Shown: positions 1 through 64,000 of the stretch, one piece after another
Layout: every line of letters starts with the position of its first letter
Position numbering within the stretch: position 1 is the first letter of the stretch
Assembly: GCA_949283695.1 (NCBI GenBank)
Contig: CASDTX010000038.1
Coordinates: 17,171-81,170, forward strand
Direction of reading: 5' to 3'
Length of the DNA: 64,000 nucleotides
Origin: an uncultured Eubacteriales bacterium
GTDB lineage: Bacteria > Bacillota > Clostridia > Lachnospirales > Lachnospiraceae
Notes under the pieces: model-generated
Database searches by the model: none
The model's input: only the letters and a program-made list of their open reading frames with translations
What the model was told of the DNA's origin: nothing
Made by a program: the position numbers and the translations under genes

Positions 1-1
1 A

Positions 2-301
2 GATGCACAGACAGAGAGCGGTGAGGCGCAGGCACAACAGAACAATACAGCATCCAGCAATACAGATACCGCAGGGGGCAGCCGTACGAATCCGGATGTG
101 GCAGTCAGCCTGGAAGATGCGAAAGCGATTGCACTGGAACGGGTGCCTGGAGCAGAGGACAAAGATCTGAAGATTGAGCTGGATTATGACGACGGAGTCT
201 ATAAGTACGAGGGCGATATTATCTACGGGCAGAAGGAGTATGATTTTGAAATTGATGCCAACAGCGGCACGATTCTGGAGTGGAGCGAAGAAAGATATTA
301 A
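2..301 (+). CDS. PepSY-domain protein, C-terminal part (cut by window edge)
   Basis: The frame is open from the first bases, so only the last 99 or so residues are present. A low-complexity linker rich in Gln, Asn, Thr and Ser comes first, then one PepSY-like module of about 65 residues: SLEDAKAIALERVPGA, then a beta-rich stretch ending in GTILEWSEERY. PepSY modules are usually found in secreted or membrane-bound proteins of Gram-positive bacteria and are thought to modulate proteases or bind ligands. The linker suits an anchored extracytoplasmic protein, but the signal peptide lies outside the window. The gene ends at a strong bidirectional terminator shared with the convergent regulator. 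Confidence 0.75.
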   Translation, partial: DAQTESGEAQAQQNNTASSNTDTAGGSRTNPDVAVSLEDAKAIALERVPGAEDKDLKIELDYDDGVYKYEGDIIYGQKEYDFEIDANSGTILEWSEERY

Positions 302-306
302 ATGAT

Positions 307-353
307 AATGGAAAAGGAACGCGGGAAATTGTTCTCAGCGTTCCTTTTCCATT
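307..353. terminator. Bidirectional intrinsic terminator
   Basis: A perfect 16-bp stem (307-322 with 338-353) encloses a 15-nt loop. The arms start with AATGG and end with CCATT and carry A/T runs that give a U-rich tail in both directions. It separates the convergent PepSY and XRE genes. Confidence 0.9.
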
Positions 354-379
354 ACGGCCAGAAATGTGCTCCGGCTGAG

Positions 380-1828
380 TCAGAGCTGTTCAGAATATTT
401 TTGGATGAGCTGTTCGATTCTGAAGATCGTCTCCATATGAGGATAAAACATACTGTCATCCATATGTTCAAAGAAATCCAGGAAAGCGGAAAGCAGTCCG
501 GATTCCCGAATATCCAGCCAGACCGGTACATCGAAAGATACCGGAGTAAAGAACAGATAACCGCTGTGACTGCAGACATGGATGTTGGCCCCGTTTTTGA
601 CCGATCCGATGCTCTGGCGCAGCATACGGATCCGCTGGGGGAGGTCGCGGTACTTATTGACAAACCGTTCCAGCAGCCGCAGCCGGTCTCTGAGGGAGAA
701 CGGAGAATAAATATAGGACGGATATTCTTCCAGGAGCCCGGTATCCAGAAAATGCTGAATCCCTTCTTCAGAGAAGATGATGACGACAGGGCTCTGGCTG
801 AAATATTTATTCAGGCCGCGGATATGTTCTGTAAGGTTCTGAATCTGAGACTGTCTGGACGGGAGGCCGGGATTTATATATTTCTCCAGGAGTTCTCCGG
901 TCAGCAGATCTGTCATACAGGGCGTCATCTGCAGAATATATTCGGCAGAACAGTCGGCGGTAAAGGAATCCTGTATATAGGTGATCTGTTCGGGGATGTT
1001 GTCAATTTTTTTCAACAGTACCCGTGACTGCGCCTTGTATTGACTGAAAAGGCTGCGGAGCAAGGAGAGAAAATCCGGCTGCTGGGAGAAAATCCCGGAT
1101 TCCAGTGTATCCGAGAGCAGAACCGTACCGCTGTCGGTCAGGATCATATACGGAAACAGCCGCAGCCCGTCCTCAGAAAGGATATTATCATAGTAATAAT
1201 AAGGCAGATAGGAGCAGCCGCATGTACACAGGGGGAGAATATCCATCAGGCGGTGGAGATTATAATTCTTCTTATGATTGATCTGCTCCGAATTATTAAG
1301 CTGGATGATGTGATTGATCTTCACGCTTTTACTGTGATGTGCCATGGAGATCAGAAGGTGTGTGAGGAAGGGATAATCTGTCCGAAGCAGCAGGTTAATC
1401 TCCCCGTCCCCTGCCTGGAGCTGTCTGGCGATAATGCTTAGAACAGCCTGGTTCACCTGTGTCGGATTATCCAGCGCCACGAGATCTGTTTCAAACAGAG
1501 GAAGTTCTGCGCGGGAATGATCAAGATGATTCGTGTTGGCAATATTTTTAAAATTATTAAGAAAGTTAAAAATATCTCTTCTTCGGTAAAAATTGTCGTA
1601 TCCCTGGGCTTCCACTGCGTATGCTGTGGAAAGTTCCTGGAATTCTCCGGGGGTCAGGCGAAGATATTCTGCGATCTTATCAACAACCAGAGCGGAAGCA
1701 GGCAGCCGTTTCCCATGTATGATCTTGTACATCAGGGAACGGTCGACCCCACAGTATTCGGAGAGAGAATAGATACGGATATTTTTCTGATGTATATATT
1801 CCGTAAGCAGCTGAGAAAAATCTGACAT
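380..1828 (-). CDS. XRE-type helix-turn-helix regulator with large unknown C-terminal region
   Basis: This is a 482-residue protein. Residues 1-70 look like a Cro/C1-type helix-turn-helix: LSEYCGVDRSLMYKIIHGKR, then a helix containing VVDKIAEYLRLTPGEF. The remaining 400 or so residues match no family I recognise. They contain a Cys cluster (LCTCGCSYLPYYYYD) and no clear membrane segment. The start has a good ribosome site (GAGGAGG about 7 nt upstream). A TATACT-like -10 lies on the minus strand at 1867-1872. The gene is monocistronic and convergent with the PepSY gene. It is probably a transcription factor with a sensory or regulatory C-terminus; its target is unknown. Confidence 0.75.
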   Translation of the reverse strand: MSDFSQLLTEYIHQKNIRIYSLSEYCGVDRSLMYKIIHGKRLPASALVVDKIAEYLRLTPGEFQELSTAYAVEAQGYDNFYRRRDIFNFLNNFKNIANTNHLDHSRAELPLFETDLVALDNPTQVNQAVLSIIARQLQAGDGEINLLLRTDYPFLTHLLISMAHHSKSVKINHIIQLNNSEQINHKKNYNLHRLMDILPLCTCGCSYLPYYYYDNILSEDGLRLFPYMILTDSGTVLLSDTLESGIFSQQPDFLSLLRSLFSQYKAQSRVLLKKIDNIPEQITYIQDSFTADCSAEYILQMTPCMTDLLTGELLEKYINPGLPSRQSQIQNLTEHIRGLNKYFSQSPVVIIFSEEGIQHFLDTGLLEEYPSYIYSPFSLRDRLRLLERFVNKYRDLPQRIRMLRQSIGSVKNGANIHVCSHSGYLFFTPVSFDVPVWLDIRESGLLSAFLDFFEHMDDSMFYPHMETIFRIEQLIQKYSEQL

Positions 1829-2435
1829 ACATAAGCCTCCTCTACTTCTCGATAAAAGTAAAAACTAGTATAACATTTAAGGTGTGTGAAAACTATGCTT
1901 TTGGAGGAAGAAAAGCTGTCCACAATGTTGTCCACACATTGAACGACAGATTTAAAATGCGTAAAATATACACGGCGGTACTCAAAAGCGACGGATAGAA
2001 TTGGGCGATTTGGCGGGTACACCGGCGCTAAGATTTCTTTTTGTTCATGGACAGCACCTGGAAGAAGGAATCTGGAATCCGGCACGCGAGGTTCAGAGAG
2101 GGAGAGTTTTGAGATAGAAACGGCGTAGAAACGGATACCCTTTCATCCATGGAGCATGGCATTATGATCAGGCTGATAAGCGGCAGGGAGGAGTTCCGGA
2201 GATTGTAAGTACCGCTCAGAAATCTTCAGGACATCTGCCGGACATACAGATGCTGTTAGGAGAACGATTTTGAGGCATCTGAAACTCTGTTATTTTTTGA
2301 TCGTATGCTTTAGGGGCGGGAGATAGGAAAAGTACGGACGATTCACAGAAACGGCCTGAGGAGAAATCCGGTATGGAGAATTATGCCGTGCTCCTGACTG
2401 GCGAGAAGCAGCGGAAAAAGCGGCTGAAATTTTCA
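1829..2435. other. Intergenic region, no gene seen
   Basis: About 600 bases lie between the divergent XRE gene and the tRNA-Cys promoter. Short frames exist but lack ribosome sites and protein-like composition. I see no conserved RNA structure here. Confidence 0.5.
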
Positions 2436-2464
2436 TTGACGTATCAGAATAAGTTTGGTATAAT
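2436..2464 (+). promoter_or_regulatory. Promoter of tRNA-Cys
   Basis: TTGACG (2436-2441), a 17-bp spacer and a perfect TATAAT (2459-2464) form a near-consensus vegetative promoter, about 72 nt upstream of the tRNA 5' end. Confidence 0.85.
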
Positions 2465-2535
2465 TCAGAAGATGTCTGAATAGAATAGTGATACATGGTA
2501 TCTGTCAGCGGCAGTGGTCATGGTTTCACAGGCAA

Positions 2536-2607
2536 GGCGCAGTAGCCAAGTGGTAAGGCGTGGGTCTGCAACACCCTGATTCACCGGTTCAAATCCGGTC
2601 TGCGCCT
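2536..2607 (+). tRNA. tRNA-Cys (anticodon GCA)
   Basis: The acceptor arms GGCGCAG and CTGCGCC pair perfectly. The T-arm carries GGTTCAAATCC, the D-arm GCCAAGTGGTAAGGC, and the anticodon loop CTGCAAC gives GCA. The discriminator base is T, as expected for tRNA-Cys. CCA is not encoded; a cca gene lies at 46770. An integrase remnant and other mobile debris follow directly, so the tRNA 3' end was probably once an attachment site. Confidence 0.95.
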
Positions 2608-2615
2608 CTCAAAAA

Positions 2616-2648
2616 GCCCGAAAAACTAGGTTTTTCGGGTATTTTTTT
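2616..2648 (+). terminator. Intrinsic terminator of tRNA-Cys
   Basis: An 11-bp stem (GCCCGAAAAAC with GTTTTTCGGGT, 3-nt loop) is followed by a run of T. Confidence 0.9.
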
Positions 2649-2782
2649 ACCCTGAAATTTTTTCATGGATATGATGGCGCCTACCCTAAATATTTTTTCG
2701 GGTCATGCTTCTGCCTTTTCTGTTCCAAATAATAGTTCTAAAATAATAAACAGCCAGAAACCGCATAAAATCGCGTAAAACC

Positions 2783-2806
2783 GGTTCATAAGGTGGTTCA
2801 TAAGGT
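2783..2806. repeat. 12-bp tandem repeat, two copies
   Basis: GGTTCATAAGGT occurs twice head to tail, just beyond the 3' end of the integrase remnant. This position is typical of integrase arm-binding or attachment-region repeats, but with only two copies the role is a guess. Confidence 0.6.
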
Positions 2807-2813
2807 GGCGGAT

Positions 2814-3055
2814 TTAAGCCGCCTGATCCAGAGAATCTATGAGTTCTACTTTCTTTTCGCTGTCAGTATGGAAATAGGTATTGATTACAACCTCGTAGCT
2901 GTCTCCTAAAAGTTCAGCAGCTTCTTTTAAATCTCCCATGCTCTGTGTATTGCGAATAAGATTTGTTGCAAATGTATGCCGTAATGCGTGCAGATTATAA
3001 AGCGGCAGACCTTTTTTTCGGTATCGGGCCGTCCATCCTCCTCTCTTGTTTTGGG
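2814..3055 (-). pseudogene. Tyrosine recombinase (integrase), C-terminal remnant
   Basis: Read on the minus strand, about 75 residues remain, ending in DSLDQAA. They include HALRHTFATNLI, the H-x-x-R box of tyrosine recombinases, and NTYFHTD, the box with the catalytic Tyr. A stop codon interrupts the frame near 3055, and the N-terminal two-thirds are gone; GH2-derived sequence lies beyond. An active integrase of this class has about 350-400 residues. The fragment lies 200 bp from tRNA-Cys with its 3' end toward the tRNA, as in a tRNA-integrated element. Confidence 0.85.
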
Positions 3056-3078
3056 TTTACCTATCCCTAACATGAGAG

Positions 3079-3816
3079 AGATGGCTTTTGGGAGATACCG
3101 GGGTGATCAATATTATTGGTGATCCCGGCGGCGAGGCTTTGTATAATAAGGCCGTATGGGGATTAAGCGACAAGCCCGGCATAGAGGTACGTCCGTTAAA
3201 CCGCGATGCAGACAAAGCCTATAAATCAGCATGGCGCGGGACGGACGCTATACCGTCATGGTCCTGGCGCGGCTGTGAGGGCAGAAAGGCTTTGATAGAG
3301 GTTTATTCCAGTGATGCGGAAGTGGAGCTGTTTTTGAATGGCATATCCATAGGAAGAAACAGTACGGAAGAATACAAAAGCTGCTTTGAGACTACATATC
3401 AGGCAGGCACATTAGAAGCTGTCGCCTATGACATTCAGGGGAATGAAACGGGCAGGAGTTCTCTTACTTCGGCAAAGGGAGACCTTAGAATATCTGTTTG
3501 CCCCGAAACTAAGGCATACGCAGGGAAACTGCTTTATGTAAACATAGACATTTGCGGCGAAGACGGAATCGTAGAATCCAATGCTGACGCCGAGTTGACA
3601 GTTTCTGTTGCGGGCGGCGAACTGCTTGGTTATGGCAGCGCCAATTCAAGGACTGAAGAAAGCTATCTTCGAGGAAAATTCACCACATATCGAGGGAGAT
3701 CTCAAGCCATCATCCGTGTGGGTGGTGGGGAAAAATTAGAAATATTCGTTCAAGGGGGAGGTATGAGGTCTTCAAGCGGCATTAAAATCAGCAGCGAAGA
3801 TGCAGGCTGGCGGTGA
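3079..3816 (+). pseudogene. GH2 beta-galactosidase, C-terminal fragment
   Basis: About 245 residues remain open. They resemble the C-terminal part of large family 2 glycoside hydrolases: SWSWRGCEGRKALIEVYSSD then VELFLNGISIG (a DUF4982-type sandwich), then LEAVAYDIQGNETG and a further Ig-like stretch. The catalytic TIM barrel is absent and stops lie immediately upstream, at the junction with the integrase remnant. No ribosome site precedes the first possible start (TTG at 3088). This is a broken gene piece, probably brought by recombination. Confidence 0.85.
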
Positions 3817-4141
3817 GCACATGGCGGATTGTGAAGATAAGTTTCATGTAAATTATAAAGTAAACTTTGAAGAGAGACTTTAAGTAGATTTAAGACCTCC
3901 TAGGGGATTCCTCTCAATAGCATTAAGGTAAGAATTTTTTGAAAAAACTACGAAGGAATCTACGATTCGTGCATATGCCGGACTGAGAGTGACTGCGAGA
4001 TAGCGGATCACTGCCACTGTGGAGGCTTAAAGGCTTCCAGTGTCGGATGCTGTCAGTGATGCCGTTCCGATGACTTTCTGCTGTCAAATTAGTCTAACAC
4101 ATTTACGGCTCGCATACCATGGAATATGCAGTAGTATGAGC
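3817..4141. other. Intergenic remnant DNA, no gene seen
   Basis: No supported coding frame. An imperfect palindrome around 4010-4060 (arms related to CACTG...GGAGGC and GCTTCCAGTG) may be the edge of a lost element. The region lies between the GH2 fragment and the IS30 remnant. Confidence 0.4.
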
Positions 4142-4555
4142 TCATGGTTGCGTCCTGCGGAGCCTTTCTGATAGGGAGCGGGTCGCAGTAAAACATACGT
4201 GTCCGTGGATTTTTCTGCGGTCCAGCTCGATGGCTGCTGGATTTGAGAATTTCGTTTTCACAAAGTGGATGGTAAGCAGTACCTTGCCGCCCTTTTTCCC
4301 TTCTACAGAATCAATCTGTGTGACAGGCAGATGGCGATGCTCCTGCATAAAAAGGAGGAAGTCTTCATAAGTCCTCCCGATTCTGCGTTTTTTAAAGGGT
4401 ACACTTTTTCAAGTCAGGACAGCCGTTGCAGACGTAAGGCGGTCGGGAAAGCCGGGGGCATTTCTCCGCCACAAAATCCGGGCAGACAGAAGTACATTTT
4501 TTGCAAGACCAGCAATACCGTCTGCTGTTGCGGAACTGCACAATCTCCGCCGGTC
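4142..4555 (-). pseudogene. IS30-family transposase remnant
   Basis: On the minus strand one frame reads RNSRRYCWSCKKC, then CPRLSRPPYVCNGC, the Cys-rich N-terminal signature of IS30-type transposases in Firmicutes. It stops after KKCTL. A second frame then reads IDSVEGKKGGKVLLTIHFVK, the start of the DDE core, and a third frame holds APYQKGSAGRNHE, related to the later catalytic segment. The middle of the protein is deleted and at least two frame changes are needed, so it cannot be active. Terminal inverted repeats were not found. Confidence 0.85.
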
Positions 4556-4754
4556 ACAGTGATAGCGTAAAGAGCAGTTGTTTTGCAATAAAGAGATGTA
4601 TAAATTTATACCGGAGTAACTTCCGCCTATGACTTATTTCCAAGTAACTTCTACTTTGGAAAGACTAAGGATGGAATTTAGTTTGGAAAATAACTATGGA
4701 ATCTCATGCATAACAAAATTCAAATAACCAATAGGAATCCTCCTCTTTTTCTGA

Positions 4755-4760
4755 TATAAT
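4755..4760 (+). promoter_or_regulatory. -10 element for GntR gene
   Basis: TATAAT lies 35 nt upstream of the GntR start, with no good -35 at the right distance. The rest of 4556-4794 is A/T-rich and shows no gene. Confidence 0.55.
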
Positions 4761-4794
4761 ATTCGGATAATACTGCTAAAAGGATGGATCGGAA

Positions 4795-5496
4795 ATGCAG
4801 CTCTATGAAAAAATATACTATGATATTTATAACAAAATCGTATCCGGTGAATACAAAGAAGGAGATCTGTGTCCCAGTGAGAAAGAGCTGGCAGAACAAT
4901 ATCAGGTCAGCAAAGCGCCGATCCGTCAGGCAATGAATAAACTGGAGACCATTGGCATGATCGAAAGAAAACGCGGGAAAGGCACCTATGTACGCAGGCT
5001 GGAACCCTCAAACTATAAAATGCAGCTCTGCGGGCTGACCGCGAATTTTTATGAAGCTGTGCCCGGCATGAAATATACTACACAGACATTAGACATCACT
5101 CCTACGCCGCAGGAAATTGCCGCCAGGGTGGCAGACGAGCTGCCGCCGCGCTGCATACATATCGAAAGGACCGGGTACCTGAATGGAAAGCCACAGCAGA
5201 TATCCCGGCATTATCTGTTCGATATTACCTACTGGGATCGGATGGAAACCAATATACAGACGTGGAGATACTTTCTGGAGCGCAATCTGGATATTGTATT
5301 CAGCCACACAACGGATCAGCTTTCTGCTGTCAATGTAAAAGGAGAGATGGCTCATTTTTTCCACCCCGGGTCCGAAAGCGAAACTGTTCTTCTTGTAGAA
5401 CGCTTTTCCAGAGAGCGCACCGGGACTCTTATTGAATACTCGGCATTTTATATGAATACAGACAACTGGAAATATACCGTTGAATTCGGAGGTTAA
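4795..5496 (+). CDS. GntR-family regulator with UTRA sensor domain
   Basis: The protein has 233 residues. Residues 1-70 form a winged helix-turn-helix of the GntR type (KIVSGEYKEGDLCPSEKELA, then VSKAPIRQAMNKLE and GKGTYV). Residues 85-230 form the UTRA effector-binding fold of the HutC/FarR subfamily (HIERTGYLNGKPQQISRHY). UTRA domains bind small ligands such as sugar phosphates or histidine-pathway compounds. No operon partner is on the same strand. The next gene, an amino-acid permease, is convergent and shares the terminator. The regulated target is not evident. Confidence 0.9.
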   Translation: MQLYEKIYYDIYNKIVSGEYKEGDLCPSEKELAEQYQVSKAPIRQAMNKLETIGMIERKRGKGTYVRRLEPSNYKMQLCGLTANFYEAVPGMKYTTQTLDITPTPQEIAARVADELPPRCIHIERTGYLNGKPQQISRHYLFDITYWDRMETNIQTWRYFLERNLDIVFSHTTDQLSAVNVKGEMAHFFHPGSESETVLLVERFSRERTGTLIEYSAFYMNTDNWKYTVEFGG

Positions 5497-5533
5497 AACA
5501 ACAGCGCAGGGATTTTCCCTGCGCCGTTGTTTT
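5495..5533. terminator. Bidirectional intrinsic terminator
   Basis: A 17-bp, nearly perfect stem (5495-5511 with 5517-5533) has AAAACAAC at one foot and GTTGTTTT at the other. It serves the convergent GntR and permease genes. Confidence 0.9.
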
Positions 5534-5562
5534 GGAAGGATTCTTATGGAGCAGCTTTTCAA

Positions 5563-6990
5563 CTATATCTCCGGGCGGGATCCGAAATCATCTCCATATC
5601 TCTTTCTGCACAGAAAGTAAAAGAAGATGCCAAGCAGAATCCAGCCCCCGGCAATCATCCATTCCTGAGGTTTGAGCGTATTCCCCGAACCGGGGATTAT
5701 GTACATGGCAGTCATAAATGCAGACATGCATACTGCCAGCAGACCAACTATTTTATAATGCTTCACTTTATATGGCCGGGGAAGATCCGGCTCTTTTTTA
5801 CGCAGGATCAAAAAAGAAACTGACACGATGCAATATGCGATGCAGCATCCGAAATTCCCTGCCGGGATAATCCAGCGCACGATATTCTGTCCGAAAAACG
5901 GCGCGATACAGGAAAGGATTCCGATCAGCACAAGTGCATTTACAGGTGTTTTGTAGCGGGGATGCAACCTGGCAAAGCATTGCGGAAGCATATGTGACTG
6001 GGCCAGGGCATAGATCGAACGGCTCCCGCCTATCAGGAAGGAGTTCCAGCTTGTGGCAATGCCGCAGATCCCGCCGATGATCAGGACATCCGCCATGACA
6101 GGACTGCGAAATGCTCTGGTCATCGCTTCTGCCGGAATAAGCGCAAGGCGTTCAGTGAGCTGCCCGATCTCTTCCCGGCTGTAGATCAGACCAACTCCCA
6201 GGATAACGAGACTGTAAAACGCGATGGCAAAAAGGATAGAAAACATCATGATCTTCCCCACTTTTTTCAATGGAAAGCACATCTCCTCCGCTGTCTGCGG
6301 GATCACATCAAAGCCGATAAAGAAAAAAGGAGTGATGATCGCAACGCTGACAACGGAATGGAACGCTCCGGATGCAGAACTGCCCGTAAACAGCTGTCCC
6401 GACAGATTGCCCGCATCACCGTTGCCCGCAGCGCCGGCAATGAGCAGGATCCCGGCTGCGCCCACGATAAACGTAAGGACATTCTGCAGGTTAGCCGCTT
6501 CTTTGGTGCCGCGTATATTTACATAAGTGACAAAGACAGAGATGAGGATCGCGGCGGCGATCCAGCTTACATAGATATCTGATCCTGCCACGGTTCCCAG
6601 ATATCCTTTCAGGAACGGCGGATAAAGATACGCGATGATCGTCGGGAGCGCGCACGCCTCGAAGCACACGCAGCCCACATACCCCAGTATGATGGCCCAG
6701 GTACAGATAAATGAGCCGTTCGGTCCCAGCGCACGGTAGCTGAAGACGTGGTTCCCGCCGCACTGGGGCATCGCTGAGGTGAGCTCCGCATAAGCCAGCC
6801 CGACGCAGAATACCATCATCCCGCCGACAGCAAAACCAATGACAGCACCCAGCACACCTCCTGACAGGATCCAGTCACCGGCCGAAATAACCCAGCCCCA
6901 TCCGATCATAGCTCCGAACGCGAGCATCAGGACATCCTTAGCGGATAACACTTTTTCAAATTTTGAACCCGATCGATCTGTACTGTTCAT
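5563..6990 (-). CDS. APC-superfamily amino-acid permease
   Basis: A 475-residue integral membrane protein with about 12 hydrophobic segments. The early helix LMLAFGAMIGWGWVISAG matches the substrate-binding G-x-G region of APC transporters, and AYAELTSAMPQCGG is the usual helix 2 motif. The start at 6990 is chosen because GGGAG lies 7 nt upstream; an upstream ATG at 7035 would overlap the preceding gene. It follows the short YheO-type regulator by 16 nt and is probably cotranscribed with it, so its substrate may be an amino acid or amine linked to that regulator. Convergent with GntR. Confidence 0.9.
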   Translation of the reverse strand: MNSTDRSGSKFEKVLSAKDVLMLAFGAMIGWGWVISAGDWILSGGVLGAVIGFAVGGMMVFCVGLAYAELTSAMPQCGGNHVFSYRALGPNGSFICTWAIILGYVGCVCFEACALPTIIAYLYPPFLKGYLGTVAGSDIYVSWIAAAILISVFVTYVNIRGTKEAANLQNVLTFIVGAAGILLIAGAAGNGDAGNLSGQLFTGSSASGAFHSVVSVAIITPFFFIGFDVIPQTAEEMCFPLKKVGKIMMFSILFAIAFYSLVILGVGLIYSREEIGQLTERLALIPAEAMTRAFRSPVMADVLIIGGICGIATSWNSFLIGGSRSIYALAQSHMLPQCFARLHPRYKTPVNALVLIGILSCIAPFFGQNIVRWIIPAGNFGCCIAYCIVSVSFLILRKKEPDLPRPYKVKHYKIVGLLAVCMSAFMTAMYIIPGSGNTLKPQEWMIAGGWILLGIFFYFLCRKRYGDDFGSRPEI

Positions 6991-7006
6991 AACATTCTCC
7001 CTTCGT

Positions 7007-7417
7007 TTAATCCCCTGCATGCTTTTCCAGTTCATTCAGATAACGGTAAACACTTGCGACGGAACAGGACATCCGTTTTGCCACATATGGCACAGAGCCT
7101 TTTAGCTGGAAAAGCCCCTTCCTGTTCAAATGAGAGATCACGGATATCTTTTCATCCTGTGTCATCCCGTCCTCCGTGGTCCCTTTATAATTGCACAGAT
7201 AATTATGTGAGAGATATGCCCTGGACGCCAGCATCTGCAGTGCTGCATCCGTAAGCGGACTTCCGGTCTTGCGCCGTCTGATGTCGCCGTTTGCGATCGC
7301 AACCACTGCATTATCCTTACGGTTCAGATCATGCAGCACGATCTCATAATTTTCTCCAAGTGTATGCCCCAGAAAAGTGACGAGCGTCTTGCATAAATGA
7401 AGATCTCTACTGTTCAT
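7007..7417 (-). CDS. Short YheO-type regulator (PAS-like part reduced)
   Basis: This 136-residue protein aligns with both ends of the 238-residue regulator at 10696. Its N-terminus, FLGHTLGENYEIVLHDLN and VAIANGDIRRRKTGSPLTDA, matches the start of the YheO/DauR PAS-like domain. Its C-terminus, LFQLKGSVPYVAKRMSCS then VASVYRYLNEL, matches the helix-turn-helix. About 100 residues between them are missing without a frame break. It is cotranscribed with the permease and divergent from ridA. It may still bind DNA but probably senses differently from the full-length paralogue, or not at all. Confidence 0.8.
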   Translation of the reverse strand: MNSRDLHLCKTLVTFLGHTLGENYEIVLHDLNRKDNAVVAIANGDIRRRKTGSPLTDAALQMLASRAYLSHNYLCNYKGTTEDGMTQDEKISVISHLNRKGLFQLKGSVPYVAKRMSCSVASVYRYLNELEKHAGD

Positions 7418-7440
7418 GTATTACCACTCCTCTGATAATT

Positions 7441-7463
7441 AAATTATTATGCGATAATAATTT
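7441..7463. promoter_or_regulatory. Perfect palindrome, candidate operator
   Basis: Ten-base arms (AAATTATTAT and ATAATAATTT) around GCG lie in the divergent region between the short YheO gene and ridA. A related palindrome precedes the second YheO gene at 10651. Binding by either regulator is inferred from position. Confidence 0.6.
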
Positions 7464-7536
7464 ATTACTTCAATTTCCATTATTTCACGAAATGTAATCA
7501 AAATCAACAACTATTTTGTTTATCTATAAATTTATA

Positions 7537-7565
7537 TTGACATTTTCAACATATTATAATATTAT
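7537..7565 (+). promoter_or_regulatory. Promoter of ridA-MFS-PatB operon
   Basis: TTGACA (7537-7542), a 17-bp spacer and TATTAT (7560-7565) lie 52 nt upstream of ridA, in a very A/T-rich stretch. Other TATAAT-like hexamers overlap but give poor spacing. Confidence 0.7.
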
Positions 7566-7616
7566 AATAAAACAAATTTTATTACGTTTCAAATTTATTT
7601 GAAAAGGAGGATTCAT

Positions 7617-7997
7617 ATGAAGACAATCTTAAACAGCAGCAAGGCTCCGGGCGCGATCGGACCCTATGTCCAGGGGGTAGACACAGGCAGCTTATTATTT
7701 CTGTCCGGACAGCTCCCGATTGATCCGGAGGCGGGAAAGATCACGGCAGAAACCATCGAAGAGCAGACGCGGCAGTCTCTCACGAATGTCCGCAATATTC
7801 TGGAATCAGCGGGCTGCACAATGAGCAGCATTGTGAAAACAACGGTATTTTTGTCAGATATCAAAAATTTTGCAAAGATGAATGAAGTATACGGTTCCTT
7901 TTTCGAAGACGGTACATATCCTGCAAGATCCGCATTTGAGGTAGCAGCGCTTCCGCAGGGAGCACTCGTGGAGATCGAAGTAATCGCACAGAAATAA
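7617..7997 (+). CDS. ridA: RidA-family enamine/imine deaminase
   Basis: The protein has 126 residues, the usual family length. It carries KAPGAIGPYVQG near the N-terminus, NVRNILESAGCTMSSIVKTT in the middle and ARSAFEVAALPQGALVEIE with the conserved Arg near the C-terminus. RidA proteins hydrolyse 2-aminoacrylate and related enamines to keto acids, protecting PLP enzymes. The start is fixed by AAGGAGG 7 nt upstream. It is the first gene of an operon with an MFS carrier and a PatB-type C-S lyase, whose reaction releases 2-aminoacrylate; that fits a detoxifying role for RidA here. Confidence 0.93.
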   Translation: MKTILNSSKAPGAIGPYVQGVDTGSLLFLSGQLPIDPEAGKITAETIEEQTRQSLTNVRNILESAGCTMSSIVKTTVFLSDIKNFAKMNEVYGSFFEDGTYPARSAFEVAALPQGALVEIEVIAQK

Positions 7998-8038
7998 TCC
8001 GGAACAATACAATCGAAAATCTGATGGAGGAACATATT

Positions 8039-9322
8039 ATGTTATCAATGTTTGGAATGAAGAAAACGCTGAAGCAGTGGCTTACTCTCCTGGCGATCTG
8101 TATTGCCGGCGGAGTGATCTTCAAGGTCGCGTATATGAGGGATGTATTCTATGTGCCGATGCGTGAAGCATTCGGTGTAACGGATACCCAGCTCGGATGG
8201 ATGATGACGGCATTCGCCATCACGCAGTTTATCGCTTATCTCCCGGGCGGATGGATCACGGATATTGTACCGGTCAAGATCCTGGTGCCGCTGTCACTGA
8301 TCACAACCGGACTCTGCGGACTCTGGATGGCGTCTTTCCCGGACTTTAAGATCGTCCTGCTGATTCAGGCGATCATGGGCATCACGATCACACTTCTATT
8401 CTGGGAAGCAATGATCAAGGGCACGCGAATGATCGGTACTCACGAAGAACAGGGACGTCTGTTCGGGCTTCTGGAAGGCGGCCGCGGTCTCTTCTCAACA
8501 CTGATCTCTTTCGCCGCCCTGGCGATCTTCGGCCAGTTCCTGGACGCAAAAATGGGACTTCGCACGACCATGATCTTCTACGGCCTGATCCTCTGTGCTC
8601 TGGGCGTGCTGACATTCTTCTTGATCGAGAAGAATGAGACTGAGGGTGAACTTCATCCGATGGAAGCTCTCAAAGGTATGGTCCAGGTGGCGAAGCTCCC
8701 GAAGGTATGGCTCGCTGGCGCGATTATTTTCTTTGGATATTCTTTCTACAACGGCCTCGGATACCTGACCCCGTATCTGACGGACGAATACGGAATGTCT
8801 GTAAATCTCGGCGCGGCACTGAGTATCGTCCGCACTTACCTGATCGCGTTCCTCGCCGCTCCTGTAGGAGGGATCATCGCGGATAAGATGGGATCCCGCA
8901 TCAGCTACCTTAAGGTCGCGTTTGTGATCGGATCGATCCTTACCGCATTATATCTGATTATCCCCTCAGGAAGCTCTATCGTGATCGTGGTTGCGGTAAT
9001 GCTCATCCTTGCTGTCGTGATCATGACTATCCGCGGTATATATTACTCCACCACCAGTGAGATCGGAATCCCCCTTGCGCTTTCCGGAGCTGCAGCAGGT
9101 ATTCTGTCGCTGGTCGGAAACACACCCGATCTCTTTATCTTTACATTGTACGGAAGCTTTATAGACCAGTTCCCGGGAGCACAGGGCTATAAGTATATTT
9201 TTATCGTTATGATCGTATTTGCCGTTCTCGGCCTGGTGAGCTGTCTGCTCCTGTCACATATCGTAAAGAAGGAGCAGTCAAGCGGCAAGGCAAGTTCTAT
9301 CACTATCGGTCAGGATAAATAA
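8039..9322 (+). CDS. MFS transporter
   Basis: This 427-residue carrier has about 12 hydrophobic helices. AFGVTDTQLGWMMTAFAITQ and YLPGGWITDIVPVK form the first two helices and the loop 2-3 motif; a second half begins near FGYSFYNGLGYLTPYL. The ATG at 8039 follows GATGGAGG; an earlier in-frame ATG at 8024 overlaps that ribosome site. It lies between ridA and the aminotransferase-like lyase, so it probably imports or exports the amino-acid-type substrate of the lyase. The substrate cannot be read from sequence. Confidence 0.9.
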   Translation: MLSMFGMKKTLKQWLTLLAICIAGGVIFKVAYMRDVFYVPMREAFGVTDTQLGWMMTAFAITQFIAYLPGGWITDIVPVKILVPLSLITTGLCGLWMASFPDFKIVLLIQAIMGITITLLFWEAMIKGTRMIGTHEEQGRLFGLLEGGRGLFSTLISFAALAIFGQFLDAKMGLRTTMIFYGLILCALGVLTFFLIEKNETEGELHPMEALKGMVQVAKLPKVWLAGAIIFFGYSFYNGLGYLTPYLTDEYGMSVNLGAALSIVRTYLIAFLAAPVGGIIADKMGSRISYLKVAFVIGSILTALYLIIPSGSSIVIVVAVMLILAVVIMTIRGIYYSTTSEIGIPLALSGAAAGILSLVGNTPDLFIFTLYGSFIDQFPGAQGYKYIFIVMIVFAVLGLVSCLLLSHIVKKEQSSGKASSITIGQDK

Positions 9323-9352
9323 ACAATTTTTGTTCTAAAGGAGGATTTTATA

Positions 9353-10537
9353 ATGAACTATATTCATAATTTCGATGAGCCGATCAACCGTGTCGGGACA
9401 GATTCTTTTAAATGGGATTATGAGGGAGAGGATGGGAAATATATTCCGCTCGGAGTAGCTGATACTGACTTTAAAGCACCTCAGCCGGTGATCGACGCAG
9501 TGCGCAAAGTCGTTGATTTCGGAGTCTTCGCATACGGAGCACTGCCCCAGAAACGCTTTGCGGAGGCAGTGACAGGCTGGTACAAAAAACGCTATGATCT
9601 CACTGTTGATCCTGAGACCGTCCGCCATTCCCAGGGCCTGATGACAGGCGCTCTTTGGATGATCCTGAACGCCTACACAAGGCCCGGAGATAAAATTTTG
9701 ATCCAGTCCCCGGTATATAATACCTTCAACGTAGTCATCCAGGGAGCCGGCCGCTTCGTAGAGAGCAATGACCTGATCTTAAATAACGGACATTACGAGA
9801 TCGACTTCGAGGATCTGGAGAAGAAGACCGCGGATCCGAGAGTCCGCATCCTTCTCGTCTGCAATCCGCACAACCCGGTCGGCAGAGTCTGGACAGCGGA
9901 AGAGCTGATGAAAATGTACGAGATCTGTAAGAAGAACAATACGCTGATCGTCAGTGATGAGATCCATGGCGATATTGTTTACGGGGATAATAAGCACATC
10001 CCGTTCTTCTCTCTCTCCCCGGAAGTGGCAGACAATGTGGTCGTTATGAGCTCGCCGAGCAAGACCTTCAATCTGGCATGCTTCTACTCCGCATATGTTG
10101 TCATCCACAACAAGGCACTCCGGGATCAGTATATGGTTGTCTATGACGATTATCACTTTGACTACAACTATCTTGGAATTGAGGGACTGATCGCGGCATA
10201 CAATGAGTGTGAAGAATACGTGGACCAGCAAAACGAATATTTCCAGAAGAATATCGCCATCTTCCGCAATTTCCTTAAAGAAAATATGCCGGAGGTAAAG
10301 ATGATCGAGCCGGAAGGCACGTACCTGTTATGGGTAGATTTCCGCGCATGGGGACTGCCGCAGGATGAACTGATGCAAATGTTCATGAAGGGCGGCGTGA
10401 AGCTAAACAGCGGAAGCAATTACGGCAAGCCGGGCGTCGGATTCGCCCGTGTAAATATTGCCACACAGACTGCTGTCCTGGAAGAAGCGCTCGCCAAGAT
10501 TAAAGCTGTCTATGACGAGTGGAAAGCGCAGAGTTAA
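9353..10537 (+). CDS. MalY/PatB-type PLP enzyme (probable C-S beta-lyase)
   Basis: A 394-residue fold-type I aminotransferase. The conserved pieces are CNPHNPVGRVW, SDEIHGDIVYG (the Asp that contacts the pyridine ring) and SSPSKTFNLAC, with the Lys that forms the Schiff base. The N-terminal NRVGTDSFKWDYEG and LGVADTDFKAP are typical of the MalY/PatB branch, which cleaves cystathionine and other S-conjugates of cysteine to a thiol, ammonia and pyruvate. A GGAGG site lies 7 nt upstream. With RidA before it, the set looks like an S-conjugate or D-/L-cysteine catabolic operon. A true aminotransferase role remains possible. Confidence 0.88.
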   Translation: MNYIHNFDEPINRVGTDSFKWDYEGEDGKYIPLGVADTDFKAPQPVIDAVRKVVDFGVFAYGALPQKRFAEAVTGWYKKRYDLTVDPETVRHSQGLMTGALWMILNAYTRPGDKILIQSPVYNTFNVVIQGAGRFVESNDLILNNGHYEIDFEDLEKKTADPRVRILLVCNPHNPVGRVWTAEELMKMYEICKKNNTLIVSDEIHGDIVYGDNKHIPFFSLSPEVADNVVVMSSPSKTFNLACFYSAYVVIHNKALRDQYMVVYDDYHFDYNYLGIEGLIAAYNECEEYVDQQNEYFQKNIAIFRNFLKENMPEVKMIEPEGTYLLWVDFRAWGLPQDELMQMFMKGGVKLNSGSNYGKPGVGFARVNIATQTAVLEEALAKIKAVYDEWKAQS

Positions 10538-10574
10538 AAAAGACACAACTGTCATGCTAACACCCTCCATATTG

Positions 10575-10624
10575 AACAAAACCTGCCCGCGAGCTGTACC
10601 CGTCTGCTGCGGGCAGGTTTTGTT
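10575..10624 (+). terminator. Intrinsic terminator
   Basis: A 16-bp perfect stem (AACAAAACCTGCCCGC with its complement) ends the ridA operon; the foot supplies the T run. Confidence 0.9.
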
Positions 10625-10650
10625 TGCCTGATATTATTGATTTTCTCTCC

Positions 10651-10668
10651 GTAATAAAATATTATTAC
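10651..10668. promoter_or_regulatory. Palindrome upstream of YheO-type gene, candidate operator
   Basis: GTAATAAAATATTATTAC is a near-perfect palindrome 27 nt upstream of the regulator start. Its A/T pattern resembles the palindrome at 7441. It overlaps the likely core promoter, consistent with autoregulation. Confidence 0.55.
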
Positions 10669-10695
10669 AGTAAGAAAATTTTACGGAGGGACAAT

Positions 10696-11412
10696 ATGGC
10701 TTCGAAAACGCTGGAACAATATAAGGCATTGGTCAAATTTCTCGGGGAAGTGCTGGGGCAGGATTACGAAGTGGCATTATACGATCTTACCGAAAAGAAT
10801 TATCCTGCTGTTGCGGTCGCAAACGGTCAGGTCACCCAGCTGAGAACCGGCAATCCCCTGGCATCCGCTGAAGTGCAGCGGTATACTGCTCTCTGCTCTG
10901 GGGACAGCCCGATGTGCTTCCATATACCGCTGGTGGCAAAGGATGGTCATCTGCTGAGGTCATCTGCCATGCTGATCGGCGATCAGACGGATATCCGGGG
11001 ACTTCTCCGTATCACTTTTGATGACCGGCGCTATGAAGAGTTATGCGACAGACTCCTTAAACTGCTTCACCCCAAAGACTTCCGTGACACATTAGCGCCT
11101 GCGGAAAGCTGCAAAGTATCCGCTGCAGCAAGAAGTTCCTTTGCTGATCATGGCTCTGTCGTTTCTAAAAACAAAAAGGAAATCCCCTCCATGATGGACG
11201 AGCTGTTCGGAGAAGCGGTACAGGAGCTGGCGCTGCCCGAGGGGGAGCTTGATCAGGAAGAGAAGATAAAAGCGGTCGCGTACCTGTATGAACACGGACT
11301 GTTTGAGATAAAGGGCGCTGTCCCGTTCGCCGCGCGGAAGCTTTCCTGTTCTACAGCAAGCATATACCGTTATATCCACCAGTTAAAGAACAGCCCGGAT
11401 CCGCAAGCCTGA
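10696..11412 (+). CDS. YheO/DauR-type transcriptional regulator
   Basis: The protein has 238 residues. Residues 1-120 form the YheO PAS-like domain (FLGEVLGQDYEVALYDLT, then MLIGDQTDIRGLLRITFDD). Residues 175-235 form the C-terminal helix-turn-helix (FEIKGAVPFAARKLSCSTAS then IYRYIHQL). In characterised relatives such as DauR the family controls D-amino-acid catabolism. The ATG at 10696 is chosen for the GGAGGG site 9 nt upstream. It stands alone behind the ridA operon terminator and probably controls that operon, possibly together with the short paralogue. Confidence 0.88.
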   Translation: MASKTLEQYKALVKFLGEVLGQDYEVALYDLTEKNYPAVAVANGQVTQLRTGNPLASAEVQRYTALCSGDSPMCFHIPLVAKDGHLLRSSAMLIGDQTDIRGLLRITFDDRRYEELCDRLLKLLHPKDFRDTLAPAESCKVSAAARSSFADHGSVVSKNKKEIPSMMDELFGEAVQELALPEGELDQEEKIKAVAYLYEHGLFEIKGAVPFAARKLSCSTASIYRYIHQLKNSPDPQA

Positions 11413-11582
11413 TCTGCAGATGATAAAGTCAGCCTCTTTGTGAGACGAAAACGTCAAACTTCGCAATTAATCAGCTACAATTTTGACAGGTAAAAATAAT
11501 TCGTATAACATCTGTTGAAATGGGCAGACTCGGAGTATTTGTTATACAAATTCATCAAATTCTCCGAACCGGATAGAAGAAG

Positions 11583-12017
11583 GAGCTTCTGATTGCCAGT
11601 TTCCGCATTAAGGCAGATGACAGCAGTACGGCGGACAATTCCAGGGTGTCTGAGATTCGGGCTGAGCTTTTCTTCAAGCTGCTTGGTCTGAGCTATTCGA
11701 TTCATTCGGCAATGGCGGCCAGGGACAATGAGATTATCTTCCATGACAGGGAGAGCTATCAGAAGGTGATGGGAGATTTTGCGTCTCATCTCGTCAACCG
11801 GTACGGGATGGATGAAGTGGAGTCCTGGTATTTTGACCTGTGGAAGGATATGGATTATTTAAGAGAGCTTTCGAAAGGAGAGATCGATTATCTGCGGCGG
11901 GCGGCAACACCGAAAGTGGAGATGCGCAAGCTGCATGTGAGTGACGGGGTGCTGCGGATCGGGACCAGGATGCAGGCCCATGAGATCAAAGCACTGGATA
12001 TTCGTTATCAATATTGA
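11583..12017 (+). pseudogene. AraC-GH39 regulator remnant
   Basis: This frame preserves pieces of the large regulator found intact at 31255. HLVNRYGMDEVESWYFDLW corresponds to its HLVNRYGVEELESWYFEYW. Then, after a deletion of more than 300 residues, EIDYLRRAATPKVEM corresponds to EMDYLKRSAAPRLEM, and the ends match in ALDIRYQY versus LLDIQYRY. The DNA-binding domain is missing and a stop lies just upstream near 11574. A ribosome site is lacking. Its terminator also resembles that of the intact copy, so a longer segment was once shared. The preceding 11413-11582 holds no gene that I can support. Confidence 0.85.
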
Positions 12018-12023
12018 AAAAAG

Positions 12024-12062
12024 ACAGAGGACAAAAAAAGCACATCTTTTTTTGTCCTCTGT
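12024..12062 (+). terminator. Intrinsic terminator behind regulator remnant
   Basis: A perfect 17-bp stem contains GAGGACAAAAAAAG and is followed by T7. The hairpin behind the intact regulator (33760) has the same GGACAAAAAA core. Confidence 0.9.
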
Positions 12063-12141
12063 TTTTTTGTTGGAAAAAAAGAGTCTAAAACCGATGGCAA
12101 TTTAGGATAATTTGAAGAAAGTTTTTAAAGCCGCAGGCTCC

Positions 12142-12147
12142 TATAAT
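12142..12147 (+). promoter_or_regulatory. -10 element of the C-glycoside locus
   Basis: TATAAT lies 34 nt upstream of the first gene of the locus. No -35-like hexamer stands at 16-18 bp, which suits an activator-dependent promoter, for example one driven by the AraC-GH39 protein. This link is inferred. Confidence 0.6.
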
Positions 12148-12180
12148 GAAGACAAGTAAAAAAGAAAAGGAGAAAGGACA

Positions 12181-13101
12181 ATGAAATTAGGATTTGTGAG
12201 CGCCATTCTTGACACATGGTCATATGAGGAAATGATGGACTTTGCGGCAGACAACGGATTCGAGTGCGTGGAAGTGGCATGCTGGCCGCAGGGAAAAGCG
12301 GAGAGAAGATACGCCGGAGTGAGCCATATCGATGCAGAGCGTGTGCTGGAAGATGACGAATATGCAAAGCATATCGCTGATTACAGCAAAGAGAAGCAGG
12401 TAGAGATCTCCTCTCTGGCATTCTATCCAAACACGATGGACGCAGATCTTGAAAAACGCGGGGCGTCCGTAACACACCTTAAGAACCTCATAAAAGCGAG
12501 CGCGAAGCTTCATGTAGGGATGGTGACCACCTTTATCGGAAGGGACCAGTCCAAGACCGTGGAAGAGAATCTGGAGCTGGTGAAGGAGGTATGGCCTCCG
12601 ATCATCAAAACAGCAGAAGAGTACGGGGTGAAGATCGGCATCGAGAACTGTCCGATGCTCTTCGGACCGGACCAGTGGCCGGGCGGACAGAACCTGATGA
12701 CTACGCCGAAGATCTGGCGGCAGGTGTTTGAGATCCTGGACAGCGACAATCTGGGAATCAACTATGACCCCTCACATTTCGTATGGCAGATGATCGATTA
12801 TATCAAGCCGATCTATGAGTTTAAAGACAAGATATTCCATGTACATTACAAGGATATCAAAGTATATCCGGACCGTCTGAACGACTGCGGCATCATGGCA
12901 TATCCGCTGGATTTCATGTCTCCGAAGCTTCCGGGTCTGGGCGATGTAGACTGGGGCAAATATGTCTCCGCGCTGACCGATATCGGATTCGACGGATATA
13001 CATGCATTGAGGTTGAGGACAAGGCGTTCGAGGGATCGAAAGAGAAGGTGGAAGATTCCCTCAGACTGAGCCAGAGATATTTAAAACAGTTCGTGATCTG
13101 A
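12181..13101 (+). CDS. Sugar phosphate isomerase/epimerase-type TIM barrel
   Basis: A 306-residue protein of the AP-endonuclease-2 / xylose-isomerase-like fold. It begins KLGFVSAILDTWSYEEMMDF. The metal-site regions are visible: GIENCPM, GINYDPSHFVWQ, FHVHYKDIK and CIEVEDKAF, giving Glu, Asp/His, His and Glu ligands. Homologues isomerise or epimerise keto sugars. It is the first gene of the locus, with GGAG 8 nt upstream, 92 nt ahead of a MocA dehydrogenase. Known C-glucoside gene sets of gut bacteria include a similar isomerase beside the deglycosidase. Its likely job here is to convert the 3-oxo or anhydro sugar product. Confidence 0.85.
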   Translation: MKLGFVSAILDTWSYEEMMDFAADNGFECVEVACWPQGKAERRYAGVSHIDAERVLEDDEYAKHIADYSKEKQVEISSLAFYPNTMDADLEKRGASVTHLKNLIKASAKLHVGMVTTFIGRDQSKTVEENLELVKEVWPPIIKTAEEYGVKIGIENCPMLFGPDQWPGGQNLMTTPKIWRQVFEILDSDNLGINYDPSHFVWQMIDYIKPIYEFKDKIFHVHYKDIKVYPDRLNDCGIMAYPLDFMSPKLPGLGDVDWGKYVSALTDIGFDGYTCIEVEDKAFEGSKEKVEDSLRLSQRYLKQFVI

Positions 13102-13193
13102 GGCTGCAAAGAAGGACAGCGGCAGGAACAAGAGGCAATCGAAATGATTACGCCTGGGGCGTAGCAAATAAAAAACAAAAAGGAGAAAGTATC

Positions 13194-14306
13194 ATGGGAA
13201 AATTAAAAGTGGCAATCGTAGGATGCGGAGGAATCGCAAATCAGAAACACATGCCGTCATTAAAGGCAAATGCGGACAAGGCTGAGATGGTGGCTTTCTG
13301 TGACATCATTCCGGAGCGCGCAGAGAAAGCAGCGAAAGAGTACGGCGCAGAAGGGGCCAAAGTCTATACGGATTATAAGGAAATGCTGGCAGATCAGAGC
13401 GTTGAGATCGATGTTGTGCATGTATGTACACCGAACGTAGCTCACTGCCCGATCACTGTGGCTGCATTTGAGGCGGGCAAGCATGTGATGTGTGAGAAGC
13501 CAATGGCTCATAATACAGAGGACGCGCAGAAAATGCTGGACGCATGGAAGGCTTCCGGAAAGAAATTCACGATCGGATATCAGAACCGTCTGCGTGACGA
13601 CACACAGACACTGCACGCTTCCTGTGAAGCCGGAGAGCTTGGAGAGATCTATTTCGCAAAGGCTCATGCGCTCAGGAGAAGAGCAGTTCCGACATGGGGC
13701 GTATTCCCGAACAAGGCGCTGCAGGGCGGCGGACCGCTGATCGACATCGGAACACACGCACTGGATATCACACTGTGGATGATGAATAACTACGAGCCGG
13801 CATCCGTATCCGGACAGGTATTCTACAAGCTGGGACGCCAGGCTGACGGACCGGAAGGAAATGTGTTCGGACCCTGGGATCCGGAGACATTTGAGGTAGA
13901 GGATTCCGCGTTCGGACTCATTAAGATGAAGAACGGAGCCACGATCTATCTCGAGGCATCCTGGGCACTGAATGTGCTGAAATCCATGGAGGCTTCCACA
14001 ACCCTGTGCGGTACAAAAGCAGGCGCTGAGATCCATCACGGCGGAAGCTATCCCCAGGATGAGCTGATCTACAATACAGTAGAGCACAATCAGCTGATGG
14101 AAAAGACGATCTCACCGGCAGGAGTCGTTGACTTCTTCGAAGGCGGAGCTGCAGCCGAGGCGGTGCGCGAGCAGACCCAGTGGCTGGATGCGATCATCAA
14201 TGACGGCGAGCCGCTCGTAAAGCCGGAGCAGGCATTTGTCGTAACACAGATCCTGGAAGCGATCTACAAATCAGCAGAGACAGGAAAAGAAGTGTTCTTT
14301 GACTGA
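13194..14306 (+). CDS. Gfo/Idh/MocA dehydrogenase (candidate C-glycoside 3-oxidase)
   Basis: The protein has 370 residues. The N-terminal Rossmann fold starts KVAIVGCGGIANQKHMPSL. The catalytic Lys102 lies in CEKPMAHN, and Asp184 and His188 lie in LIDIGTHALDI, the usual triad of the family. These NAD(P)-dependent enzymes oxidise a sugar hydroxyl. In puerarin-degrading gut bacteria (DgpA) a member oxidises C3 of the C-linked glucose so that the deglycosidase can act. The position directly before the beta and alpha subunit genes supports that role. A GGAG site precedes the ATG. The specificity and the exact pairing with the second dehydrogenase are inferred. Confidence 0.88.
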   Translation: MGKLKVAIVGCGGIANQKHMPSLKANADKAEMVAFCDIIPERAEKAAKEYGAEGAKVYTDYKEMLADQSVEIDVVHVCTPNVAHCPITVAAFEAGKHVMCEKPMAHNTEDAQKMLDAWKASGKKFTIGYQNRLRDDTQTLHASCEAGELGEIYFAKAHALRRRAVPTWGVFPNKALQGGGPLIDIGTHALDITLWMMNNYEPASVSGQVFYKLGRQADGPEGNVFGPWDPETFEVEDSAFGLIKMKNGATIYLEASWALNVLKSMEASTTLCGTKAGAEIHHGGSYPQDELIYNTVEHNQLMEKTISPAGVVDFFEGGAAAEAVREQTQWLDAIINDGEPLVKPEQAFVVTQILEAIYKSAETGKEVFFD

Positions 14307-14369
14307 TCTGCGTCTGCATCGGCAGACGTTCAGAGAAACAGCAGTTCAGCGAAAGAGGAGGAATGAATA

Positions 14370-14765
14370 ATGGCTGGCAGACAGATCTATCATCCGAACG
14401 GGTTTAAAAATATTGAGACAGACGGGAAAGTGACCGGGTTCGAATTTCAGTTCAAAGCGCAGTATTACCGCGGCATCACACTTTCCATCGTAAGAGATAT
14501 CAAAGTCAATGTAGACGGGGTGGATTATCCGAGGGAGTCCGTGAGATTTACGGTAAACGGCGAGACCTTCACTCTTGAAGAGATGCGGACAGTGGTGGAT
14601 CCCGACTACCGCTGGGAGTTCGGCGATTATGCGACAGTCTCTGTTCTGACAGAAGGCGGTCTTGCGAAAGGAAATCATCATATCAACACATTGCAGATCA
14701 TCGATCCGTCCTACATGCCGTTCCAGATCGAGGCGGTATGTGAGGCAGACTTTGTGATCGGATAA
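14370..14765 (+). CDS. C-glycoside deglycosidase beta subunit
   Basis: The protein has 131 residues and is rich in beta strands. Features include YHPNGFKNIE, FQFKAQYYRGI and VDGVDYPRESVRFTVNGETF, then a C-terminal IDPSYMPFQIEAVC. Length, composition and position match the small beta-sandwich subunit (DgpB/DfgB) that associates with the TIM-barrel alpha subunit in C-glycoside deglycosidases. The GAGGAGG site sits 8 nt upstream of the ATG and the stop is 12 nt before the alpha gene, so the two are surely coexpressed. It has no catalytic residues of its own that I can identify; in known complexes it shapes and stabilises the active site. Confidence 0.85.
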   Translation: MAGRQIYHPNGFKNIETDGKVTGFEFQFKAQYYRGITLSIVRDIKVNVDGVDYPRESVRFTVNGETFTLEEMRTVVDPDYRWEFGDYATVSVLTEGGLAKGNHHINTLQIIDPSYMPFQIEAVCEADFVIG

Positions 14766-14777
14766 GGAGGAGCGGAC

Positions 14778-15836
14778 ATGAGTTACGATATCAAAAGAAG
14801 CGTTTCCCTGTACAGTTATCAGGATGAATATTATAACAAACAGCTTGATCTGGAAGGATGTCTCAGAGAGACGGCAAAGACCGGGGCGACTGGCGTGGAA
14901 CTTCTTGCAGAGCAGATGATCCGCAGATTCCCCCTGCCCATCGAGGATGAGGCATTTCGTGAGCAGTGGTTCGAATGGCTGAAAAAATACAATCTTGAAC
15001 CTTCCTGCTACGATGCGTTCTTAGAGAACCACATTTATGACAACAGAATGCTCTCTCTCGGTGAGCAGATCAATATGATGAAGCGCGATATCCGGCTTGC
15101 ATCCATGCTTGGCTTCAAGAACCTCCGCACACTGGTGTCCACACCGATGGATGTGATCGAGGGAAGTCTGGAGTATGCAGAGCAGATGGATGTGCGGATC
15201 GGGCTGGAGGTACACGCTCCTTTCTCACTGAATTCCGGATGGGCAGAGGGGTATATGGAGATGATCCGCCGCACAGGCACGAAATATTTCGGATTCATCC
15301 CGGATATGGGTATCTTCTGTAAGAATATCCCGGATGTTCTCAGGGACAAGGCCAGAAGGATGGGCGCTTCCGAGGAGTGCATCAAGATCGTTGACGACGC
15401 GTATGCACAGAGGATCGAGAAAGGCTTTGTGAAGATCAAATATGATCTGGATCTGGGGAAAGCCAACATGGAATACCGGATGGCGAACGGCATGAAAGAG
15501 ATGATGGATGCAGTGAAAGCAGCAGGCGGCGGCCCGGCAGACATGATGTATGCAGGTTCCTCCTTTACCTACTCCTGGTCCGAGCCGCAGGACATCATCG
15601 ACAACATTGACTACATCTATCATACCCATGCGAAGTTCTACAATGTAAACGAAGATTATGTTGAGACGGCGGTGGCGATACCGGAGGTGATCGATGCCTT
15701 CAAGAAAGCCGGATACAAGGGATACTTAAGTTCTGAGTACGAGGGCGGAGAGCATCTGAGAGCAGACATGGAAGTGGACAGCATCGAGCAGGTGAGACGC
15801 CATCAGGAAGCGATGAGAAGAGCGATCGAAGGCTGA
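14778..15836 (+). CDS. C-glycoside deglycosidase alpha subunit (TIM barrel)
   Basis: A 352-residue xylose-isomerase-like barrel. Candidate metal ligands are Glu144 (GLEVHAP), Asp176 (IPDMGIF), His282 or His284 (YHTHAKF) and Glu320 (SSEYEGG). The nearby His146 may serve as base. Enzymes of this type (DgpC/DfgA) use a divalent metal to break the C-C glycosidic bond of 3-oxo-C-glucosides through an eliminating step, with the beta subunit. AAGGAGG precedes the ATG and the beta gene ends 12 nt earlier. The specificity, whether flavone, isoflavone, anthraquinone or another C-glycoside, is not visible. An O-glycoside 3-keto lyase role is the main alternative. Confidence 0.83.
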   Translation: MSYDIKRSVSLYSYQDEYYNKQLDLEGCLRETAKTGATGVELLAEQMIRRFPLPIEDEAFREQWFEWLKKYNLEPSCYDAFLENHIYDNRMLSLGEQINMMKRDIRLASMLGFKNLRTLVSTPMDVIEGSLEYAEQMDVRIGLEVHAPFSLNSGWAEGYMEMIRRTGTKYFGFIPDMGIFCKNIPDVLRDKARRMGASEECIKIVDDAYAQRIEKGFVKIKYDLDLGKANMEYRMANGMKEMMDAVKAAGGGPADMMYAGSSFTYSWSEPQDIIDNIDYIYHTHAKFYNVNEDYVETAVAIPEVIDAFKKAGYKGYLSSEYEGGEHLRADMEVDSIEQVRRHQEAMRRAIEG

Positions 15837-15860
15837 GAGCCTGAAAGGAAGGGCAGAGTT

Positions 15861-16910
15861 ATGGAGAAAATGAAATTGGGGATCGTCGGATTCGGTTTCA
15901 TGGGACACTGTGACGCGGACATGATGGCCACATTTGAGGATATCGACCTGGCGGCAGTGGCGGACACGAATCCAGAACAGCTGAAAGACGCGCCGGAAGG
16001 CGTAGAGACGTATGCGGACATTGACGAGATGCTGGCCAATGCGGATATCAATGTGGTGATGGTATCGACGCCCAATCCGAGTCATCCGGAGATGGTGAAG
16101 AAGGCTGCGGCGGCAAAGAAACATGTGATCTGCGAGAAGCCGGCAGCTATGAGTGTGGCTGAGTTTGACGAGATGACGGAGGCCTGCAGGGAAAATGGCG
16201 TGATCTTCACCGTGCATCAGCAGAGAAGGTGGGACACGGACTACCGGATCATGAAAGAGGTCTACGACAAAGAACTGGTGGGAGATATGTACATCATCAA
16301 ATCCCAGCTCTACGGGTTCAACGGAAACATGCATGACTGGCATGTGTACCCGGAGATGGGCGGGGGAATGCTCTACGACTGGGGCGTGCACCTGATCGAC
16401 CAGATGCTGGATCTGGTGAAGTCGGATATCGTATCCCTTTACGCAGATGTGCAGAATGTGATCAATGAGAAGGTAGACGACTACTTCAAGATCATCATGA
16501 AATTCGCAAACGGAGTGACCGCAGAGATCGAGCTGGGCACCTATTATCTGACGCCGAAGCGCGCATGGTTCATCGGCGGAAATAAAGGATCTGCGATCAT
16601 CGACGGTTTCGCAGGAGAAGGAAAGATCGTGCGCACGGCGCATCTTCTGGAAAATGTTCCCGGGAAGATCACCATGACAGCGGCGGGGCCGACCAGAAGT
16701 TTCGGACCGGCGGCTCCGGGACTGCTCCTGGAAGAGCCCCTTCCGGAAGTAAATGTCTCCCACAGAATGTATTTTGAGCATTTCTTAAAAGCGCTGCGGG
16801 GCGAGGAAGAGATCATCATCAAACCGGAGCAGGTAAGACGTGTGCTGTGCGTGATGGACGCAGTGAGAGAATCTGCGCGCACCGGAAAAGCCATCGAATT
16901 CGAGAAATAG
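15861..16910 (+). CDS. Second Gfo/Idh/MocA dehydrogenase
   Basis: The protein has 349 residues. The Rossmann motif is KLGIVGFGFMGHCDADMM, Lys93 lies in CEKPAAMS, and Asp173 and His177 lie in LYDWGVHLIDQM. It is clearly divergent from the 370-residue enzyme upstream, so the two probably act on different forms of the sugar, for example one oxidising the glycoside and the other reducing the released 3-oxo sugar. Known C-glucoside gene clusters also carry two such enzymes. The ATG follows GAAAGGAAG, 24 nt after the alpha subunit gene. Confidence 0.87.
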   Translation: MEKMKLGIVGFGFMGHCDADMMATFEDIDLAAVADTNPEQLKDAPEGVETYADIDEMLANADINVVMVSTPNPSHPEMVKKAAAAKKHVICEKPAAMSVAEFDEMTEACRENGVIFTVHQQRRWDTDYRIMKEVYDKELVGDMYIIKSQLYGFNGNMHDWHVYPEMGGGMLYDWGVHLIDQMLDLVKSDIVSLYADVQNVINEKVDDYFKIIMKFANGVTAEIELGTYYLTPKRAWFIGGNKGSAIIDGFAGEGKIVRTAHLLENVPGKITMTAAGPTRSFGPAAPGLLLEEPLPEVNVSHRMYFEHFLKALRGEEEIIIKPEQVRRVLCVMDAVRESARTGKAIEFEK

Positions 16911-16999
16911 AGAAAAGCTGGTATTGGAGAAAGCGGAAACAAAGGAAAAGAACCATAGATCAAGGAAGTACATAAAGAACGAAAAGTGAGGGAAAAACA

Positions 17000-18451
17000 A
17001 TGGCAGATTATGAAACGCAGATCGTTGTCATAGCGGCAGGACCGTCAGGATTGTCCGCGGCAGTTCAGGCGGCAGAAGACGGAGCGGAAGTCATCGTCCT
17101 GGAGAAAGCGGCAGCAGTCGGCGGCGCGGCGAACATGGGAATGGGTCCGCTTGGGATCGGAACAAAATATCAGAAACAGAACATGATCGATATCAGTGTT
17201 GAGAAAGCGTTCAACATGTTCATGGAGTACACCCACTACAATGTGGACGCCAGACTGGTGAAACGTTACTTCGAGCAGTCCGCGGAGACCATCGAGTGGC
17301 TCGAGGATCTGGGAGTCGAATTCGAGGGTGCGTTCCGCTACTTCCCGAAATCCGAGGCAACCTGGCATATCGTGAAGACAGATACGGGGATCGGACCGAG
17401 GGCGGCGTCATTTATGAACAAAGCACTGTACGCAAGGGCGCAGGAACTGGGCGTACAGATTCTCCTGGAAACACCGGCGAAGAAGATCCTTATGGAAGAC
17501 GGCAAAGTGGCAGGCGTTCTTGCCACAGATAAGGACGGAAAAGAGATCCAGATCTCCTGTAAGGCAGCCATCATCTGTACCGGAGGAGCAGGGTGCAACA
17601 AGCAGTTCATCCTGGATGAGACGGGCTATAAGCACGGGGAGGATATGTTCAACTTCGCGATCCCGGGCATTATGGGCGACGGCCTGAGAATGGCATGGGA
17701 GGCAGGCGCTGACAAGCTTCCGGTCCGGATCGAGCAGGCGGCAGCCATCGAAGGGACAGAGGACCTTCCGGGCAGCGTGGGGAACGTGATGAGCCAGCCA
17801 AACCTTCTGGTCAACTATCAGGGAAAGCGTGTGATGAACGAGGATCATATGCAGAATGCCACCTATCTCTCCAACGTGGTATCTCACCAGAAAGGCAGGG
17901 TATGCTTCAGCATCATTGATTCTTCCATCGCGAAATACTACATGAGAAACGGAGTGGATAATGTAAGTCTTGTGCGTCCGGATCCGGATGTGTCGGACTT
18001 CATAGACGGTGTGAAGATGGCACAGGAAAACGGGAACGAAGGACTGTTCATTGCGGACAGCATTGAGGAACTGGCAGAGATGACAGGCATCGATGTGGAC
18101 AATCTGGTGGATACCGTGGATGAATACAATGACTTCTGTGACAGCACGGATGAGGAATTCTTCAAGCCGAAGAAATACTTAAGACCGCTGGTAAAAGCAC
18201 CGTACTATGCGGCACGCATCCGTCCGGGCGGATACGGGACAGTAGGAGGCATCCGCATCAATGAAAACTGCGAGGCATGTGATAAGGAATTCGAACCTGT
18301 TCCGGGGCTGTACGCTGCCGGCGCGGACGCATGCAATATCTATGACGACAGCTATATGTTCCTGCTTCCCGGAAACTCTATGGGCTTTGCGGTGAACACC
18401 GGGCGGATCGCCGGGATGAGCGCAGCGGAGTACGTAGAAGACGAAGACTGA
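17000..18451 (+). CDS. Fumarate-reductase/ketosteroid-dehydrogenase-like flavoprotein
   Basis: The protein has 483 residues and no signal peptide. Residues 8-40 form the FAD Rossmann fold, IVVIAAGPSGLSAAVQAAED, with Ala12 where the first Gly of GxGxxG is usual. The C-terminus carries GGYGTVGGIRINENCEA and PGLYAAGADACNIYDDSYM, then LPGNSMGFAVNTGRIAG, the family's second FAD-binding block. Relatives reduce or introduce C=C bonds next to a carbonyl; tetrahydrodaidzein reductase of equol producers belongs to this flavoprotein class. Within this locus reduction of an unsaturated aglycone is a reasonable guess. The gene ends inside a small tandem repeat. Confidence 0.85.
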   Translation: MADYETQIVVIAAGPSGLSAAVQAAEDGAEVIVLEKAAAVGGAANMGMGPLGIGTKYQKQNMIDISVEKAFNMFMEYTHYNVDARLVKRYFEQSAETIEWLEDLGVEFEGAFRYFPKSEATWHIVKTDTGIGPRAASFMNKALYARAQELGVQILLETPAKKILMEDGKVAGVLATDKDGKEIQISCKAAIICTGGAGCNKQFILDETGYKHGEDMFNFAIPGIMGDGLRMAWEAGADKLPVRIEQAAAIEGTEDLPGSVGNVMSQPNLLVNYQGKRVMNEDHMQNATYLSNVVSHQKGRVCFSIIDSSIAKYYMRNGVDNVSLVRPDPDVSDFIDGVKMAQENGNEGLFIADSIEELAEMTGIDVDNLVDTVDEYNDFCDSTDEEFFKPKKYLRPLVKAPYYAARIRPGGYGTVGGIRINENCEACDKEFEPVPGLYAAGADACNIYDDSYMFLLPGNSMGFAVNTGRIAGMSAAEYVEDED

Positions 18452-18493
18452 TATACGGCGAGGACTGATATACGACGAGAAATGATATGCGAG
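18446..18493. repeat. Imperfect 17-bp tandem repeat spanning a stop codon
   Basis: GACTGATATACGGCGAG is followed directly by GACTGATATACGACGAG and then a shorter, mutated third copy. The first copy contains the stop codon of the flavoprotein gene. It looks like recent slippage. Confidence 0.8.
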
Positions 18494-18520
18494 AAGACCG
18501 GCTGAGAGCCGGCAGAGAAA

Positions 18521-18554
18521 ATCAGGGCGGATTTGGCATTGGATCCGCCCTGAT
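18521..18554. other. Strong hairpin within the operon
   Basis: A perfect 12-bp stem (ATCAGGGCGGAT with its complement, 10-nt loop) lies 21 nt before the MFS start. There is no T run on the plus strand, so it is more likely an mRNA stability or processing element than a terminator. Confidence 0.65.
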
Positions 18555-18575
18555 TCCAAAAAGGGGTGACAAATT

Positions 18576-19760
18576 ATGACAGAACAGAGACAGACGGAGA
18601 GATCCGTACGCATCCGCATCGCGGTGAGTGTGTTCCTCTCCGCGTTTGCCTTCGGCCTCAATATTACCGGCATTTCTCCGGTGCTTGGAGTGCTGAATGA
18701 AACATACAGTGAATATGGTACCAGCATGGTACAGCTTCTGCAGACGCTTCCCTATCTTCTTCTGATCGGGGGATCTCTGATCATCGGATGGCTGACGACA
18801 AAATTGAGCAAAAAGAATATCACCCTTCTGGGCCTTCTGATCGTGGGCTGCTGCGGAGTCCTTCCGTTCTTTGCAGACAGCTTCGGGGCACTCTTTCTGG
18901 CCCGGCTGCTGATCGGGTTTGGCTTCGGCATCATGAGCCCCATGAATACGGCCATCATCGCGGAGTTTTTCCCGCCTGAGGAACGGGCTTCCTATATGGG
19001 CCTTCATGTAGTGGGGATGGGCATCGGAACAATGGCGGGAAACCTGTTGGGCGGAATGCTCGCGGGAATCGGATACCGGTGGTTCTATCTGGTGTATCTG
19101 ATCGCTTTCGCGGCCATGATCGGCGTCAAAGGGGTACTGATTGAAACACCGCCTGTGAAACCGGCAGCATCCGGCAGCAGAAAACTGAACAAGATGGTGT
19201 TCGTGGTCTCATTTGCATCCTTTGCCCACACGCTTTTTATCAATGCATACAACACGAATATCGGGATCTATATCATGCAGAATATCACAGACGATCCGTC
19301 CCTCACCGGCGTAGTGACTGCGGTGAATGCGGCGTTCGCGCTGCTGGTGGGCATGTTTTTCGCGAAGATTTCAGGGTTTTTCAAGACCTATACGCTGACG
19401 TTTTCCATCTTTGCCGCAGCCGCCGGATATGCGGTGATCCTGTTCGTGCCGGGGATGGCCGGAGTCTATATGGCCAGCGCGCTGTGCGGAGTCTCGCTGA
19501 GCTGCTTTATGGCGATTGCATCTTACCTGATCTCCATCTCGGTTGAGCAGGATGCAGTGGCGCAGGCCAGCGGCGTATTCTCTATCATCGGCGGGATCGG
19601 CGGCCTGATCGCTCCCATTGTATTAGGAGGCGCGGCCGGCGCGCTCGGAGGAAATACAGCGGTCAACCAGTTCCGGGTGTCATTAACAGGAATGGTGATC
19701 CTCGGCGCGGCGGCGCTGATCGCTGCATTCAGTAAGATCAAGGAAGAACAAAGAGCATGA
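18576..19760 (+). CDS. MFS transporter A of the locus
   Basis: A 394-residue carrier with about 12 hydrophobic helices: FALNITGISPVLG-like first helix (FGLNITGISPVLGVLNE), IIGWLTTKLSKK as the loop 2-3 motif, and LLIGFGFGIMSPMNTAI in helix 4. It is a clear paralogue of the carrier at 27981: compare ISPVLG...LVQ/MVQLL, the KLSKKNITLLG and KVSKKKMLIFSG loops, and TAIIAEFFPPEER with TAVVAEFFEGNER. Two related carriers in one locus suggest two related substrates, such as a glycoside and its aglycone, or uptake and export. Confidence 0.9.
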   Translation: MTEQRQTERSVRIRIAVSVFLSAFAFGLNITGISPVLGVLNETYSEYGTSMVQLLQTLPYLLLIGGSLIIGWLTTKLSKKNITLLGLLIVGCCGVLPFFADSFGALFLARLLIGFGFGIMSPMNTAIIAEFFPPEERASYMGLHVVGMGIGTMAGNLLGGMLAGIGYRWFYLVYLIAFAAMIGVKGVLIETPPVKPAASGSRKLNKMVFVVSFASFAHTLFINAYNTNIGIYIMQNITDDPSLTGVVTAVNAAFALLVGMFFAKISGFFKTYTLTFSIFAAAAGYAVILFVPGMAGVYMASALCGVSLSCFMAIASYLISISVEQDAVAQASGVFSIIGGIGGLIAPIVLGGAAGALGGNTAVNQFRVSLTGMVILGAAALIAAFSKIKEEQRA

Positions 19761-19777
19761 TAAAGGAGGTTATTGTT

Positions 19778-21892
19778 ATGGCGAAGATTACAATTGACGG
19801 AGTCTGTCTGGAGGTTCCGGAGAACAAGAATGTGCTGGAATGCGCTCTGGACGCCGGGATCTACATTCCCCACCTCTGCCACCACAAGGATTTAAGCCCG
19901 CTGGGTTCCTGCCGCATGTGCGTGGTAGAAGTGGAAGGCCAGGAAGGGGTGACCACATCCTGCACACTCAAAGCAAAGGACGGCATGGTGATCCGTACCA
20001 AGACGCCGGAGCTGGATCGTCTGAGAATGCTGGCCCTGGAGCTTCTGCTCACCGGCCATCCGGAGGACTGCTCCACTTGTCCGAAATACGGGAACTGCGA
20101 ACTGCAGACCCTGATCCAGTACATCGGACCGAAGACAGGACGGCTGAAAATGCGGACAAAAGGATTCCGTCCCCAGGAGAACAATCCGCTGCTGCTGCAT
20201 GATATGAACCGCTGTGTTCTCTGCGGCAGATGCGTGCGCGCCTGCAATGAGCTGCGGGGCGTCAAGGTACTTCAGTATCAGAAGAAGGATCTGGAGACTT
20301 ATGTAGGAACTTTACATAACAAACTGCTCAAAGATGCGGACTGCCGTTTTTGCGGAGCGTGTGCGGAAGTCTGCCCCACAGGGACCATACGCGATAAGAT
20401 CATCCATACAGAAGTGAAGAGAGAGGACGCAGCCGTGCCCTGCCGCCACGCCTGTCCGGCCCATACCGATGTTCCCCGCTATATCCGTCATATCAAAAAC
20501 GGGGAATACGACGAGGCGGCAGCTGTGATCAGGGAGAAAGTGCCCTTCCCCAAGGCTCTGGGCTACATCTGTACTCACGTCTGCGAACTGGAATGTAAGC
20601 GCAGGGAGGTCAGCGAGGCCATGTCCATCCGCAATATCAAGCGCTATGCCGCGGATCACGATACAGGATCCTGCTGGAGAGAAAAAGGAAAGCAGCTGGC
20701 AGACACCGGCAGGAAAGTCTGCGTGGTCGGTGGAGGCCCGGCAGGCCTGACAGCCGCTTACTACCTGCGCAAGCAGGGCCATGATGTAACTCTGAAAGAA
20801 GCACTCCCCACTGTCGGCGGAATGATGGCATACGGGATCCCGGCTTACCGTCTCCCGCGGGAGATCATCGCCGAGGAAGCTGCGGTGATTGAGGAACAGG
20901 GCGTGAAGATCGAAGTCAACACCAGGGTGGAGAAGCCGGCGGAACTGCTCCAGGAGTACGATGCAGTGCTGATGACCATCGGCGGCCATAAGGGCGTCCG
21001 GCTCCCCATGGAGGGATGTGATCTGGAAGGCGTGATCTTAAATGCGGATTTCCTGCGCAGCGCGAGCATGGGCAAGGAGACCGGCATCGGAAAGCGGATC
21101 ATCGTCCTCGGAGGCGGCAATGTTGCCTTTGACTGTGCCCGCACGGCCAGGAGACTGGGGGCAGAGGAGATCCATCTGGCGTGTCTGGAGGCCAGAGATG
21201 TGATGACCGCGGATGAGGAAGAGATCATCCAGGCGCAGGAGGAAGGCATCTTTGTCCACCCGGCTCAGACCTTTGAGCGGATCACAGGGGACGATCATGT
21301 CACCGGCGTGGATTTCATGAATGTCAGATCCTTCTCCTTTGATGAGAACCGCAGGGCGGTCATTGAGAAAGAGGAAGGCTCCGAACACCATATTGATGCG
21401 GACACGGTGATCTTCGCCGTAGGCCAGAGACCGGACATCACAGAGGAAGCAGGACTGGAACTGGGAAGAGGAAACAGCATCGCAGTCAGAGACATGGAGA
21501 AGGACAAGAGGACATCCGTGGAAGGGATCTTCGCGGCCGGCGACGCGATCTACGGGACGAAATCCGTGATTATGGCCATCGAATCCGGACGTGAGGCGGC
21601 AAGTCAGATCGACAGGTACTTAGGCGGCGACGGGGATCTCTCGGAAGTCCTGGCTCCGGTACAGAAACCGGATCCGTATATCGGGCAGTGTCCGGGATTC
21701 GGATACCAGGAGAGAAAAGAGCCGAAAATCGATGCGCCGGAAGACAGATGCGCAGGCTTTGATCTGTTCGACCACGGGATCTGCGACGCCGATATCTGTG
21801 CGGAAGCAGGAAGATGTCTTCAGTGCGATCTGCGGCTGCAGATCTCCAGACCGCGCCTGTGGGGCGATTTTACAGAGAGCAGGGAGGCGTAG
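19778..21892 (+). CDS. NuoG/GltD-like iron-sulfur flavoprotein
   Basis: The protein has 704 residues and many domains. Residues 1-80 form a [2Fe-2S] ferredoxin (HLCHHKDLSPLGSCRMCVVE). Next come the His/Cys domain of NuoG (DCSTCPKYGNCELQ), two [4Fe-4S] sites (CVLCGRCVRAC and CRFCGACAEVCP), and a GltD-type Cys domain (CRHACPAHTDVPRYI to HVCELECKR). FAD (VCVVGGGPAGLTAAYYLRKQ) and NAD(P) (IIVLGGGNVAFDCARTARRL) folds follow. It should pass electrons between NAD(P)H and iron-sulfur centres. The ATG at 19778 is fixed by AAAGGAGG. It pairs with the NuoF-like gene 4 nt downstream and probably feeds the locus flavoproteins; the direction of flow is inferred. Confidence 0.88.
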   Translation: MAKITIDGVCLEVPENKNVLECALDAGIYIPHLCHHKDLSPLGSCRMCVVEVEGQEGVTTSCTLKAKDGMVIRTKTPELDRLRMLALELLLTGHPEDCSTCPKYGNCELQTLIQYIGPKTGRLKMRTKGFRPQENNPLLLHDMNRCVLCGRCVRACNELRGVKVLQYQKKDLETYVGTLHNKLLKDADCRFCGACAEVCPTGTIRDKIIHTEVKREDAAVPCRHACPAHTDVPRYIRHIKNGEYDEAAAVIREKVPFPKALGYICTHVCELECKRREVSEAMSIRNIKRYAADHDTGSCWREKGKQLADTGRKVCVVGGGPAGLTAAYYLRKQGHDVTLKEALPTVGGMMAYGIPAYRLPREIIAEEAAVIEEQGVKIEVNTRVEKPAELLQEYDAVLMTIGGHKGVRLPMEGCDLEGVILNADFLRSASMGKETGIGKRIIVLGGGNVAFDCARTARRLGAEEIHLACLEARDVMTADEEEIIQAQEEGIFVHPAQTFERITGDDHVTGVDFMNVRSFSFDENRRAVIEKEEGSEHHIDADTVIFAVGQRPDITEEAGLELGRGNSIAVRDMEKDKRTSVEGIFAAGDAIYGTKSVIMAIESGREAASQIDRYLGGDGDLSEVLAPVQKPDPYIGQCPGFGYQERKEPKIDAPEDRCAGFDLFDHGICDADICAEAGRCLQCDLRLQISRPRLWGDFTESREA

Positions 21893-21896
21893 AAGG

Positions 21897-23114
21897 ATGA
21901 ATGCTTTAGAGAATGCAAAGAAAATGAGCAGGGAAGAAGTACTGGATCAGATCCGGAACAGCGGCCTGCAGGAATACGGCCTCTGCGCCGGACCGCTGGC
22001 GGACCGTATCGAAGCGGCGAAAGAGGAATGCCTGGAAGAAGGCAAAGAGCCGGGGGCGGCAGCAGCGCTGAACAATGCAGACACGGAGAAAGTGCTGCTC
22101 AGCCTGCTGAAAACAGAACCGGAGAAAGTCCTGGAAGGGATCGCTGCCGCAGCGTATGTTATGGGCGCTGAGAAGAAGTATCTCTATGTTCCCGAAGACG
22201 CAGCCGCGCAGAGAGAAGGTCTGATGGAAGAACTGAAGGATAAGGCAGAGGCTTACGGCGTGGAGATCATAGAGGGGCTTGTAAATGTGCGGGAGCGCAA
22301 AGGATGTCTCCTTATGCATATGGTGACTGCAGCTGAACTTGCCAATCTGCTTGCGGGAGAAGCGGAAGAAGGCGTGTATGTATCGGTCAACGGCGGAGCG
22401 CTCAGGAAAGTGCCGGCAGAGCAGAAGATCTCAGAACTGGAAGGGATCGGGGATACGGCCGGGGCAAAAGGATTCCTCATCGGTTACGAGTACCACGGAC
22501 CGGAGGCGGCGGATCTGACAGTGGGGGAAGCCAATGCAGAGAACGGCGTCATCCGCACGGTCACAGACAAGGACTGCATCGTCAGTCAGACCGAGAACGT
22601 GCTGATGAGATCCAGGAAGCAGAGCTGCGGGAAATGCGTATTCTGCCGGGAAGGGCTTATCCAGCTTCAGTATATGAACAAAGAGATCACAGAAGGAAGA
22701 GGAAAGGCGGAGTATCCGGAACTGATCAAGGAGATCGGCGAGGCGATGACGTTCTCCGCTCCGTGCAGCATGGGGCTTAATTCCTCCCGGATCGCGCTGT
22801 CTGCGCTGGAGAAGTTTGAGAGTGAGTATACTGCTCACATCCGGAAAAAGAAATGTCCGGCAGGGGTATGTTTCTCCCAGGAGACGATCTATATCGATCC
22901 GAAGAAATGCAGCGGATGCGGGGAGTGTATGGACGTATGTCCGAAAGATTGTATTGAAGGAAAGGCGAAGTACATCCATATGATCGATGGATTTGACTGC
23001 GATCAGTGCGGCAAATGCATCGAAGTATGCGAGGAGGAAGCGATCATAAAGACATCCGGCAAGGTGCCCAAGCTTCCGAACCGGCTGACGAAGGTGGGAA
23101 GGTTCCGGCGCTAG
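21897..23114 (+). CDS. NuoF-like iron-sulfur subunit lacking the usual NADH motif
   Basis: The protein has 405 residues. The C-terminal half carries the NuoF [4Fe-4S] helix bundle (SCGKCVFCREGLIQLQYM, and the fourth Cys in APCSMGLNS), then a 2[4Fe-4S] ferredoxin (CSGCGECMDVCPKDC and CDQCGKCIEVCEEEA). The N-terminal region aligns loosely with NuoF length, but the family's glycine-rich FMN/NADH signatures are not visible, so flavin and nucleotide are probably bound only by the partner encoded just upstream. The start at 21897 has GAAGG close before it. I read the pair as a soluble electron-transfer complex, not part of a respiratory complex I. Confidence 0.85.
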   Translation: MNALENAKKMSREEVLDQIRNSGLQEYGLCAGPLADRIEAAKEECLEEGKEPGAAAALNNADTEKVLLSLLKTEPEKVLEGIAAAAYVMGAEKKYLYVPEDAAAQREGLMEELKDKAEAYGVEIIEGLVNVRERKGCLLMHMVTAAELANLLAGEAEEGVYVSVNGGALRKVPAEQKISELEGIGDTAGAKGFLIGYEYHGPEAADLTVGEANAENGVIRTVTDKDCIVSQTENVLMRSRKQSCGKCVFCREGLIQLQYMNKEITEGRGKAEYPELIKEIGEAMTFSAPCSMGLNSSRIALSALEKFESEYTAHIRKKKCPAGVCFSQETIYIDPKKCSGCGECMDVCPKDCIEGKAKYIHMIDGFDCDQCGKCIEVCEEEAIIKTSGKVPKLPNRLTKVGRFRR

Positions 23115-23128
23115 CGTAAACTCTGGGA

Positions 23129-23506
23129 TCATTCTGACAGAGCGATGGCATAAGCGCCGGCCAGGTCTGTGTCGTAGGTAAGGGAGATCAGGATACGATG
23201 GATCCCCTTCTCCGCGGCCAGACGCGCGGCATTGCCGTGGAGAGTGACAGTGGGCTGCCCGTTTTCATTTTCCAGAATTTCGATCTCGTTGAGCCGGACC
23301 GCGTTGCCGTTTACATTCAGGGCTTTAAAGACCGCTTCCTTTCCGGAAAAGCGGGTGGCATAGCTGTTGAGCGGAACAGGGCGGGATTCGATCAGCCGGA
23401 TCTCGGCGGGCGTATAGGTCTTGCGGACAAAGGGACCGTCCGGGTCCGATACGCCCTCCGCGATCTGAGAGAGATATAAAATATCAGTTCCGATCCCATA
23501 GATCAT
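23129..23506 (-). CDS. acpS: Holo-[acyl-carrier-protein] synthase
   Basis: The protein has 125 residues. MIYGIGTDILYLSQI carries the first Mg-binding Asp, and RFSGKEAVFKAL the second acidic motif of the AcpS family; SLTYDTDLAGAYAIA is the usual C-terminus. It transfers phosphopantetheine from CoA to a carrier-protein Ser. It is on the opposite strand, tail to tail with the NuoF-like gene (14-nt gap), with its own promoter at 23586-23614. An acyl carrier protein gene lies 2 kb away at 25435, so this may be a dedicated activator of that carrier, not the housekeeping AcpS. Only a genome search for a second acpS would tell. Confidence 0.92.
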   Translation of the reverse strand: MIYGIGTDILYLSQIAEGVSDPDGPFVRKTYTPAEIRLIESRPVPLNSYATRFSGKEAVFKALNVNGNAVRLNEIEILENENGQPTVTLHGNAARLAAEKGIHRILISLTYDTDLAGAYAIALSE

Positions 23507-23585
23507 AGCAGTTCCTTTCCTCTCCGGCATCCCTGACTGACAGGGCAGAGCCGGAGATATACAAAAGATGTATTTCATAGATATT

Positions 23586-23614
23586 ACTATACCAAAAATG
23601 CAGTCTTCGGACAA
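23586..23614 (-). promoter_or_regulatory. Promoter of acpS
   Basis: Read on the minus strand, TTGTCC, a 17-bp spacer and TATAGT lie about 80 nt upstream of the acpS start. Confidence 0.7.
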
Positions 23615-23657
23615 TGCGCGTACCATTTTAAAATAAAAACACAGGAGGAAAACGAAC

Positions 23658-25400
23658 GTGGCAGAAGCAGAAAAAATATTGAAGACCGTTGATATGGACG
23701 GGGAGCAGGTGGAGATCTGGATGACCAAGATGATGTCCCCCTGTACAAAGGAAGAGTTCGAGGCCATGTCACTGGAAGAGAGAGAACATGCGAAGATCCA
23801 GCCGGCTCTCAACCAGCGCACCTACAGTCCGGAGGAGGGGATCATCTGTATGCAGGATGTGCCGATCACCATGCGGGACGGCGCGGTGATCTACGCAGAT
23901 ATTTACAAACCGGAAGCAGAAGGGAAATATCCGCTCATCATTTCCTGGAGCTTTTATGGAAAACGTCCCTTTGAAGGACAGGCCGAGTGGCAGATTATGG
24001 GTGTTCCGCCGCACACAGTATCCGATATGTCCAAGTTCGAGAGCCCGGATCCGGGATACTGGTGCCGTCACGGATATGCCATCGCCAATGTGGATCCGAG
24101 AGGGATCGGTCATTCCGACGGTGATTTCGTGCAGTTCGGAACACAGGATGGAAAAGACGGATACGACTTTATCGAGTGGGCGGCGCAGCAGGACTGGTGC
24201 AATGGACGCTGCGGGCTTGCAGGAAACAGCTGTGTGGCCATGACGCAGTGGAGGATCGCAGCCCAGCAGCCGCCGCATCTGACCTGTATCGCACCGTGGG
24301 AGTCCACAACTGATATGTACAGAGAGTCTCTGTGTGAGGGCGGCATTCCGGCGAAGACATTCGTTGCCTTTGTCATGAGGGAGGCCTGCGGTCCCAATTA
24401 TATCGACAACACACCGATGAATCTGGAGAAATATCCTTTCGTCAACTGTACCTACTGGAAAGACAAAGAGCCGGATTTCTCCAAGGTAAAGATCCCGGTA
24501 TACCAGACCGCGTGCTGGAACCATTTCCATCTGCGCGGGTCCATCAACGCGTTCCGCAAATGCAAGTCCCGACGCAAATGGCTCCGGGCTCACCGTAATT
24601 TTGAGTGGCCGGACGCATACAGCAATGAGAATATCCAGGATCTGGAGAAGTTCTATGCCAGGTATCTGAAGCTTGAGAGGAACGGCTGGGAGCTGACGCC
24701 AAAGGTCCGTATTGAAGTGCAGGACACCGGAGAGTTCAATTATCAGACCAACCGTCCGGAGGAGGCGTTCCCGCTCAAGCGCACGAAATATGAGAAACTG
24801 TACCTCAACGCTGCGGACAATTCCATGCAGACAGAGCCGGTGAGCGAGGCGGCGAAGGCAGTGTACGACAGCCAGACCGGAGAAGTGTGCTTTGACTATA
24901 GATTCGAGGAGGACACAGAACTGACTGGCTACCTGAAACTGCGCCTTTACGTGGCAGCGGAGAGCTACAACGATATGGATCTTTTCATCAATGTGCAGAA
25001 ATTAAGCACAACGGGAGAATTCCTGCCTATCACGCTGTTCGGAGAAGCGCATCCGGGGGTATGGGGCAAGATGCGTGTCTCCAGAAGGAAGCTGGATGAA
25101 AAGCTGTCCACAGACTACTGCCCGGTGCAGGCTCACACATGCGAGGAGAAACTTGAGCCTGGTCAGATCGTACCGGTGGATATCGAGATCGTTCCTACCA
25201 GCAGGTTCTTCCATAAAGGACAGCAGATCCGAGTGCAGATCGCAGGACGCTACATCCGCGGAGACTGGTTCGAGCCGCTGACATGGGATACAGACAACAA
25301 AGGGAACCATATCATCTATACCGGCGGGGAATACGAGTCATACCTGCAGATCCCGGTGATCCCGCCCAAATTCCAGGATGGGGATATCATTATCCGTTAG
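23658..25400 (+). CDS. CocE/NonD-family (X-Pro dipeptidyl-peptidase type) hydrolase
   Basis: The protein has 580 residues. Residues 65-330 form the alpha/beta-hydrolase domain: VPITMRDGAVIYADIYKP, then ANVDPRGIGHSDG and GLAGNSCVAMTQW with the probable nucleophile Ser191. Residues 350-580 form the jelly-roll cap (CocE C-terminal domain). Family members cut esters or amides, for example cocaine esterase. There is no signal peptide, so it is cytoplasmic. The GTG start has AGGAGG 8 nt upstream. It stands 35 nt ahead of the carrier protein gene, suggesting that it hydrolyses an acylated glycoside or an acyl-carrier intermediate. The substrate is unknown. Confidence 0.88.
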   Translation: MAEAEKILKTVDMDGEQVEIWMTKMMSPCTKEEFEAMSLEEREHAKIQPALNQRTYSPEEGIICMQDVPITMRDGAVIYADIYKPEAEGKYPLIISWSFYGKRPFEGQAEWQIMGVPPHTVSDMSKFESPDPGYWCRHGYAIANVDPRGIGHSDGDFVQFGTQDGKDGYDFIEWAAQQDWCNGRCGLAGNSCVAMTQWRIAAQQPPHLTCIAPWESTTDMYRESLCEGGIPAKTFVAFVMREACGPNYIDNTPMNLEKYPFVNCTYWKDKEPDFSKVKIPVYQTACWNHFHLRGSINAFRKCKSRRKWLRAHRNFEWPDAYSNENIQDLEKFYARYLKLERNGWELTPKVRIEVQDTGEFNYQTNRPEEAFPLKRTKYEKLYLNAADNSMQTEPVSEAAKAVYDSQTGEVCFDYRFEEDTELTGYLKLRLYVAAESYNDMDLFINVQKLSTTGEFLPITLFGEAHPGVWGKMRVSRRKLDEKLSTDYCPVQAHTCEEKLEPGQIVPVDIEIVPTSRFFHKGQQIRVQIAGRYIRGDWFEPLTWDTDNKGNHIIYTGGEYESYLQIPVIPPKFQDGDIIIR

Positions 25401-25434
25401 GAGCAAAGCTAGAAGAGAAAAAGGAGAGACAAAA

Positions 25435-25674
25435 ATGAGAGAAGACGTTTTAAAAAAGATCATTGAGAAGGCAAGCAAGATTTGGAATGTAGCTGAGGCG
25501 GAATTAAGCGAAGAGACTGCATTTGCCTCCCTGAACCCGAAATCCGTGCACTATTCACAGATGACCACATACCTGGAAGATGAGTTTGACGCGGAAGTGC
25601 CGTATCTGAACTTCAAACGCTGCAAGACATTCGGCGAGGCAGCAGATTATGTTGCGGAGCTTCTGGACGAGTAG
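25435..25674 (+). CDS. Acyl carrier protein (unusual Ser context)
   Basis: A 79-residue acidic four-helix protein. The expected phosphopantetheine site is Ser37 in LNPKSVHYSQM; most carrier proteins have Asp-Ser-Leu here, so the Lys before Ser and Val after it are unusual. Helix 3 carries YLEDEFDAEVPY and the end is FGEAADYVAELL, typical of ACPs. AAGGAGA lies 7 nt upstream. Placed between a CocE hydrolase and Ptb/Buk, and with acpS nearby, it is probably a pathway-specific carrier and not the fatty-acid ACP. If Ser37 is not modified, it might be a scaffold only. Confidence 0.87.
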   Translation: MREDVLKKIIEKASKIWNVAEAELSEETAFASLNPKSVHYSQMTTYLEDEFDAEVPYLNFKRCKTFGEAADYVAELLDE

Positions 25675-25681
25675 AGAATCT

Positions 25682-25770
25682 GCTTAAGCGCATAAAAACG
25701 AAAAGGGACAGCCCGGCTTTCTGAAAGAGGTCTGTCCCTTTTCGTATCGGCGTACAGAAGGCGCTTAAGC
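25682..25770 (+). terminator. Nested hairpin after ACP gene
   Basis: The inner 13-bp stem is ACGAAAAGGGACA (25698-25710) with its complement at 25733-25745. An outer pair, GCTTAAGCGC and GCGCTTAAGC, encloses it. The T run is short, so termination may be partial, with readthrough into ptb. Confidence 0.7.
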
Positions 25771-25817
25771 GCCGGGATACAAAGTAAAATGCACTAAGGT
25801 GAGAAAGGACTGCGGAT

Positions 25818-26819
25818 ATGAATACATTTATCAGGACAATGACAGAAAAAGCAAAACTCGCGCCCAAGCGCGTGGCGTTCGCGGAGGCGGGAAACATCGA
25901 TATCCTGCGGACCGCGCAGGAGACGGCGGCATCGGGGATCGGATTCCCCGTGCTGCTGGGGCAGCGGGAGACCATTGAAGCTCTGGCAGGGGAGAACGGT
26001 ATTTCTACAGAAGGATTTACGTATTTTGACTATACGGATGAAGCAAACCGACTGGCCCTGGCTGAAGAGTATACTGCCCGGTATGAAGACTTTTCGGCGA
26101 AAGCGGTGGCCAGAAAGACGAAAGATCCGCTGCGCTGTGCGATGTTCCTTCTGAAACTGCACAGAGCGGACTGCGTGGCAGCAGGAAAAGAGTATTCTAC
26201 AGGAGATGTGATCTTTGAGGCCATCAGCATCATTGGGATGCAGGAGGGCGTGGAGAGCGTATCCAGTCTGGGGATCGCGGACATCCCGGGATTTGAGGGG
26301 CCGCAGGGAAGTATGCTGGGCCTGGCGGACTGCGCCATCAACGCTCAGCCGGATGCCAAAGATCTGGCGGGGATCGCGATCTCATCCGCGGACACGGCGA
26401 AGAAACTTCTGGACTGGGAGCCAAGAGTGGCTATGCTGGCATTTTCTACCTGCGGAAGTTCAGAGCATGAAAGCCTGGAAGTGATCAACGAGGCCGTGGA
26501 GCTTGTGCGGAAGATGCGCCCGGATATCAAAGTAGACGGAGAATTTCAGCTTGACTCCGCGATCATTCCGGCTGTGGCCGCACGCAAAGTCAGACGTGAG
26601 AGCGAGGTGGCAGGAAAGGCCAATATCCTGATCTTCCCCAATCTCCATGCGGGAAATATTGGGGTGAAGCTGATCCAGATCTTCGGACATGCCAACGCTT
26701 ACGGCCCGGTACTTCAGGGATTTGCCCAGCCGGTATGCGATTTCTCAAGGAGTGCACCGGTAGAAGAGATGCTGGGAAATGTGGCAATGCTGGTGATCCG
26801 TGCTGCGGCAGAGGATTAG
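25818..26819 (+). CDS. ptb: Phosphate acetyl/butyryltransferase
   Basis: The protein has 333 residues, close to the usual size of phosphotransbutyrylase. Features are KRVAFAEAGNIDILRTAQE at the start, DCVAAGKEYSTGDVI, and FSTCGSSEH with VDGEFQLDSAI near the active site, then FPNLHAGNIGVKLIQIFG. The enzyme swaps CoA for phosphate on a short acyl group. It is followed 25 nt later by a butyrate kinase gene, as in ptb-buk operons of clostridia. Its place inside a catabolic locus rather than beside butyryl-CoA synthesis genes suggests an acyl group derived from the degraded compound. Confidence 0.9.
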   Translation: MNTFIRTMTEKAKLAPKRVAFAEAGNIDILRTAQETAASGIGFPVLLGQRETIEALAGENGISTEGFTYFDYTDEANRLALAEEYTARYEDFSAKAVARKTKDPLRCAMFLLKLHRADCVAAGKEYSTGDVIFEAISIIGMQEGVESVSSLGIADIPGFEGPQGSMLGLADCAINAQPDAKDLAGIAISSADTAKKLLDWEPRVAMLAFSTCGSSEHESLEVINEAVELVRKMRPDIKVDGEFQLDSAIIPAVAARKVRRESEVAGKANILIFPNLHAGNIGVKLIQIFGHANAYGPVLQGFAQPVCDFSRSAPVEEMLGNVAMLVIRAAAED

Positions 26820-26844
26820 AACTGATAAGAAAGAGGAAAGAAAG

Positions 26845-27984
26845 ATGAAACCATACAAGATATTTACGATCAATCCGGGATCCACATCAACGAAGATCGC
26901 TCTGTTTGAGGGCGAAGAAAAGGTGTTTTCCGCCAACGTCAGCCATGATGCTAAGATCCTCGCGCAGTTTAAGACGCCCAATGAACAGCGCCCTTACCGG
27001 GAGGAAACCATCCGGGCGCTGCTGGAAGAGAACGGGATCTCCATGGACGGTCTGGACGCCTGCGTGGGACGGGGCGGCGGCCTTCTGTCCATGGAAGGAG
27101 GGACTTATGAGATCGACGATCTGATCCTGAATCACTCTTCGGAGTGCGCGAACGGTGTTCAGCACCCGGCCAATCTGGGACCGGGACTGGCGAAAGAATT
27201 CGCCGACCGGTACGGGGCGAAAGCCTATGTGGTCAACCCTCCGGATGTGGACGAGCTTCAGGATCTGGCAAGGATGACGGGGATCAAAGGCGTTTATCGG
27301 GTGATCCACCTGCATGCTCTTAATTTAAAAGAAACAGCAATCCGACATGCCGCATCCATGGGAAAGGCGTATGAGGACTGTAACTTCATCGTCTGCCACA
27401 TCGGCGGGGGCATATCCGTATCTGCCCACAGAAAAGGCAGGATGATCGATGGGTTCGATATTGTGGGCGGAGAGGGCCCTATGGCACCGACGCGCTGCGG
27501 AAGTGTGGCTGCGGCAGATCTTCTCCGCTACTGCGAGGGAAAAGATCTCAGAGAAGTAAAGAAGCTCTGCACGAAGAACGGAGGCTTTGTCAGCCACACC
27601 GGGATCTCAGACGCTCTGGAGCTGACAAAGCGGGCTTCGGCGGGCGATAAGTATGCCGGGATGCTGTGGAACACCATGATCTATCAGATCGGCAAATGCA
27701 TCGGTTCTATGGCCGTGGTTCTGGAAGGGCATGTTGACGGGATCCTGCTTGGCGGCGGAATGGTGTACAATGAAGAACTGGTCCGGAAGCTGGAAGACAC
27801 CTGCGGCTGGATCGCTCCAGTTACTGCCTATCCGGGTGAATTCGAGATGGAGGCCATGGCAGCGGGAGCGCAGCGTGTGCTCTCCGGCAAGGAGACGGCG
27901 AAGAAATATCCAGGCGTCAGCCGCTTTCAGGGGTTTGACTTTGAGAAGCAGGAAAATCAGACAGGAAGGGAGAGGGAGCGTTGA
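26845..27984 (+). CDS. buk: Butyrate kinase
   Basis: The protein has 379 residues of the acetate/butyrate kinase family (ASKHA fold). KIFTINPGSTSTKIALFE is the phosphate-binding strand, CHIGGGISVSAHRKGRMID the adenosine site, and GILLGGGMVYNE a late conserved loop. It makes ATP from an acyl phosphate. The ATG at 26845 has GAGGAAAG upstream. It overlaps the start of the following MFS gene by 4 nt, so the two are translationally linked. Substrate chain length cannot be read from sequence; branched or aryl acids are possible. Confidence 0.92.
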   Translation: MKPYKIFTINPGSTSTKIALFEGEEKVFSANVSHDAKILAQFKTPNEQRPYREETIRALLEENGISMDGLDACVGRGGGLLSMEGGTYEIDDLILNHSSECANGVQHPANLGPGLAKEFADRYGAKAYVVNPPDVDELQDLARMTGIKGVYRVIHLHALNLKETAIRHAASMGKAYEDCNFIVCHIGGGISVSAHRKGRMIDGFDIVGGEGPMAPTRCGSVAAADLLRYCEGKDLREVKKLCTKNGGFVSHTGISDALELTKRASAGDKYAGMLWNTMIYQIGKCIGSMAVVLEGHVDGILLGGGMVYNEELVRKLEDTCGWIAPVTAYPGEFEMEAMAAGAQRVLSGKETAKKYPGVSRFQGFDFEKQENQTGRERER

Positions 27985-29132
27985 GCAGTGCGAAGAAACT
28001 AAAGGTCATCATCACGATCATATGTATTTCATTTATCCAGGGGCTGCAGTTCTGCGTGTCCCCGGTCCTGGGCCCCATCCAGGAGCATTATCCGGAGGCC
28101 GGAGTGAGCCTGGTGCAGATGCTGGTGACCGTGCCTACATTTCTCTCCATCGTGGTAGCGGTGATCTCAGGCTGGCTGGTGGTGAAGGTGAGCAAGAAAA
28201 AGATGCTCATCTTCTCGGGAGCAGTGGCGGGGATTACGGGTTTTCTTCCCTTTCTGGCAGATAATTTCTGGCTTCTGTTTGCCTCGAGGACACTGTACGG
28301 CGTGGCGCTGGGACTGTGCATCGCGCTCAACACGGCTGTGGTGGCGGAATTTTTTGAAGGAAATGAGAGGGTACGTGTTATGGGGATCCAGGCGGCGAGC
28401 GTGGGAGCAGGAATGGTCCTGGTGACTACGCTGGGCGGCGTGCTGGGAGCCGGAGACTTCCGCAATGCCTACTATACGAACGTGATCGGCTTTATTGCCA
28501 TGGTGCTGATCGCGTTCTGTTTGCCGGAGACGGGCACCGTGAAGGTGGAGAAGAACGAGAAGATCGAACTGAACAGGACGGTGTTCACTACAGCTTTCCT
28601 CGGTGTCCTGGAGATGCTCTTTCTGATCACATTCTCCACCAATATCGCCCTGCATTTAAGCGGCGGCCTGGCGGGGAGTACTACCGTGTCAGGGAATCTG
28701 ACAGGGATCTTCTCCGCTGCGCAGATCGTGATCGGGCTGGTGTTGGGGACGGTGACGAAGATCACGAAGAAGTATACGCTTCCCGCAGCTATGCTATGCT
28801 TCAGTGCGGGCGCAGTGCTTCTGATCCTGTTCCCGTCCAATTACGTGATGCTTATGATCGGCGCGGTATTCTGCGGATTTTCACAGGGAATGTTCATCCC
28901 CACAGCTATGGTTGATGTGTCCAATGCTGTGACTCCGGCATCTACGGCGATGGCGGCGGCCTGCATGACCTGTGGGAACTGCTTCGGACAGCTGATCTCG
29001 CCTACCGTGATGAACACGGCGGCAAAGGCGGTGTTCGGCACAGTGACAACGACGAACGTATATATCCTGGCAGCGGCCGGGATGACCATATCTGCGCTGG
29101 CGGTGATTGCGGCAAAGGCGCGGAAGAAATAA
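27981..29132 (+). CDS. MFS transporter B of the locus
   Basis: A 383-residue paralogue of the carrier at 18576. The first helices read ISFIQGLQFCVSPVLGPIQE, the loop 2-3 motif is SGWLVVKVSKKKM, and TLYGVALGLCIALNTAVV forms helix 4. It starts with TTG overlapping the buk stop codon (TTGA), the only visible start with a usable ribosome site (GGAGAGGGAG). The coupling with buk suggests that it moves a compound linked to the acyl branch, possibly exporting an organic acid; that is inference. Confidence 0.88.
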   Translation: MSSAKKLKVIITIICISFIQGLQFCVSPVLGPIQEHYPEAGVSLVQMLVTVPTFLSIVVAVISGWLVVKVSKKKMLIFSGAVAGITGFLPFLADNFWLLFASRTLYGVALGLCIALNTAVVAEFFEGNERVRVMGIQAASVGAGMVLVTTLGGVLGAGDFRNAYYTNVIGFIAMVLIAFCLPETGTVKVEKNEKIELNRTVFTTAFLGVLEMLFLITFSTNIALHLSGGLAGSTTVSGNLTGIFSAAQIVIGLVLGTVTKITKKYTLPAAMLCFSAGAVLLILFPSNYVMLMIGAVFCGFSQGMFIPTAMVDVSNAVTPASTAMAAACMTCGNCFGQLISPTVMNTAAKAVFGTVTTTNVYILAAAGMTISALAVIAAKARKK

Positions 29133-29153
29133 TATTGATCGAAGGAGGACGTT

Positions 29154-31124
29154 ATGAGAGCAAGAAGCTGCAAAGGAAAAGAAAAATACCCTCATCTTTT
29201 TTCCCCGCTCCGCATCGGGAATATCAGGATGAAAAACAGGATCATCGCGGCGCCCACAAGCCCAAGCATGATCACGGCAGAGGGGCACTTCACCCCGGAG
29301 ATGACCGCCTATCTGGAAGAAAAGGCAATGGGCGGCGCGGCAGTCGTGACTTACGGAGAGGCGATCGTGCACTCCGCTACAGGGAAGTCTCACAATAAGC
29401 AGCTACAGCTGGATTCTTTCGGCGTAAAGCAGGGAATGGCGCAGACGGCGCGGGCCATCCACAACGCAGGCGCATACGCCAACATCCAGCTCTCCCACGG
29501 CGGGAAATACGGCGGGCTGACCAGTGTGGGCGGAGATCAGGACAAATGTGATACAGCATACGGCCCGAGCCATGAGATCACGCCTGTGGGGGAAGTGCAG
29601 GAGATGCCCAGGGAAATGATTCTGGAGATCGTGGAATCCTACAAAAAGAGCGCGAAGCTGTGCAGAGACTGCGGGTTTGATATGGTCCAGGTGCATGCGG
29701 CGCATGGCTGGCTGTTTTCCCAGTTCCTCTCTCCGGTGTTCAATCAGAGAAAGGATGAGTTCGGAGGAAGTCTGGAGAACAGGGCAAGGTTCCTCTTGAT
29801 GGCTCTGGACGCGGTGAGAGAGGGCGCAGGCCCGGACTTCCCCATCGAGATCAGACTTTCGGGAGACGATCTGACAGAAAACGGCCTGGGGCTGGAGGAC
29901 TGCGTGAAAGTGGCGCAGATGGCAGATGATAAGGTGGACCTGATCAATGTCTCCTGCGGAAACCATGAAGACCCGGATATGTTCTGCCGCACACACCCAT
30001 CTGCCTTTTACCCCCGTGGGGTCAACGTATATCTGGCGGCAGAGATTAAGAAACATGTGAAGACTCCGGTGGCCTGCGTGGGATCGCTGAACGACCCGGC
30101 ACAGATGGAAGAGATCATTGCTTCCGGTCAGGCAGATGTGGTAGAGATCGGACGAGCTCTTCTGGCAGATCCTTATCTGCCGGACAAAGCGCTGCATGGA
30201 TGCGCAGAGGATATTACACCATGTCTGAGATGCTACGAATGCTTCGGGGAGACGGGAAAGAGTGAGACGGTGAAATGTTCAGTAAATCCTACGATGGGCC
30301 AGCAGCTTCCGGAGAAATATCCGCGGCAGGCGCCCAAACGGAGCAAACGGGTCCTGATTGTCGGCGGAGGTCCGGCCGGGATGCAGGCAGCTGTCACTGC
30401 GGCGAAAAGAGGACACAAAGTGACGCTTGCCGAACGCGGGGAACGTCTCGGCGGCAATCTGTACGCAGCAGGAGCTCCGTTTTTCAAGAAAGACATCGCT
30501 GACTTCTGTGAAGTGATGAAAAAGCGGGTGGAAAAGTCAGGGGCGGAGATCATTCTGAACACGGAAGTGACGCCAGAGTGGATCACGGAGTTTGATCCGG
30601 ATGCTCTGATCATCGCAATCGGTTCCAGAGAGATAAAGCCCCTGATCAAAGGGTTGGACAGAGAGAATGTCGTCATGGCTGCCGAGGCTGAGCTTCATCC
30701 GGAGAAACTGGGAAGAAGAGTCGTCATCATGGGCGGCGGACTGGTCGGCACGGAGGCAGCGGTCTCCTTTGCGCATGAAGGGAAGGAGTGTGCGGTGATA
30801 GAGATGAAAGACGCTGTGGCGTCCGATGCAAATTCATTCTACCGCGGCGGTCTGATGCCGGAAGTGGAGCAAGCGGCAAAGCTCTATGTGAATACAACGG
30901 TCAAAGAAGTTCTGGAAGACGGTGTGCTCTGTGAGCGGGAGGGAGAGACTTTTAAAGTAGAGGCAGATACCGTAGTATGTGCTTTGGGATACCGGGCGCC
31001 GTATGCAGAAGTGGATGCTCTTGGCGGGACTGTGGATGAGACTTATATCATCGGAGACTGTACAAATGTGGGTCTGATCTATCACGCGGTGAACCAGGCA
31101 TATTATACGGCGATGCGTTTATAA
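29154..31124 (+). CDS. Old Yellow Enzyme family NADH:flavin oxidoreductase with Fe-S and FAD domains
   Basis: The protein has 656 residues. Residues 15-345 form the FMN TIM barrel (FSPLRIGNIRMKNRIIAAPT, then VQVHAAHGWLFSQFLSP). The [4Fe-4S] motif CLRCYEC plus a fourth Cys in TVKCSVNP follows, as in trimethylamine dehydrogenase and 2,4-dienoyl-CoA reductase. The C-terminus has FAD (VLIVGGGPAGMQAAVTAAKR) and NAD(P) (VVIMGGGLVGTEAAVSFA) folds. The class reduces activated C=C bonds and includes BaiCD and the daidzein reductase of equol producers. As last gene before the regulator, it may reduce the freed aglycone. Strong family call, unknown substrate. Confidence 0.9.
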   Translation: MRARSCKGKEKYPHLFSPLRIGNIRMKNRIIAAPTSPSMITAEGHFTPEMTAYLEEKAMGGAAVVTYGEAIVHSATGKSHNKQLQLDSFGVKQGMAQTARAIHNAGAYANIQLSHGGKYGGLTSVGGDQDKCDTAYGPSHEITPVGEVQEMPREMILEIVESYKKSAKLCRDCGFDMVQVHAAHGWLFSQFLSPVFNQRKDEFGGSLENRARFLLMALDAVREGAGPDFPIEIRLSGDDLTENGLGLEDCVKVAQMADDKVDLINVSCGNHEDPDMFCRTHPSAFYPRGVNVYLAAEIKKHVKTPVACVGSLNDPAQMEEIIASGQADVVEIGRALLADPYLPDKALHGCAEDITPCLRCYECFGETGKSETVKCSVNPTMGQQLPEKYPRQAPKRSKRVLIVGGGPAGMQAAVTAAKRGHKVTLAERGERLGGNLYAAGAPFFKKDIADFCEVMKKRVEKSGAEIILNTEVTPEWITEFDPDALIIAIGSREIKPLIKGLDRENVVMAAEAELHPEKLGRRVVIMGGGLVGTEAAVSFAHEGKECAVIEMKDAVASDANSFYRGGLMPEVEQAAKLYVNTTVKEVLEDGVLCEREGETFKVEADTVVCALGYRAPYAEVDALGGTVDETYIIGDCTNVGLIYHAVNQAYYTAMRL

Positions 31125-31171
31125 ACTTGTGGAGATATAAGGAATATGGCATACTGTAAATCATAATAACC

Positions 31172-31206
31172 GTTCAGCCCGCGCCATTCGCAAAGCGGAA
31201 CTGATA
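31172..31206. repeat. Short copy of a dispersed palindromic repeat
   Basis: GTTCAG at one end and GAACTGATA at the other flank CGCGCCATTCGCAAAGC, which is identical to part of the 161-bp element at 52513. It lies between the OYE gene and the AraC-GH39 gene. Confidence 0.7.
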
Positions 31207-31254
31207 CCATAAAAATGCTGCAGCAGCATGGATGTTCATAAAAGGAGACGCAGT

Positions 31255-33717
31255 ATGGAAAACGAAAGAAAATTAATGCAGTTCTATTTTATCACAGAGG
31301 GGGAGCTGTCCACACATTATCATCAGAACCTGGAGCTCTTTTATGTGCTGAAAGGGAATCTGGAAGTGCGGATTGATGATACCTGTTTCCGGCTGGGACA
31401 GGGGGATATCATCGCGATCAATGCCAATAAACGGCATACCATGAACGGCAAGGAGGGACTTCTGGGCGCCAGATTCGAGATTGACTTCCGCCTGCTGGCG
31501 GAGGAGCTGGGGACGATGCAGCTTCTGTTCTGGTGCAATACAGTGGCAGACCGCAATGAGGCATATGAAGACCTGAGGCGGATCCTGGACCGCATCCTGG
31601 AACGCCATTTCGAGAGGGAGCAGAAAGGTGCGCTTCACCTGAATGCTCTGTATTATGAAGCGCTGCATATCCTGACGAGTAATTTTATGGTGCGCTCAGA
31701 TGACGCACGGCTGCAGGTGGAGGATTCTCAGGACCGGATAAGGGTGCAGCAGATCCAGAACTATATTCAGGCTAATTATCAGAGCCAGATCAGTCTCAAT
31801 GATCTGGCTGAGCGCCTGTACCTTTCAAATGCTTATCTGTCCAAATATGTGAAAAGACATATGGGTCTGACGTTCATGGAATATCTGAATAATGTGCGTC
31901 TGTTCTACGCGGTGGATGAGCTCCTCTATACAAAGAAAAACATGACGCGCATCGCGCTGGACAACGGGTTCCCTACATCGGCTGCATTTACCAAGGCATT
32001 CCGGGATATCTACGGGGAAGCACCCAGTACGTATAGAAAGAGAGTGCAGAAGGAGATGGAACCGGAACAGCCCTCAGCAGAGCTGTCGGAGGCAGAACAG
32101 CAGAAGATCCTGGAATATCTGCGCTTCCGGGAAGAGAAGGGGCTGCCGGAACCGGATCGGGAGCACGTATGTGAGGCGGATGCAGTCTGTTATCAGAAGA
32201 TGGAGCATGTGGCAAGCCGAGCGGTCAATGTAGGAGACGCCTATCTGATCCTGCAGTCAGAAGTTCAGAACCAGCTTAAGGAGATCCGAAAGAACACAGA
32301 ACTTTGCTATGTAAGGATCTGGAATCTGCTTTCTAGGGAAAATTGTTTTGACGGACAGAAAGGATATAACTTCCGGAAACTGGATCTGGTGCTGGATTTC
32401 CTTCTTGAGAATCAGATGAAGCCTTATCTGGTGCTGGGACAGAAGCCGATCCTGTTCATGTACACGCCGGAGCGCAGCGTCCGTGAAATGGAAGCCACAG
32501 AGACTTACAGTTTGGAGACTTTTTCGGGAATCATTAAAGCACTTTCCAAACATCTGGTAAACCGCTATGGTGTGGAGGAACTGGAGAGCTGGTATTTTGA
32601 ATACTGGTATGATCATAATAATCTGACGCGCCGCCGGTCACAGGAGAAAGACAGCCGCAGGGTTGAATACTGGGACGATCTTCAGGGAGAAATAGACAGG
32701 GAAGACTGGGAGTTTTTTGAATATTTCGAGACGCTCTACCGCATGCTGAAAGCGATCTCTCCGGATATTCGTGTGGGAGGAGCAGAATTTATCCTGGGGT
32801 TTGAGACACTGTGGTGCAGAGAGGTGTTCCAGATATGGAAGAAACGCAGCATCTGGCCGGATTTTCTTTCCTTCTGTTCCTATCAGTACATCGCGATCTA
32901 CGAGGATGGCAAACGCTACGGCCGAAAGTCCATTGACGGAAGCTACATACGCAATCAGGTGGAGATCATGCGGGAAGTGATGGCGGAGACCGGATTTTCC
33001 GCGCCGGAGTTTCATATCGATGAGTGGAATTTTACCATATCGAATCGGAATGTCTTGAACGACAGCTGTGAGCAGGGGGCCTATATCCTTAAGAACTGCA
33101 TTGATCTGGCCGGGGATGTGGATATCATGGCCTACTGGCACGCGCTGGATGTCTATTCGGATTACTATGATACAGATCTGATCCTCAACGGAGACTCTGG
33201 GCTGATCACAAGAGACGGGATTGCCAAGCCGTCATATTACGCATTTACATTCTTAAATAAACTCCTTCCCAATGTGGTGGCAAAAGATGAGAACATGCTG
33301 ATCACAACCAACGGGAAAGGCCGTTTCATGATCGTGTGCCACAATTATAAAAAGCTTTCTTCGCAGTATGTATCTGCCGAGGAAGATCAGATCAAAGTGG
33401 AAGAACTGGACCAGTATATAGAAGACCGAGAGCCGCTGAAACTGAGGATCAAGCTGAATCATGTGAAAAATGGAAATTACCTGGTGAGGAGCTTCTATAT
33501 TAACCGGGAGAACGGAAGTGTACAGGATATCTGGAAACGGATGGAATATACAAGTCACCCCACGCAGGATGAGATGGATTATCTTAAGAGGAGTGCGGCG
33601 CCGCGTCTGGAGATGCAGAGCATTGATGTTGAGGACGGGGTGCTGGAACTGGAAAATATCCTGCTGGATCAGGAGATCAGGCTTCTGGATATCCAGTACC
33701 GTTATGACTCTCTATAG
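31255..33717 (+). CDS. AraC-family regulator fused to a GH39-like domain
   Basis: The protein has 820 residues. Residues 1-80 form a cupin sensor (HYHQNLELFYVLKGNLEVRI), about 160-260 a double AraC helix-turn-helix (ISLNDLAERLYLSNAYLSKY, then NMTRIALDNGFPTSAAFTKA), and about 290-815 a GH39 beta-xylosidase-like region. In that region the usual acid/base Asn-Glu is Tyr452-Asp453 (WYFEYWYDHN), while the nucleophile-position Glu590 is kept in IDEWNF. It is therefore probably a sugar-sensing, not cleaving, module. AAAGGAG precedes the ATG. It follows the 19 kb locus, and a broken copy lies just before that locus, so it is the best candidate activator of it. Confidence 0.9.
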   Translation: MENERKLMQFYFITEGELSTHYHQNLELFYVLKGNLEVRIDDTCFRLGQGDIIAINANKRHTMNGKEGLLGARFEIDFRLLAEELGTMQLLFWCNTVADRNEAYEDLRRILDRILERHFEREQKGALHLNALYYEALHILTSNFMVRSDDARLQVEDSQDRIRVQQIQNYIQANYQSQISLNDLAERLYLSNAYLSKYVKRHMGLTFMEYLNNVRLFYAVDELLYTKKNMTRIALDNGFPTSAAFTKAFRDIYGEAPSTYRKRVQKEMEPEQPSAELSEAEQQKILEYLRFREEKGLPEPDREHVCEADAVCYQKMEHVASRAVNVGDAYLILQSEVQNQLKEIRKNTELCYVRIWNLLSRENCFDGQKGYNFRKLDLVLDFLLENQMKPYLVLGQKPILFMYTPERSVREMEATETYSLETFSGIIKALSKHLVNRYGVEELESWYFEYWYDHNNLTRRRSQEKDSRRVEYWDDLQGEIDREDWEFFEYFETLYRMLKAISPDIRVGGAEFILGFETLWCREVFQIWKKRSIWPDFLSFCSYQYIAIYEDGKRYGRKSIDGSYIRNQVEIMREVMAETGFSAPEFHIDEWNFTISNRNVLNDSCEQGAYILKNCIDLAGDVDIMAYWHALDVYSDYYDTDLILNGDSGLITRDGIAKPSYYAFTFLNKLLPNVVAKDENMLITTNGKGRFMIVCHNYKKLSSQYVSAEEDQIKVEELDQYIEDREPLKLRIKLNHVKNGNYLVRSFYINRENGSVQDIWKRMEYTSHPTQDEMDYLKRSAAPRLEMQSIDVEDGVLELENILLDQEIRLLDIQYRYDSL

Positions 33718-33759
33718 AAAGAAAAGGAATTTGCCGCACTGATTTTGTGCAGAAAACGG

Positions 33760-33799
33760 GCGGGACAAAAAATATGCATTGTTTTTTGTCCCGCTTTTT
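33760..33799 (+). terminator. Intrinsic terminator of AraC-GH39 gene
   Basis: A 13-bp stem (GCGGGACAAAAAA with its complement) with T6 behind it. It resembles the terminator at 12024. Confidence 0.9.
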
Positions 33800-33915
33800 T
33801 CTTTGTGTGAAAAACATAACAAAATTTCCCGCATTATCATGACAAGCACAGGAAAGCGGCAAAGAGGGAAACAGAGTAAATTATAGGCAGATAGAAAAAA
33901 ACACGGAGGTACAAC

Positions 33916-34878
33916 ATGAAAGTATTAGGAATTTCTTTTGGAAGGAGAAACCAGAGAAGTGATGTCATGGTGAAAGAAGCTCTTTTCGCGGCAAAAGCAG
34001 CGGGCGCTGACGTGCAGTTCATCAATACGGTACGCATGGATATCGGACACTGCCGGGCATGTGACTACTGCAGCAGAATGCGCGACAAAGGCGAGACAGA
34101 GATCCACTGCTGCATGAAAGACGATTATCACATCCTGGAAGAAGCCTGCCTCGAGGCGGACGGGATCATCATCGCAGCTCCGGTCTACGCGGTCGGCATC
34201 GTAGGACAGTTCAAGAACTTTGTAGACCGTTTCGGCCCCTCACACGACAGAGCCGCACTGCTCGAAGAGAACAAAAAGAGAAAAGCGGAAGGCAAACCGG
34301 AACTGGATCCGCGCTATTTCAAGGACCGCTATACAGGATTTATTTCCGTGGGCGGAGCACAGACTCATAACTGGGTATCCCTCGGACTTCCGATGCTGGA
34401 TCTTTTCAGCTTCTCATTCTGCATGAAATGCGTAGGCCATGTAGATGCTTATGATCAGGGAAGGACAGGCCATCCGCTGTTTGATCCCGCGCTTATGAAA
34501 AAATGTGCAGAACTTGGAACAGCAGTGGCACAGTCTCTTGGAAAGCCGTATGATGAAGTGAACACATGGGTTGGAGACGAGGGCGTATGTCCGGTCTGCC
34601 ATAATCCTCTCCTCAGCATGAACGGAACGACGCATGTCGAGTGCCCGATCTGCGGGATCTGGGGCGAACTGTCCGTAGACGGGGATAAAGTCAGTGTGGA
34701 ATGGTCCGAGGAAGAGATCGCACGGGCGAGAAACACGACCATCGGTATCTATGAGCATTACAACGAGATCCAGAATATGATCGAGGTCTGTGTGCCGAAA
34801 CTCATCGCAAACAAAGACACGCTGCCCAAGATGATGGAAAAGTATGAAAAATTTGAGGAAACCATCGAGAATATGTAA
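33916..34878 (+). CDS. Flavodoxin-fold NAD(P)H reductase with zinc-ribbon tail
   Basis: The protein has 320 residues. Residues 1-190 form an FMN reductase / iron-sulfur-flavoprotein fold: KVLGISFGRRNQRSDVMVKE, the Cys cluster GHCRACDYCSRM then IHCCMKDD, and IIIAAPVYAVGIVGQFKNFV. Residues 228-255 add a rubredoxin-like or zinc-ribbon piece (CPVCHNPLLS and CPICGIWGEL), which is uncommon in the basic family. The protein could reduce a quinone, nitro or other activated compound. GGAGG precedes the ATG, and a GPH symporter follows after 21 nt, so the two form an operon. Confidence 0.85.
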   Translation: MKVLGISFGRRNQRSDVMVKEALFAAKAAGADVQFINTVRMDIGHCRACDYCSRMRDKGETEIHCCMKDDYHILEEACLEADGIIIAAPVYAVGIVGQFKNFVDRFGPSHDRAALLEENKKRKAEGKPELDPRYFKDRYTGFISVGGAQTHNWVSLGLPMLDLFSFSFCMKCVGHVDAYDQGRTGHPLFDPALMKKCAELGTAVAQSLGKPYDEVNTWVGDEGVCPVCHNPLLSMNGTTHVECPICGIWGELSVDGDKVSVEWSEEEIARARNTTIGIYEHYNEIQNMIEVCVPKLIANKDTLPKMMEKYEKFEETIENM

Positions 34879-34899
34879 AGGTACGAGGGAGGAAATCTC

Positions 34900-36291
34900 A
34901 TGAAGGAACAGGCATTAAATGAATACGGCATGAAGCCGTTGACAGCGAAACATTATTTTGTATATGGAATGGGGAACTTTGCGTCACAGCTCTCATGGAC
35001 AATGGTAAGCACCTATCTGTCCATCTTCTACACCGACGTATTCGGACTGGGAACGGGAGCGGTTGCCCTTCTGATGCTGATCGCGAAAGTGTGGGACGGG
35101 ATCAACGATCCGATGATGGGAACACTGATGGAGCGTACCCATACGAGATGGGGAAGGTTCAGACCTTATATCGCAGTCGGAGCAGTATTCCTGGTCATCT
35201 TTACCATACTGACATTTACTGTGCCCGGATTCGGCGGCCCGGCGAAACTGGCATATGCATACATTACCTATATCGGTCTGGGAATGTCCTATACGATGAC
35301 GAACGTACCGTATCTGGCGCTCCCTGTTGTTATGACCCGTGACCCCAAAGAGATCAACAAGCTGAACGCGGCTCAGATGATGGGGATGACGATCGGTCAG
35401 ATCGTCCTGAACCTGTTCGTGCTTAAGCTGGTGCTCTGGTTCGGCAAAGGCGATGAAGCCGCAGGATATCAGTCAACAGCGATCCTGCTCGCCCTGATTG
35501 CGCTGCCGATGTTCTGGGCAGTTGCCAAGCTGTCAAAGGAACGCATCACAGTTAAGAAAGAAGATCAGGGAAAGATCAGCGACGGATTAAAGCTGGTATT
35601 CCGGAACAAGAACCTTTTATGCGCAATGATGTACAGCTTCTTCAACATGTTCGGCATGCTGGGACGGATCTCGGTTGCTGTTTACTTCTACATGCACTGC
35701 GTACAGAACTTTACCTTCATCACCGTATTCATGATGATGCAGATGATCGTGGGAACACTGATCATGCCGTTCACTCCGAAGGTGATCGAAAAGTTCGGAA
35801 AGAGAAATACAGCCATCATTTCTATGATCATCCAGGGATCAGCGCTGATCATCCTCTTCTTCGGACCGTATGAGAACATTGTATTTGACTTTGTTGTACT
35901 GGTTTATTACGGCCTCGGCTATGTGGCAGGACCGTGCGGATCCGGAATGATGGTAGACGCGATCGACGACTTCGACGATAAATACGGCTACAGAAATGAC
36001 GGTATGGCATTCTCCTTCCAGGGAACAGCCATCAAGATCGCCACAGCGATCGCGAACTCTCTGTTCCTGGTAGTGATGGGCGCGTTCGGATACGCAGGCG
36101 GCGTTGAGATGACACCGCATATCCAGCAGGGAATCAATATCGCGGCGAACCTCCTCCCGGGACTCGTATTCTTCGTGGGCATTATCCCGCTGGCCATCTA
36201 CAGCCTCGACAAACCGGGCTACATGGACGGTGTAAGAGAGAGACTGACAGCAAGAGATCAGGCGAAGAGAGAAGCAGAAGCAAAAGAATGA
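34900..36291 (+). CDS. GPH-family sugar:cation symporter
   Basis: A 463-residue MFS protein of the glycoside-pentoside-hexuronide group. The family signature is clear: KVWDGINDPMMGTLMERT then RWGRFRPYIAVG. About 12 helices follow, with VPYLALPVVMTRD in loop 4-5. Relatives import melibiose, xylosides or glucuronides with Na+ or H+. It is cotranscribed with the flavodoxin-like reductase and lies just beyond the AraC-GH39 gene, so it may import a glycoside for the main locus. No glycosidase lies within its own operon. Confidence 0.9.
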   Translation: MKEQALNEYGMKPLTAKHYFVYGMGNFASQLSWTMVSTYLSIFYTDVFGLGTGAVALLMLIAKVWDGINDPMMGTLMERTHTRWGRFRPYIAVGAVFLVIFTILTFTVPGFGGPAKLAYAYITYIGLGMSYTMTNVPYLALPVVMTRDPKEINKLNAAQMMGMTIGQIVLNLFVLKLVLWFGKGDEAAGYQSTAILLALIALPMFWAVAKLSKERITVKKEDQGKISDGLKLVFRNKNLLCAMMYSFFNMFGMLGRISVAVYFYMHCVQNFTFITVFMMMQMIVGTLIMPFTPKVIEKFGKRNTAIISMIIQGSALIILFFGPYENIVFDFVVLVYYGLGYVAGPCGSGMMVDAIDDFDDKYGYRNDGMAFSFQGTAIKIATAIANSLFLVVMGAFGYAGGVEMTPHIQQGINIAANLLPGLVFFVGIIPLAIYSLDKPGYMDGVRERLTARDQAKREAEAKE

Positions 36292-36305
36292 CGAAGTTGG
36301 AAAGG

Positions 36306-36343
36306 AAGCCGGAATTTCTTGTAATTGCAGGAAATTCCGGCTT
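36306..36343. terminator. Intrinsic terminator
   Basis: A 13-bp perfect stem (AAGCCGGAATTTC with its complement) lies 15 nt after the symporter stop. Confidence 0.85.
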
Positions 36344-36418
36344 TCTGTAAAATCGTACATTTTGGTCTTTCGCAAACGCCTTACATTTTTCAAAAACCTC
36401 TTTACAAATGATATGGAT

Positions 36419-36430
36419 ATGATATGTTAA
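36419..36430. promoter_or_regulatory. Repeated motif, candidate operator
   Basis: ATGATATGTTAA occurs here, upstream of the GntR/LacI gene, and again at 37715-37726, downstream of it and before the ABC operon. Both may be bound by that regulator. Confidence 0.5.
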
Positions 36431-36575
36431 ATATATGTCAGATGAAATGCTCCCGCAGGCGGTTTTACGAATGGCGCTCTGTGAACAGTAATTGGTAGGG
36501 AGGTCATTGTCTGGAAATAAATTCATGTCGGAAATATCGGCAGAGCAATCTTGTACGAGAGGGCGGAAGAGCGGA

Positions 36576-37697
36576 ATGAGCAAAACGATTATGTATGAGC
36601 GGATTTATAATGATCTTCTGGAGAAAATTCGAACGGGAGAATATCAGACGGGGGAGCGCCTGCCGTCGGAAAAGGAACTGGCAGAAAGCTATGGGGTGAG
36701 CCGTATCACAACGAAGAAAGCGATGGATATGCTGGCGCAGCAGCAGTATATTTCGAGGAGCCCGGGCAGAGGGTCGTTTGTGTTAGAAAGAGCCGGCTGT
36801 GACGGGGCGTATAACGGAGCGCCGGATGCGGAGAATTCGCAGAACAAGATTTCAGAAGAACATGCAGGGCGGGGGAATCTGATTGCAGTGATTTTTGATT
36901 CGTTCAGCAGTGACTTCGGAAGTGTTCTGCTGCGCAGCATTGAGCGAGAGTGCAGGCGGAAACACTATGGGATGCTGTTCTATTGTTCGTATGGCAGTAT
37001 TGAGGAGGAGAACCGGGCGATCGGCAGCGCGCTTGAGTTGGGCGCGAAGGGGATTGTTCTTATGTGTGTGCAGGGAGAGCGGTATAACAATACAGTTCTT
37101 CGGCTGGGGCTGAGCGGCTATCCGCTGGTGTTTGTGGACCGTCAACTGAAAGGGGTTTCGATCCCGTGCGTGAAGACGGATAATTATTCGGCGGCATATG
37201 AACTGACGGAAATGCTGCTGCGCAAAGGACATAAGAAGATCTGTTTTGTATCCCATCTGAATACAAGTACGACGACCATTAATGAGCGTTATGAGGGGTT
37301 CGTGGAATGTATTATGCAGCAGGAGGATGCGAAAGGCGTGCTGGCAAAGCTGGAGAATTATAATTCTGTGCTGCTGGATTCGGATATTGAATATGAAGAA
37401 GAAAGCGGCAGGGCAATGGAGCGTGTGCTGGATCAGTACGAGGACTGTACGGCGTTTCTCATGGTAGAATATAAGATGGCCGTGCTGATGTCCAGGATTC
37501 TTATGCGCAGAGGCAAGGAAAGGGAGATCGCGACTTTTGATGGGTTGGAATCCATCTATTGCAGGGGAGACGGATTTATTCATGTACGTCAGGATGAAGC
37601 AGGAATCGGGAAAAAGGTTGTGGAACTGGTGTGCGGGTGGATTGATGGGGAAAGAACAGGAGACAGCATCAATGTACCATATATAATAGAAAAATAG
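36576..37697 (+). CDS. GntR-headed regulator with LacI-type sugar-binding domain
   Basis: The protein has 373 residues from the chosen start. Residues 1-70 form a GntR winged helix (KIRTGEYQTGERLPSEKELA, then VSRITTKKAMDMLAQQ). Residues 105-370 form a periplasmic-binding-protein-like domain of the AraR/LacI type (LIAVIFDSFSSDFGSVLLRS, then YPLVFVDRQLKGVSIPCVKT). This architecture, known from AraR of Bacillus, represses sugar genes until sugar binds. Upstream in-frame starts at 36492 and 36525 are possible but have poorer ribosome sites. It precedes the ABC importer and GH125 operon, which it probably controls. Confidence 0.88.
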   Translation: MSKTIMYERIYNDLLEKIRTGEYQTGERLPSEKELAESYGVSRITTKKAMDMLAQQQYISRSPGRGSFVLERAGCDGAYNGAPDAENSQNKISEEHAGRGNLIAVIFDSFSSDFGSVLLRSIERECRRKHYGMLFYCSYGSIEEENRAIGSALELGAKGIVLMCVQGERYNNTVLRLGLSGYPLVFVDRQLKGVSIPCVKTDNYSAAYELTEMLLRKGHKKICFVSHLNTSTTTINERYEGFVECIMQQEDAKGVLAKLENYNSVLLDSDIEYEEESGRAMERVLDQYEDCTAFLMVEYKMAVLMSRILMRRGKEREIATFDGLESIYCRGDGFIHVRQDEAGIGKKVVELVCGWIDGERTGDSINVPYIIEK

Positions 37698-37714
37698 TTG
37701 AAAATGATATATAA

Positions 37715-37726
37715 ATGATATGTTAA
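37715..37726. promoter_or_regulatory. Second copy of candidate operator
   Basis: ATGATATGTTAA, identical to 36419-36430, with a further AATGATAT 12 nt upstream. It lies before the terminator and promoter of the ABC operon. Confidence 0.5.
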
Positions 37727-37740
37727 TAGTTCACGAAATG

Positions 37741-37792
37741 ACGGGGGATTCTTTGTTAAAATGGTCAAATTGACAAAGAATCTCCCGTTTAT
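37741..37792 (+). terminator. Intrinsic terminator of the GntR/LacI gene
   Basis: A 16-bp stem (37741-37756 with 37773-37788, one G-U pair) is followed by TTTATTATT. Confidence 0.85.
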
Positions 37793-37794
37793 TA

Positions 37795-37823
37795 TTGACA
37801 TAATGACATATTGATGATACATT
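37795..37823 (+). promoter_or_regulatory. Promoter of the ABC sugar importer operon
   Basis: TTGACA (37795-37800), a 17-bp spacer and TACATT (37818-37823). The start codon is 80 nt further on. Confidence 0.75.
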
Positions 37824-37863
37824 TTAGATAAATAATATGCGCGTGGATTTAAAAAGATATAAT

Positions 37864-37876
37864 GATATATTATATC
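37864..37876. promoter_or_regulatory. Palindrome in leader, candidate operator
   Basis: GATATATTATATC is a perfect 13-nt palindrome about 40 nt after the promoter and shares the ATGATAT core with the other two sites. Confidence 0.5.
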
Positions 37877-37903
37877 GAAAGCGTAAAAGAAGGAGGACTC
37901 AAA

Positions 37904-39286
37904 TTGAAAAAGAAACTACTTTCAACAGTACTGTGTGCGGCAATGGTGGCTTCCCTGGCGGCGGGATGCGGCAATGACAGCCAGGATGATTCATCCTCAG
38001 GCAGTTCGAGCGGAAAAACGAAACTTACGATTGTGTACAATGATTCCGGAGACACCGGAGAAGACGGGTACATGTATAACTGGATCATGCAGACCTATGA
38101 GAGCTGGGACCGTGCAGATGAGGTGGAGCTTGACGTACAGCCGATAGTGGCGACGGACAGCGATTATGTTACCAAAGTGCAGACTCTGGTTCAGGATGAT
38201 TCTACATGCCCGGATTTGTTCTTTGAGGATACGTTCCAGCTGAACACGGACGTGGCAGCAGGATATGTAGCGAATATTACAGATTACGTAGCGGCATGGG
38301 ATGAGTGGGACAGCGCGATAATTGAGGCTCTGAAAGAGGGCACGAAGGGAACGGATGGTGATACCTACGCGGTTCCGGTGAGTACAGATGTCCGCGGACT
38401 TTGGTACAACAAGGATGTGTTTGAGGAGGCTGGCCTGGGAAGAGAATGGCAGCCGGAGAGCTGGCAGGATATCCTGGATGCGTGTGCTGCGATCCAGAAA
38501 AACTGCGAAGAAGATGTGGTGCCGATCTGGTTTGCCTGCAATTCCGGAGAAGCAGAAGCTACCAGCATGAATACGTTCCAGATGCTGCTGGCCGGTACCG
38601 GAGATTCTCTCTGTGACGACGCTACAGGTGTTTATGATCTGAGCAGCGACGGCGTGACGGATTCCCTGGAATTTATTAAAACATGTCTGGATGAGGGATA
38701 TCTTGGGACGCTTTCTGAGATTCTTGACACAAGCGATTATACGTATGCAAATACTTATATGTCTACAGGGAAACTTGGCATGTATCTGAACGGAAGCTGG
38801 GGGTATGCAGATTATCTTCAGGATGCCGGCTATCCGATGGAAGGGTATACAGATGATACGCTGACAGACGCTCTTGGATTCGCTCAGATGCCGACCAAGG
38901 AAGCGGAAGGGTATGTGACGATGTCTGGCGGCTGGAGCTGGGCACTGGCGGAGAATTCTGATCAGAAAGATCTGGCCTTTGAGTTTGTAACTGAGATGAT
39001 GCAGCCGGATAACTACATTCTGTATGTGGACGGAAGTGGAAATCTTTCTACCAGAAATGATATGGACAGCTATGAGGAGTACAGCAGTAGATTATACATA
39101 GATGAAGCGACAGCAATGTCTGAGAATGCATATTTCCGTCCGCATGATGAGAACTATTCAAAGGTTTCTTCCTATCTCTATGCGATGATAGATACGATCG
39201 TGAGAAACGATACTGATGTGGAAACTGCGCTTGCAGATTTCCAGAGCAGCGTAAAGACTGCGATCGGGGAAGATCTTGTGAAGTGA
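37904..39286 (+). CDS. ABC sugar-importer substrate-binding lipoprotein
   Basis: The protein has 460 residues. The TTG start at 37904 follows AAGGAGG and gives a clean lipoprotein signal: Lys-rich start, hydrophobic core and lipobox LAAGC. A Ser/Asp-rich linker and a family-1 solute-binding fold follow (KLTIVYNDSGDTGEDGYM, then YAVPVSTDVRGLWYNKDVFE). It captures an oligosaccharide outside the membrane and delivers it to the two permeases downstream. With the GH125 gene in the same operon, the ligand is probably an alpha-mannose-containing sugar. No ATPase is encoded here, so a shared MsmK-type ATPase elsewhere is expected. Confidence 0.92.
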   Translation: MKKKLLSTVLCAAMVASLAAGCGNDSQDDSSSGSSSGKTKLTIVYNDSGDTGEDGYMYNWIMQTYESWDRADEVELDVQPIVATDSDYVTKVQTLVQDDSTCPDLFFEDTFQLNTDVAAGYVANITDYVAAWDEWDSAIIEALKEGTKGTDGDTYAVPVSTDVRGLWYNKDVFEEAGLGREWQPESWQDILDACAAIQKNCEEDVVPIWFACNSGEAEATSMNTFQMLLAGTGDSLCDDATGVYDLSSDGVTDSLEFIKTCLDEGYLGTLSEILDTSDYTYANTYMSTGKLGMYLNGSWGYADYLQDAGYPMEGYTDDTLTDALGFAQMPTKEAEGYVTMSGGWSWALAENSDQKDLAFEFVTEMMQPDNYILYVDGSGNLSTRNDMDSYEEYSSRLYIDEATAMSENAYFRPHDENYSKVSSYLYAMIDTIVRNDTDVETALADFQSSVKTAIGEDLVK

Positions 39287-39344
39287 TTTCGAAGCGGCGA
39301 ATGAGAGTGACCCGGGGATAACATAGATCCCCAAAGAGAAATGG

Positions 39345-39389
39345 AGGGCTGTCTGCACAGGGGGATCTCTGCTGCGGACGGCCCTTTTC
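39345..39389 (+). terminator. Hairpin between binding protein and permease genes
   Basis: A 13-bp stem with two G-U pairs (39345-39357 with 39373-39385) plus TTTT. It may terminate partially, giving more binding protein than permease. Confidence 0.7.
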
Positions 39390-39412
39390 TGAAAAATCAG
39401 AAGGAGATAGGG

Positions 39413-40282
39413 ATGGAAGCATATAAGAAAAAGCGATTTTTGGAGAAATATATTTATTTGGTTCCGGCGGTTCTGCTTATGCTGTTCTTTTTCATCTGGC
39501 CGGTTGTGCTGACGGTTTATTATTCATTTACGAACCTGGCACTGACGGGGACAGCGGCGAGTTCGCAGTCTTTTGTGGGACTGGAGAATTATAAGAGGAT
39601 GTTTTCGGATTCTGCTGTTCAGACAAGCATTGTTACGACGATTGCCTTCCTGATCGGCTCTGTGGTGGGACAGACAATTCTTGGATTTATTATCGCACTT
39701 CTAATGAAAGAAAAGAATCGAATCTTCCGCAGAGTGGTCGGGGCTGTTGTACTGGCTGCGTGGGTAATGCCGGAGACGGTTGCGGCTATCTGTGCATATA
39801 CGTTTTTCACGGACAAAGGGACTTTAAACCTGATTCTGGAAGCTGTCGGAACAGGGCCGGTTTCGTGGCTGTTTAAATATCCGCTGGCATCAGTGATAAT
39901 CGCCAATATCTGGCATGGAACAGCATTCTCCATGATGGTTTACCAGTCAGCTCTGGACAATGTGCCGGGAGAGGTGGCCGAGTCGGCTAAAATGGACGGC
40001 GCTGGGAGGATACAGAATCTGATTTACATTACAATTCCGATTATTAAAGACACGATCCTGACGAATACCATGCTGATTACGCTTTCTACGCTAGGAACAT
40101 TCGGTATGGTTTATACAATGACAGGAACGACCGTGCAGACGCTGCCGGTATTTATGTATATCCGCGCGTTCAAGAACTATGAATTGGGCTACGGAACCGC
40201 GATATCGATGCTTGTACTTTTGATCGGCGCAGTATTCAGTATCTTTTATGTCCGGGTTCAGAATAAGGATGGTGCGAAATGA
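39413..40282 (+). CDS. ABC sugar permease (MalF-type)
   Basis: A 289-residue inner-membrane protein with six predicted helices (YLVPAVLLMLFFFIWPVVLT at the start). The EAA loop that contacts the ATPase reads EVAESAKMDGAGRIQNLIYI, followed by ITIPIIK. The ATG at 39413 has AAGGAGAT upstream. It overlaps the next permease gene by 4 nt. Confidence 0.92.
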   Translation: MEAYKKKRFLEKYIYLVPAVLLMLFFFIWPVVLTVYYSFTNLALTGTAASSQSFVGLENYKRMFSDSAVQTSIVTTIAFLIGSVVGQTILGFIIALLMKEKNRIFRRVVGAVVLAAWVMPETVAAICAYTFFTDKGTLNLILEAVGTGPVSWLFKYPLASVIIANIWHGTAFSMMVYQSALDNVPGEVAESAKMDGAGRIQNLIYITIPIIKDTILTNTMLITLSTLGTFGMVYTMTGTTVQTLPVFMYIRAFKNYELGYGTAISMLVLLIGAVFSIFYVRVQNKDGAK

Positions 40283-41097
40283 TGAGTAAAAAGCGAGACA
40301 CAATTGCTGCATATGCAGTTTTGGTAATCATTGCGGTTGTATTTATCATACCGCTTGCGTGGGTTGTACTGGCATCTTTCGATGAAAATGCAAGTCTGGC
40401 GGTGGGGCTTCCGAACTTCACACTGGATAATTATGTGGAGGTGCTGACCAGCCAGGCGAATCTGCGGTCTTTTGGAAATGGGCTTCTGATGTCCCTTGGA
40501 ACAGCAGTGCTGGTAGTGATTTTGGCCGGATTGGCAGCATACCCGCTGTCCAGATTTGAGATGAAACATAAGAAAATGTTTATGCTCACCATGCTGTTCA
40601 TGACATCACTTCCGGTTACCACACTGATGGTTCCTGTTTTTAAGATTTTTGTCACCGTGAATTTATATGACAATATGTTTGGAATTGTTTTGTTTATGAC
40701 AGCATCCGGTATGCCGTACGCAATCTGGATGATGAAGAACTTTATGGATTCAGTTCCCGTCTCGCTGGAAGAAGCCGCGTGGGTGGATGGAAGCGGAAAA
40801 CTTACAGGAATCCGTAAAGTTGTAATGCCTCTGATGATGCCCGGAATTTTTACTATTGCGATCTATACATTCTCCGGAGCATGGGGAAACTTTTTTGTTC
40901 CGTTTATTCTTCTTTCCAGCAGCGAGAAATATCCGGCATCCATCATGCTGTACCAGTTTTTTGGACAGCATACGGTGGCATACGGAACGCTGGCGGCCTA
41001 TTCCATCGCGTACGCGATGCCGTCGGTGATACTTTACGTGATTATTCAAAAATGGATGTCCAAAGGCTTCAGTATGGCAGGAGCTGACAAAGGCTGA
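40279..41097 (+). CDS. ABC sugar permease (MalG-type)
   Basis: The protein has 272 residues and six helices (AVLVIIAVVFIIPLAWVVLA first). The EAA motif is SLEEAAWVDGSGKLTGIRKV, with VMPLMMPG behind it. An ATGA overlap couples its translation to the first permease gene, and the GH125 gene follows 24 nt later. Confidence 0.92.
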   Translation: MMSKKRDTIAAYAVLVIIAVVFIIPLAWVVLASFDENASLAVGLPNFTLDNYVEVLTSQANLRSFGNGLLMSLGTAVLVVILAGLAAYPLSRFEMKHKKMFMLTMLFMTSLPVTTLMVPVFKIFVTVNLYDNMFGIVLFMTASGMPYAIWMMKNFMDSVPVSLEEAAWVDGSGKLTGIRKVVMPLMMPGIFTIAIYTFSGAWGNFFVPFILLSSSEKYPASIMLYQFFGQHTVAYGTLAAYSIAYAMPSVILYVIIQKWMSKGFSMAGADKG

Positions 41098-41121
41098 TAC
41101 GTTAGGAGGTTAACATGTGCT

Positions 41122-42441
41122 ATGAAGGTAAGAGAATGTTATCGGGCGATCGAAGATAAAATCGCGCTTGTGCGGGAAAAATTCGGCGAAAACAGCAGGA
41201 TTCCGGAAATGTTTGAAAACTGCATTTCCAATACGCTGAAAACAACGATCCGAGTGCATGAAGATGGTTCTGTTTATATGATTACGGGAGATATTCCGGC
41301 TATGTGGCTCCGGGATTCTGCATGCCAGCTCAGACCGTTTCTCATTTTTGCCCGAGAAGATTCAGAGATTGAGGAATTGATCTGCGGATTGATCAAGAAA
41401 CAGATGGAATGTATTCAAATTGACCCGTATGCGAATGCATTTAACGAGTGGGCAGACGGAAACTGCTGGGAGCATGATAAGACGGAAATGAAGCCGGAAT
41501 TATGGGAACGGAAATATGAGGTGGATTCTCTATGCTATCCGGTACAGATTTCTTATCTTCTTTGGAAAAATACCGGATGTACTAGGCATTTTACACCGGA
41601 ATGGCTTGCGTCTGCAAAACGGATCTGTTCTGTCTTCCGTACGGAACAGGATCACGAAAACAGCTCGCCGTATCTTTTTGAGCGGTTTCACTGTGTGCAT
41701 ACGGATACACTCTCGAGAGGAGGAAAGGGAGCGCTTGTAAAGAGCGGGATCGGATTGACCTGGTCCGGATTCAGACCCAGTGACGATTCCTGTGTTTATG
41801 GATACCTGATTCCGTCGAATATGCTGGCGGCAGTGATTTTAGAAAATATGTCAGAAATCGCGGAGACCGTCTACAGGGACCGGAGCTTTTCGGAGGAGAC
41901 GGCAGCCCTGGCGCGGGAGATCCGGGAAGCAGTCGAGCACTGCGGGGTAGTGCCGGGAGAGGACAAGGAGTTTTATGCCTATGAGGTGGACGGATTCGGA
42001 GAGTATAATGTGATGGACGACGCGAATCTGCCGAGTCTTCTGTCGATGCCGTATTTCGGATACTGCGGCAAAGATAACGACAGATACCGCAATACGAGAG
42101 CAGTCATATTAAGTGACAGGAATCCGTACTATTATAAAGGCAAATATGCAGAAGGCATTGGGAGTGCTCATACACCCGCCGGCTATATCTGGCCCATTGC
42201 TCTTGCAATGCAGGCAATGACTTCGGATTCAGAAGAGGAGAAGCTTGCGATCCTTTCTGTGCTGGAACGGACAGACGCTGGTACGGGGATGATGCATGAA
42301 GCCTTCCGTGCGGATGATCCGGAGATATATACGAGACCCTGGTTCTCTTGGGCCAATTCTGTGTTCTGCGAGCTGGTGCTGGACTGCTGCGGCTTTCACG
42401 TGATGTCCCCGCTAAACGAGGGGAATGTGGAACGAGAGTAA
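41122..42441 (+). CDS. GH125 exo-alpha-mannosidase
   Basis: The protein has 439 residues, the normal size of the family, with no signal peptide, so it is cytoplasmic. The hallmark [18 protein letters not shown] lies at residues 56-73; [16 protein letters not shown] and [20 protein letters not shown] are further conserved blocks. GH125 enzymes remove alpha-1,6-linked mannose without a metal. It is the last gene of the ABC importer operon and probably trims the imported oligosaccharide. AGGAGGT lies 11 nt upstream; an out-of-frame ATG in between (41115) may slow initiation. Confidence 0.92.
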
Positions 42442-42486
42442 CAGAAAAGAAGCGGCAAATTTGTCCCTTAACGGCTCTGTTGCCCC

Positions 42487-42516
42487 TTGTACACTGATGC
42501 TTCAGGGTGTTATAAT
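42487..42516 (+). promoter_or_regulatory. Promoter of asnS
   Basis: TTGTAC (42487-42492), an 18-bp spacer and perfect TATAAT (42511-42516). Confidence 0.7.
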
Positions 42517-42534
42517 ATCAATACTGACACAAAA

Positions 42535-42564
42535 CGGCGGCATGCATTGTGTGCCGCTGTTTTT
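42535..42564 (+). terminator. Terminator-like hairpin in the asnS leader
   Basis: A 9-bp stem with two G-U pairs (CGGCGGCAT with GTGCCGCTG, 7-nt loop) and T5 lies downstream of the asnS promoter. It could be an attenuator of asnS or the terminator of the upstream GH125 operon. Confidence 0.6.
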
Positions 42565-42596
42565 GCGAGAACATTGATTTAAGGAGTTTATTTGAC

Positions 42597-43988
42597 ATGG
42601 AATTGACAACGATCCGGGAGTTATTTAAGAACAGAGAGGCCTATCTGGATAAGAAGGTGACTGTGGGCGGCTGGGTGCGCAGCATCCGCGATTCGAAGAC
42701 GTTCGGGTTTATCGTCGTGAACGACGGATCCTATTTCGAGCCGCTTCAGGTGGTATATCATGACAGTATGGAGAATTTTGCTGAGATATCAAAGCTGAAC
42801 GTGGGGGCAGCGGTGATTGTGACCGGTACACTGGTGGCCACGCCGCAGGCGAAGCAGCCCTTTGAGATTCAGGCAGATGAGGTGCAGGTTGAGGGCGCGT
42901 CAGCTTCGGACTATCCGCTGCAGAAGAAACGACATAGTTTCGAATATCTTAGAACGATTTCTCATCTCCGGCCGAGGACGAATACATTTCAGGCGGTATT
43001 CCGGGTGCGTTCGCTGGCGGCTTATGCTATTCACAAGTTTTTCCAGGAGAGAGGTTTCGTGTATGTCCATACACCGCTGATCACAGGAAGTGACTGTGAA
43101 GGCGCGGGAGAGATGTTCCGCGTGACCACGATGGACCTGGAGAATGTGCCGAAGAAAGAGGACGGCAGCGTGGATTATACGAAGGATTTCTTCGGGAAGG
43201 AGACAAGCCTTACAGTCAGCGGACAGCTCAACGGGGAGACGTATGCGCAGGCGTTCCGCAGCATTTATACCTTTGGCCCTACCTTCCGCGCGGAGAATTC
43301 CAATACGACGAGACATGCCGCAGAGTTCTGGATGATCGAGCCGGAGATCGCGTTTGCGGACCTGGAAGATAATATGGACCTGGCGGAAGCCATGCTGAAG
43401 TATATTATTCAGTATGTGCTGGAGAATGCACCGGAAGAGATGAACTTCTTCAATTCGTTTGTGGACAAGGGGCTTCTGGACCGGCTTCACAATGTGGCGA
43501 ACTCTGACTTCGCAAGGGTAACCTACACAGAGGCGATTGAGCTTCTGCAGAAGAATAATGATAAGTTCGAGTATAAGGTATCGTGGGGATGCGATCTGCA
43601 GACCGAGCATGAGCGGTACCTGACGGAACAGATCTATAAGCGTCCGGTATTCGTGACGGACTATCCGAAGGAGATCAAGGCGTTCTACATGAAGCAGAAT
43701 GACGACGGGAAGACGGTTGCGGCAGTGGACTGTCTGGTGCCGGGGATCGGCGAGATCATCGGGGGAAGCCAGAGAGAGGATAATTATGACAAGCTTCTGG
43801 CTCGCATGAAAGAGCTTGGGCTGAAAGAAGAGGATTATGGATTCTATCTGGATCTGAGAAAATACGGATCTACCAGACATGCGGGATTCGGACTTGGATT
43901 TGAGCGCTGCGTGATGTATCTGACAGGAATGTCTAATATCCGCGACGTGATCCCGTTCCCGAGAACGGTAAATAACTGTGAATTATAA
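42597..43988 (+). CDS. asnS: Asparaginyl-tRNA synthetase
   Basis: The protein has 463 residues. An N-terminal OB fold ([20 protein letters not shown]) is followed by the class II catalytic core: motif 2 in [20 protein letters not shown] and motif 3 in [20 protein letters not shown]. The ending [11 protein letters not shown] is typical of AsnRS rather than AspRS. It charges tRNA-Asn. The ATG at 42597 is fixed by AAGGAG upstream. It is monocistronic with its own promoter. Confidence 0.95.
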
Positions 43989-44065
43989 TCAGCGGAGAAA
44001 GTACGAGGGCGCGGCATTGGGGATGCGGCGCTCTTGTTTCGTAACGGCAGAAAGGGGATGCGGGA

Positions 44066-45118
44066 ATGAAATTTATACATATCGCAGACGTGCATCTGGG
44101 CGCAGAGCCGGACGCGGGGCCTCTGTACACGGACAGGCGTCCGCGGGAGATATGGGAAACTTTTGAACATGTGATTCATACCTGTGAAGAAGAGCAGACG
44201 GATCTGCTGCTGATTGCGGGAGATCTGTTCCACCGGCAGCCTCTGCTGCGGGAGCTGAAGGAAACGGACGCGCTCTTTGCAGGCCTGACACATACGAAGG
44301 TTGTGCTGATCGCGGGCAATCATGATTACATGAAGCTGGGTTCGTATTATCGAACGTTTGCATGGAGTGAAAATGTATACCCGCTGTTCGACAAGATGGT
44401 TCAGTATGTCGATTTCCCGGAACTTCATACAGCGGTATATGGACTGAGCTATTACAGCAGAGAGATGCGGGAACCGGTGTATGATGAGATCACGGCCGGC
44501 GGAATCGAACCTGTAGAGATCCTGCTTGGCCACGGGGGCGACGAGAAACATATCCCCATTGACCGGAGCAGACTTTCGGATTCCGGATTCGCGTATATTG
44601 CACTGGGACATATTCATAAGCCCCAGGCATTGGAGAAAAACCGGATTGTTTACAGCGGCGCTCTGGAACCCATTGACCGAAATGACACCGGAGCTCACGG
44701 GTATATCCGCGGTGAGATTACGGACCGGGGAGTTCGGATTCAGTGGGTGCCATGTGCGGTCAGAGAGTACCTCCATGCTGAGATCCCGGTGGAAGCAGAT
44801 GATACAATGGTTTCAGTGGGAAAGAAAATTGAACAACTGATAAATAGAAATGGAAACAAAAACATTTACAAAATAACGCTGCGAGGAAAACGGGATCCGG
44901 ATATTATCTTTGACACGAAGCGACTGTCTGAGCGGGGAAATATTCTGGAAACAGTAGACCGAACAGAGCCGGCCTATGATCTGAAGCGGCTGTTGGAGGA
45001 AAATGAGGACCGGCTTCTTGGCAGATTTATCAGCAGGTTCGCGGGATGCAGAGAGGGCAGCGTGGAGTATGAGGCGCTGTGCGAGGGCGTGGATGCCCTG
45101 CTTGCCAGCAGGGAGTAA
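44066..45118 (+). CDS. sbcD: SbcD-type metallophosphoesterase (DNA repair nuclease)
   Basis: The protein has 350 residues. The phosphoesterase motifs are complete: IHIADVHLGAEPD, LLIAGDLFHRQPLL, VVLIAGNHDYMKLG, LLGHGGDE and YIALGHIHKPQ. These bind two Mn2+ in the Mre11/SbcD/YhaO family, which cuts DNA ends and hairpins. It lies 11 nt before an ATPase gene whose product is the expected SbcC/YhaN-like partner. GGGG lies close to the start codon. The partner is unusually short, so YhaO is the closer name. Confidence 0.88.
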   Translation: MKFIHIADVHLGAEPDAGPLYTDRRPREIWETFEHVIHTCEEEQTDLLLIAGDLFHRQPLLRELKETDALFAGLTHTKVVLIAGNHDYMKLGSYYRTFAWSENVYPLFDKMVQYVDFPELHTAVYGLSYYSREMREPVYDEITAGGIEPVEILLGHGGDEKHIPIDRSRLSDSGFAYIALGHIHKPQALEKNRIVYSGALEPIDRNDTGAHGYIRGEITDRGVRIQWVPCAVREYLHAEIPVEADDTMVSVGKKIEQLINRNGNKNIYKITLRGKRDPDIIFDTKRLSERGNILETVDRTEPAYDLKRLLEENEDRLLGRFISRFAGCREGSVEYEALCEGVDALLASRE

Positions 45119-45129
45119 GAAGGGAAAGG

Positions 45130-46773
45130 ATGCCAAAGATGGTAATAACAGAGCTGTATATTAAAAATTTCGGAAAGTTCTCAGACAGGCACATCAGCCT
45201 GCATGACGGGCTCCAGGTCATTACCGGAGAGAATGAATATGGGAAATCCACGATCCACGCATTTATCAGGGCCATGCTGTTCGGTCTGGAACGGGGGCGC
45301 GGGAGAGCCGCGGCGAAGGATGATTATACCCGCTACGAACCGTGGGGAGAACCAGGATATTACGCAGGGACGATGCGGTTTCTATGCGGAGGCAGGACGT
45401 TTCGGCTGGAACGGAGCTTCGGACGGTATTCCCGGCAGGCGTCCCTGATCTGCGAAGATGACGGGGAAGAGCTGTCTGTGGAACAGGGGGATCTCTCGGT
45501 CCTTCTGGGCGGTCTTACGCCTGGGCTGTTTGACAGCACGGTTTCGATCGGCCAGCTAAAATCAGAGCCGGGGCAGGAACTGTCGGCAGCGCTCGAGAAC
45601 TATGCGGCCAACTACTATGAGACTGGCGACGGTGAGATCGACCTGAACGCGGCGTTCCAGGTCCTGCGCGAGAAGCGCCGTGAGGCTGAGAAGGCTGTGC
45701 GGGAAGAGGAGGCGGAGGCAGAGGCGGCGCGCCGGAAGCTTCTGCAGGAGTGCGCGTACCTGGAACGGGATATGCAGCGCCTGCAGAGTGACTACGAGAA
45801 GTGCAGGGCGCGGCTGCATGAACGGAATACAGAACGGACGATCGAACGGAATACAGAACGGGCGGCAGAGCGGCAGGCGGGCAGAGGCGGCGCGGGCTCC
45901 GGCGGCGCGGCCGGAACTAAGGGGACGGAAACCGGCGGCAAGAGTCTGATGAAACTTGGGGCTGCCGGGCTCCTTGCAGGCCTGCTCGGGATCGCCTGGG
46001 GTCTGCTTCTCGGGAATCCCTGGTTCCAGGAGAATGTGAAAGGATTGTCTGGAATGTCATCATTTCCGTTTCTTTTGATCGGCGGATGTGTCGCGGCTGT
46101 CGGAATCGCTGCACTGATGGCCGGGGGTATGAAGAAGGTGAGAGGGAGAAGCACGGCCGGGCAGAAGGTGGAACAGAAGCCCCGGCAGGAGCTGAATACG
46201 CAGAATACGGAAGAGAAGAAACGCCTGGCCTGGGAGATGGACCGGATCCGCGGGGAATGGAAGGAAAAGGAAATCCGGCGGGAAAATCTCAGGGAGCAGT
46301 GTGAAGAAAGCGAAAGCAGTGAGACTCTGGCAGCGCTGAAGCGGAGATGCACGGCCATCGCTCTCGCGGAAGAAGAACTGAAGAAAGCGGCAGAGGAGAC
46401 CGGCAGCCAGACGATGCGTATGATGAATGCCAAGGCATCGGAGATTTTTGCATTTATCACAGAGGGGAAATATAAGAGAATCGACCTCGATGAGAACCGG
46501 AAAATCTCGGTGTGGGACGGAGAGAGAAGAACAGCGGCAGAGCGTCTGAGCAGAGGGACGATCGAACAGATCTATTTCGCGGTGCGTATGGCAGCGGCGG
46601 ATCTGCTCCTGGAGGAACCGGTTCCGGTGATTCTGGACGATGTGTTTGCATTTTATGATGATAAAAGACTCGTCTCTGCATTAAAATGGTTGAGCAGCTG
46701 CGGAAAACAGGTTATAATATTTAGCTGTCATAAGAGAGAAGAAGAGATAGTGAAGAAGGAAGAGTTACTGTGA
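45130..46773 (+). CDS. SbcC/YhaN-like ATPase with internal membrane segments
   Basis: The protein has 547 residues. The N-terminal Walker A is ITGENEYGKSTIHAFIRA; the C-terminus has the signature LSRGTIEQIYFAVRMAAADL and Walker B VPVILDDVFAFYDD. Between them are two short coiled coils separated by two hydrophobic stretches (about residues 278-298 and 310-335, MKLGAAGLLAGLLGIAWGLL and FPFLLIGGCVAAVGIAALMA). Full SbcC has about 1000 residues and no membrane helices, so the arms are shortened and membrane-linked. Encoded next to the nuclease and overlapping cca by 4 nt. Confidence 0.85.
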   Translation: MPKMVITELYIKNFGKFSDRHISLHDGLQVITGENEYGKSTIHAFIRAMLFGLERGRGRAAAKDDYTRYEPWGEPGYYAGTMRFLCGGRTFRLERSFGRYSRQASLICEDDGEELSVEQGDLSVLLGGLTPGLFDSTVSIGQLKSEPGQELSAALENYAANYYETGDGEIDLNAAFQVLREKRREAEKAVREEEAEAEAARRKLLQECAYLERDMQRLQSDYEKCRARLHERNTERTIERNTERAAERQAGRGGAGSGGAAGTKGTETGGKSLMKLGAAGLLAGLLGIAWGLLLGNPWFQENVKGLSGMSSFPFLLIGGCVAAVGIAALMAGGMKKVRGRSTAGQKVEQKPRQELNTQNTEEKKRLAWEMDRIRGEWKEKEIRRENLREQCEESESSETLAALKRRCTAIALAEEELKKAAEETGSQTMRMMNAKASEIFAFITEGKYKRIDLDENRKISVWDGERRTAAERLSRGTIEQIYFAVRMAAADLLLEEPVPVILDDVFAFYDDKRLVSALKWLSSCGKQVIIFSCHKREEEIVKKEELL

Positions 46774-48104
46774 AAATAGCATTGCCAAGAAAAGTGATGA
46801 TGATTATCAATAATCTGGAACTCCACGGGTATGAGGCTTATGCCGTGGGCGGCTGTGTCAGGGATGCGATCCTGGCCAGACGGCCGGAGGACTGGGATAT
46901 CACGACATCGGCGCGCCCGGAGGAGATCAAGAAGCTGTTCAGAAGAACCGTGGATACGGGGATAGAACACGGAACGGTTACGGTTCTGCTGGGCAAGGAC
47001 AGCTTTGAAGTGACTACGTACCGGATCGACGGGGATTATGAAGACAGCCGTCATCCCAAAGAGGTACGGTTTACGAACCGGCTGGAGGAGGATCTCCGCC
47101 GGCGGGATTTTACAATTAATGCGATGGCGTACAATGAGGAAGTGCGCCTTGTGGATGTGTTCGGAGGCATGAAGGACCTGAACCATCATCTCATCCGCTG
47201 TGTGGGGGATCCGAAGGAGCGTTTTTCGGAGGATGCGCTCAGGATCCTGCGCGCGGTCCGTTTCTCGGCTCAGCTGAATTTCCCCATTGAGCCGGAGACC
47301 GCGGCGGCGGTGCGGAAGCTTGCGCCGACCCTGCGGAAGATCAGTGCCGAACGGATACGGGCAGAGCTGGTGAAGCTGCTCGTCTCTCCCCATCCGGAGC
47401 GGATCCAGGATGCTTATGAACTGGGGATTACGAAGATCATCCTGCCGGAGTGGGATGCCATGGTCGGTGTAGAGCAGAATACGCCGCATCATAAATATGA
47501 TGTGGCCCGCCATACCATTCAGGCGCTGAAGAATGTCAAAAGGGACAAGATCCTGAGGCTTACGCTCCTCTTTCATGATATGGGCAAGCCTGCTGTGAGG
47601 ACGACGGACGAGATGGGCCGGGATCATTTTAAAGGACATGCACTGGTCAGCGAGGAGATCGCCAGGAAGGTGATGCACCGCCTGAAGTTTGACAATGACA
47701 CCCTGAAGAAGGTGGCCAGACTGGTCTGCTATCATGATTATCGAATCGAAGCGACGCCGGCAAATGTCCGCAGAGCTATGAACCGGATCGGCGTGGAGCT
47801 GTTCCCCTACTACCTGGCGGTGCGCATGGCGGATATCAAAGCACAGAGTGCCCGCGGGAGAAGAGAGAAGATTGAAAATATCGTAGAGATCCGGAAGCTG
47901 TATCAGGAAGCGCTTCTGAACGGCGACTGTGTGACTCTGCGGCAGCTGGCGGTGGGCGGCCGGGAGCTGATGGACCTGGGCATGAAGCCGGGCCGGGAAC
48001 TGGGATGTATGCTCAGTGAACTTCTGGAGTATGTGATCGACGACCCGCAGCGCAATGACAAAGAAATCCTATGTAAATATGTAAAAGAAAAACTCAGCCT
48101 GTGA
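46770..48104 (+). CDS. cca: CCA-adding tRNA nucleotidyltransferase
   Basis: The protein has 444 residues. The class II nucleotidyltransferase head is YAVGGCVRDAILARRPEDWD with DWD as the metal site, then RRRDFTINAMAYN. An HD domain follows (LFHDMGKPAVRT). It adds or repairs the CCA end of tRNAs; the tRNA-Cys in this window lacks an encoded CCA and needs it. The GTG start overlaps the ATPase gene by 4 nt. Confidence 0.93.
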   Translation: MKIALPRKVMMIINNLELHGYEAYAVGGCVRDAILARRPEDWDITTSARPEEIKKLFRRTVDTGIEHGTVTVLLGKDSFEVTTYRIDGDYEDSRHPKEVRFTNRLEEDLRRRDFTINAMAYNEEVRLVDVFGGMKDLNHHLIRCVGDPKERFSEDALRILRAVRFSAQLNFPIEPETAAAVRKLAPTLRKISAERIRAELVKLLVSPHPERIQDAYELGITKIILPEWDAMVGVEQNTPHHKYDVARHTIQALKNVKRDKILRLTLLFHDMGKPAVRTTDEMGRDHFKGHALVSEEIARKVMHRLKFDNDTLKKVARLVCYHDYRIEATPANVRRAMNRIGVELFPYYLAVRMADIKAQSARGRREKIENIVEIRKLYQEALLNGDCVTLRQLAVGGRELMDLGMKPGRELGCMLSELLEYVIDDPQRNDKEILCKYVKEKLSL

Positions 48105-48145
48105 GTCATAGCCGGGCTGACCTCCTCATAGACTAAGATGTAACA

Positions 48146-48178
48146 GTTCAGCCGCGTGCTTACCCGGCGCGGCTGAAC
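48146..48178. repeat. Intergenic palindrome of the GTTCAG family
   Basis: A perfect 11-bp stem, GTTCAGCCGCG with CGCGGCTGAAC, separated by 11 nt. The ends match those of the elements at 31172 and 52513. There is no T run, so it is not a classical terminator. Confidence 0.7.
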
Positions 48179-48211
48179 CGAAATCTGAATATGCGGTGAC
48201 AGGGGGCAGCC

Positions 48212-49237
48212 ATGAGGGAAGAATATGAACTGGAAGTGCTGGAGAAATATGATATAGAAGTGAAAGGCACCCGGCGGATCAGGGGTGCGTTTTTTTGCGA
48301 TACGAATGAGGGGACGATGCTGCTGAAAGAGACGAAGATGTCCGCGCGGCGCGCCTCCTTATTGTATTCTGTACTCAGCCGTCTGGAGAAACGGCAGGGG
48401 CTCCGTGTCGATACGCCTGTATTTGCCGGGGACGGGGAATTGCTCGTGACATCAGCGGACGGAACGGTTTATATGCTGAAGCGATGGTTCCAGGGACGGG
48501 AATGTGATATCCGCCAGGATGCGGAAGTAGAACGTGCCGCCGGGAAGCTGGGGATTCTGCACCGCGAAACCGGGAGCAGGGAACTGTGGGAACCGGAGGA
48601 GGGCGGAGCCGGGATCGGCGCCGGAGCCGGCGGAACGGCAAGAGATCCGGAAGAGGAGATTCGAAGACATAACCGGGAGCTGAAGAAAGTCCGTTCTTTT
48701 ATTCGAGGCAGGACGGTTAAGAATGAGTTCGAGTCTATTTTCCTTGAGAACTTCGAGAACATGTACCGCACAGCGGAACTGGTGCTGGAGAGGATGCAGG
48801 ATTCCGGCTGCGGAAGGCTTTTCAGAGACAGTATCCGTGACGGCTGTCTGGTGCATGGCGATTATAACTATCACAACCTTCTGGTGATACGAGAGGATAT
48901 GGCGGTCACCGGGTTCGAACACATTCATGTGGATGTACAGGCAGATGATCTCTATTATTTCATGCGGAAGGTCATGGAAAAGCATCGATGGAAACGAAAT
49001 ACTGGACAGAGGCTCATAGAAGCCTATGAGGAAGAACGGAAGCTTCATCCGGCGGAGCTGGAATACATCGGACTCTGCCTGGCATACCCGGAGAAATTCT
49101 GGAAGACAGCCAGCAGTTATTACCACTCAAATAAGGCATGGATCCCGGAAAAATCCGTGGAAAAACTGAAGCTGGCGGTCCGCCAGAACGAAGAGAAATA
49201 TGGGTTTTTGGAAGATCTATTTTCTCTGCGGTTCTGA
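48212..49237 (+). CDS. CotS-family spore coat protein (kinase-like fold)
   Basis: The protein has 341 residues of the CotS/YtaA aminoglycoside-phosphotransferase-like fold. Visible parts are GTMLLKETKMSARRASLLYS (the Lys of the N-lobe), LVHGDYNYHNLLVI (the Brenner-type catalytic HGD..N loop) and FEHIHVDVQADDLYYFMRKV. Family members are found in the coats of endospores, but many retain kinase-like residues. It lies between cca and the phosphoglucomutase gene with its own ribosome site (AGGGGG). A Gly-rich loop near residue 130 is low complexity. Confidence 0.85.
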   Translation: MREEYELEVLEKYDIEVKGTRRIRGAFFCDTNEGTMLLKETKMSARRASLLYSVLSRLEKRQGLRVDTPVFAGDGELLVTSADGTVYMLKRWFQGRECDIRQDAEVERAAGKLGILHRETGSRELWEPEEGGAGIGAGAGGTARDPEEEIRRHNRELKKVRSFIRGRTVKNEFESIFLENFENMYRTAELVLERMQDSGCGRLFRDSIRDGCLVHGDYNYHNLLVIREDMAVTGFEHIHVDVQADDLYYFMRKVMEKHRWKRNTGQRLIEAYEEERKLHPAELEYIGLCLAYPEKFWKTASSYYHSNKAWIPEKSVEKLKLAVRQNEEKYGFLEDLFSLRF

Positions 49238-49249
49238 GGGTGGTTTTTG

Positions 49250-49278
49250 TTGCCGTGGGGGCAAAAACATGGTATATT
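49250..49278 (+). promoter_or_regulatory. Promoter of phosphoglucomutase gene
   Basis: TTGCCG (49250-49255), a 17-bp spacer and TATATT (49273-49278). Confidence 0.7.
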
Positions 49279-49338
49279 AAAACTGGATTTGTGGATTTTC
49301 ACAAAAAATGAATAAAAAAGATGTCAGGAGTGGTAAAA

Positions 49339-51021
49339 ATGTATCAGGAAGAGTATAAGCGCTGGATGGCTGCAGATCTGGAAGATGCAGATTTGAAGCC
49401 TGAATTATCCAGGATCGAAGGCAATGACGAAGAGATCAAAGAACGTTTTGCAGTTTCTCTGAAGTTTGGAACGGCCGGCCTTCGCGGCGTGCTCGGCGCA
49501 GGGACGAATCGTATGAATATTTACGTTGTGCGTCAGGCGACGCAGGGACTTGCAAACTGGGTGAAAACACAGGGAGGCACACAGACAGTTGCCATCAGCT
49601 ACGACAGCCGTCTGAAGAGTGACGTATTCGCGAAGACAGCAGCCGGCGTGCTGGCAGCCAATGGAATTCATGTTAGGATTTATGATGCGCTGATGCCGGT
49701 TCCCGCCCTCTCTTTTGCCACACGTTACTATAACTGCAACGCAGGAATTATGGTGACAGCTTCTCACAATCCGGCAAAATATAACGGATACAAGGCTTAC
49801 GGGCCGGACGGATGCCAGATGACAGATGATGCGGCAGCGATCGTTTATGAGGAGATCCAGAAGACAGATGTGCTGACAGGAGCGAAATACATGTCCTTTG
49901 CGCAGGGTGTTGAAGAAGGTCTGATCCGCTTCGTTGGCGACGACTGTAAGAGCGCGCTTTATGAGGCTATCGAGTCTCGCCAGGTACGCCCGGGCCTGTG
50001 CAGCACTGCAGGGCTGAAGCTTGTGTACAGCCCGCTGAATGGATCGGGTCTTGTACCGGTAACCCAGGTGCTTAAGGATATCGGCATCACGGATATCACT
50101 ATTGTTCCGGATCAGGAGTACCCCAATGGCTATTTCACCACCTGCAGCTATCCGAACCCGGAGATCTTCGAGGCTCTGGAGCAGGGACTTGCTCTGGCGA
50201 AAGAGACAGGCGCGGATCTGATGCTGGCGACAGACCCGGATGCAGACCGTGTCGGAATCGCAATGAAATGCCCGGACGGTTCTTACGAGCTGGTCAGCGG
50301 AAACGAGGTTGGTGTACTTCTTCTGGATTATATCTGCGCCGGACGCATTGAGAAAGGCACGATGCCGGAGAAACCGGTGGCGGTAAAATCAATCGTATCC
50401 ACACCGCTTGCAGACGCAGTGGCAGAGCATTACGGTGTAGAGCTCAGAAGTGTTCTGACCGGATTCAAATGGATCGGCGACCAGATCGCGCAGCTTGAGG
50501 AAGCCGGTGAGGTGGACAGGTTTATCTTTGGATTTGAGGAAAGCTACGGATATCTGGCAGGCCCTTATGTACGGGATAAAGATGCTGTGATCGGATCCAT
50601 GCTGATCTGCGAGATGGCAGCATATTACAGAAGCATCGGAAGTTCTCTGAAGCAGAGACTGGAAGAGATTTACGCACAGTACGGACGCTACCTTAACAAA
50701 GTAGACAGCTTCGAGTTCCCGGGCTTAAGCGGAATGGACAAGATGGCAGGCATCATGCAGGCCCTCAGAGACGAGCCGCTGACAGAGATCGCAGGATACA
50801 AAGTGGCATCAGTAACAGATTATACGAAACCGGAAGAGACAGGTCTCCCGGCAGCGAACGTACTGATCTATAAACTGGAGAACAATGAGACCGTCATTGT
50901 ACGTCCGTCCGGTACAGAGCCGAAGATCAAGATCTACTATACAACACTCGGAAAAGACCTGGAAGAAGCGCAGGCAGAGAAGGAAAAACTTTCAGAAGCA
51001 CTTAAACCGGTTATGGGGTAA
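49339..51021 (+). CDS. Phosphoglucomutase/phosphomannomutase
   Basis: The protein has 560 residues of the alpha-D-phosphohexomutase family. The phosphoserine loop is TASHNPAKYNGYK, the metal loop ATDPDADRVGIA, the sugar loop GFEESYGYLAG and the phosphate-contact loop RPSGTEPKIKIYY. It interconverts glucose 1- and 6-phosphate (PgcA-like) for glycogen and cell-wall precursors. The ATG at 49339 has CAGGAG upstream. It has its own promoter. Confidence 0.94.
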   Translation: MYQEEYKRWMAADLEDADLKPELSRIEGNDEEIKERFAVSLKFGTAGLRGVLGAGTNRMNIYVVRQATQGLANWVKTQGGTQTVAISYDSRLKSDVFAKTAAGVLAANGIHVRIYDALMPVPALSFATRYYNCNAGIMVTASHNPAKYNGYKAYGPDGCQMTDDAAAIVYEEIQKTDVLTGAKYMSFAQGVEEGLIRFVGDDCKSALYEAIESRQVRPGLCSTAGLKLVYSPLNGSGLVPVTQVLKDIGITDITIVPDQEYPNGYFTTCSYPNPEIFEALEQGLALAKETGADLMLATDPDADRVGIAMKCPDGSYELVSGNEVGVLLLDYICAGRIEKGTMPEKPVAVKSIVSTPLADAVAEHYGVELRSVLTGFKWIGDQIAQLEEAGEVDRFIFGFEESYGYLAGPYVRDKDAVIGSMLICEMAAYYRSIGSSLKQRLEEIYAQYGRYLNKVDSFEFPGLSGMDKMAGIMQALRDEPLTEIAGYKVASVTDYTKPEETGLPAANVLIYKLENNETVIVRPSGTEPKIKIYYTTLGKDLEEAQAEKEKLSEALKPVMG

Positions 51022-51028
51022 TAATGTC

Positions 51029-51057
51029 TTGACAAAGCCTTCTGAAACCGTTATAAC
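51029..51057 (+). promoter_or_regulatory. Promoter of hup
   Basis: TTGACA (51029-51034), a 17-bp spacer and TATAAC (51052-51057), near consensus as expected for an abundant protein. Confidence 0.85.
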
Positions 51058-51155
51058 AGTACATAAAGGCGGAAAGATGCGGGATGCAGCCGTATTCCCC
51101 CTTTGAGAATCAGAATAGGGTTGTATGCAGATACAATGAATAGGAGGAGTTACCC

Positions 51156-51428
51156 ATGAATAAAACAGAATTGATTGCTGCAATCGCAGAAAAAGCAGAG
51201 ATTTCCAAGAAAGATTCCGAGAAAGCTTTGAAGGCTTTTGTAGATGTTGTAACGGAGCAGCTTAAGAATGATGAGAAAGTTCAGCTTGTAGGTTTTGGAA
51301 CATTTGAAGTGAGCAAGAGAGCTGCAAGAGAGGGCAGAAATCCTCAGACAGGAAAGACCATGAAGATCGAAGCATGCAAGGCTCCGAAGTTCAAAGCAGG
51401 AAAAGCTTTAAAGGATGCGATCAACTAA
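51156..51428 (+). CDS. hup: HU-family DNA-binding protein
   Basis: The protein has 90 residues: [20 protein letters not shown], then [20 protein letters not shown] and NPQTGKTM, the beta arm that wraps DNA. It is the standard nucleoid protein of Firmicutes. It is followed by a terminator, with rqcP next, an arrangement seen in many Clostridia and Bacilli. Confidence 0.96.
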
Positions 51429-51467
51429 TCTTATTCTTTCACAACAGAGAACCCATAATGAACGTAC

Positions 51468-51504
51468 AGGCACTTATGATGCAAGGCATTGTAAGTGCCT
51501 TTTC
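51468..51504 (+). terminator. Intrinsic terminator after hup
   Basis: A 9-bp stem (AGGCACTTA with TAAGTGCCT) followed by TTTTC, in the leader of rqcP. Confidence 0.75.
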
Positions 51505-51532
51505 TAAAGCGGCGAGAAGAAAGGAGACGAAT

Positions 51533-51772
51533 ATGCGTCTGGATAAATTTTTAAAAGTGTCGCGGCTGATCAAGCGGCGCACTGTAGCAAACGAGGCATG
51601 CGACGCGGGGCGGGTCACACTGAACGGGCGCCCGGCAAGAGCGTCGGCGCAGGTGAAGCCGGGAGATGTGATCGAGATTCAGTTCGGCACGAAGACGGTC
51701 AAAGTACAGGTCCTGAAGCTGCAGGACACCACGAAGAAAGAAGAGGCGGCGGAGCTGTTTCAGTATCTTTAG
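51533..51772 (+). CDS. rqcP: S4-domain RNA-binding protein RqcP
   Basis: The protein has 79 residues and is almost entirely an S4 domain: MRLDKFLKVSRLIKRRTVAN, then CDAGRVTLNGRPARASAQVK and PGDVIEIQFG. RqcP (YabO) helps the large ribosomal subunit add alanine tails in quality control. AAGGAGA lies upstream of the ATG. Its place after hup and before yabP/yabQ is the conserved Firmicutes order. Confidence 0.93.
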   Translation: MRLDKFLKVSRLIKRRTVANEACDAGRVTLNGRPARASAQVKPGDVIEIQFGTKTVKVQVLKLQDTTKKEEAAELFQYL

Positions 51773-51886
51773 GAATAAAAGAGGACTTCCTCTCATATAT
51801 ATCAGATGGGCGATAACTTCCGCAGATTCAGTCAGCGCGAAGAAAGCTGCGGCGGGAGCAGGCGGCCCGGCCGGGAGGGAGTACAG

Positions 51887-52168
51887 ATGGAAGAACAACG
51901 CATTGCAAAAACGCATAAACTGGTAATCAATAACAGAAAGACAGGCATGGTGACAGGAGTGCTCGATGTGCTTTCGTTTGACATCAACGAAGTTCTGCTC
52001 GAGACCGAGCAGGGGATGCTTATGGTCAAGGGAACGGATCTTCATGTGAACCGGCTCAGTGTGGAGAAGGGCGAGGTGGATCTGTCGGGCAACATTGACA
52101 GCATTGCGTATTCCAGCGCTTCACCGGCCAGACAGGGAGAGAACTTCCTGTCAAAGCTGTTCAAGTAG
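51887..52168 (+). CDS. yabP: Sporulation protein YabP
   Basis: The protein has 93 residues, rich in beta strands: HKLVINNRKTGMVTGVLDVL and LLETEQGMLMVKGTDLHVNR, typical of the YabP/YqfC family. It is needed for spore cortex formation in Bacillus. The ATG has GGGAGGG upstream. yabQ follows 9 nt later. Confidence 0.92.
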   Translation: MEEQRIAKTHKLVINNRKTGMVTGVLDVLSFDINEVLLETEQGMLMVKGTDLHVNRLSVEKGEVDLSGNIDSIAYSSASPARQGENFLSKLFK

Positions 52169-52177
52169 GAGGGCCCC

Positions 52178-52489
52178 ATGATACTCGGGATCGGAGTGGA
52201 GGCCGAGGTGTTTCTGTACGCGGTTCTGACAGGGATCAGTGTGCTGAGTGTGTATAAAGCTCTGAGCTGCTTTCGGCACATCCTTCCCCATTCTTCTCTG
52301 GCAGAGGGGGTGGAAGACCTGCTGTTCTGGCTGGGAGCCAGCGTATATATCTTCAGGCAGATGTATGAGACGACTTATGGGAGCATCCGCTGGTTCTTTG
52401 TGCTGGGGGTGCTGTTCGGCGCAGGGGGCGGAATCGGGCTGCTGAAACTTGCGGCAAAGGTGCTGCGGCTGAGGAAGCGCCATTCGTAA
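52178..52489 (+). CDS. yabQ: Sporulation membrane protein YabQ
   Basis: The protein has 103 residues and three hydrophobic segments (VEAEVFLYAVLTGISVLSVY, DLLFWLGASVYIFRQM, WFFVLGVLFGAGGGIGLL). This matches YabQ, which sits in the forespore outer membrane and acts in cortex assembly. GGAGG lies immediately upstream. Confidence 0.9.
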   Translation: MILGIGVEAEVFLYAVLTGISVLSVYKALSCFRHILPHSSLAEGVEDLLFWLGASVYIFRQMYETTYGSIRWFFVLGVLFGAGGGIGLLKLAAKVLRLRKRHS

Positions 52490-52512
52490 AACCGCACTGC
52501 TGCAAAGAAACG

Positions 52513-52673
52513 TATCAGTTCAGACCGCGCCATTCGCAAAGCCGCACTGACGTGCGAATTGCGGCTGCGCCGCTCCTTTGCTCATGAACTGGCGCTCAGC
52601 ACATCTGCCTGTCAGCCGCCGGATTCTTATGCAAGCATAAATCCGTCTTCTGACGCAGATGGCTGAACTGATA
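52513..52673. repeat. 161-bp structured repeat with 11-bp terminal inverted repeats
   Basis: The element starts TATCAGTTCAG and ends CTGAACTGATA, an exact inverted repeat. Inside are nested palindromes, for example CGGATT...AATCCG around 52620-52650 and CATCTGCCTGTCAG with CTGACGCAGATG. Related short copies lie at 31172 and 48146, and a one-sided piece (CACAGTTCAGCCGCG) lies at 52743. It codes for nothing and could fold into a cruciform; it looks like a MITE or REP-type element. The rest of 52674-52841 shows no gene. Confidence 0.75.
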
Positions 52674-52841
52674 CAAAAAACTATATAAGCGAGAAAGAAA
52701 AGCCTTGAAAAGAACAGGAAAAACGGCTAGAATATTACATGACACAGTTCAGCCGCGGATGTGGGTGCGGATTCTGCGTCTGCATGGACGGGTGAACGGG
52801 CAATAACGGGGAGATAAAACGAATTAAGCGGGTGAGTGCGG

Positions 52842-53180
52842 ATGAGTAATACGAAGAGAACGGGAACAGGGCGTCAGAGGAGCAGAAGGAGGAGCCGCGG
52901 GGTACGGCACCACAGACGAAGCATCTTTCTGATCTGTATGGTCCTGGTGTTTCTGTCAGGTGCGCTGATGTTCGGGTCTGTGAAGCTGCAGGCTAAGAAC
53001 GCGCAGTACAAGGAGCAGGAAGAAGAGCTGACGGCCCAGATCGAAGAAGAGCAGAAACGGGCGGAAGAAGTCAAAGAGTTCGAAGAATATGTAAAGACAG
53101 ATGAATATATTAAAGAGACGGCAGAGGACAAGCTGGATCTGGTAGATCCGAATGAGGTGATATTCAGACCTGCTCAGTGA
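52842..53180 (+). CDS. FtsB/DivIC-like septum protein
   Basis: The protein has 112 residues: a basic cytoplasmic tail (RQRSRRRSRGVRHHRRS), one membrane helix (IFLICMVLVFLSGALMFGSV) and an outer coiled coil (AQYKEQEEELTAQIEEEQKR) ending in DLVDPNEVIFRP. This is the FtsB/DivIC plan, a part of the divisome. The ATG at 52842 has a weak ribosome site; a GTG at 52836 is an alternative. It lies in the conserved yabP-yabQ-divIC-spoIIE order. Confidence 0.9.
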   Translation: MSNTKRTGTGRQRSRRRSRGVRHHRRSIFLICMVLVFLSGALMFGSVKLQAKNAQYKEQEEELTAQIEEEQKRAEEVKEFEEYVKTDEYIKETAEDKLDLVDPNEVIFRPAQ

Positions 53181-53222
53181 GTGGGATCTGACAGCAGAAC
53201 CGTCCTGAACTACGAATGAAGA

Positions 53223-53254
53223 CTCCGGGAGAGAACTCCCGGGGTTTTTCTTTT
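53223..53254 (+). terminator. Intrinsic terminator after divIC-like gene
   Basis: A 9-bp stem (CTCCGGGAG with CTCCCGGGG, 4-nt loop), followed by TTTTTCTTTTT. Confidence 0.85.
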
Positions 53255-53355
53255 TCGGTGCGCCTGACTGTGCATTTCGCTGAGGAGTGTTCAGGAAAGC
53301 TGCTGGCAGCGGAGGAAGATCCGGGGCGCTGACGGACAGAAAGGAAGTTAAGGGT

Positions 53356-54753
53356 ATGAATGAAGGACAGGCACTGCACGGGAGTCCTTATGTAGAACAG
53401 ATTGAGAAGTTTTCTCATTCGCTGAGGCAGCTTGCCCGGACATTTACAGAGCTGGAGGAGAAGCGCCAGGAGTTCTCTCCGGAAGAGATCGATGAGATGT
53501 TCCACTCGGTGAGGGAAAATGTCTGCGCGAAATGTGAGAAATTCGGATGGTGCTGGGGCGAAAACTTCGTCCACACCTATCAGATGGGGTATGAGATCCT
53601 GTCGGCAGTGGATCAGTACGGAAATGAACTGAATACGGAAGTGAAGCGCAAGCTCATGCAGAGGTGCATCATGGCCCCGCGGTTTCTGCGGGAAATGATC
53701 TCCGGATTTCATGAGGCACGAAGAAATATTATCTGGAGCAACCGTCTGGCAAGAAGCCGGGAAGGCTGTGCCATACAGATGGACATGTTCGCGGAGGTGA
53801 TCCAGAGAACGGCGAAGGAACTGGAGCAGAGTATTTATTCGGATGAGCGCCTGGAGAAGCGGATTACAGCAGCGCTGAAGAAGAAGGGCATCCGGGTTCT
53901 CTATATGAATTTCTTCATGAACGAGGAGGGAAAGTGCGAAATACACGTGACGGCCCGCAATGTAGGAGCAGGCAAAGTGCCGGTGAAAGATGTGGTGCGG
54001 GCTGTTTCCGAGGCTGCCGGGCGGCGGCTCGTGATGCCCGGAGACAGTGCGCAGATGATGGGGAACAGGTACATGACAATCGTATGCCGGGAGGGACCTG
54101 TGTATTACACTATGCAGGGAACTGCCCGCATCGGCCGGGGCTGTTCGAAAATATCGGGTGATAACTTTGCCCTGATGGAGATGCCCGGGGGCCGTCAGGG
54201 TGTAGCGCTCTCGGACGGAATGGGCTCGGGGGAGGAGGCGTGCCGGGAGAGCACGCTGGTCATCGAGCTCCTGGAAGAACTCCTGGGAGCAGGATTTCCG
54301 GAGAAGACAGCAGTTCAGCTGATCAATACCACGCTGGTCATGGGCCGGGAGGAGATCCACTATTCGACGGTGGACATGACGGTGTTTGATCTGTACACAG
54401 GGGAGTGCGAGATCATCAAAGCAGGGGCTTCCTCCACATTTATTAAAAAGAAAGACAGTGTGGAACATCTCTGCTCGACCAGTCTGCCGATCGGGGTTGT
54501 GAACCACATTGAGCTCGATTCGGTCAAGCGGGAGCTGGAGGACGGAGACTTCGTGATCATGGTGACGGACGGCGTGCTGGACGCCCTCCCTGTGGGAGAA
54601 CAGGATATCCTGCTGGAAACCATTATTCAGGGGACCTCCATCGCGAATCCCCGGGAACTGGCGCATCATATATTAGAACAGGTGCTGGCGTGGACGGGAA
54701 AGGAACCGGCAGACGACATGACGGTGGTCGCTGTGGGGATCTGGAAGAATTGA
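53356..54753 (+). CDS. spoIIE: SpoIIE-like PP2C phosphatase without membrane domain
   Basis: The protein has 465 residues. Residues 40-130 match the SpoIIE regulatory region (VRENVCAKCEKFGWCWGENF), and residues 260-465 the PP2C domain: ALSDGMGSGEEACRES and VIMVTDGVLDALP carry the metal-binding Asp residues. Full SpoIIE of Bacillus has over 800 residues with about 10 N-terminal membrane helices; none are present here. SpoIIE dephosphorylates SpoIIAA to free sigma-F. The locus order (divIC-spoIIE-tilS-hpt-ftsH) is standard, so this is the true spoIIE position. AAGGAAG precedes the ATG. Confidence 0.88.
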   Translation: MNEGQALHGSPYVEQIEKFSHSLRQLARTFTELEEKRQEFSPEEIDEMFHSVRENVCAKCEKFGWCWGENFVHTYQMGYEILSAVDQYGNELNTEVKRKLMQRCIMAPRFLREMISGFHEARRNIIWSNRLARSREGCAIQMDMFAEVIQRTAKELEQSIYSDERLEKRITAALKKKGIRVLYMNFFMNEEGKCEIHVTARNVGAGKVPVKDVVRAVSEAAGRRLVMPGDSAQMMGNRYMTIVCREGPVYYTMQGTARIGRGCSKISGDNFALMEMPGGRQGVALSDGMGSGEEACRESTLVIELLEELLGAGFPEKTAVQLINTTLVMGREEIHYSTVDMTVFDLYTGECEIIKAGASSTFIKKKDSVEHLCSTSLPIGVVNHIELDSVKRELEDGDFVIMVTDGVLDALPVGEQDILLETIIQGTSIANPRELAHHILEQVLAWTGKEPADDMTVVAVGIWKN

Positions 54754-54757
54754 AACC

Positions 54758-54786
54758 TTTACAATCCGGAATGAATTGGTTATAGT
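54758..54786 (+). promoter_or_regulatory. Promoter of tilS, placed for a leaderless mRNA
   Basis: TTTACA (54758-54763), a 17-bp spacer and TATAGT (54781-54786). The tilS ATG at 54793 lies 7 nt after the -10, where transcription should start. Confidence 0.65.
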
Positions 54787-54792
54787 TTACAT

Positions 54793-56361
54793 ATGATGAG
54801 AAATAGAGAGAGAGAAGCAGAAGAATATATCAGGGCACATCGCATGATAAAAGAAGGTGATGTGGTGACGGCAGGCGTATCGGGCGGAGCTGATTCGGTA
54901 TGCCTGCTTTTTGTGCTCTGTGCGCTGAGGGAAACGCTGGGATTCGAGGTGCAGGTATGCCATGTGAACCACGGTCTTCGGGGTGCGGAGGCAGACGCGG
55001 ATGAAGCATACGTCAGGGAGCTCTGCGCACAGCTTGGAGTGCGGTGCCGTATTTTTCACCGGAATGTGGAATTAATTGCCAGAAACAGGAAACAATCTCC
55101 TGAGGAGGCCGGACGCACGGTCCGCGTGGAAGCGTTTGAGTGCATGTGCCGGGAGGACGGGTGCACGAAAATTGCCACTGCGCACCACCGGGAGGATAAT
55201 GCAGAGACGGTGCTCCTCAATGCAGCCAGAGGTACCGGGCTGAAAGGTCTGTGCGGGATCTGGCCTGTGCGCGGCAGGTGGATCCGGCCGTTGCTGTTTC
55301 TTACCCGCGGGCAGATCGAAGCATATCTGGAAGAAAAGGGAGTGCAGTGGTGTGAGGATGCGACCAATGCGGGAGACGCATATACAAGAAACCGGATCCG
55401 CCACTCGGTTCTGCCGGTTCTGGAAGACCAGATCAATACAGGCGCTGTCCGCCATCTGGATGAATTGTCCCGGCAGGCAAGGGAGGTATGGGACTATCTG
55501 GAGGCGGGCACAGATCAGGCCTGGAAGCGGTGCGTGACGATACAGTCCGGAAGAATGGGATCTGTGAGCGGACAGGAGGAGATGCGGAACACGATCAGTG
55601 GGAAGATGTTGGAAGAAGAGATGCGGATTGCGATCAGCGGGAAGGCGTTTGCAGAGGAGATGCCGGCTGTTCAGAACCAGCTTCTGATGCGCTGCATTGC
55701 CCGTGTCCGCGGCGGGGAGAAGGATATCAGTTCTGTCCATATCGGGGCTGTGAACAGACTCTTCTGCTGTCAGAATGGAAGATCGGTCCATCTGCCCGGC
55801 GGAGTACGGGCGGAGCGTGTCTATGGCGGTGTTGAGATCTGCCGCGTTCCGAAAGGAAAACCACAGGAAACTGCAGGCAAATCGTTCCGGATGCAGCAGG
55901 AGGAAGCTGAGGAAACCGAAGTGGAACTTGCGGTGCCGGGGGTGACGGAAATTCCGGGAACCGGGAAGAAGATCTGCTGCCGTTTCGTGGACGGAGGAAA
56001 TGTCACAAAGGCCCGGGAGATTCCGCAAAAAAGTTACACGAAATGGATTGATTATGATATAATAAAATTCAGGCTTTCTGTAAGAAACCGGCGGGCGGGA
56101 GATTATTTCACCGTTGATCAGAAGGGGAGCCGGAAGAAATTAAAGAATTATTTGATCAATGAGAAGATTCCCCGTGAAGAGAGGGAACGGATGCCCCTGA
56201 TCGCTGACGGAAGCCATATTGTCTGGATTCCGGGCAGACGGATGAGCGCGGCATATCAGGTCAGAAGAGAAACAGAGAAGATTCTTGAACTGAAGATAAT
56301 GGAGGAACGGGAAAATGGCAGAGACAATCAGAGTTCTGATTCCGGAGGAGAAAGTGGATGA
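54793..56361 (+). CDS. tilS: tRNA(Ile)-lysidine synthetase
   Basis: The protein has 522 residues. The N-terminal PP-loop is VTAGVSGGADSVCLLFVL (SGGxDS at 30-35), followed by VNHGLRGAEADADEAYV and TAHHREDNAETVLLNAARG. The C-terminal TilS domain reads FRLSVRNRRAGDYFTVDQKG. It turns C34 of tRNA-Ile into lysidine. No ribosome site is visible before the ATG. It overlaps hpt by 47 nt. Residues 255-290 contain two near-copies of a short segment (EEMRNTISGKMLEEE, EEMRIAISGKAFAEE), an in-gene duplication. Confidence 0.93.
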   Translation: MMRNREREAEEYIRAHRMIKEGDVVTAGVSGGADSVCLLFVLCALRETLGFEVQVCHVNHGLRGAEADADEAYVRELCAQLGVRCRIFHRNVELIARNRKQSPEEAGRTVRVEAFECMCREDGCTKIATAHHREDNAETVLLNAARGTGLKGLCGIWPVRGRWIRPLLFLTRGQIEAYLEEKGVQWCEDATNAGDAYTRNRIRHSVLPVLEDQINTGAVRHLDELSRQAREVWDYLEAGTDQAWKRCVTIQSGRMGSVSGQEEMRNTISGKMLEEEMRIAISGKAFAEEMPAVQNQLLMRCIARVRGGEKDISSVHIGAVNRLFCCQNGRSVHLPGGVRAERVYGGVEICRVPKGKPQETAGKSFRMQQEEAEETEVELAVPGVTEIPGTGKKICCRFVDGGNVTKAREIPQKSYTKWIDYDIIKFRLSVRNRRAGDYFTVDQKGSRKKLKNYLINEKIPREERERMPLIADGSHIVWIPGRRMSAAYQVRRETEKILELKIMEERENGRDNQSSDSGGESG

Positions 56362-56842
56362 AAGGATCAGAGAATTAGGGAAAAAGATCAGTGAGGATTA
56401 TGCAGGAAAGCAGGTTCATTTGATTTGCGTATTGAAAGGCGGCGTATTCTTTATGTGCGAACTGGCCAAGAGAATCACGGTGCCGGTGTCCATGGATTTC
56501 ATGTGCGTGGGCAGCTATGGGGACGGAACGTCCTCCAGCGGTGTGGTGCGTATCGCGAAAGATCTGGATGAATCGATTGAGAACAAGGAAGTTCTGATTG
56601 TGGAGGATATCATTGATTCAGGGAATACTCTGTATTACCTGATGGATGTTCTGAAGAAAAGGAATCCGGCAGGCATGCGTCTGTGTACGCTTCTCGATAA
56701 GCCGGACCGCAGAGTGAAAGATGTGAAAGTAGATTACTGCGGATTCGAAATCCCCGACGAATTCGTCGTTGGATATGGGCTGGATTATGCTCAGAAATAT
56801 AGAAACCTTCCTTACATCGGAGTGGTGGAAGGTCTGGAATAG
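56315..56842 (+). CDS. hpt: Hypoxanthine phosphoribosyltransferase
   Basis: The protein has 175 residues. The PRPP-binding motif is EVLIVEDIIDSGNTLYYLMD, with LICVLKGGVFFMCELAKRI before it and DYCGFEIPDEFVVGYGLDYA at the end. It salvages hypoxanthine and guanine. The ATG lies inside the tilS 3' end and has ATGGAGGAA upstream. It is followed by ftsH in the standard tilS-hpt-ftsH order. Confidence 0.95.
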   Translation: MAETIRVLIPEEKVDERIRELGKKISEDYAGKQVHLICVLKGGVFFMCELAKRITVPVSMDFMCVGSYGDGTSSSGVVRIAKDLDESIENKEVLIVEDIIDSGNTLYYLMDVLKKRNPAGMRLCTLLDKPDRRVKDVKVDYCGFEIPDEFVVGYGLDYAQKYRNLPYIGVVEGLE

Positions 56843-56857
56843 GGAGGAACAGAGACT

Positions 56858-58699
56858 TTGGACAATAACAGAAAATACAGGACCGTCAACGGGACGACCC
56901 TGCTGATGTTTGTTGTGGTTGTGGCGGCCGCGCTGTGGATGGCGGGCCGGCTTCAGATCCATCAGCAGGAGATGACTTATACAGCTTTTATCTCTGAAGT
57001 AGAGGATGAGAATGTAGCAGACGTGTATATTGATCAGAACAAAGCTGTGCCCACGGGTACGGTGACGTTCATGCTGAAGGATGAAGGCACCGCCAGGTCC
57101 GTCAATGTATCTGACGTGTCAGAAGTGGAGGATCTGCTGACATCCAACGGGATCCAATACAGCTTAAACGCGATTCCCCAGGAATCCACGTTTACCACGA
57201 TTGCGCTGCCGCTGCTGATCGCCATGGGCGGGATCTGTCTGATCTTCTTCCTGATGAACCGGCAGGGCGGAGGCGCCAATGCAAAGGCGATGAACTTCGG
57301 GAAGAGCCGGGCGAGAATGACAAACCAAAGTGAGATGAAGATCACATTCGCCGATGTGGCCGGACTGAAGGAGGAGAAGGAAGAACTGGAAGAAATCGTC
57401 GACTTCCTGAATGCTCCAAAGAAATACGTACAGGTCGGTGCCAGAATCCCCAAGGGCGTGCTTCTCGAGGGCCCTCCGGGAACCGGGAAAACGCTGCTGG
57501 CGAAAGCAGTCGCGGGAGAGGCCGGAGTGCCGTTCTTCAGTATCTCTGGTTCTGACTTTGTCGAGATGTTCGTGGGCGTGGGAGCATCCCGCGTGCGTGA
57601 TCTGTTTCAGGACGCGAAGAAGAATGCGCCCTGTATCGTATTTATTGATGAGATTGACGCGGTGGCCAGACGGCGCGGAAGCGGACTGGGCGGAGGTCAT
57701 GACGAGAGAGAGCAGACTTTGAACCAGCTTCTGGTGGAGATGGACGGATTCGGCGTGAATGAAGGGATTATCGTCATGGCAGCTACAAACCGCAAAGATA
57801 TCCTGGATCCGGCGATCCTTCGTCCGGGGCGGTTTGACCGGAATGTAATCGTGGGACGCCCGGATGTGGGCGGCCGGGAGGAAATCCTGAAAGTGCACTC
57901 CAGGAACAAGCCTCTGGGCGATGACGTGGACTTAAAGCAGATTGCCCAGACGACTGCCGGGTTCACCGGAGCAGATCTTGAGAATCTGCTGAACGAGGCT
58001 GCTATTCTGGCGGCAAAGGACAACCGGGTATTTATCCAGCAGCAGGATATCCGGCACGCGTTCGTGAAAGTGGGCATCGGGCCGGAGAAGAAGAGCCGGA
58101 TTGTCTCGGAGAAGGAGCGCCGGATCACCGCCTACCATGAGGCGGGGCATGCGATCCTGTTCCATGTACTTCCGGATGTGGGACCGGTCTACAGTGTGTC
58201 CATTATCCCCACAGGCGGGGCGGGCGGATATACGATGCCCCTGCCGGAGCGGGATGATATGTTTAACACAAAGGGGCATATGCTCCAGGAGATTACCGTC
58301 GCTCTGGGAGGCCGTGTGGCAGAGGAAGAGATTTTTGATGATATTACGACCGGGGCGTCACAGGATATCAAGCAGGCCACAGCCATTGCCAAATCCATGA
58401 TTACCAAGTTCGGAATGTCCGAGCGTCTGGGATTGATTAATTATGACAATGACAGTGATGAGGTGTTTATCGGGCGCGATTTCGGCCATACTTCACGCGG
58501 ATACGGCGAGGCAGTAGCAGGCACGATTGATGAGGAAGTTAAGCGGATCATTGATGAGTGCTATGCCAAGGCACGGACGATCATACAGGATCATCACAGC
58601 GTGCTGGAAGCGTGTGCGGAACTCCTGCTGGAGAAAGAAAAGATAACAAGAAGCGAGTTCGAAGCATTATTTGGGAACAGCGAAATTAAGGAGGCTTGA
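56858..58699 (+). CDS. ftsH: ATP-dependent zinc metalloprotease FtsH
   Basis: The protein has 613 residues. Two membrane helices lie near residues 13-30 and 110-130, with an extracytoplasmic piece between them. The AAA domain has Walker [20 protein letters not shown] and Walker [39 protein letters not shown] is sensor/arginine-finger sequence. The zinc site is HEAGH in [17 protein letters not shown]. It degrades membrane and regulatory proteins. The TTG start follows GGGAGGA. Confidence 0.96.
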
Positions 58700-58703
58700 T
58701 CAT

Positions 58704-60755
58704 ATGAACAGAGAAGCGCTGTTCTGTGACGGCACACAGGATTATGTGATTCCTGCGGAGCCGGAGGCAGGGGAGAAGATTGTGCTTCGTTTCCGTACAG
58801 CACACAACGATGTGGAAGAAGTGAATCTCCTCTGCGGAGATAAAAATTATGCGATGTGGAAGGCGAGTTCGGGTGACGAGTTTGATTTCTATGAGATAGA
58901 GTGGCGGCTCGGAGAAGAGCCGTTCCGCTATTCTTTTGAGGTGAAGAAGGGCGAGCAGATCTGGTACTTTAATCGCTGCGGCGTCTCGAATCACAGAGAA
59001 AACTACTATGAATTTGTCATTGTACCGGGGTTCTCCACGCCGGAATGGGCGAAAGGCGCAGTGATGTATCAGATCTTCGTGGACCGTTTCTATAATGGGG
59101 ATCCGTCCAATGACGTGGAGACCGGAGAATATATCTATATCGGAGCGCCCAGTCAGAAGATCAGCAGCTGGGATCAGGTCCCGGCGGCAATGGACATCCG
59201 CAATTTCTACGGCGGGGATCTGCAGGGGGTGAGAGAGAAGCTGGACTACCTGCAGGATCTGGGTGTTGAGGTGATCTATTTTAACCCCTTATTTGTGTCC
59301 CCGTCCAATCATAAATATGATATTCAGGACTATGATTACATTGATCCTCATTATGGAAGGATCGTTGCAGACGGCGGGGAAGTGCTGCCGGAGGGGGCAC
59401 AGGATAATACGAAGGCTTCGAAATATCAGAAGCGTACCGGGGACATCCGCAACCTGGAAGCCAGCAATGCACTCTTTGCAGAGCTGGTAGATGAGATGCA
59501 TAAGCGCGGGATGCGGGTGATCATCGACGGGGTGTTCAATCACTGCGGTTCCTTTAATAAATGGCTGGACCGTGAGCGGATCTATGAACAGCAGCCCGAA
59601 TATCCGAAAGGTGCCTATGTAAGTTACGACAGCCCTTATCACGGATTCTTCTGCTTTCATGATGAGCGGCCAGAGGCGTGGCCGTATAACCGGAGTTATG
59701 ACGGATGGTGGGGGCATGATACTCTGCCCAAGCTGTCTTATGAGGACTCGCCGGAACTGGAAGAATACATCATGAACATCGGCAAGAAATGGGTCTCCCC
59801 GCCGTACAATGTGGACGGGTGGAGACTGGACGTTGCGGCGGATCTGGGATGCAGCAATGAATACAATCACATGTTCTGGAAACGGTTCCGCAGAGAGGTG
59901 AAGACGGCCAATCCCGACGCGCTCATTCTGGCCGAACATTATGGGGATCCGGTAGAATGGCTTCAGGGCGACGAGTGGGACAGTGTGATGAACTATGACG
60001 CCTTCATGGAACCGCTGACCTGGTTCCTGACGGGGATGGAGAAACACAGCGACGAGCGAAGAGATGACCTGTGGGGGAATCCGGACAGTTTCGTGGGAGC
60101 GATGAGACATTATATGGCAAGCATGATGACACCGTCTCTTCAGGTTGCCATGAACGAACTTTCCAATCATGATCACTCCCGCTTTCTGACGCGGACGAAC
60201 CAGATGGTCGGACGCGCGGAGCACCTGGGGGCGAAAGCAGCGGAGGACGGCGTCGTCCATGCAGTGATGCGGGAAGCGGTTACCGTGCAGATGACCTGGG
60301 TGGGCGCGCCTACAGTCTACTATGGAGATGAAGTAGGGCTGTGCGGCTTTACAGACCCGGATAACCGGCGGACGTATCCCTGGGGAAGAGAAGACAGGGA
60401 GATGCTCGAATTCCACAAGGAGATCATACGGATTCATAAAGAAGAGAAGCCTCTGCGGAAAGGTTCTCTTAAGCTCTTGTTTGCGGATTATAATATCCTG
60501 GCATACGCGAGGTTTGAGGGAGATGAGCAGATCGTTGTGATCATAAACAACCGAAGCGAACTCCAGGAGGTTACGATTCCGGTATGGCTGGCAGGAGTAC
60601 CGAGAGAAGGCCATATGAAACGCCTGATCTACACATATGAAGACGGATATACAACAGCATATGATGAGTACATTGTAGAGAATGGAGAAATCGTGATCAA
60701 CATGGGCCAGCATTCTGCGATCGTACTGAAACCAATAGAAGTGGTGAAATATTAA
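58704..60755 (+). CDS. GH13 alpha-glucan hydrolase (neopullulanase/cyclomaltodextrinase type)
   Basis: The protein has 683 residues. Residues 1-120 form an N-terminal beta domain, then comes the GH13 barrel. Catalytic residues are Asp376 (GWRLDVAADLG), Glu411 (ILAEHYGDP) and Asp490 (NELSNHDHSRF). VIDGVFNHCG, preceded by MRVI, is the first conserved region. There is no signal peptide, so it acts on maltodextrins inside the cell. AAGGAGG precedes the ATG. It directly follows ftsH and is 3 nt ahead of the pyridoxal-kinase-type gene, an unusual partner. Confidence 0.92.
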   Translation: MNREALFCDGTQDYVIPAEPEAGEKIVLRFRTAHNDVEEVNLLCGDKNYAMWKASSGDEFDFYEIEWRLGEEPFRYSFEVKKGEQIWYFNRCGVSNHRENYYEFVIVPGFSTPEWAKGAVMYQIFVDRFYNGDPSNDVETGEYIYIGAPSQKISSWDQVPAAMDIRNFYGGDLQGVREKLDYLQDLGVEVIYFNPLFVSPSNHKYDIQDYDYIDPHYGRIVADGGEVLPEGAQDNTKASKYQKRTGDIRNLEASNALFAELVDEMHKRGMRVIIDGVFNHCGSFNKWLDRERIYEQQPEYPKGAYVSYDSPYHGFFCFHDERPEAWPYNRSYDGWWGHDTLPKLSYEDSPELEEYIMNIGKKWVSPPYNVDGWRLDVAADLGCSNEYNHMFWKRFRREVKTANPDALILAEHYGDPVEWLQGDEWDSVMNYDAFMEPLTWFLTGMEKHSDERRDDLWGNPDSFVGAMRHYMASMMTPSLQVAMNELSNHDHSRFLTRTNQMVGRAEHLGAKAAEDGVVHAVMREAVTVQMTWVGAPTVYYGDEVGLCGFTDPDNRRTYPWGREDREMLEFHKEIIRIHKEEKPLRKGSLKLLFADYNILAYARFEGDEQIVVIINNRSELQEVTIPVWLAGVPREGHMKRLIYTYEDGYTTAYDEYIVENGEIVINMGQHSAIVLKPIEVVKY

Positions 60756-60758
60756 GTG

Positions 60759-61676
60759 ATGACGGAAAAGATAGGAACGAAAAAAATAGCTGTGATCAAT
60801 GATTTGTCTGGATTTGGCCGCTGTTCTCTGACAGCGGCCATCTCTGTTATCGCGGCAATGGGGGCGCAGCCATGCCCGCTGCCGACGGCGGTTCTGAGCG
60901 CCCAGACAGGATATCCGAGTTATTATTATGATGATTATACAGAGAAGATGGACTGTATTCGAAGGGAATGGGAGAAGATGCACGTCAGCTTCGACGGCAT
61001 CTATACGGGATTCATGTCCGGGTGCAGCCAGATTCGGAAAACGATCCGGTTCCTTGATTCCTTTCAGGATGGATCCGGCTTCTTCCTGGCGGACCCGATC
61101 ATGGGGGACAATGGAGAGCAGTTCGGGTTCTCTACGCCGGAATTCCAGGAGGGGATGAAAGAGCTGGTGCGCAGAGCAGATATTATCACGCCGAATCTGA
61201 CGGAGCTGTGTCTGCTGGCCGGGACCGATCCTGGCGTCATGAGAGAACTGACAGGATGGGGCGGGAACCTTCCGGAGAGGACGCTGGTGACGGGTGCGGC
61301 AGAAACGCTTGCGCGGAGTGTGATGGACAGGGGGCCGGGAGAGGTCCTGATAACCGGTATCCGCTTCCTGGACGATGGAACAGGAGAAGAGATGGTAGGC
61401 AGCCTGGCTGTCATGAAGGAAGGCGCGTTTCTCTCTGCACAGCCTTATGTCGGCGGCAGCTATTCGGGAACCGGAGACCTCTTTGCGTCTGTGATCGCAG
61501 GCGGGAGGGCCAGAGGAGACTCTCTGCGGGCGTCAGCAGAGCTGGCGGGATTGTTTATTGCCAGGGCGGTGCGGGACGCCGCGGAAGCGGAGGTGCCGCG
61601 CAATGAAGGGGTTGAATACGAACGGCATCTGAAGATGCTGATCCCGGGAGAATCAGGGGTGAAGACAAGAGAATAA
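60759..61676 (+). CDS. Pyridoxal/pyridoxamine kinase (PdxY-like)
   Basis: The protein has 305 residues of the ribokinase fold. Visible parts are AVINDLSGFGRCSLTAAISV at the start, ADPIMGDNGEQFGF, and GGSYSGTGDLFASVIAGGRA with the catalytic Gly-Thr-Gly-Asp. It phosphorylates B6 vitamers to give PLP. The preceding stop lies 3 nt upstream, so translation may be coupled; a GTG at 60756 is an alternative start. Confidence 0.9.
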   Translation: MTEKIGTKKIAVINDLSGFGRCSLTAAISVIAAMGAQPCPLPTAVLSAQTGYPSYYYDDYTEKMDCIRREWEKMHVSFDGIYTGFMSGCSQIRKTIRFLDSFQDGSGFFLADPIMGDNGEQFGFSTPEFQEGMKELVRRADIITPNLTELCLLAGTDPGVMRELTGWGGNLPERTLVTGAAETLARSVMDRGPGEVLITGIRFLDDGTGEEMVGSLAVMKEGAFLSAQPYVGGSYSGTGDLFASVIAGGRARGDSLRASAELAGLFIARAVRDAAEAEVPRNEGVEYERHLKMLIPGESGVKTRE

Positions 61677-61680
61677 TAGA

Positions 61681-61735
61681 AGAACCGGTGCTCCATAGAG
61701 GAATCCTCGTCCATGCAGCGCCGGTTCTTTTTTTA
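61681..61735. terminator. Bidirectional intrinsic terminator
   Basis: A 12-bp stem (AGAACCGGTGCT with AGCGCCGGTTCT, one G-U pair) is followed by T7. It separates the kinase and map genes. Confidence 0.85.
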
Positions 61736-62596
61736 TTTTGTCAGTACTTCGATTCCGTCTTCTTTGACGAGTACCATATATTCGATCTGCGCGGACAGAC
61801 CGTCGTCAATGGTGTACACGGTCCAGCCATTATCCTCGTCTACGTAGAAGTCCGGACTTCCCTCGTTGATCATAGGTTCAATGGTAAACATCATGCCAGG
61901 CACGAGCAGCATCTCGCTTCCCTTCGGCGTCACATAGCTTACGAAGGGATCTTCGTGAAAGGCGAGACCGATGCCGTGGCCGCCGATCTCCTCCACGACG
62001 GAGTACCCGTTGGCCTGTGCGTGGGTGTTGATCGCGTCGGCAATATCACCCAGATGTCCCCAGGGTTTCGCGGCTGCAAGGCCCAGTTCTACGCACTCTT
62101 CTGTGACGCGGATGAGACGCTCTGCACGCTCAGAGATCTGGCCCATCTTAAACATACGGGAGGCGTCAGAGAAGTAGCCGTCCAGGATGGTGGATACATC
62201 TACATTGATGATATCTCCTTCCTTCAGGATGATCTGTTCATCCGGGATCCCGTGGCAGATCTCGTTGTTGATGGAAGTGCATACGCTCTTGGGGAATCCC
62301 TGATAGTCAAGGGGCGCGGGGATTCCGCCGTGTTCTGTAGTGAAGCGGTAGACGATCTCGTCGATCTCGGCCGTGCTCATCCCGATATGGATGTGCCGTG
62401 CCACTTCGTCGAGAACAGCGGTGTTCAGTGCTGCGCTCTCGCGGATCTTCTCTATCTGCGCAGGGGTTTTCAGAAGTTTTCTTGTGGGAACGATCTCTCC
62501 GCGCTCAGAGTGAAGGAGCATTTTCTCCTCGATCGGCATGTGGCATTTCTTATATTTCTTTCCGCTTCCGCACCAGCAAAGGTCATTTCTTTCCAT
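61733..62596 (-). CDS. map: Methionine aminopeptidase with SEC-C zinc motif
   Basis: The protein has 287 residues. Residues 4-18 form a SEC-C zinc-binding motif (NDLCWCGSGKKYKKCH), then the type I aminopeptidase: GFPKSVCTSINNEICHGIPD with INVDVSTILDGYFSDASRMF for the two Asp ligands, and GHGIGLAFHEDPFV for the His. The final Glu lies in MMFTIEPMIN. It removes N-terminal Met from new proteins. The SEC-C head may tether it to the ribosome. Convergent with the kinase gene. Confidence 0.95.
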   Translation of the reverse strand: MERNDLCWCGSGKKYKKCHMPIEEKMLLHSERGEIVPTRKLLKTPAQIEKIRESAALNTAVLDEVARHIHIGMSTAEIDEIVYRFTTEHGGIPAPLDYQGFPKSVCTSINNEICHGIPDEQIILKEGDIINVDVSTILDGYFSDASRMFKMGQISERAERLIRVTEECVELGLAAAKPWGHLGDIADAINTHAQANGYSVVEEIGGHGIGLAFHEDPFVSYVTPKGSEMLLVPGMMFTIEPMINEGSPDFYVDEDNGWTVYTIDDGLSAQIEYMVLVKEDGIEVLTK

Positions 62597-62627
62597 GAAT
62601 TACATCTCCTCTAAATAATAGTTATCA

Positions 62628-63863
62628 TCAAAACCGATGAATGAACAGTCCGCTTCGGAGTTTGGGCTCGAACCACGTAGACTTTGGCGGCATCAGCCTG
62701 CCCGAATCTGCGACGCGAAGCAGCTCCTCCATTGACGTGGGATACATGGCGAAGGCGATTCCGCCGGCAGCATCTGCAGCTTCCTGCAGGGCGCCGGTCC
62801 CGCGGATGCCTCCGATGAAACGGATCCCGGGATCTGTCTTGGGGTCTGCAATACCGAGTACCGGTGCAAGAATGTGATCCTGCAGAACCGATACGTCCAG
62901 TGAATGAACCGGGTCATCCGAACGAAGCGCCGGTTTCGCTGTGAGCCGGTACCAGGTGCCGCTGCCGTAAAGGCCGAATTCACCCTTGCGTTTCGGGCGG
63001 TATGCGGCGGGACCGTTCTCGGTGATTTCAAATCCATCCTTTATCTTATCAAGAAATTCTTCAAATGTATAGCCTTTCATGTCTGTGATGACCCGGTTAT
63101 AGTCAAAGATTCTCAGTTCATCGGACGGGAAAAGGACGCTGAGGAAGAAGTTGTATTCCTCAGTGCCGGAAAAGCCAGGATCTTTCGCTCTTCTGGCCAG
63201 TCCCACCTTCACGGCGGAGGCGGCTCTGTGATGACCGTCAGCGATGTAAAGATGGGGAGTCAAGGCGAATAAATGAGAAATATTCTCGATGTATTCCGGG
63301 CTGCTGATCTTCCATACCTGATGCCGGATCCCGTCTGAACTGTGAAAATCATACAGCGGACGGTCGGCCTGAACTTCCGTGATCAGCTGTCTCAGACGTT
63401 CAATGGGCCGGTAGGTAAGAAAGATAGGACCAGTCTGGGCGCTGCACGCGTCTACGTGACGGATACGGTCCTGTTCCTTGGCGGCAAGTGTATTTTCATG
63501 CTTTAAAATAACACCGTTCCTATAATCGTCAATGGACGCGCATCCGACCAGACCTGTCTGGGTCCTTCCGTCCATTGTCAGTGCATATATATAGTAGCAG
63601 TCCGTCGGATCCTGCAGGAACGCGCCGTCCCGGATCATCTGTTCCAGAGTCTGCCGGGCAGCCGTGTAAACTTCCGGCGCGTCGCAGCTGGTTCCTTCCG
63701 GGAGAAGCGTCTCGGCTCTGTCGATCCGGAGAAAGGACAGCGGTTCCGCCTGAACGATCTTCCGTGCTTCACTGCTGCTGTAGACGTCGTACGGCAGCGC
63801 GGCGATCGAGGAGGCAAGTTCACTTGCCGGGCGGACCGCCCGGAATGGTCGGATAATACTCAT
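62628..63863 (-). CDS. DUF1015 family protein
   Basis: The protein has 411 residues: MSIIRPFRAVRPASELASSI, PYDVYSSSEARKIV, then YIADGHHRAASAVKVGLARR and a C-terminal FRIFD-like region. DUF1015 proteins are widespread in Clostridia and often lie near serine or phosphoglycerate metabolism genes; their function is not proven. The ATG at 63863 has GGAG 7 nt upstream, better than the start at 63920. It lies 31 nt upstream of map on the same strand and may be cotranscribed with it. Confidence 0.88.
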   Translation of the reverse strand: MSIIRPFRAVRPASELASSIAALPYDVYSSSEARKIVQAEPLSFLRIDRAETLLPEGTSCDAPEVYTAARQTLEQMIRDGAFLQDPTDCYYIYALTMDGRTQTGLVGCASIDDYRNGVILKHENTLAAKEQDRIRHVDACSAQTGPIFLTYRPIERLRQLITEVQADRPLYDFHSSDGIRHQVWKISSPEYIENISHLFALTPHLYIADGHHRAASAVKVGLARRAKDPGFSGTEEYNFFLSVLFPSDELRIFDYNRVITDMKGYTFEEFLDKIKDGFEITENGPAAYRPKRKGEFGLYGSGTWYRLTAKPALRSDDPVHSLDVSVLQDHILAPVLGIADPKTDPGIRFIGGIRGTGALQEAADAAGGIAFAMYPTSMEELLRVADSGRLMPPKSTWFEPKLRSGLFIHRF

Positions 63864-64000
63864 AATAATCTCCATTCCGCCGCCAAGTCGGCGGCACAAA
63901 TAGTAATGAAAGTCTTTCAATCCTCCACGTTATTGGTAAAATTGTTTGTAGAGAAGCTACACTACAAAGCACGGGAAGGTGAGTCGTAAAGACTTTCTTC
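63864..64000. other. Upstream region of DUF1015 gene, to window end
   Basis: No gene is supported here. A minus-strand promoter is expected but no clear hexamers are seen. Confidence 0.4.

Follow-up and report, generated by a model that had tools for sequence, protein, structure and literature searches.

A C-deglycosidase locus with a conserved ACP-CocE-Pta-Buk module, a candidate for ATP-yielding polyphenol cleavage

Introduction

Why should genes that remove sugar from a C-glycoside stand beside those for an acyl carrier protein (ACP), a CocE/S15 hydrolase, a phosphotransacylase and an acyl kinase? The question is raised by positions 12181-31124 of a 64,000-nucleotide stretch of DNA, here called the window, from an uncultured, gut-type member of the Lachnospiraceae (host genome G000, 79% complete). 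A first-pass annotation had listed in this interval a C-deglycosidase core, two ene-reductase-type flavoproteins, an Fe-S pair, a CocE/S15 hydrolase, ACP, AcpS, Buk and further parts, and each of them was found in its place; the gene content and linkage are plain from the DNA. We read the locus as an island of genes for breaking down C-glycosylated polyphenols of plants, with flavonoid or dihydrochalcone C-glucosides as the likeliest substrates. Published anaerobic flavonoid breakdown goes via phloretin hydrolase, the acyl group being freed as an acid and the bond energy lost. For the window we tentatively propose, with somewhat less than even confidence, a sequence of C-deglycosylation, aglycone reduction, CocE cleavage of an acylphloroglucinol onto ACP, and ATP formation by Pta and Buk.

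Results

The deglycosidase core runs on into reductases

Genes lie on the plus strand unless stated otherwise. The interval opens with a xylose-isomerase-like TIM-barrel protein (12181..13101; PF01261, 3.3e-37), a sugar-side enzyme that accompanies the core at 88-91% identity in loci L127 and L128. It is followed by a GFO/IDH/MocA oxidoreductase (13194..14306; PF01408, 1.4e-32), a candidate glycoside 3-oxidoreductase with a DgpA-like role by analogy with published Dgp/Dfg systems, by CGDB, the C-glycoside deglycosidase beta subunit (14370..14765; PF19906, 2.4e-40, 137 bits against a cut-off of 27.6), by the AP_endonuc_2 alpha subunit directly 3' of CGDB (14778..15836; PF01261, 3.5e-12), and by a second GFO/IDH/MocA oxidoreductase (15861..16910; PF01408, 2.5e-27). 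CGDB, an adjoining alpha subunit and a GFO/IDH/MocA oxidoreductase, the combination of DgpABC/DfgABE from Dorea sp. PUE and Eubacterium cellulosolvens, are thus all present; unlike in those systems, the core here runs on into reductases and then, past a divergent acpS, into a CocE-ACP-Pta-Buk block. A study on Catenibacillus C-deglycosylation (PMC11170127), searched for these terms, mentions neither CocE nor an acyl carrier nor butyrate kinase. As a first step, the GFO/IDH/MocA enzymes would oxidise the sugar and CGD alpha/beta would release the aglycone, by comparison with the published Dgp/Dfg enzymes.

The core is followed by FADred, a fumarate-reductase-like FAD ene-reductase (FAD_binding_2; 17000..18451; PF00890, 9.9e-48), whose best NCBIfam match is vinyl phenol reductase VprA (290 bits, below the cut-off of 600). 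Behind a first MFS carrier (18576..19760; PF07690) lie an electron-input protein with NuoG/HydA-N-type Fe-S and GltD-like FAD/NAD(P) domain matches (19778..21892), at whose start a ribosome-binding site was seen, and a NuoF-derived Fe-S protein (21897..23114; PF10589, 4e-17, and Fer4), which the model of the FMN-binding domain matches only weakly and in part (PF01512, 2e-4, below cut-off). The second MFS carrier (27981..29132) is 33% identical to the first, in agreement with the earlier view of the two as paralogues, and precedes an OYE/2,4-dienoyl-CoA-reductase-type Fe-S flavoprotein (29154..31124; PF00724, 2e-64). Downstream of position 31124, a homologue of flavone reductase (FLR) was found (33916..34878; 7d38-7d3b, E 9.7e-39), which aligns to solved FLR over residues 1-288 of 320 (7d38); excerpts of PMC7862272 give 7D38 as FLR-chrysin.

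The first-pass annotation had likened the two flavoproteins to the daidzein and tetrahydrodaidzein reductases of equol producers. This likeness, drawn from family models and solved structures rather than from those enzymes' own sequences, stands at the superfamily level of the flavoprotein classes, but among solved structures FADred comes closest to fumarate reductases and the OYE-type protein to 6qkg and 1ps9 (NCR / 2,4-dienoyl-CoA reductase), and the analogy was rejected beyond class level. The accompanying idea, in which both flavoproteins act on the aglycone as they would in equol production and the acyl branch does no more than draw ATP from side acids via CoA, fits the flavoprotein classes and is in our judgement very unlikely: the annotated genes of the locus include none for a CoA-acylating enzyme, ACP is tied to CocE by fusion and adjacency (see below), and the FLR homologue together with phloroglucinol-type genes favours flavone-type over daidzein-to-equol chemistry.

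A closer parallel is the FLR-Fcr-Phy flavone degradation of Flavonifractor plautii and Eubacterium ramulus, which shares with the locus the FLR homologue and the proposed order of steps; excerpts of PMC11868195 and PMC8398226 report chalcone isomerase (CHI) as not required. The OYE-type protein is here the candidate flavanone-cleaving reductase (Fcr), an assignment made by class and without comparison to the Fcr sequence. In contrast to that pathway, the host genome gave no match to Phy (DAPG_hydrolase, PF18089; the same model matches 17 of 250 family genomes), and we propose that CocE and ACP act instead, with ATP conservation; against this, the known phloretin hydrolase, unlike CocE, is not an S15 enzyme. 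As a second step, the FLR homologue with the OYE and/or FAD flavoproteins would convert the aglycone, by reduction and opening, into a phloretin-like ketone of the acylphloroglucinol type, and the NuoG/GltD and NuoF-like pair would feed electrons to the flavoproteins.

CocE, ACP, Pta and Buk form a putative relay to ATP

The gene for a dedicated holo-ACP synthase, AcpS (23129..23506, minus strand; TIGR00556, 3e-19, above cut-off), is divergent from cocE across about 150 bp, which excludes a common transcript of all the genes; the idea of the whole locus as one operon was accordingly rejected and, judged from gene orientation, at least two transcription units are present in 12181-31124. The host has another AcpS copy, on contig C18.

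The CocE/S15-family protein, a proposed acyl transferase to ACP (23658..25400; PF02129, 6e-37; PF08530, 9e-35; TIGR00976, 207 bits), has Peptidase_S15 and PepX_C domains and a nucleophile serine. This Ser191 is found in 83/83 rows of the clade alignment with a residue there (one row is gapped), and His289, His291, Arg310, His312, Glu316 and Asp319 are invariant in all 84 rows. His312, the presumed triad histidine, occurs in 84/84 rows; the position that we take to be that of the triad Asp is a histidine, His289, in 84/84 rows, which makes the chemistry of CocE uncertain. An AlphaFold model of CocE (mean pLDDT 44, from a 7-row alignment) was set aside.

Next to cocE lies the gene for a divergent ACP with Ser37 in a K-S-V motif (25435..25674; NCBIfam ACP, 2e-7, below cut-off). 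PF00550 gives no match on this protein, yet its AlphaFold model (pLDDT 93) has a four-helix fold in which Ser37 opens helix II (37-51), and the 50 best Foldseek rows are for the most part solved carrier proteins (E 3.5e-4 to 6.6e-3). The carrier serine is present in all 82 ACP domains aligned; none of them has the D-S-L motif, the preceding residue being K (73) or R (9).

The phosphotransacylase (25818..26819; PF01515, 1.5e-85) had been named Ptb, a name that we did not retain: it scores 79 bits against TIGR02706 (cut-off 410.5) and 264 bits against the phosphotransacetylase model PRK09653, itself short of its cut-off of 310, which places it nearer Pta/EutD. It is followed by a butyrate kinase-family acyl kinase, Buk (26845..27984; TIGR02707, 375 bits, above the cut-off of 289). 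The gene order is that of the Ptb-Buk butyrate pathway, from which the locus differs in its Pta/EutD-like phosphotransacylase and in the proposed donor, acyl-ACP rather than butyryl-CoA. The earlier suggestion that energy is recovered as acyl phosphate is supported, since a Pta-like enzyme together with Buk would most naturally serve this purpose.

As a third step, CocE would act as a serine enzyme on the acyl-aryl carbon-carbon bond, passing the acyl group to the phosphopantetheine that AcpS would load onto its dedicated ACP, and phloroglucinol would leave. The Pta-like enzyme would then turn acyl-ACP into acyl phosphate, from which Buk would form ATP and free arylpropionate, such that the CocE-ACP step would take the place of phloretin hydrolase and keep the bond energy. 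Chemistry, direction and substrate are here predicted from sequence, and alternatives exist for each.

Regarding the substrate, the same relay from CocE through ACP and acyl phosphate to ATP could start from an ester, an amide or another acyl bond, depending on the clade, an alternative that we consider unlikely and the most serious of those weighed here. S15/CocE proteins are in general ester and amide hydrolases, the nearest solved protein, 3ib3, is a CocE/NonD hydrolase, and at the thresholds used FLR or FADred was found in the flanks of 29 and neither in those of 51 of 80 CocE loci (best 80 of 447 confirmed relatives). On the other hand, a typical oxygen ester is lower in energy than a thioester, and a plain ester cleaver would not lead one to expect the enrichment of DPGC or the phloroglucinol-type genes that adjoin the module in three phyla (both described below). 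Hydroxycinnamoyl esters and acylated glycosides are examples of such substrates.

Regarding direction, Buk could phosphorylate a carboxylic acid with ATP, Pta load it onto ACP, and CocE acylate or detoxify a polyphenol or other acceptor, analogous to fatty acid kinase plus PlsX. According to excerpts of PMC10146087, FakAB-PlsX does connect acyl phosphate with acyl-ACP. The neighbours of the module are, however, catabolic (deglycosidases, reductases, phloroglucinol-type genes, MFS carriers, and DctP-type transporters in L074 and L079), which makes the reverse direction improbable. Fermenters, moreover, usually make ATP with Pta and Buk.

The ACP-CocE-Pta-Buk module is conserved across phyla

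Gene neighbourhoods were compared in 80 named CocE loci, which span several phyla and are the best 80 of 447 confirmed relatives. Among these (best 80 of 447), ACP is adjacent to CocE in 55, fused to it in 14, within 10 kb in 3 and not found in 8, two of which (L049 and L072) lie beside a deglycosidase core. All 14 fusions fall into a single clade, pointing to one fusion event, and nine carry two ACP domains; Pfam PP-binding recognises the fused protein of L092 (28.1 bits, cut-off 20.8) and, weakly and under cut-off, that of L108 (18.9). Fourteen natural fusions and 55 adjacencies among the 80 loci (best 80 of 447) establish the ACP-CocE partnership. Pta is found in 65, Buk in 67, both in 64 and AcpS in 53 of the 80 (best 80 of 447); in L041, a close relative, no Buk stands between Pta and the second MFS carrier. 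ACP, CocE, Ptb and Buk had been regarded as a side branch, and this comparison shows instead that ACP-CocE-Pta-Buk is the conserved engine.

The module occurs in Bacillota, Actinomycetota, Chloroflexota, Spirochaetota and Acidobacteriota, and an ACP-CocE pair lies on a short contig of Thermodesulfobacteriota. Control loci with other S15 matches (L010-L032) showed no ACP, Pta or Buk within their roughly 2-4.5 kb, a weak control because these loci are short and L010/L011 adjoin CGD genes. The carrier step appears widespread in bacteria and, in the literature searched, where no earlier description of it was found, apparently undescribed.

Deglycosidase, reductase and acyl genes re-associate in varying orders

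That all blocks would be conserved in synteny holds in part. The core, the flavoprotein/Fe-S trio and the acyl block tend to co-occur, but they are also found separately. The first half of the window recurs at 60-95% identity in G036 and G148, two of the family genomes examined; this and the recurrence of the ACP-CocE-Pta-Buk block in most of the 80 CocE loci (best 80 of 447) indicate an arrangement beyond chance. Block A precedes block B in the window, the Lacrimispora loci L043/L044 have block B and then the core, and yet other orders of core, trio and acyl block are seen in L050, L052, L053, L055 and L058. L055 carries a run of CGDB-CGDA-CocE-FADred-NuoG-NuoF-ACP with gaps under 300 bp, and L052 has the same order with one larger gap. 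Block B occurs without a deglycosidase core within 10 kb in L042, L045, L046 and L054, and block A without block B in L127 and L128, a separation that partly contradicts the proposed linkage.

These separate occurrences and the acpS/cocE divergence would suit two unrelated neighbours, with 12181-23114 as an operon for C-glycoside cleavage and reduction and 23129-31124 as an acyl module for another substrate. Against this stand the repeated re-association in different orders, the L055/L052 run and the genome-level association, and we give the notion little credence. CGDB lies near CocE in 9/18 loci of the window's clade and 1/62 elsewhere (best 80 of 447) and, with genomes treated as independent, associates strongly with CocE and with the NuoF-like protein across genomes. 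It is present in 10 of the 15 genomes with a NuoF-like protein, hand-chosen for long or adjacent matches, versus 9/235 without, and DPGC in 8/15 versus 4/235. G144 and G164 were counted among the 15 despite partial matches, since they adjoin modules (without them, DPGC 8/13 and CGDB 9/13), and G154 was left out though its trio adjoins DPGC.

The corresponding operon of G036 (L127) goes on differently: in place of CocE-Pta-Buk it encodes a further ACP, together with a protein of thiolase fold and a zinc-ribbon protein of the ChsH2 type. PhlC is among the solved kin of the thiolase-fold protein, with 7yvy and 4yzo closer. The Friedel-Crafts acylase PhlACB (5m3k, 5mg5) resembles the proposed CocE step in moving an acyl group to or from a phloroglucinol carbon, and in G036 the thiolase-fold protein, a ChsH2-type partner and ACP occupy the place of CocE-Pta-Buk; PhlACB differs in a fold unrelated to CocE and in serving biosynthesis.

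Phloroglucinol-type genes accompany the module in three phyla

Homologues of the phloroglucinol degradation genes PGR, TfD, DPGC and TAL (Clostridium scatologenes, PMC10470551) and a cupin adjoin the module in L061, L066 and L116, from three phyla; the PGR- and TAL-like genes of L066 and L116 are just 33-36% identical to those of L061. One 60.7-kb contig of Anaerobium acetethylicum, read except for 900 bp, carries CGD genes, CocE, ACP, AcpS, Pta, Buk, FADred, NuoG, NuoF, FLRs and the phloroglucinol set, with all matches on one strand. Two of its FLRs are 86-87% and a third 39% identical to that of the window, and its phloroglucinol set is 49-75% identical to L061. The excerpted Fig. 8 legend of PMC10470551 names PAT, AK, CtfAB and DAPG_hydrolase and no ACP-CocE pair; PAT and AK may include genes like the Pta and Buk of the window.

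DPGC was found at E<1e-80 in 16/50 CocE-locus genomes (14 of the 46 with ACP; the other four of the 50 are without ACP) versus 12/250 family genomes, a comparison of many-phylum genomes with a one-family baseline in which genomes are treated as independent. The 50 were hand-picked from the 80 without a random draw, mostly for long contigs, with one locus per genome. Strong DPGC is absent from 34/50, so that a phloroglucinol-type substrate cannot apply everywhere; the small Bacilli genomes tested keep ACP-CocE-Pta-Buk and gave no DPGC match. In contrast to the C. scatologenes cluster, the host genome (79% complete) likewise gave no DPGC match. Within the family sample (250), DPGC occurs in 1/4 genomes with the ACP module (G110), and the CocE-DPGC association (4/7) comes mostly from ACP-less CocE genes of G021, G224 and G230, which also carry Phy. 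DPGC of the L051 genome was dropped as a module neighbour, the two lying on contigs of different length (101,015 vs 207,249).

Phy (E<1e-50, excluding a weak match in G154) was found in 0/4 genomes in which the module shares a contig with the phloroglucinol set, and in 6/14 DPGC-positive ACP-bearing genomes versus 9/11 DPGC-positive family genomes without the module (P = 0.10). A strict replacement of Phy by the module was thus rejected, and replacement as such is only suggestive.

A candidate form of substrate-level phosphorylation

More broadly, and with slightly less assurance than for the window itself, we tentatively suggest a new substrate-level phosphorylation in which an S15 serine enzyme would split an acyl-aryl C-C bond onto ACP, and Pta and a kinase would carry the acyl group on to ATP, across phyla and as an add-on to various polyphenol pathways. 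Citrate lyase and malonate decarboxylase likewise have a carrier protein of their own for catabolism; those carriers are not known to deliver their acyl groups to phosphate and ATP, and the partner here differs in being an S15 hydrolase. If correct, this would be a rare case of an ACP serving catabolism for ATP. Such ATP-yielding cleavage would explain why polyphenol degradation is worth the investment for anaerobes of gut, rumen, soil and sediment, and ACP-CocE-Pta-Buk would be its marker gene set.

Regulation and uptake genes flank the locus

Between the OYE-type gene and the FLR homologue lies an AraC plus GH39-like regulator (31228..33717; PF12833, PF01229), and a GPH-family glycoside symporter (34900..36291; TIGR00792, 307 bits, above cut-off) follows the FLR homologue. 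FLR-type genes are found in 24 and kin of the regulator near the module in 7 of the 80 CocE loci (best 80 of 447).

Organization of the locus and its encoded parts

The first-pass annotation had read 12181-31124 as possibly coupling C-glycoside cleavage to aglycone reduction and acyl-phosphate ATP formation, and the parts it listed were recovered by Pfam and NCBIfam. The first unit (12181-23114, intergenic gaps of at most 124 bp) encodes, in order, a sugar isomerase-like protein, a GFO/IDH/MocA protein, C-glycoside deglycosidase beta (CGDB) and alpha (CGDA), a second GFO/IDH/MocA protein, a fumarate-reductase-like flavoprotein, an MFS protein, and NuoG/GltD-like and NuoF-like proteins. Beyond acpS on the minus strand (23129-23506), the second unit runs from the cocE start at 23658 to 31124 with cocE, acp, a Pta-like gene, buk, an MFS gene and an OYE-type flavoprotein gene. 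3' of it lie an AraC-GH39 regulator, a 320-aa flavoprotein and a GPH symporter; the flavoprotein's closest solved structure is 7d38 (E 9.7e-39), a flavone reductase (FLR) according to partial text of PMC7862272.

The phosphotransacylase, initially called Ptb, is closer to Pta/EutD than to Ptb by family-model scores, and the proposed analogy of the two flavoproteins to the reductases of equol producers held at the superfamily level and no closer. The NuoF-like protein has C-terminal Fe-S domains; because its FMN-domain match is weak and partial, NAD(P)H would probably enter at the GltD-like part of the NuoG/GltD partner.

An ACP-CocE-Pta-Buk module is conserved

Named genomes were searched for CocE with a seven-row alignment, and the best 80 of 447 confirmed relatives were retained. 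Among these 80 loci, an ACP gene lay within 300 bp of cocE in 55, was fused to it in 14 and was found elsewhere inside 10 kb in three, while no ACP was detected in eight (L049, L057, L072, L073, L079, L095, L099 and L112), including one with cocE at the contig edge (L073). At set score thresholds, 65 of these best 80 carried Pta, 67 Buk, 64 both and 53 AcpS. The window CocE shares 93% identity with its counterpart in Mediterraneibacter glycyrrhizinilyticus, whose locus has no buk in the pta-to-MFS interval (L041:12162-14404). Twelve Bacilli and Mycoplasmatota-labelled drafts (L088, L089, L101, L103, L105-L107, L109, L111, L115, L117, L118) kept ACP-CocE-Pta-Buk together with a protein of ~147 aa (cluster c11), which had no Pfam match in the one member scanned; FLR and the fumarate-reductase-like flavoprotein were not found in their flanks at the thresholds of the 80-locus count.

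The 14 ACP-CocE fusions form a single clade (SH-aLRT 100) and therefore reflect one fusion event. Nine carry two ACP domains ahead of CocE, and Ala/Pro-rich linkers are visible in the N-terminal parts of those examined. Two fusions were put through the Pfam PP-binding model (cut-off 20.8 bits), giving 28.1 bits for L092 and a weak 18.9 bits for L108. The carrier serine is kept in all 82 ACP domains, preceded by K in 73 and R in 9 rather than the usual D. The predicted fold of the window ACP is that of a carrier protein with four helices, helix II beginning at the serine (pLDDT 93), and solved carrier proteins made up most of the top Foldseek rows with this model, at modest E values of at least 3.5e-4. 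Elsewhere the host genome encodes another AcpS, and its four PP-binding matches do not include the module ACP, so the module's predicted ACP/AcpS set is additional to that for lipid synthesis.

Across the 84-row CocE clade alignment, Ser191 is present in 83 rows, with one row gapped, and all rows have His289, His291, Arg310, His312, Glu316 and Asp319. Position 289, which we take to be the usual Asp position of the triad, is most commonly P (4), E (3), H (1) or S (1) in ten outgroup rows.

Linkage to deglycosidase and reductase genes

FLR-type genes occurred in 24, the FAD reductase in 21, NuoG/GltD in 18, NuoF-like in 12 and OYE in eight of the best 80 of 447 CocE loci. CGDB was found in 10 of the same best 80, namely in 9 of the 18 other loci of the window's CocE clade and in 1 of 62 elsewhere. 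The run CGDB-CGDA-CocE-FAD reductase-NuoG-NuoF-ACP has all gaps below 300 bp in L055 and recurs in the same order, but with a larger gap 3' of CocE, in L052, and in two Lacrimispora loci (L043, L044) the acyl module lies 5' of the deglycosidase core. In a Dehalococcoidales locus (L099:3803-8334), a FAD reductase gene and three paralogous FLR-like genes adjoin a CocE gene without ACP.

The window's first unit was found again at 60-95% identity, without CocE, in genomes G036 and G148 (loci L127 and L128). In G036, genes at its end encode an ACP together with a thiolase-fold protein and a zinc-ribbon protein of ChsH2 type (L127:15584-17587); the thiolase-fold protein has 7yvy as its best solved relative (5.5e-29) and matches PhlC 5m3k at E 1.7e-25. 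This set is possibly a different acyl-transfer system with its own ACP, replacing CocE-ACP-Pta-Buk.

Phloroglucinol-type genes adjoin the module in loci of three phyla

In Defluviitaleaceae (L061), Dehalococcoidia (L066) and Acidobacteria (L116), representing three phyla, the module adjoins phloroglucinol-type genes for a cupin, an SDR, a 3-hydroxyacyl-CoA-dehydrogenase-type protein, a PF04199 cyclase and a BKACE-type protein. The L061 SDR is closest to 5g4k (E 1e-114), presumably phloroglucinol reductase; the L066 and L116 SDRs share only 35-36% identity with the L061 one. The genes match the PGR, TfD, DPGC and TAL set of Clostridium scatologenes, as given in partial text of PMC10470551, with a firmness that varies from gene to gene and locus to locus. 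Relative to L061, identities in L066 and L116 were 39% and 72% for DPGC, 48% and 43% for TfD, 35% and 33% for TAL, and 61% and 52% for the cupin. With the model for 3,5-dioxohexanoate:acetyl-CoA acetone transferase, whose cut-off is 430 bits, the L066 BKACE protein scored 409 bits. The cyclase had no solved relative at 1e-5, so its identity as DPGC rests on family and cluster. One 60.7-kb contig of Anaerobium acetethylicum (L052; C41 of genome G110) carries deglycosidase genes, the module, the reductase trio (FAD reductase, NuoG/GltD-like, NuoF-like), FLRs and the phloroglucinol set on one strand; its FLRs are 86%, 87% and, in one further case, 39% identical to that of the window, and it shares 73% (DPGC), 58% (PGR), 55% (TAL), 49% (TfD) and 75% (cupin) identity with L061.

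At E<1e-80, 16 of 50 CocE-locus genomes had DPGC (18 at 1e-20), as did 14 of the 46 with ACP, compared with 12 of 250 family genomes (Fisher P 2.5e-7 and 1.8e-6, respectively, ignoring kinship). Inside the family sample the picture is weaker, with DPGC in one of four ACP-module genomes (P 0.18) and in all three whose CocE is without ACP. Within the fetched stretches, all without CocE, a NuoG-NuoF pair adjoins phloroglucinol genes (G050), NuoG-NuoF-FAD reductase adjoins DPGC (G154) and the trio lies near TAL (G021).

Strong matches (E<1e-50) to phloretin hydrolase (Phy; DAPG_hydrolase) occurred in 10 of 250 family genomes and 8 of 50 CocE-locus genomes, and the model had no match in the host genome (2.9-Mb draft, 79% complete). 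Phy was carried by 9 of the 11 DPGC-positive genomes that lack the ACP module and by 6 of the 14 with ACP-CocE (P 0.10); it was found in none of the four with module and phloroglucinol genes on one contig, three of these being MAGs. The L051 genome has the phloroglucinol set next to a Phy and an OYE-type gene (39% identical). The Phy counts fit, and do not prove, an ACP-CocE module in place of Phy.

Proposed pathway

The comparison establishes the gene content, the partnership of ACP with CocE, and linkage to genes for C-deglycosidase and FLR, joined in some genomes by phloroglucinol genes. In the pathway we propose, the aglycone would be released from the C-glycoside and reduced to a dihydrochalcone-type ketone, CocE would cleave this ketone and hand the acyl group to ACP, and Pta and Buk would make ATP from it. 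The cleavage-to-ACP chemistry is plausible because the ring of phloroglucinol amounts to a masked 1,3-diketone, and when ketones of this kind undergo thiolysis, as with thiolases, a thioester is retained. Fcr turns naringenin into phloretin without CHI (PMC8398226, partial text). Since the host genome has no DPGC match, the ring may be excreted by the host or may be a different one. Module-bearing genomes in which DPGC was not found suggest that there are further substrates. Among the open-licence PMC papers listed, judged by title and opening of the abstract, none appears to describe an ACP-CocE pair or acyl-ACP-based ATP formation in polyphenol breakdown. We regard the locus as a variation on an established pathway; on a bold reading, its way of saving energy would be of a categorically new kind.

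Flanking regions

A good terminator candidate (20-bp stem and T tail) lies 5' of the first unit at 12021-12065. 5' of this stem, a short ORF (11646-12017) looks like the last part of the AraC-GH39 regulator, with a 43% tblastn match at this place in L135; the ORF is an apparent remnant. The stretch 7007-11412 has a RidA-like ORF (by eye), an MFS gene and an aminotransferase gene between two regulators of PAS/HTH_22 type that are related to each other (46% match); it is a probable separate amino-acid cluster. The region 36492-42441 is probably a separate locus: it has a gene for a GntR-type regulator that includes a periplasmic-binding domain, genes for a sugar ABC transporter and, 3', one for a GH125 alpha-mannosidase.
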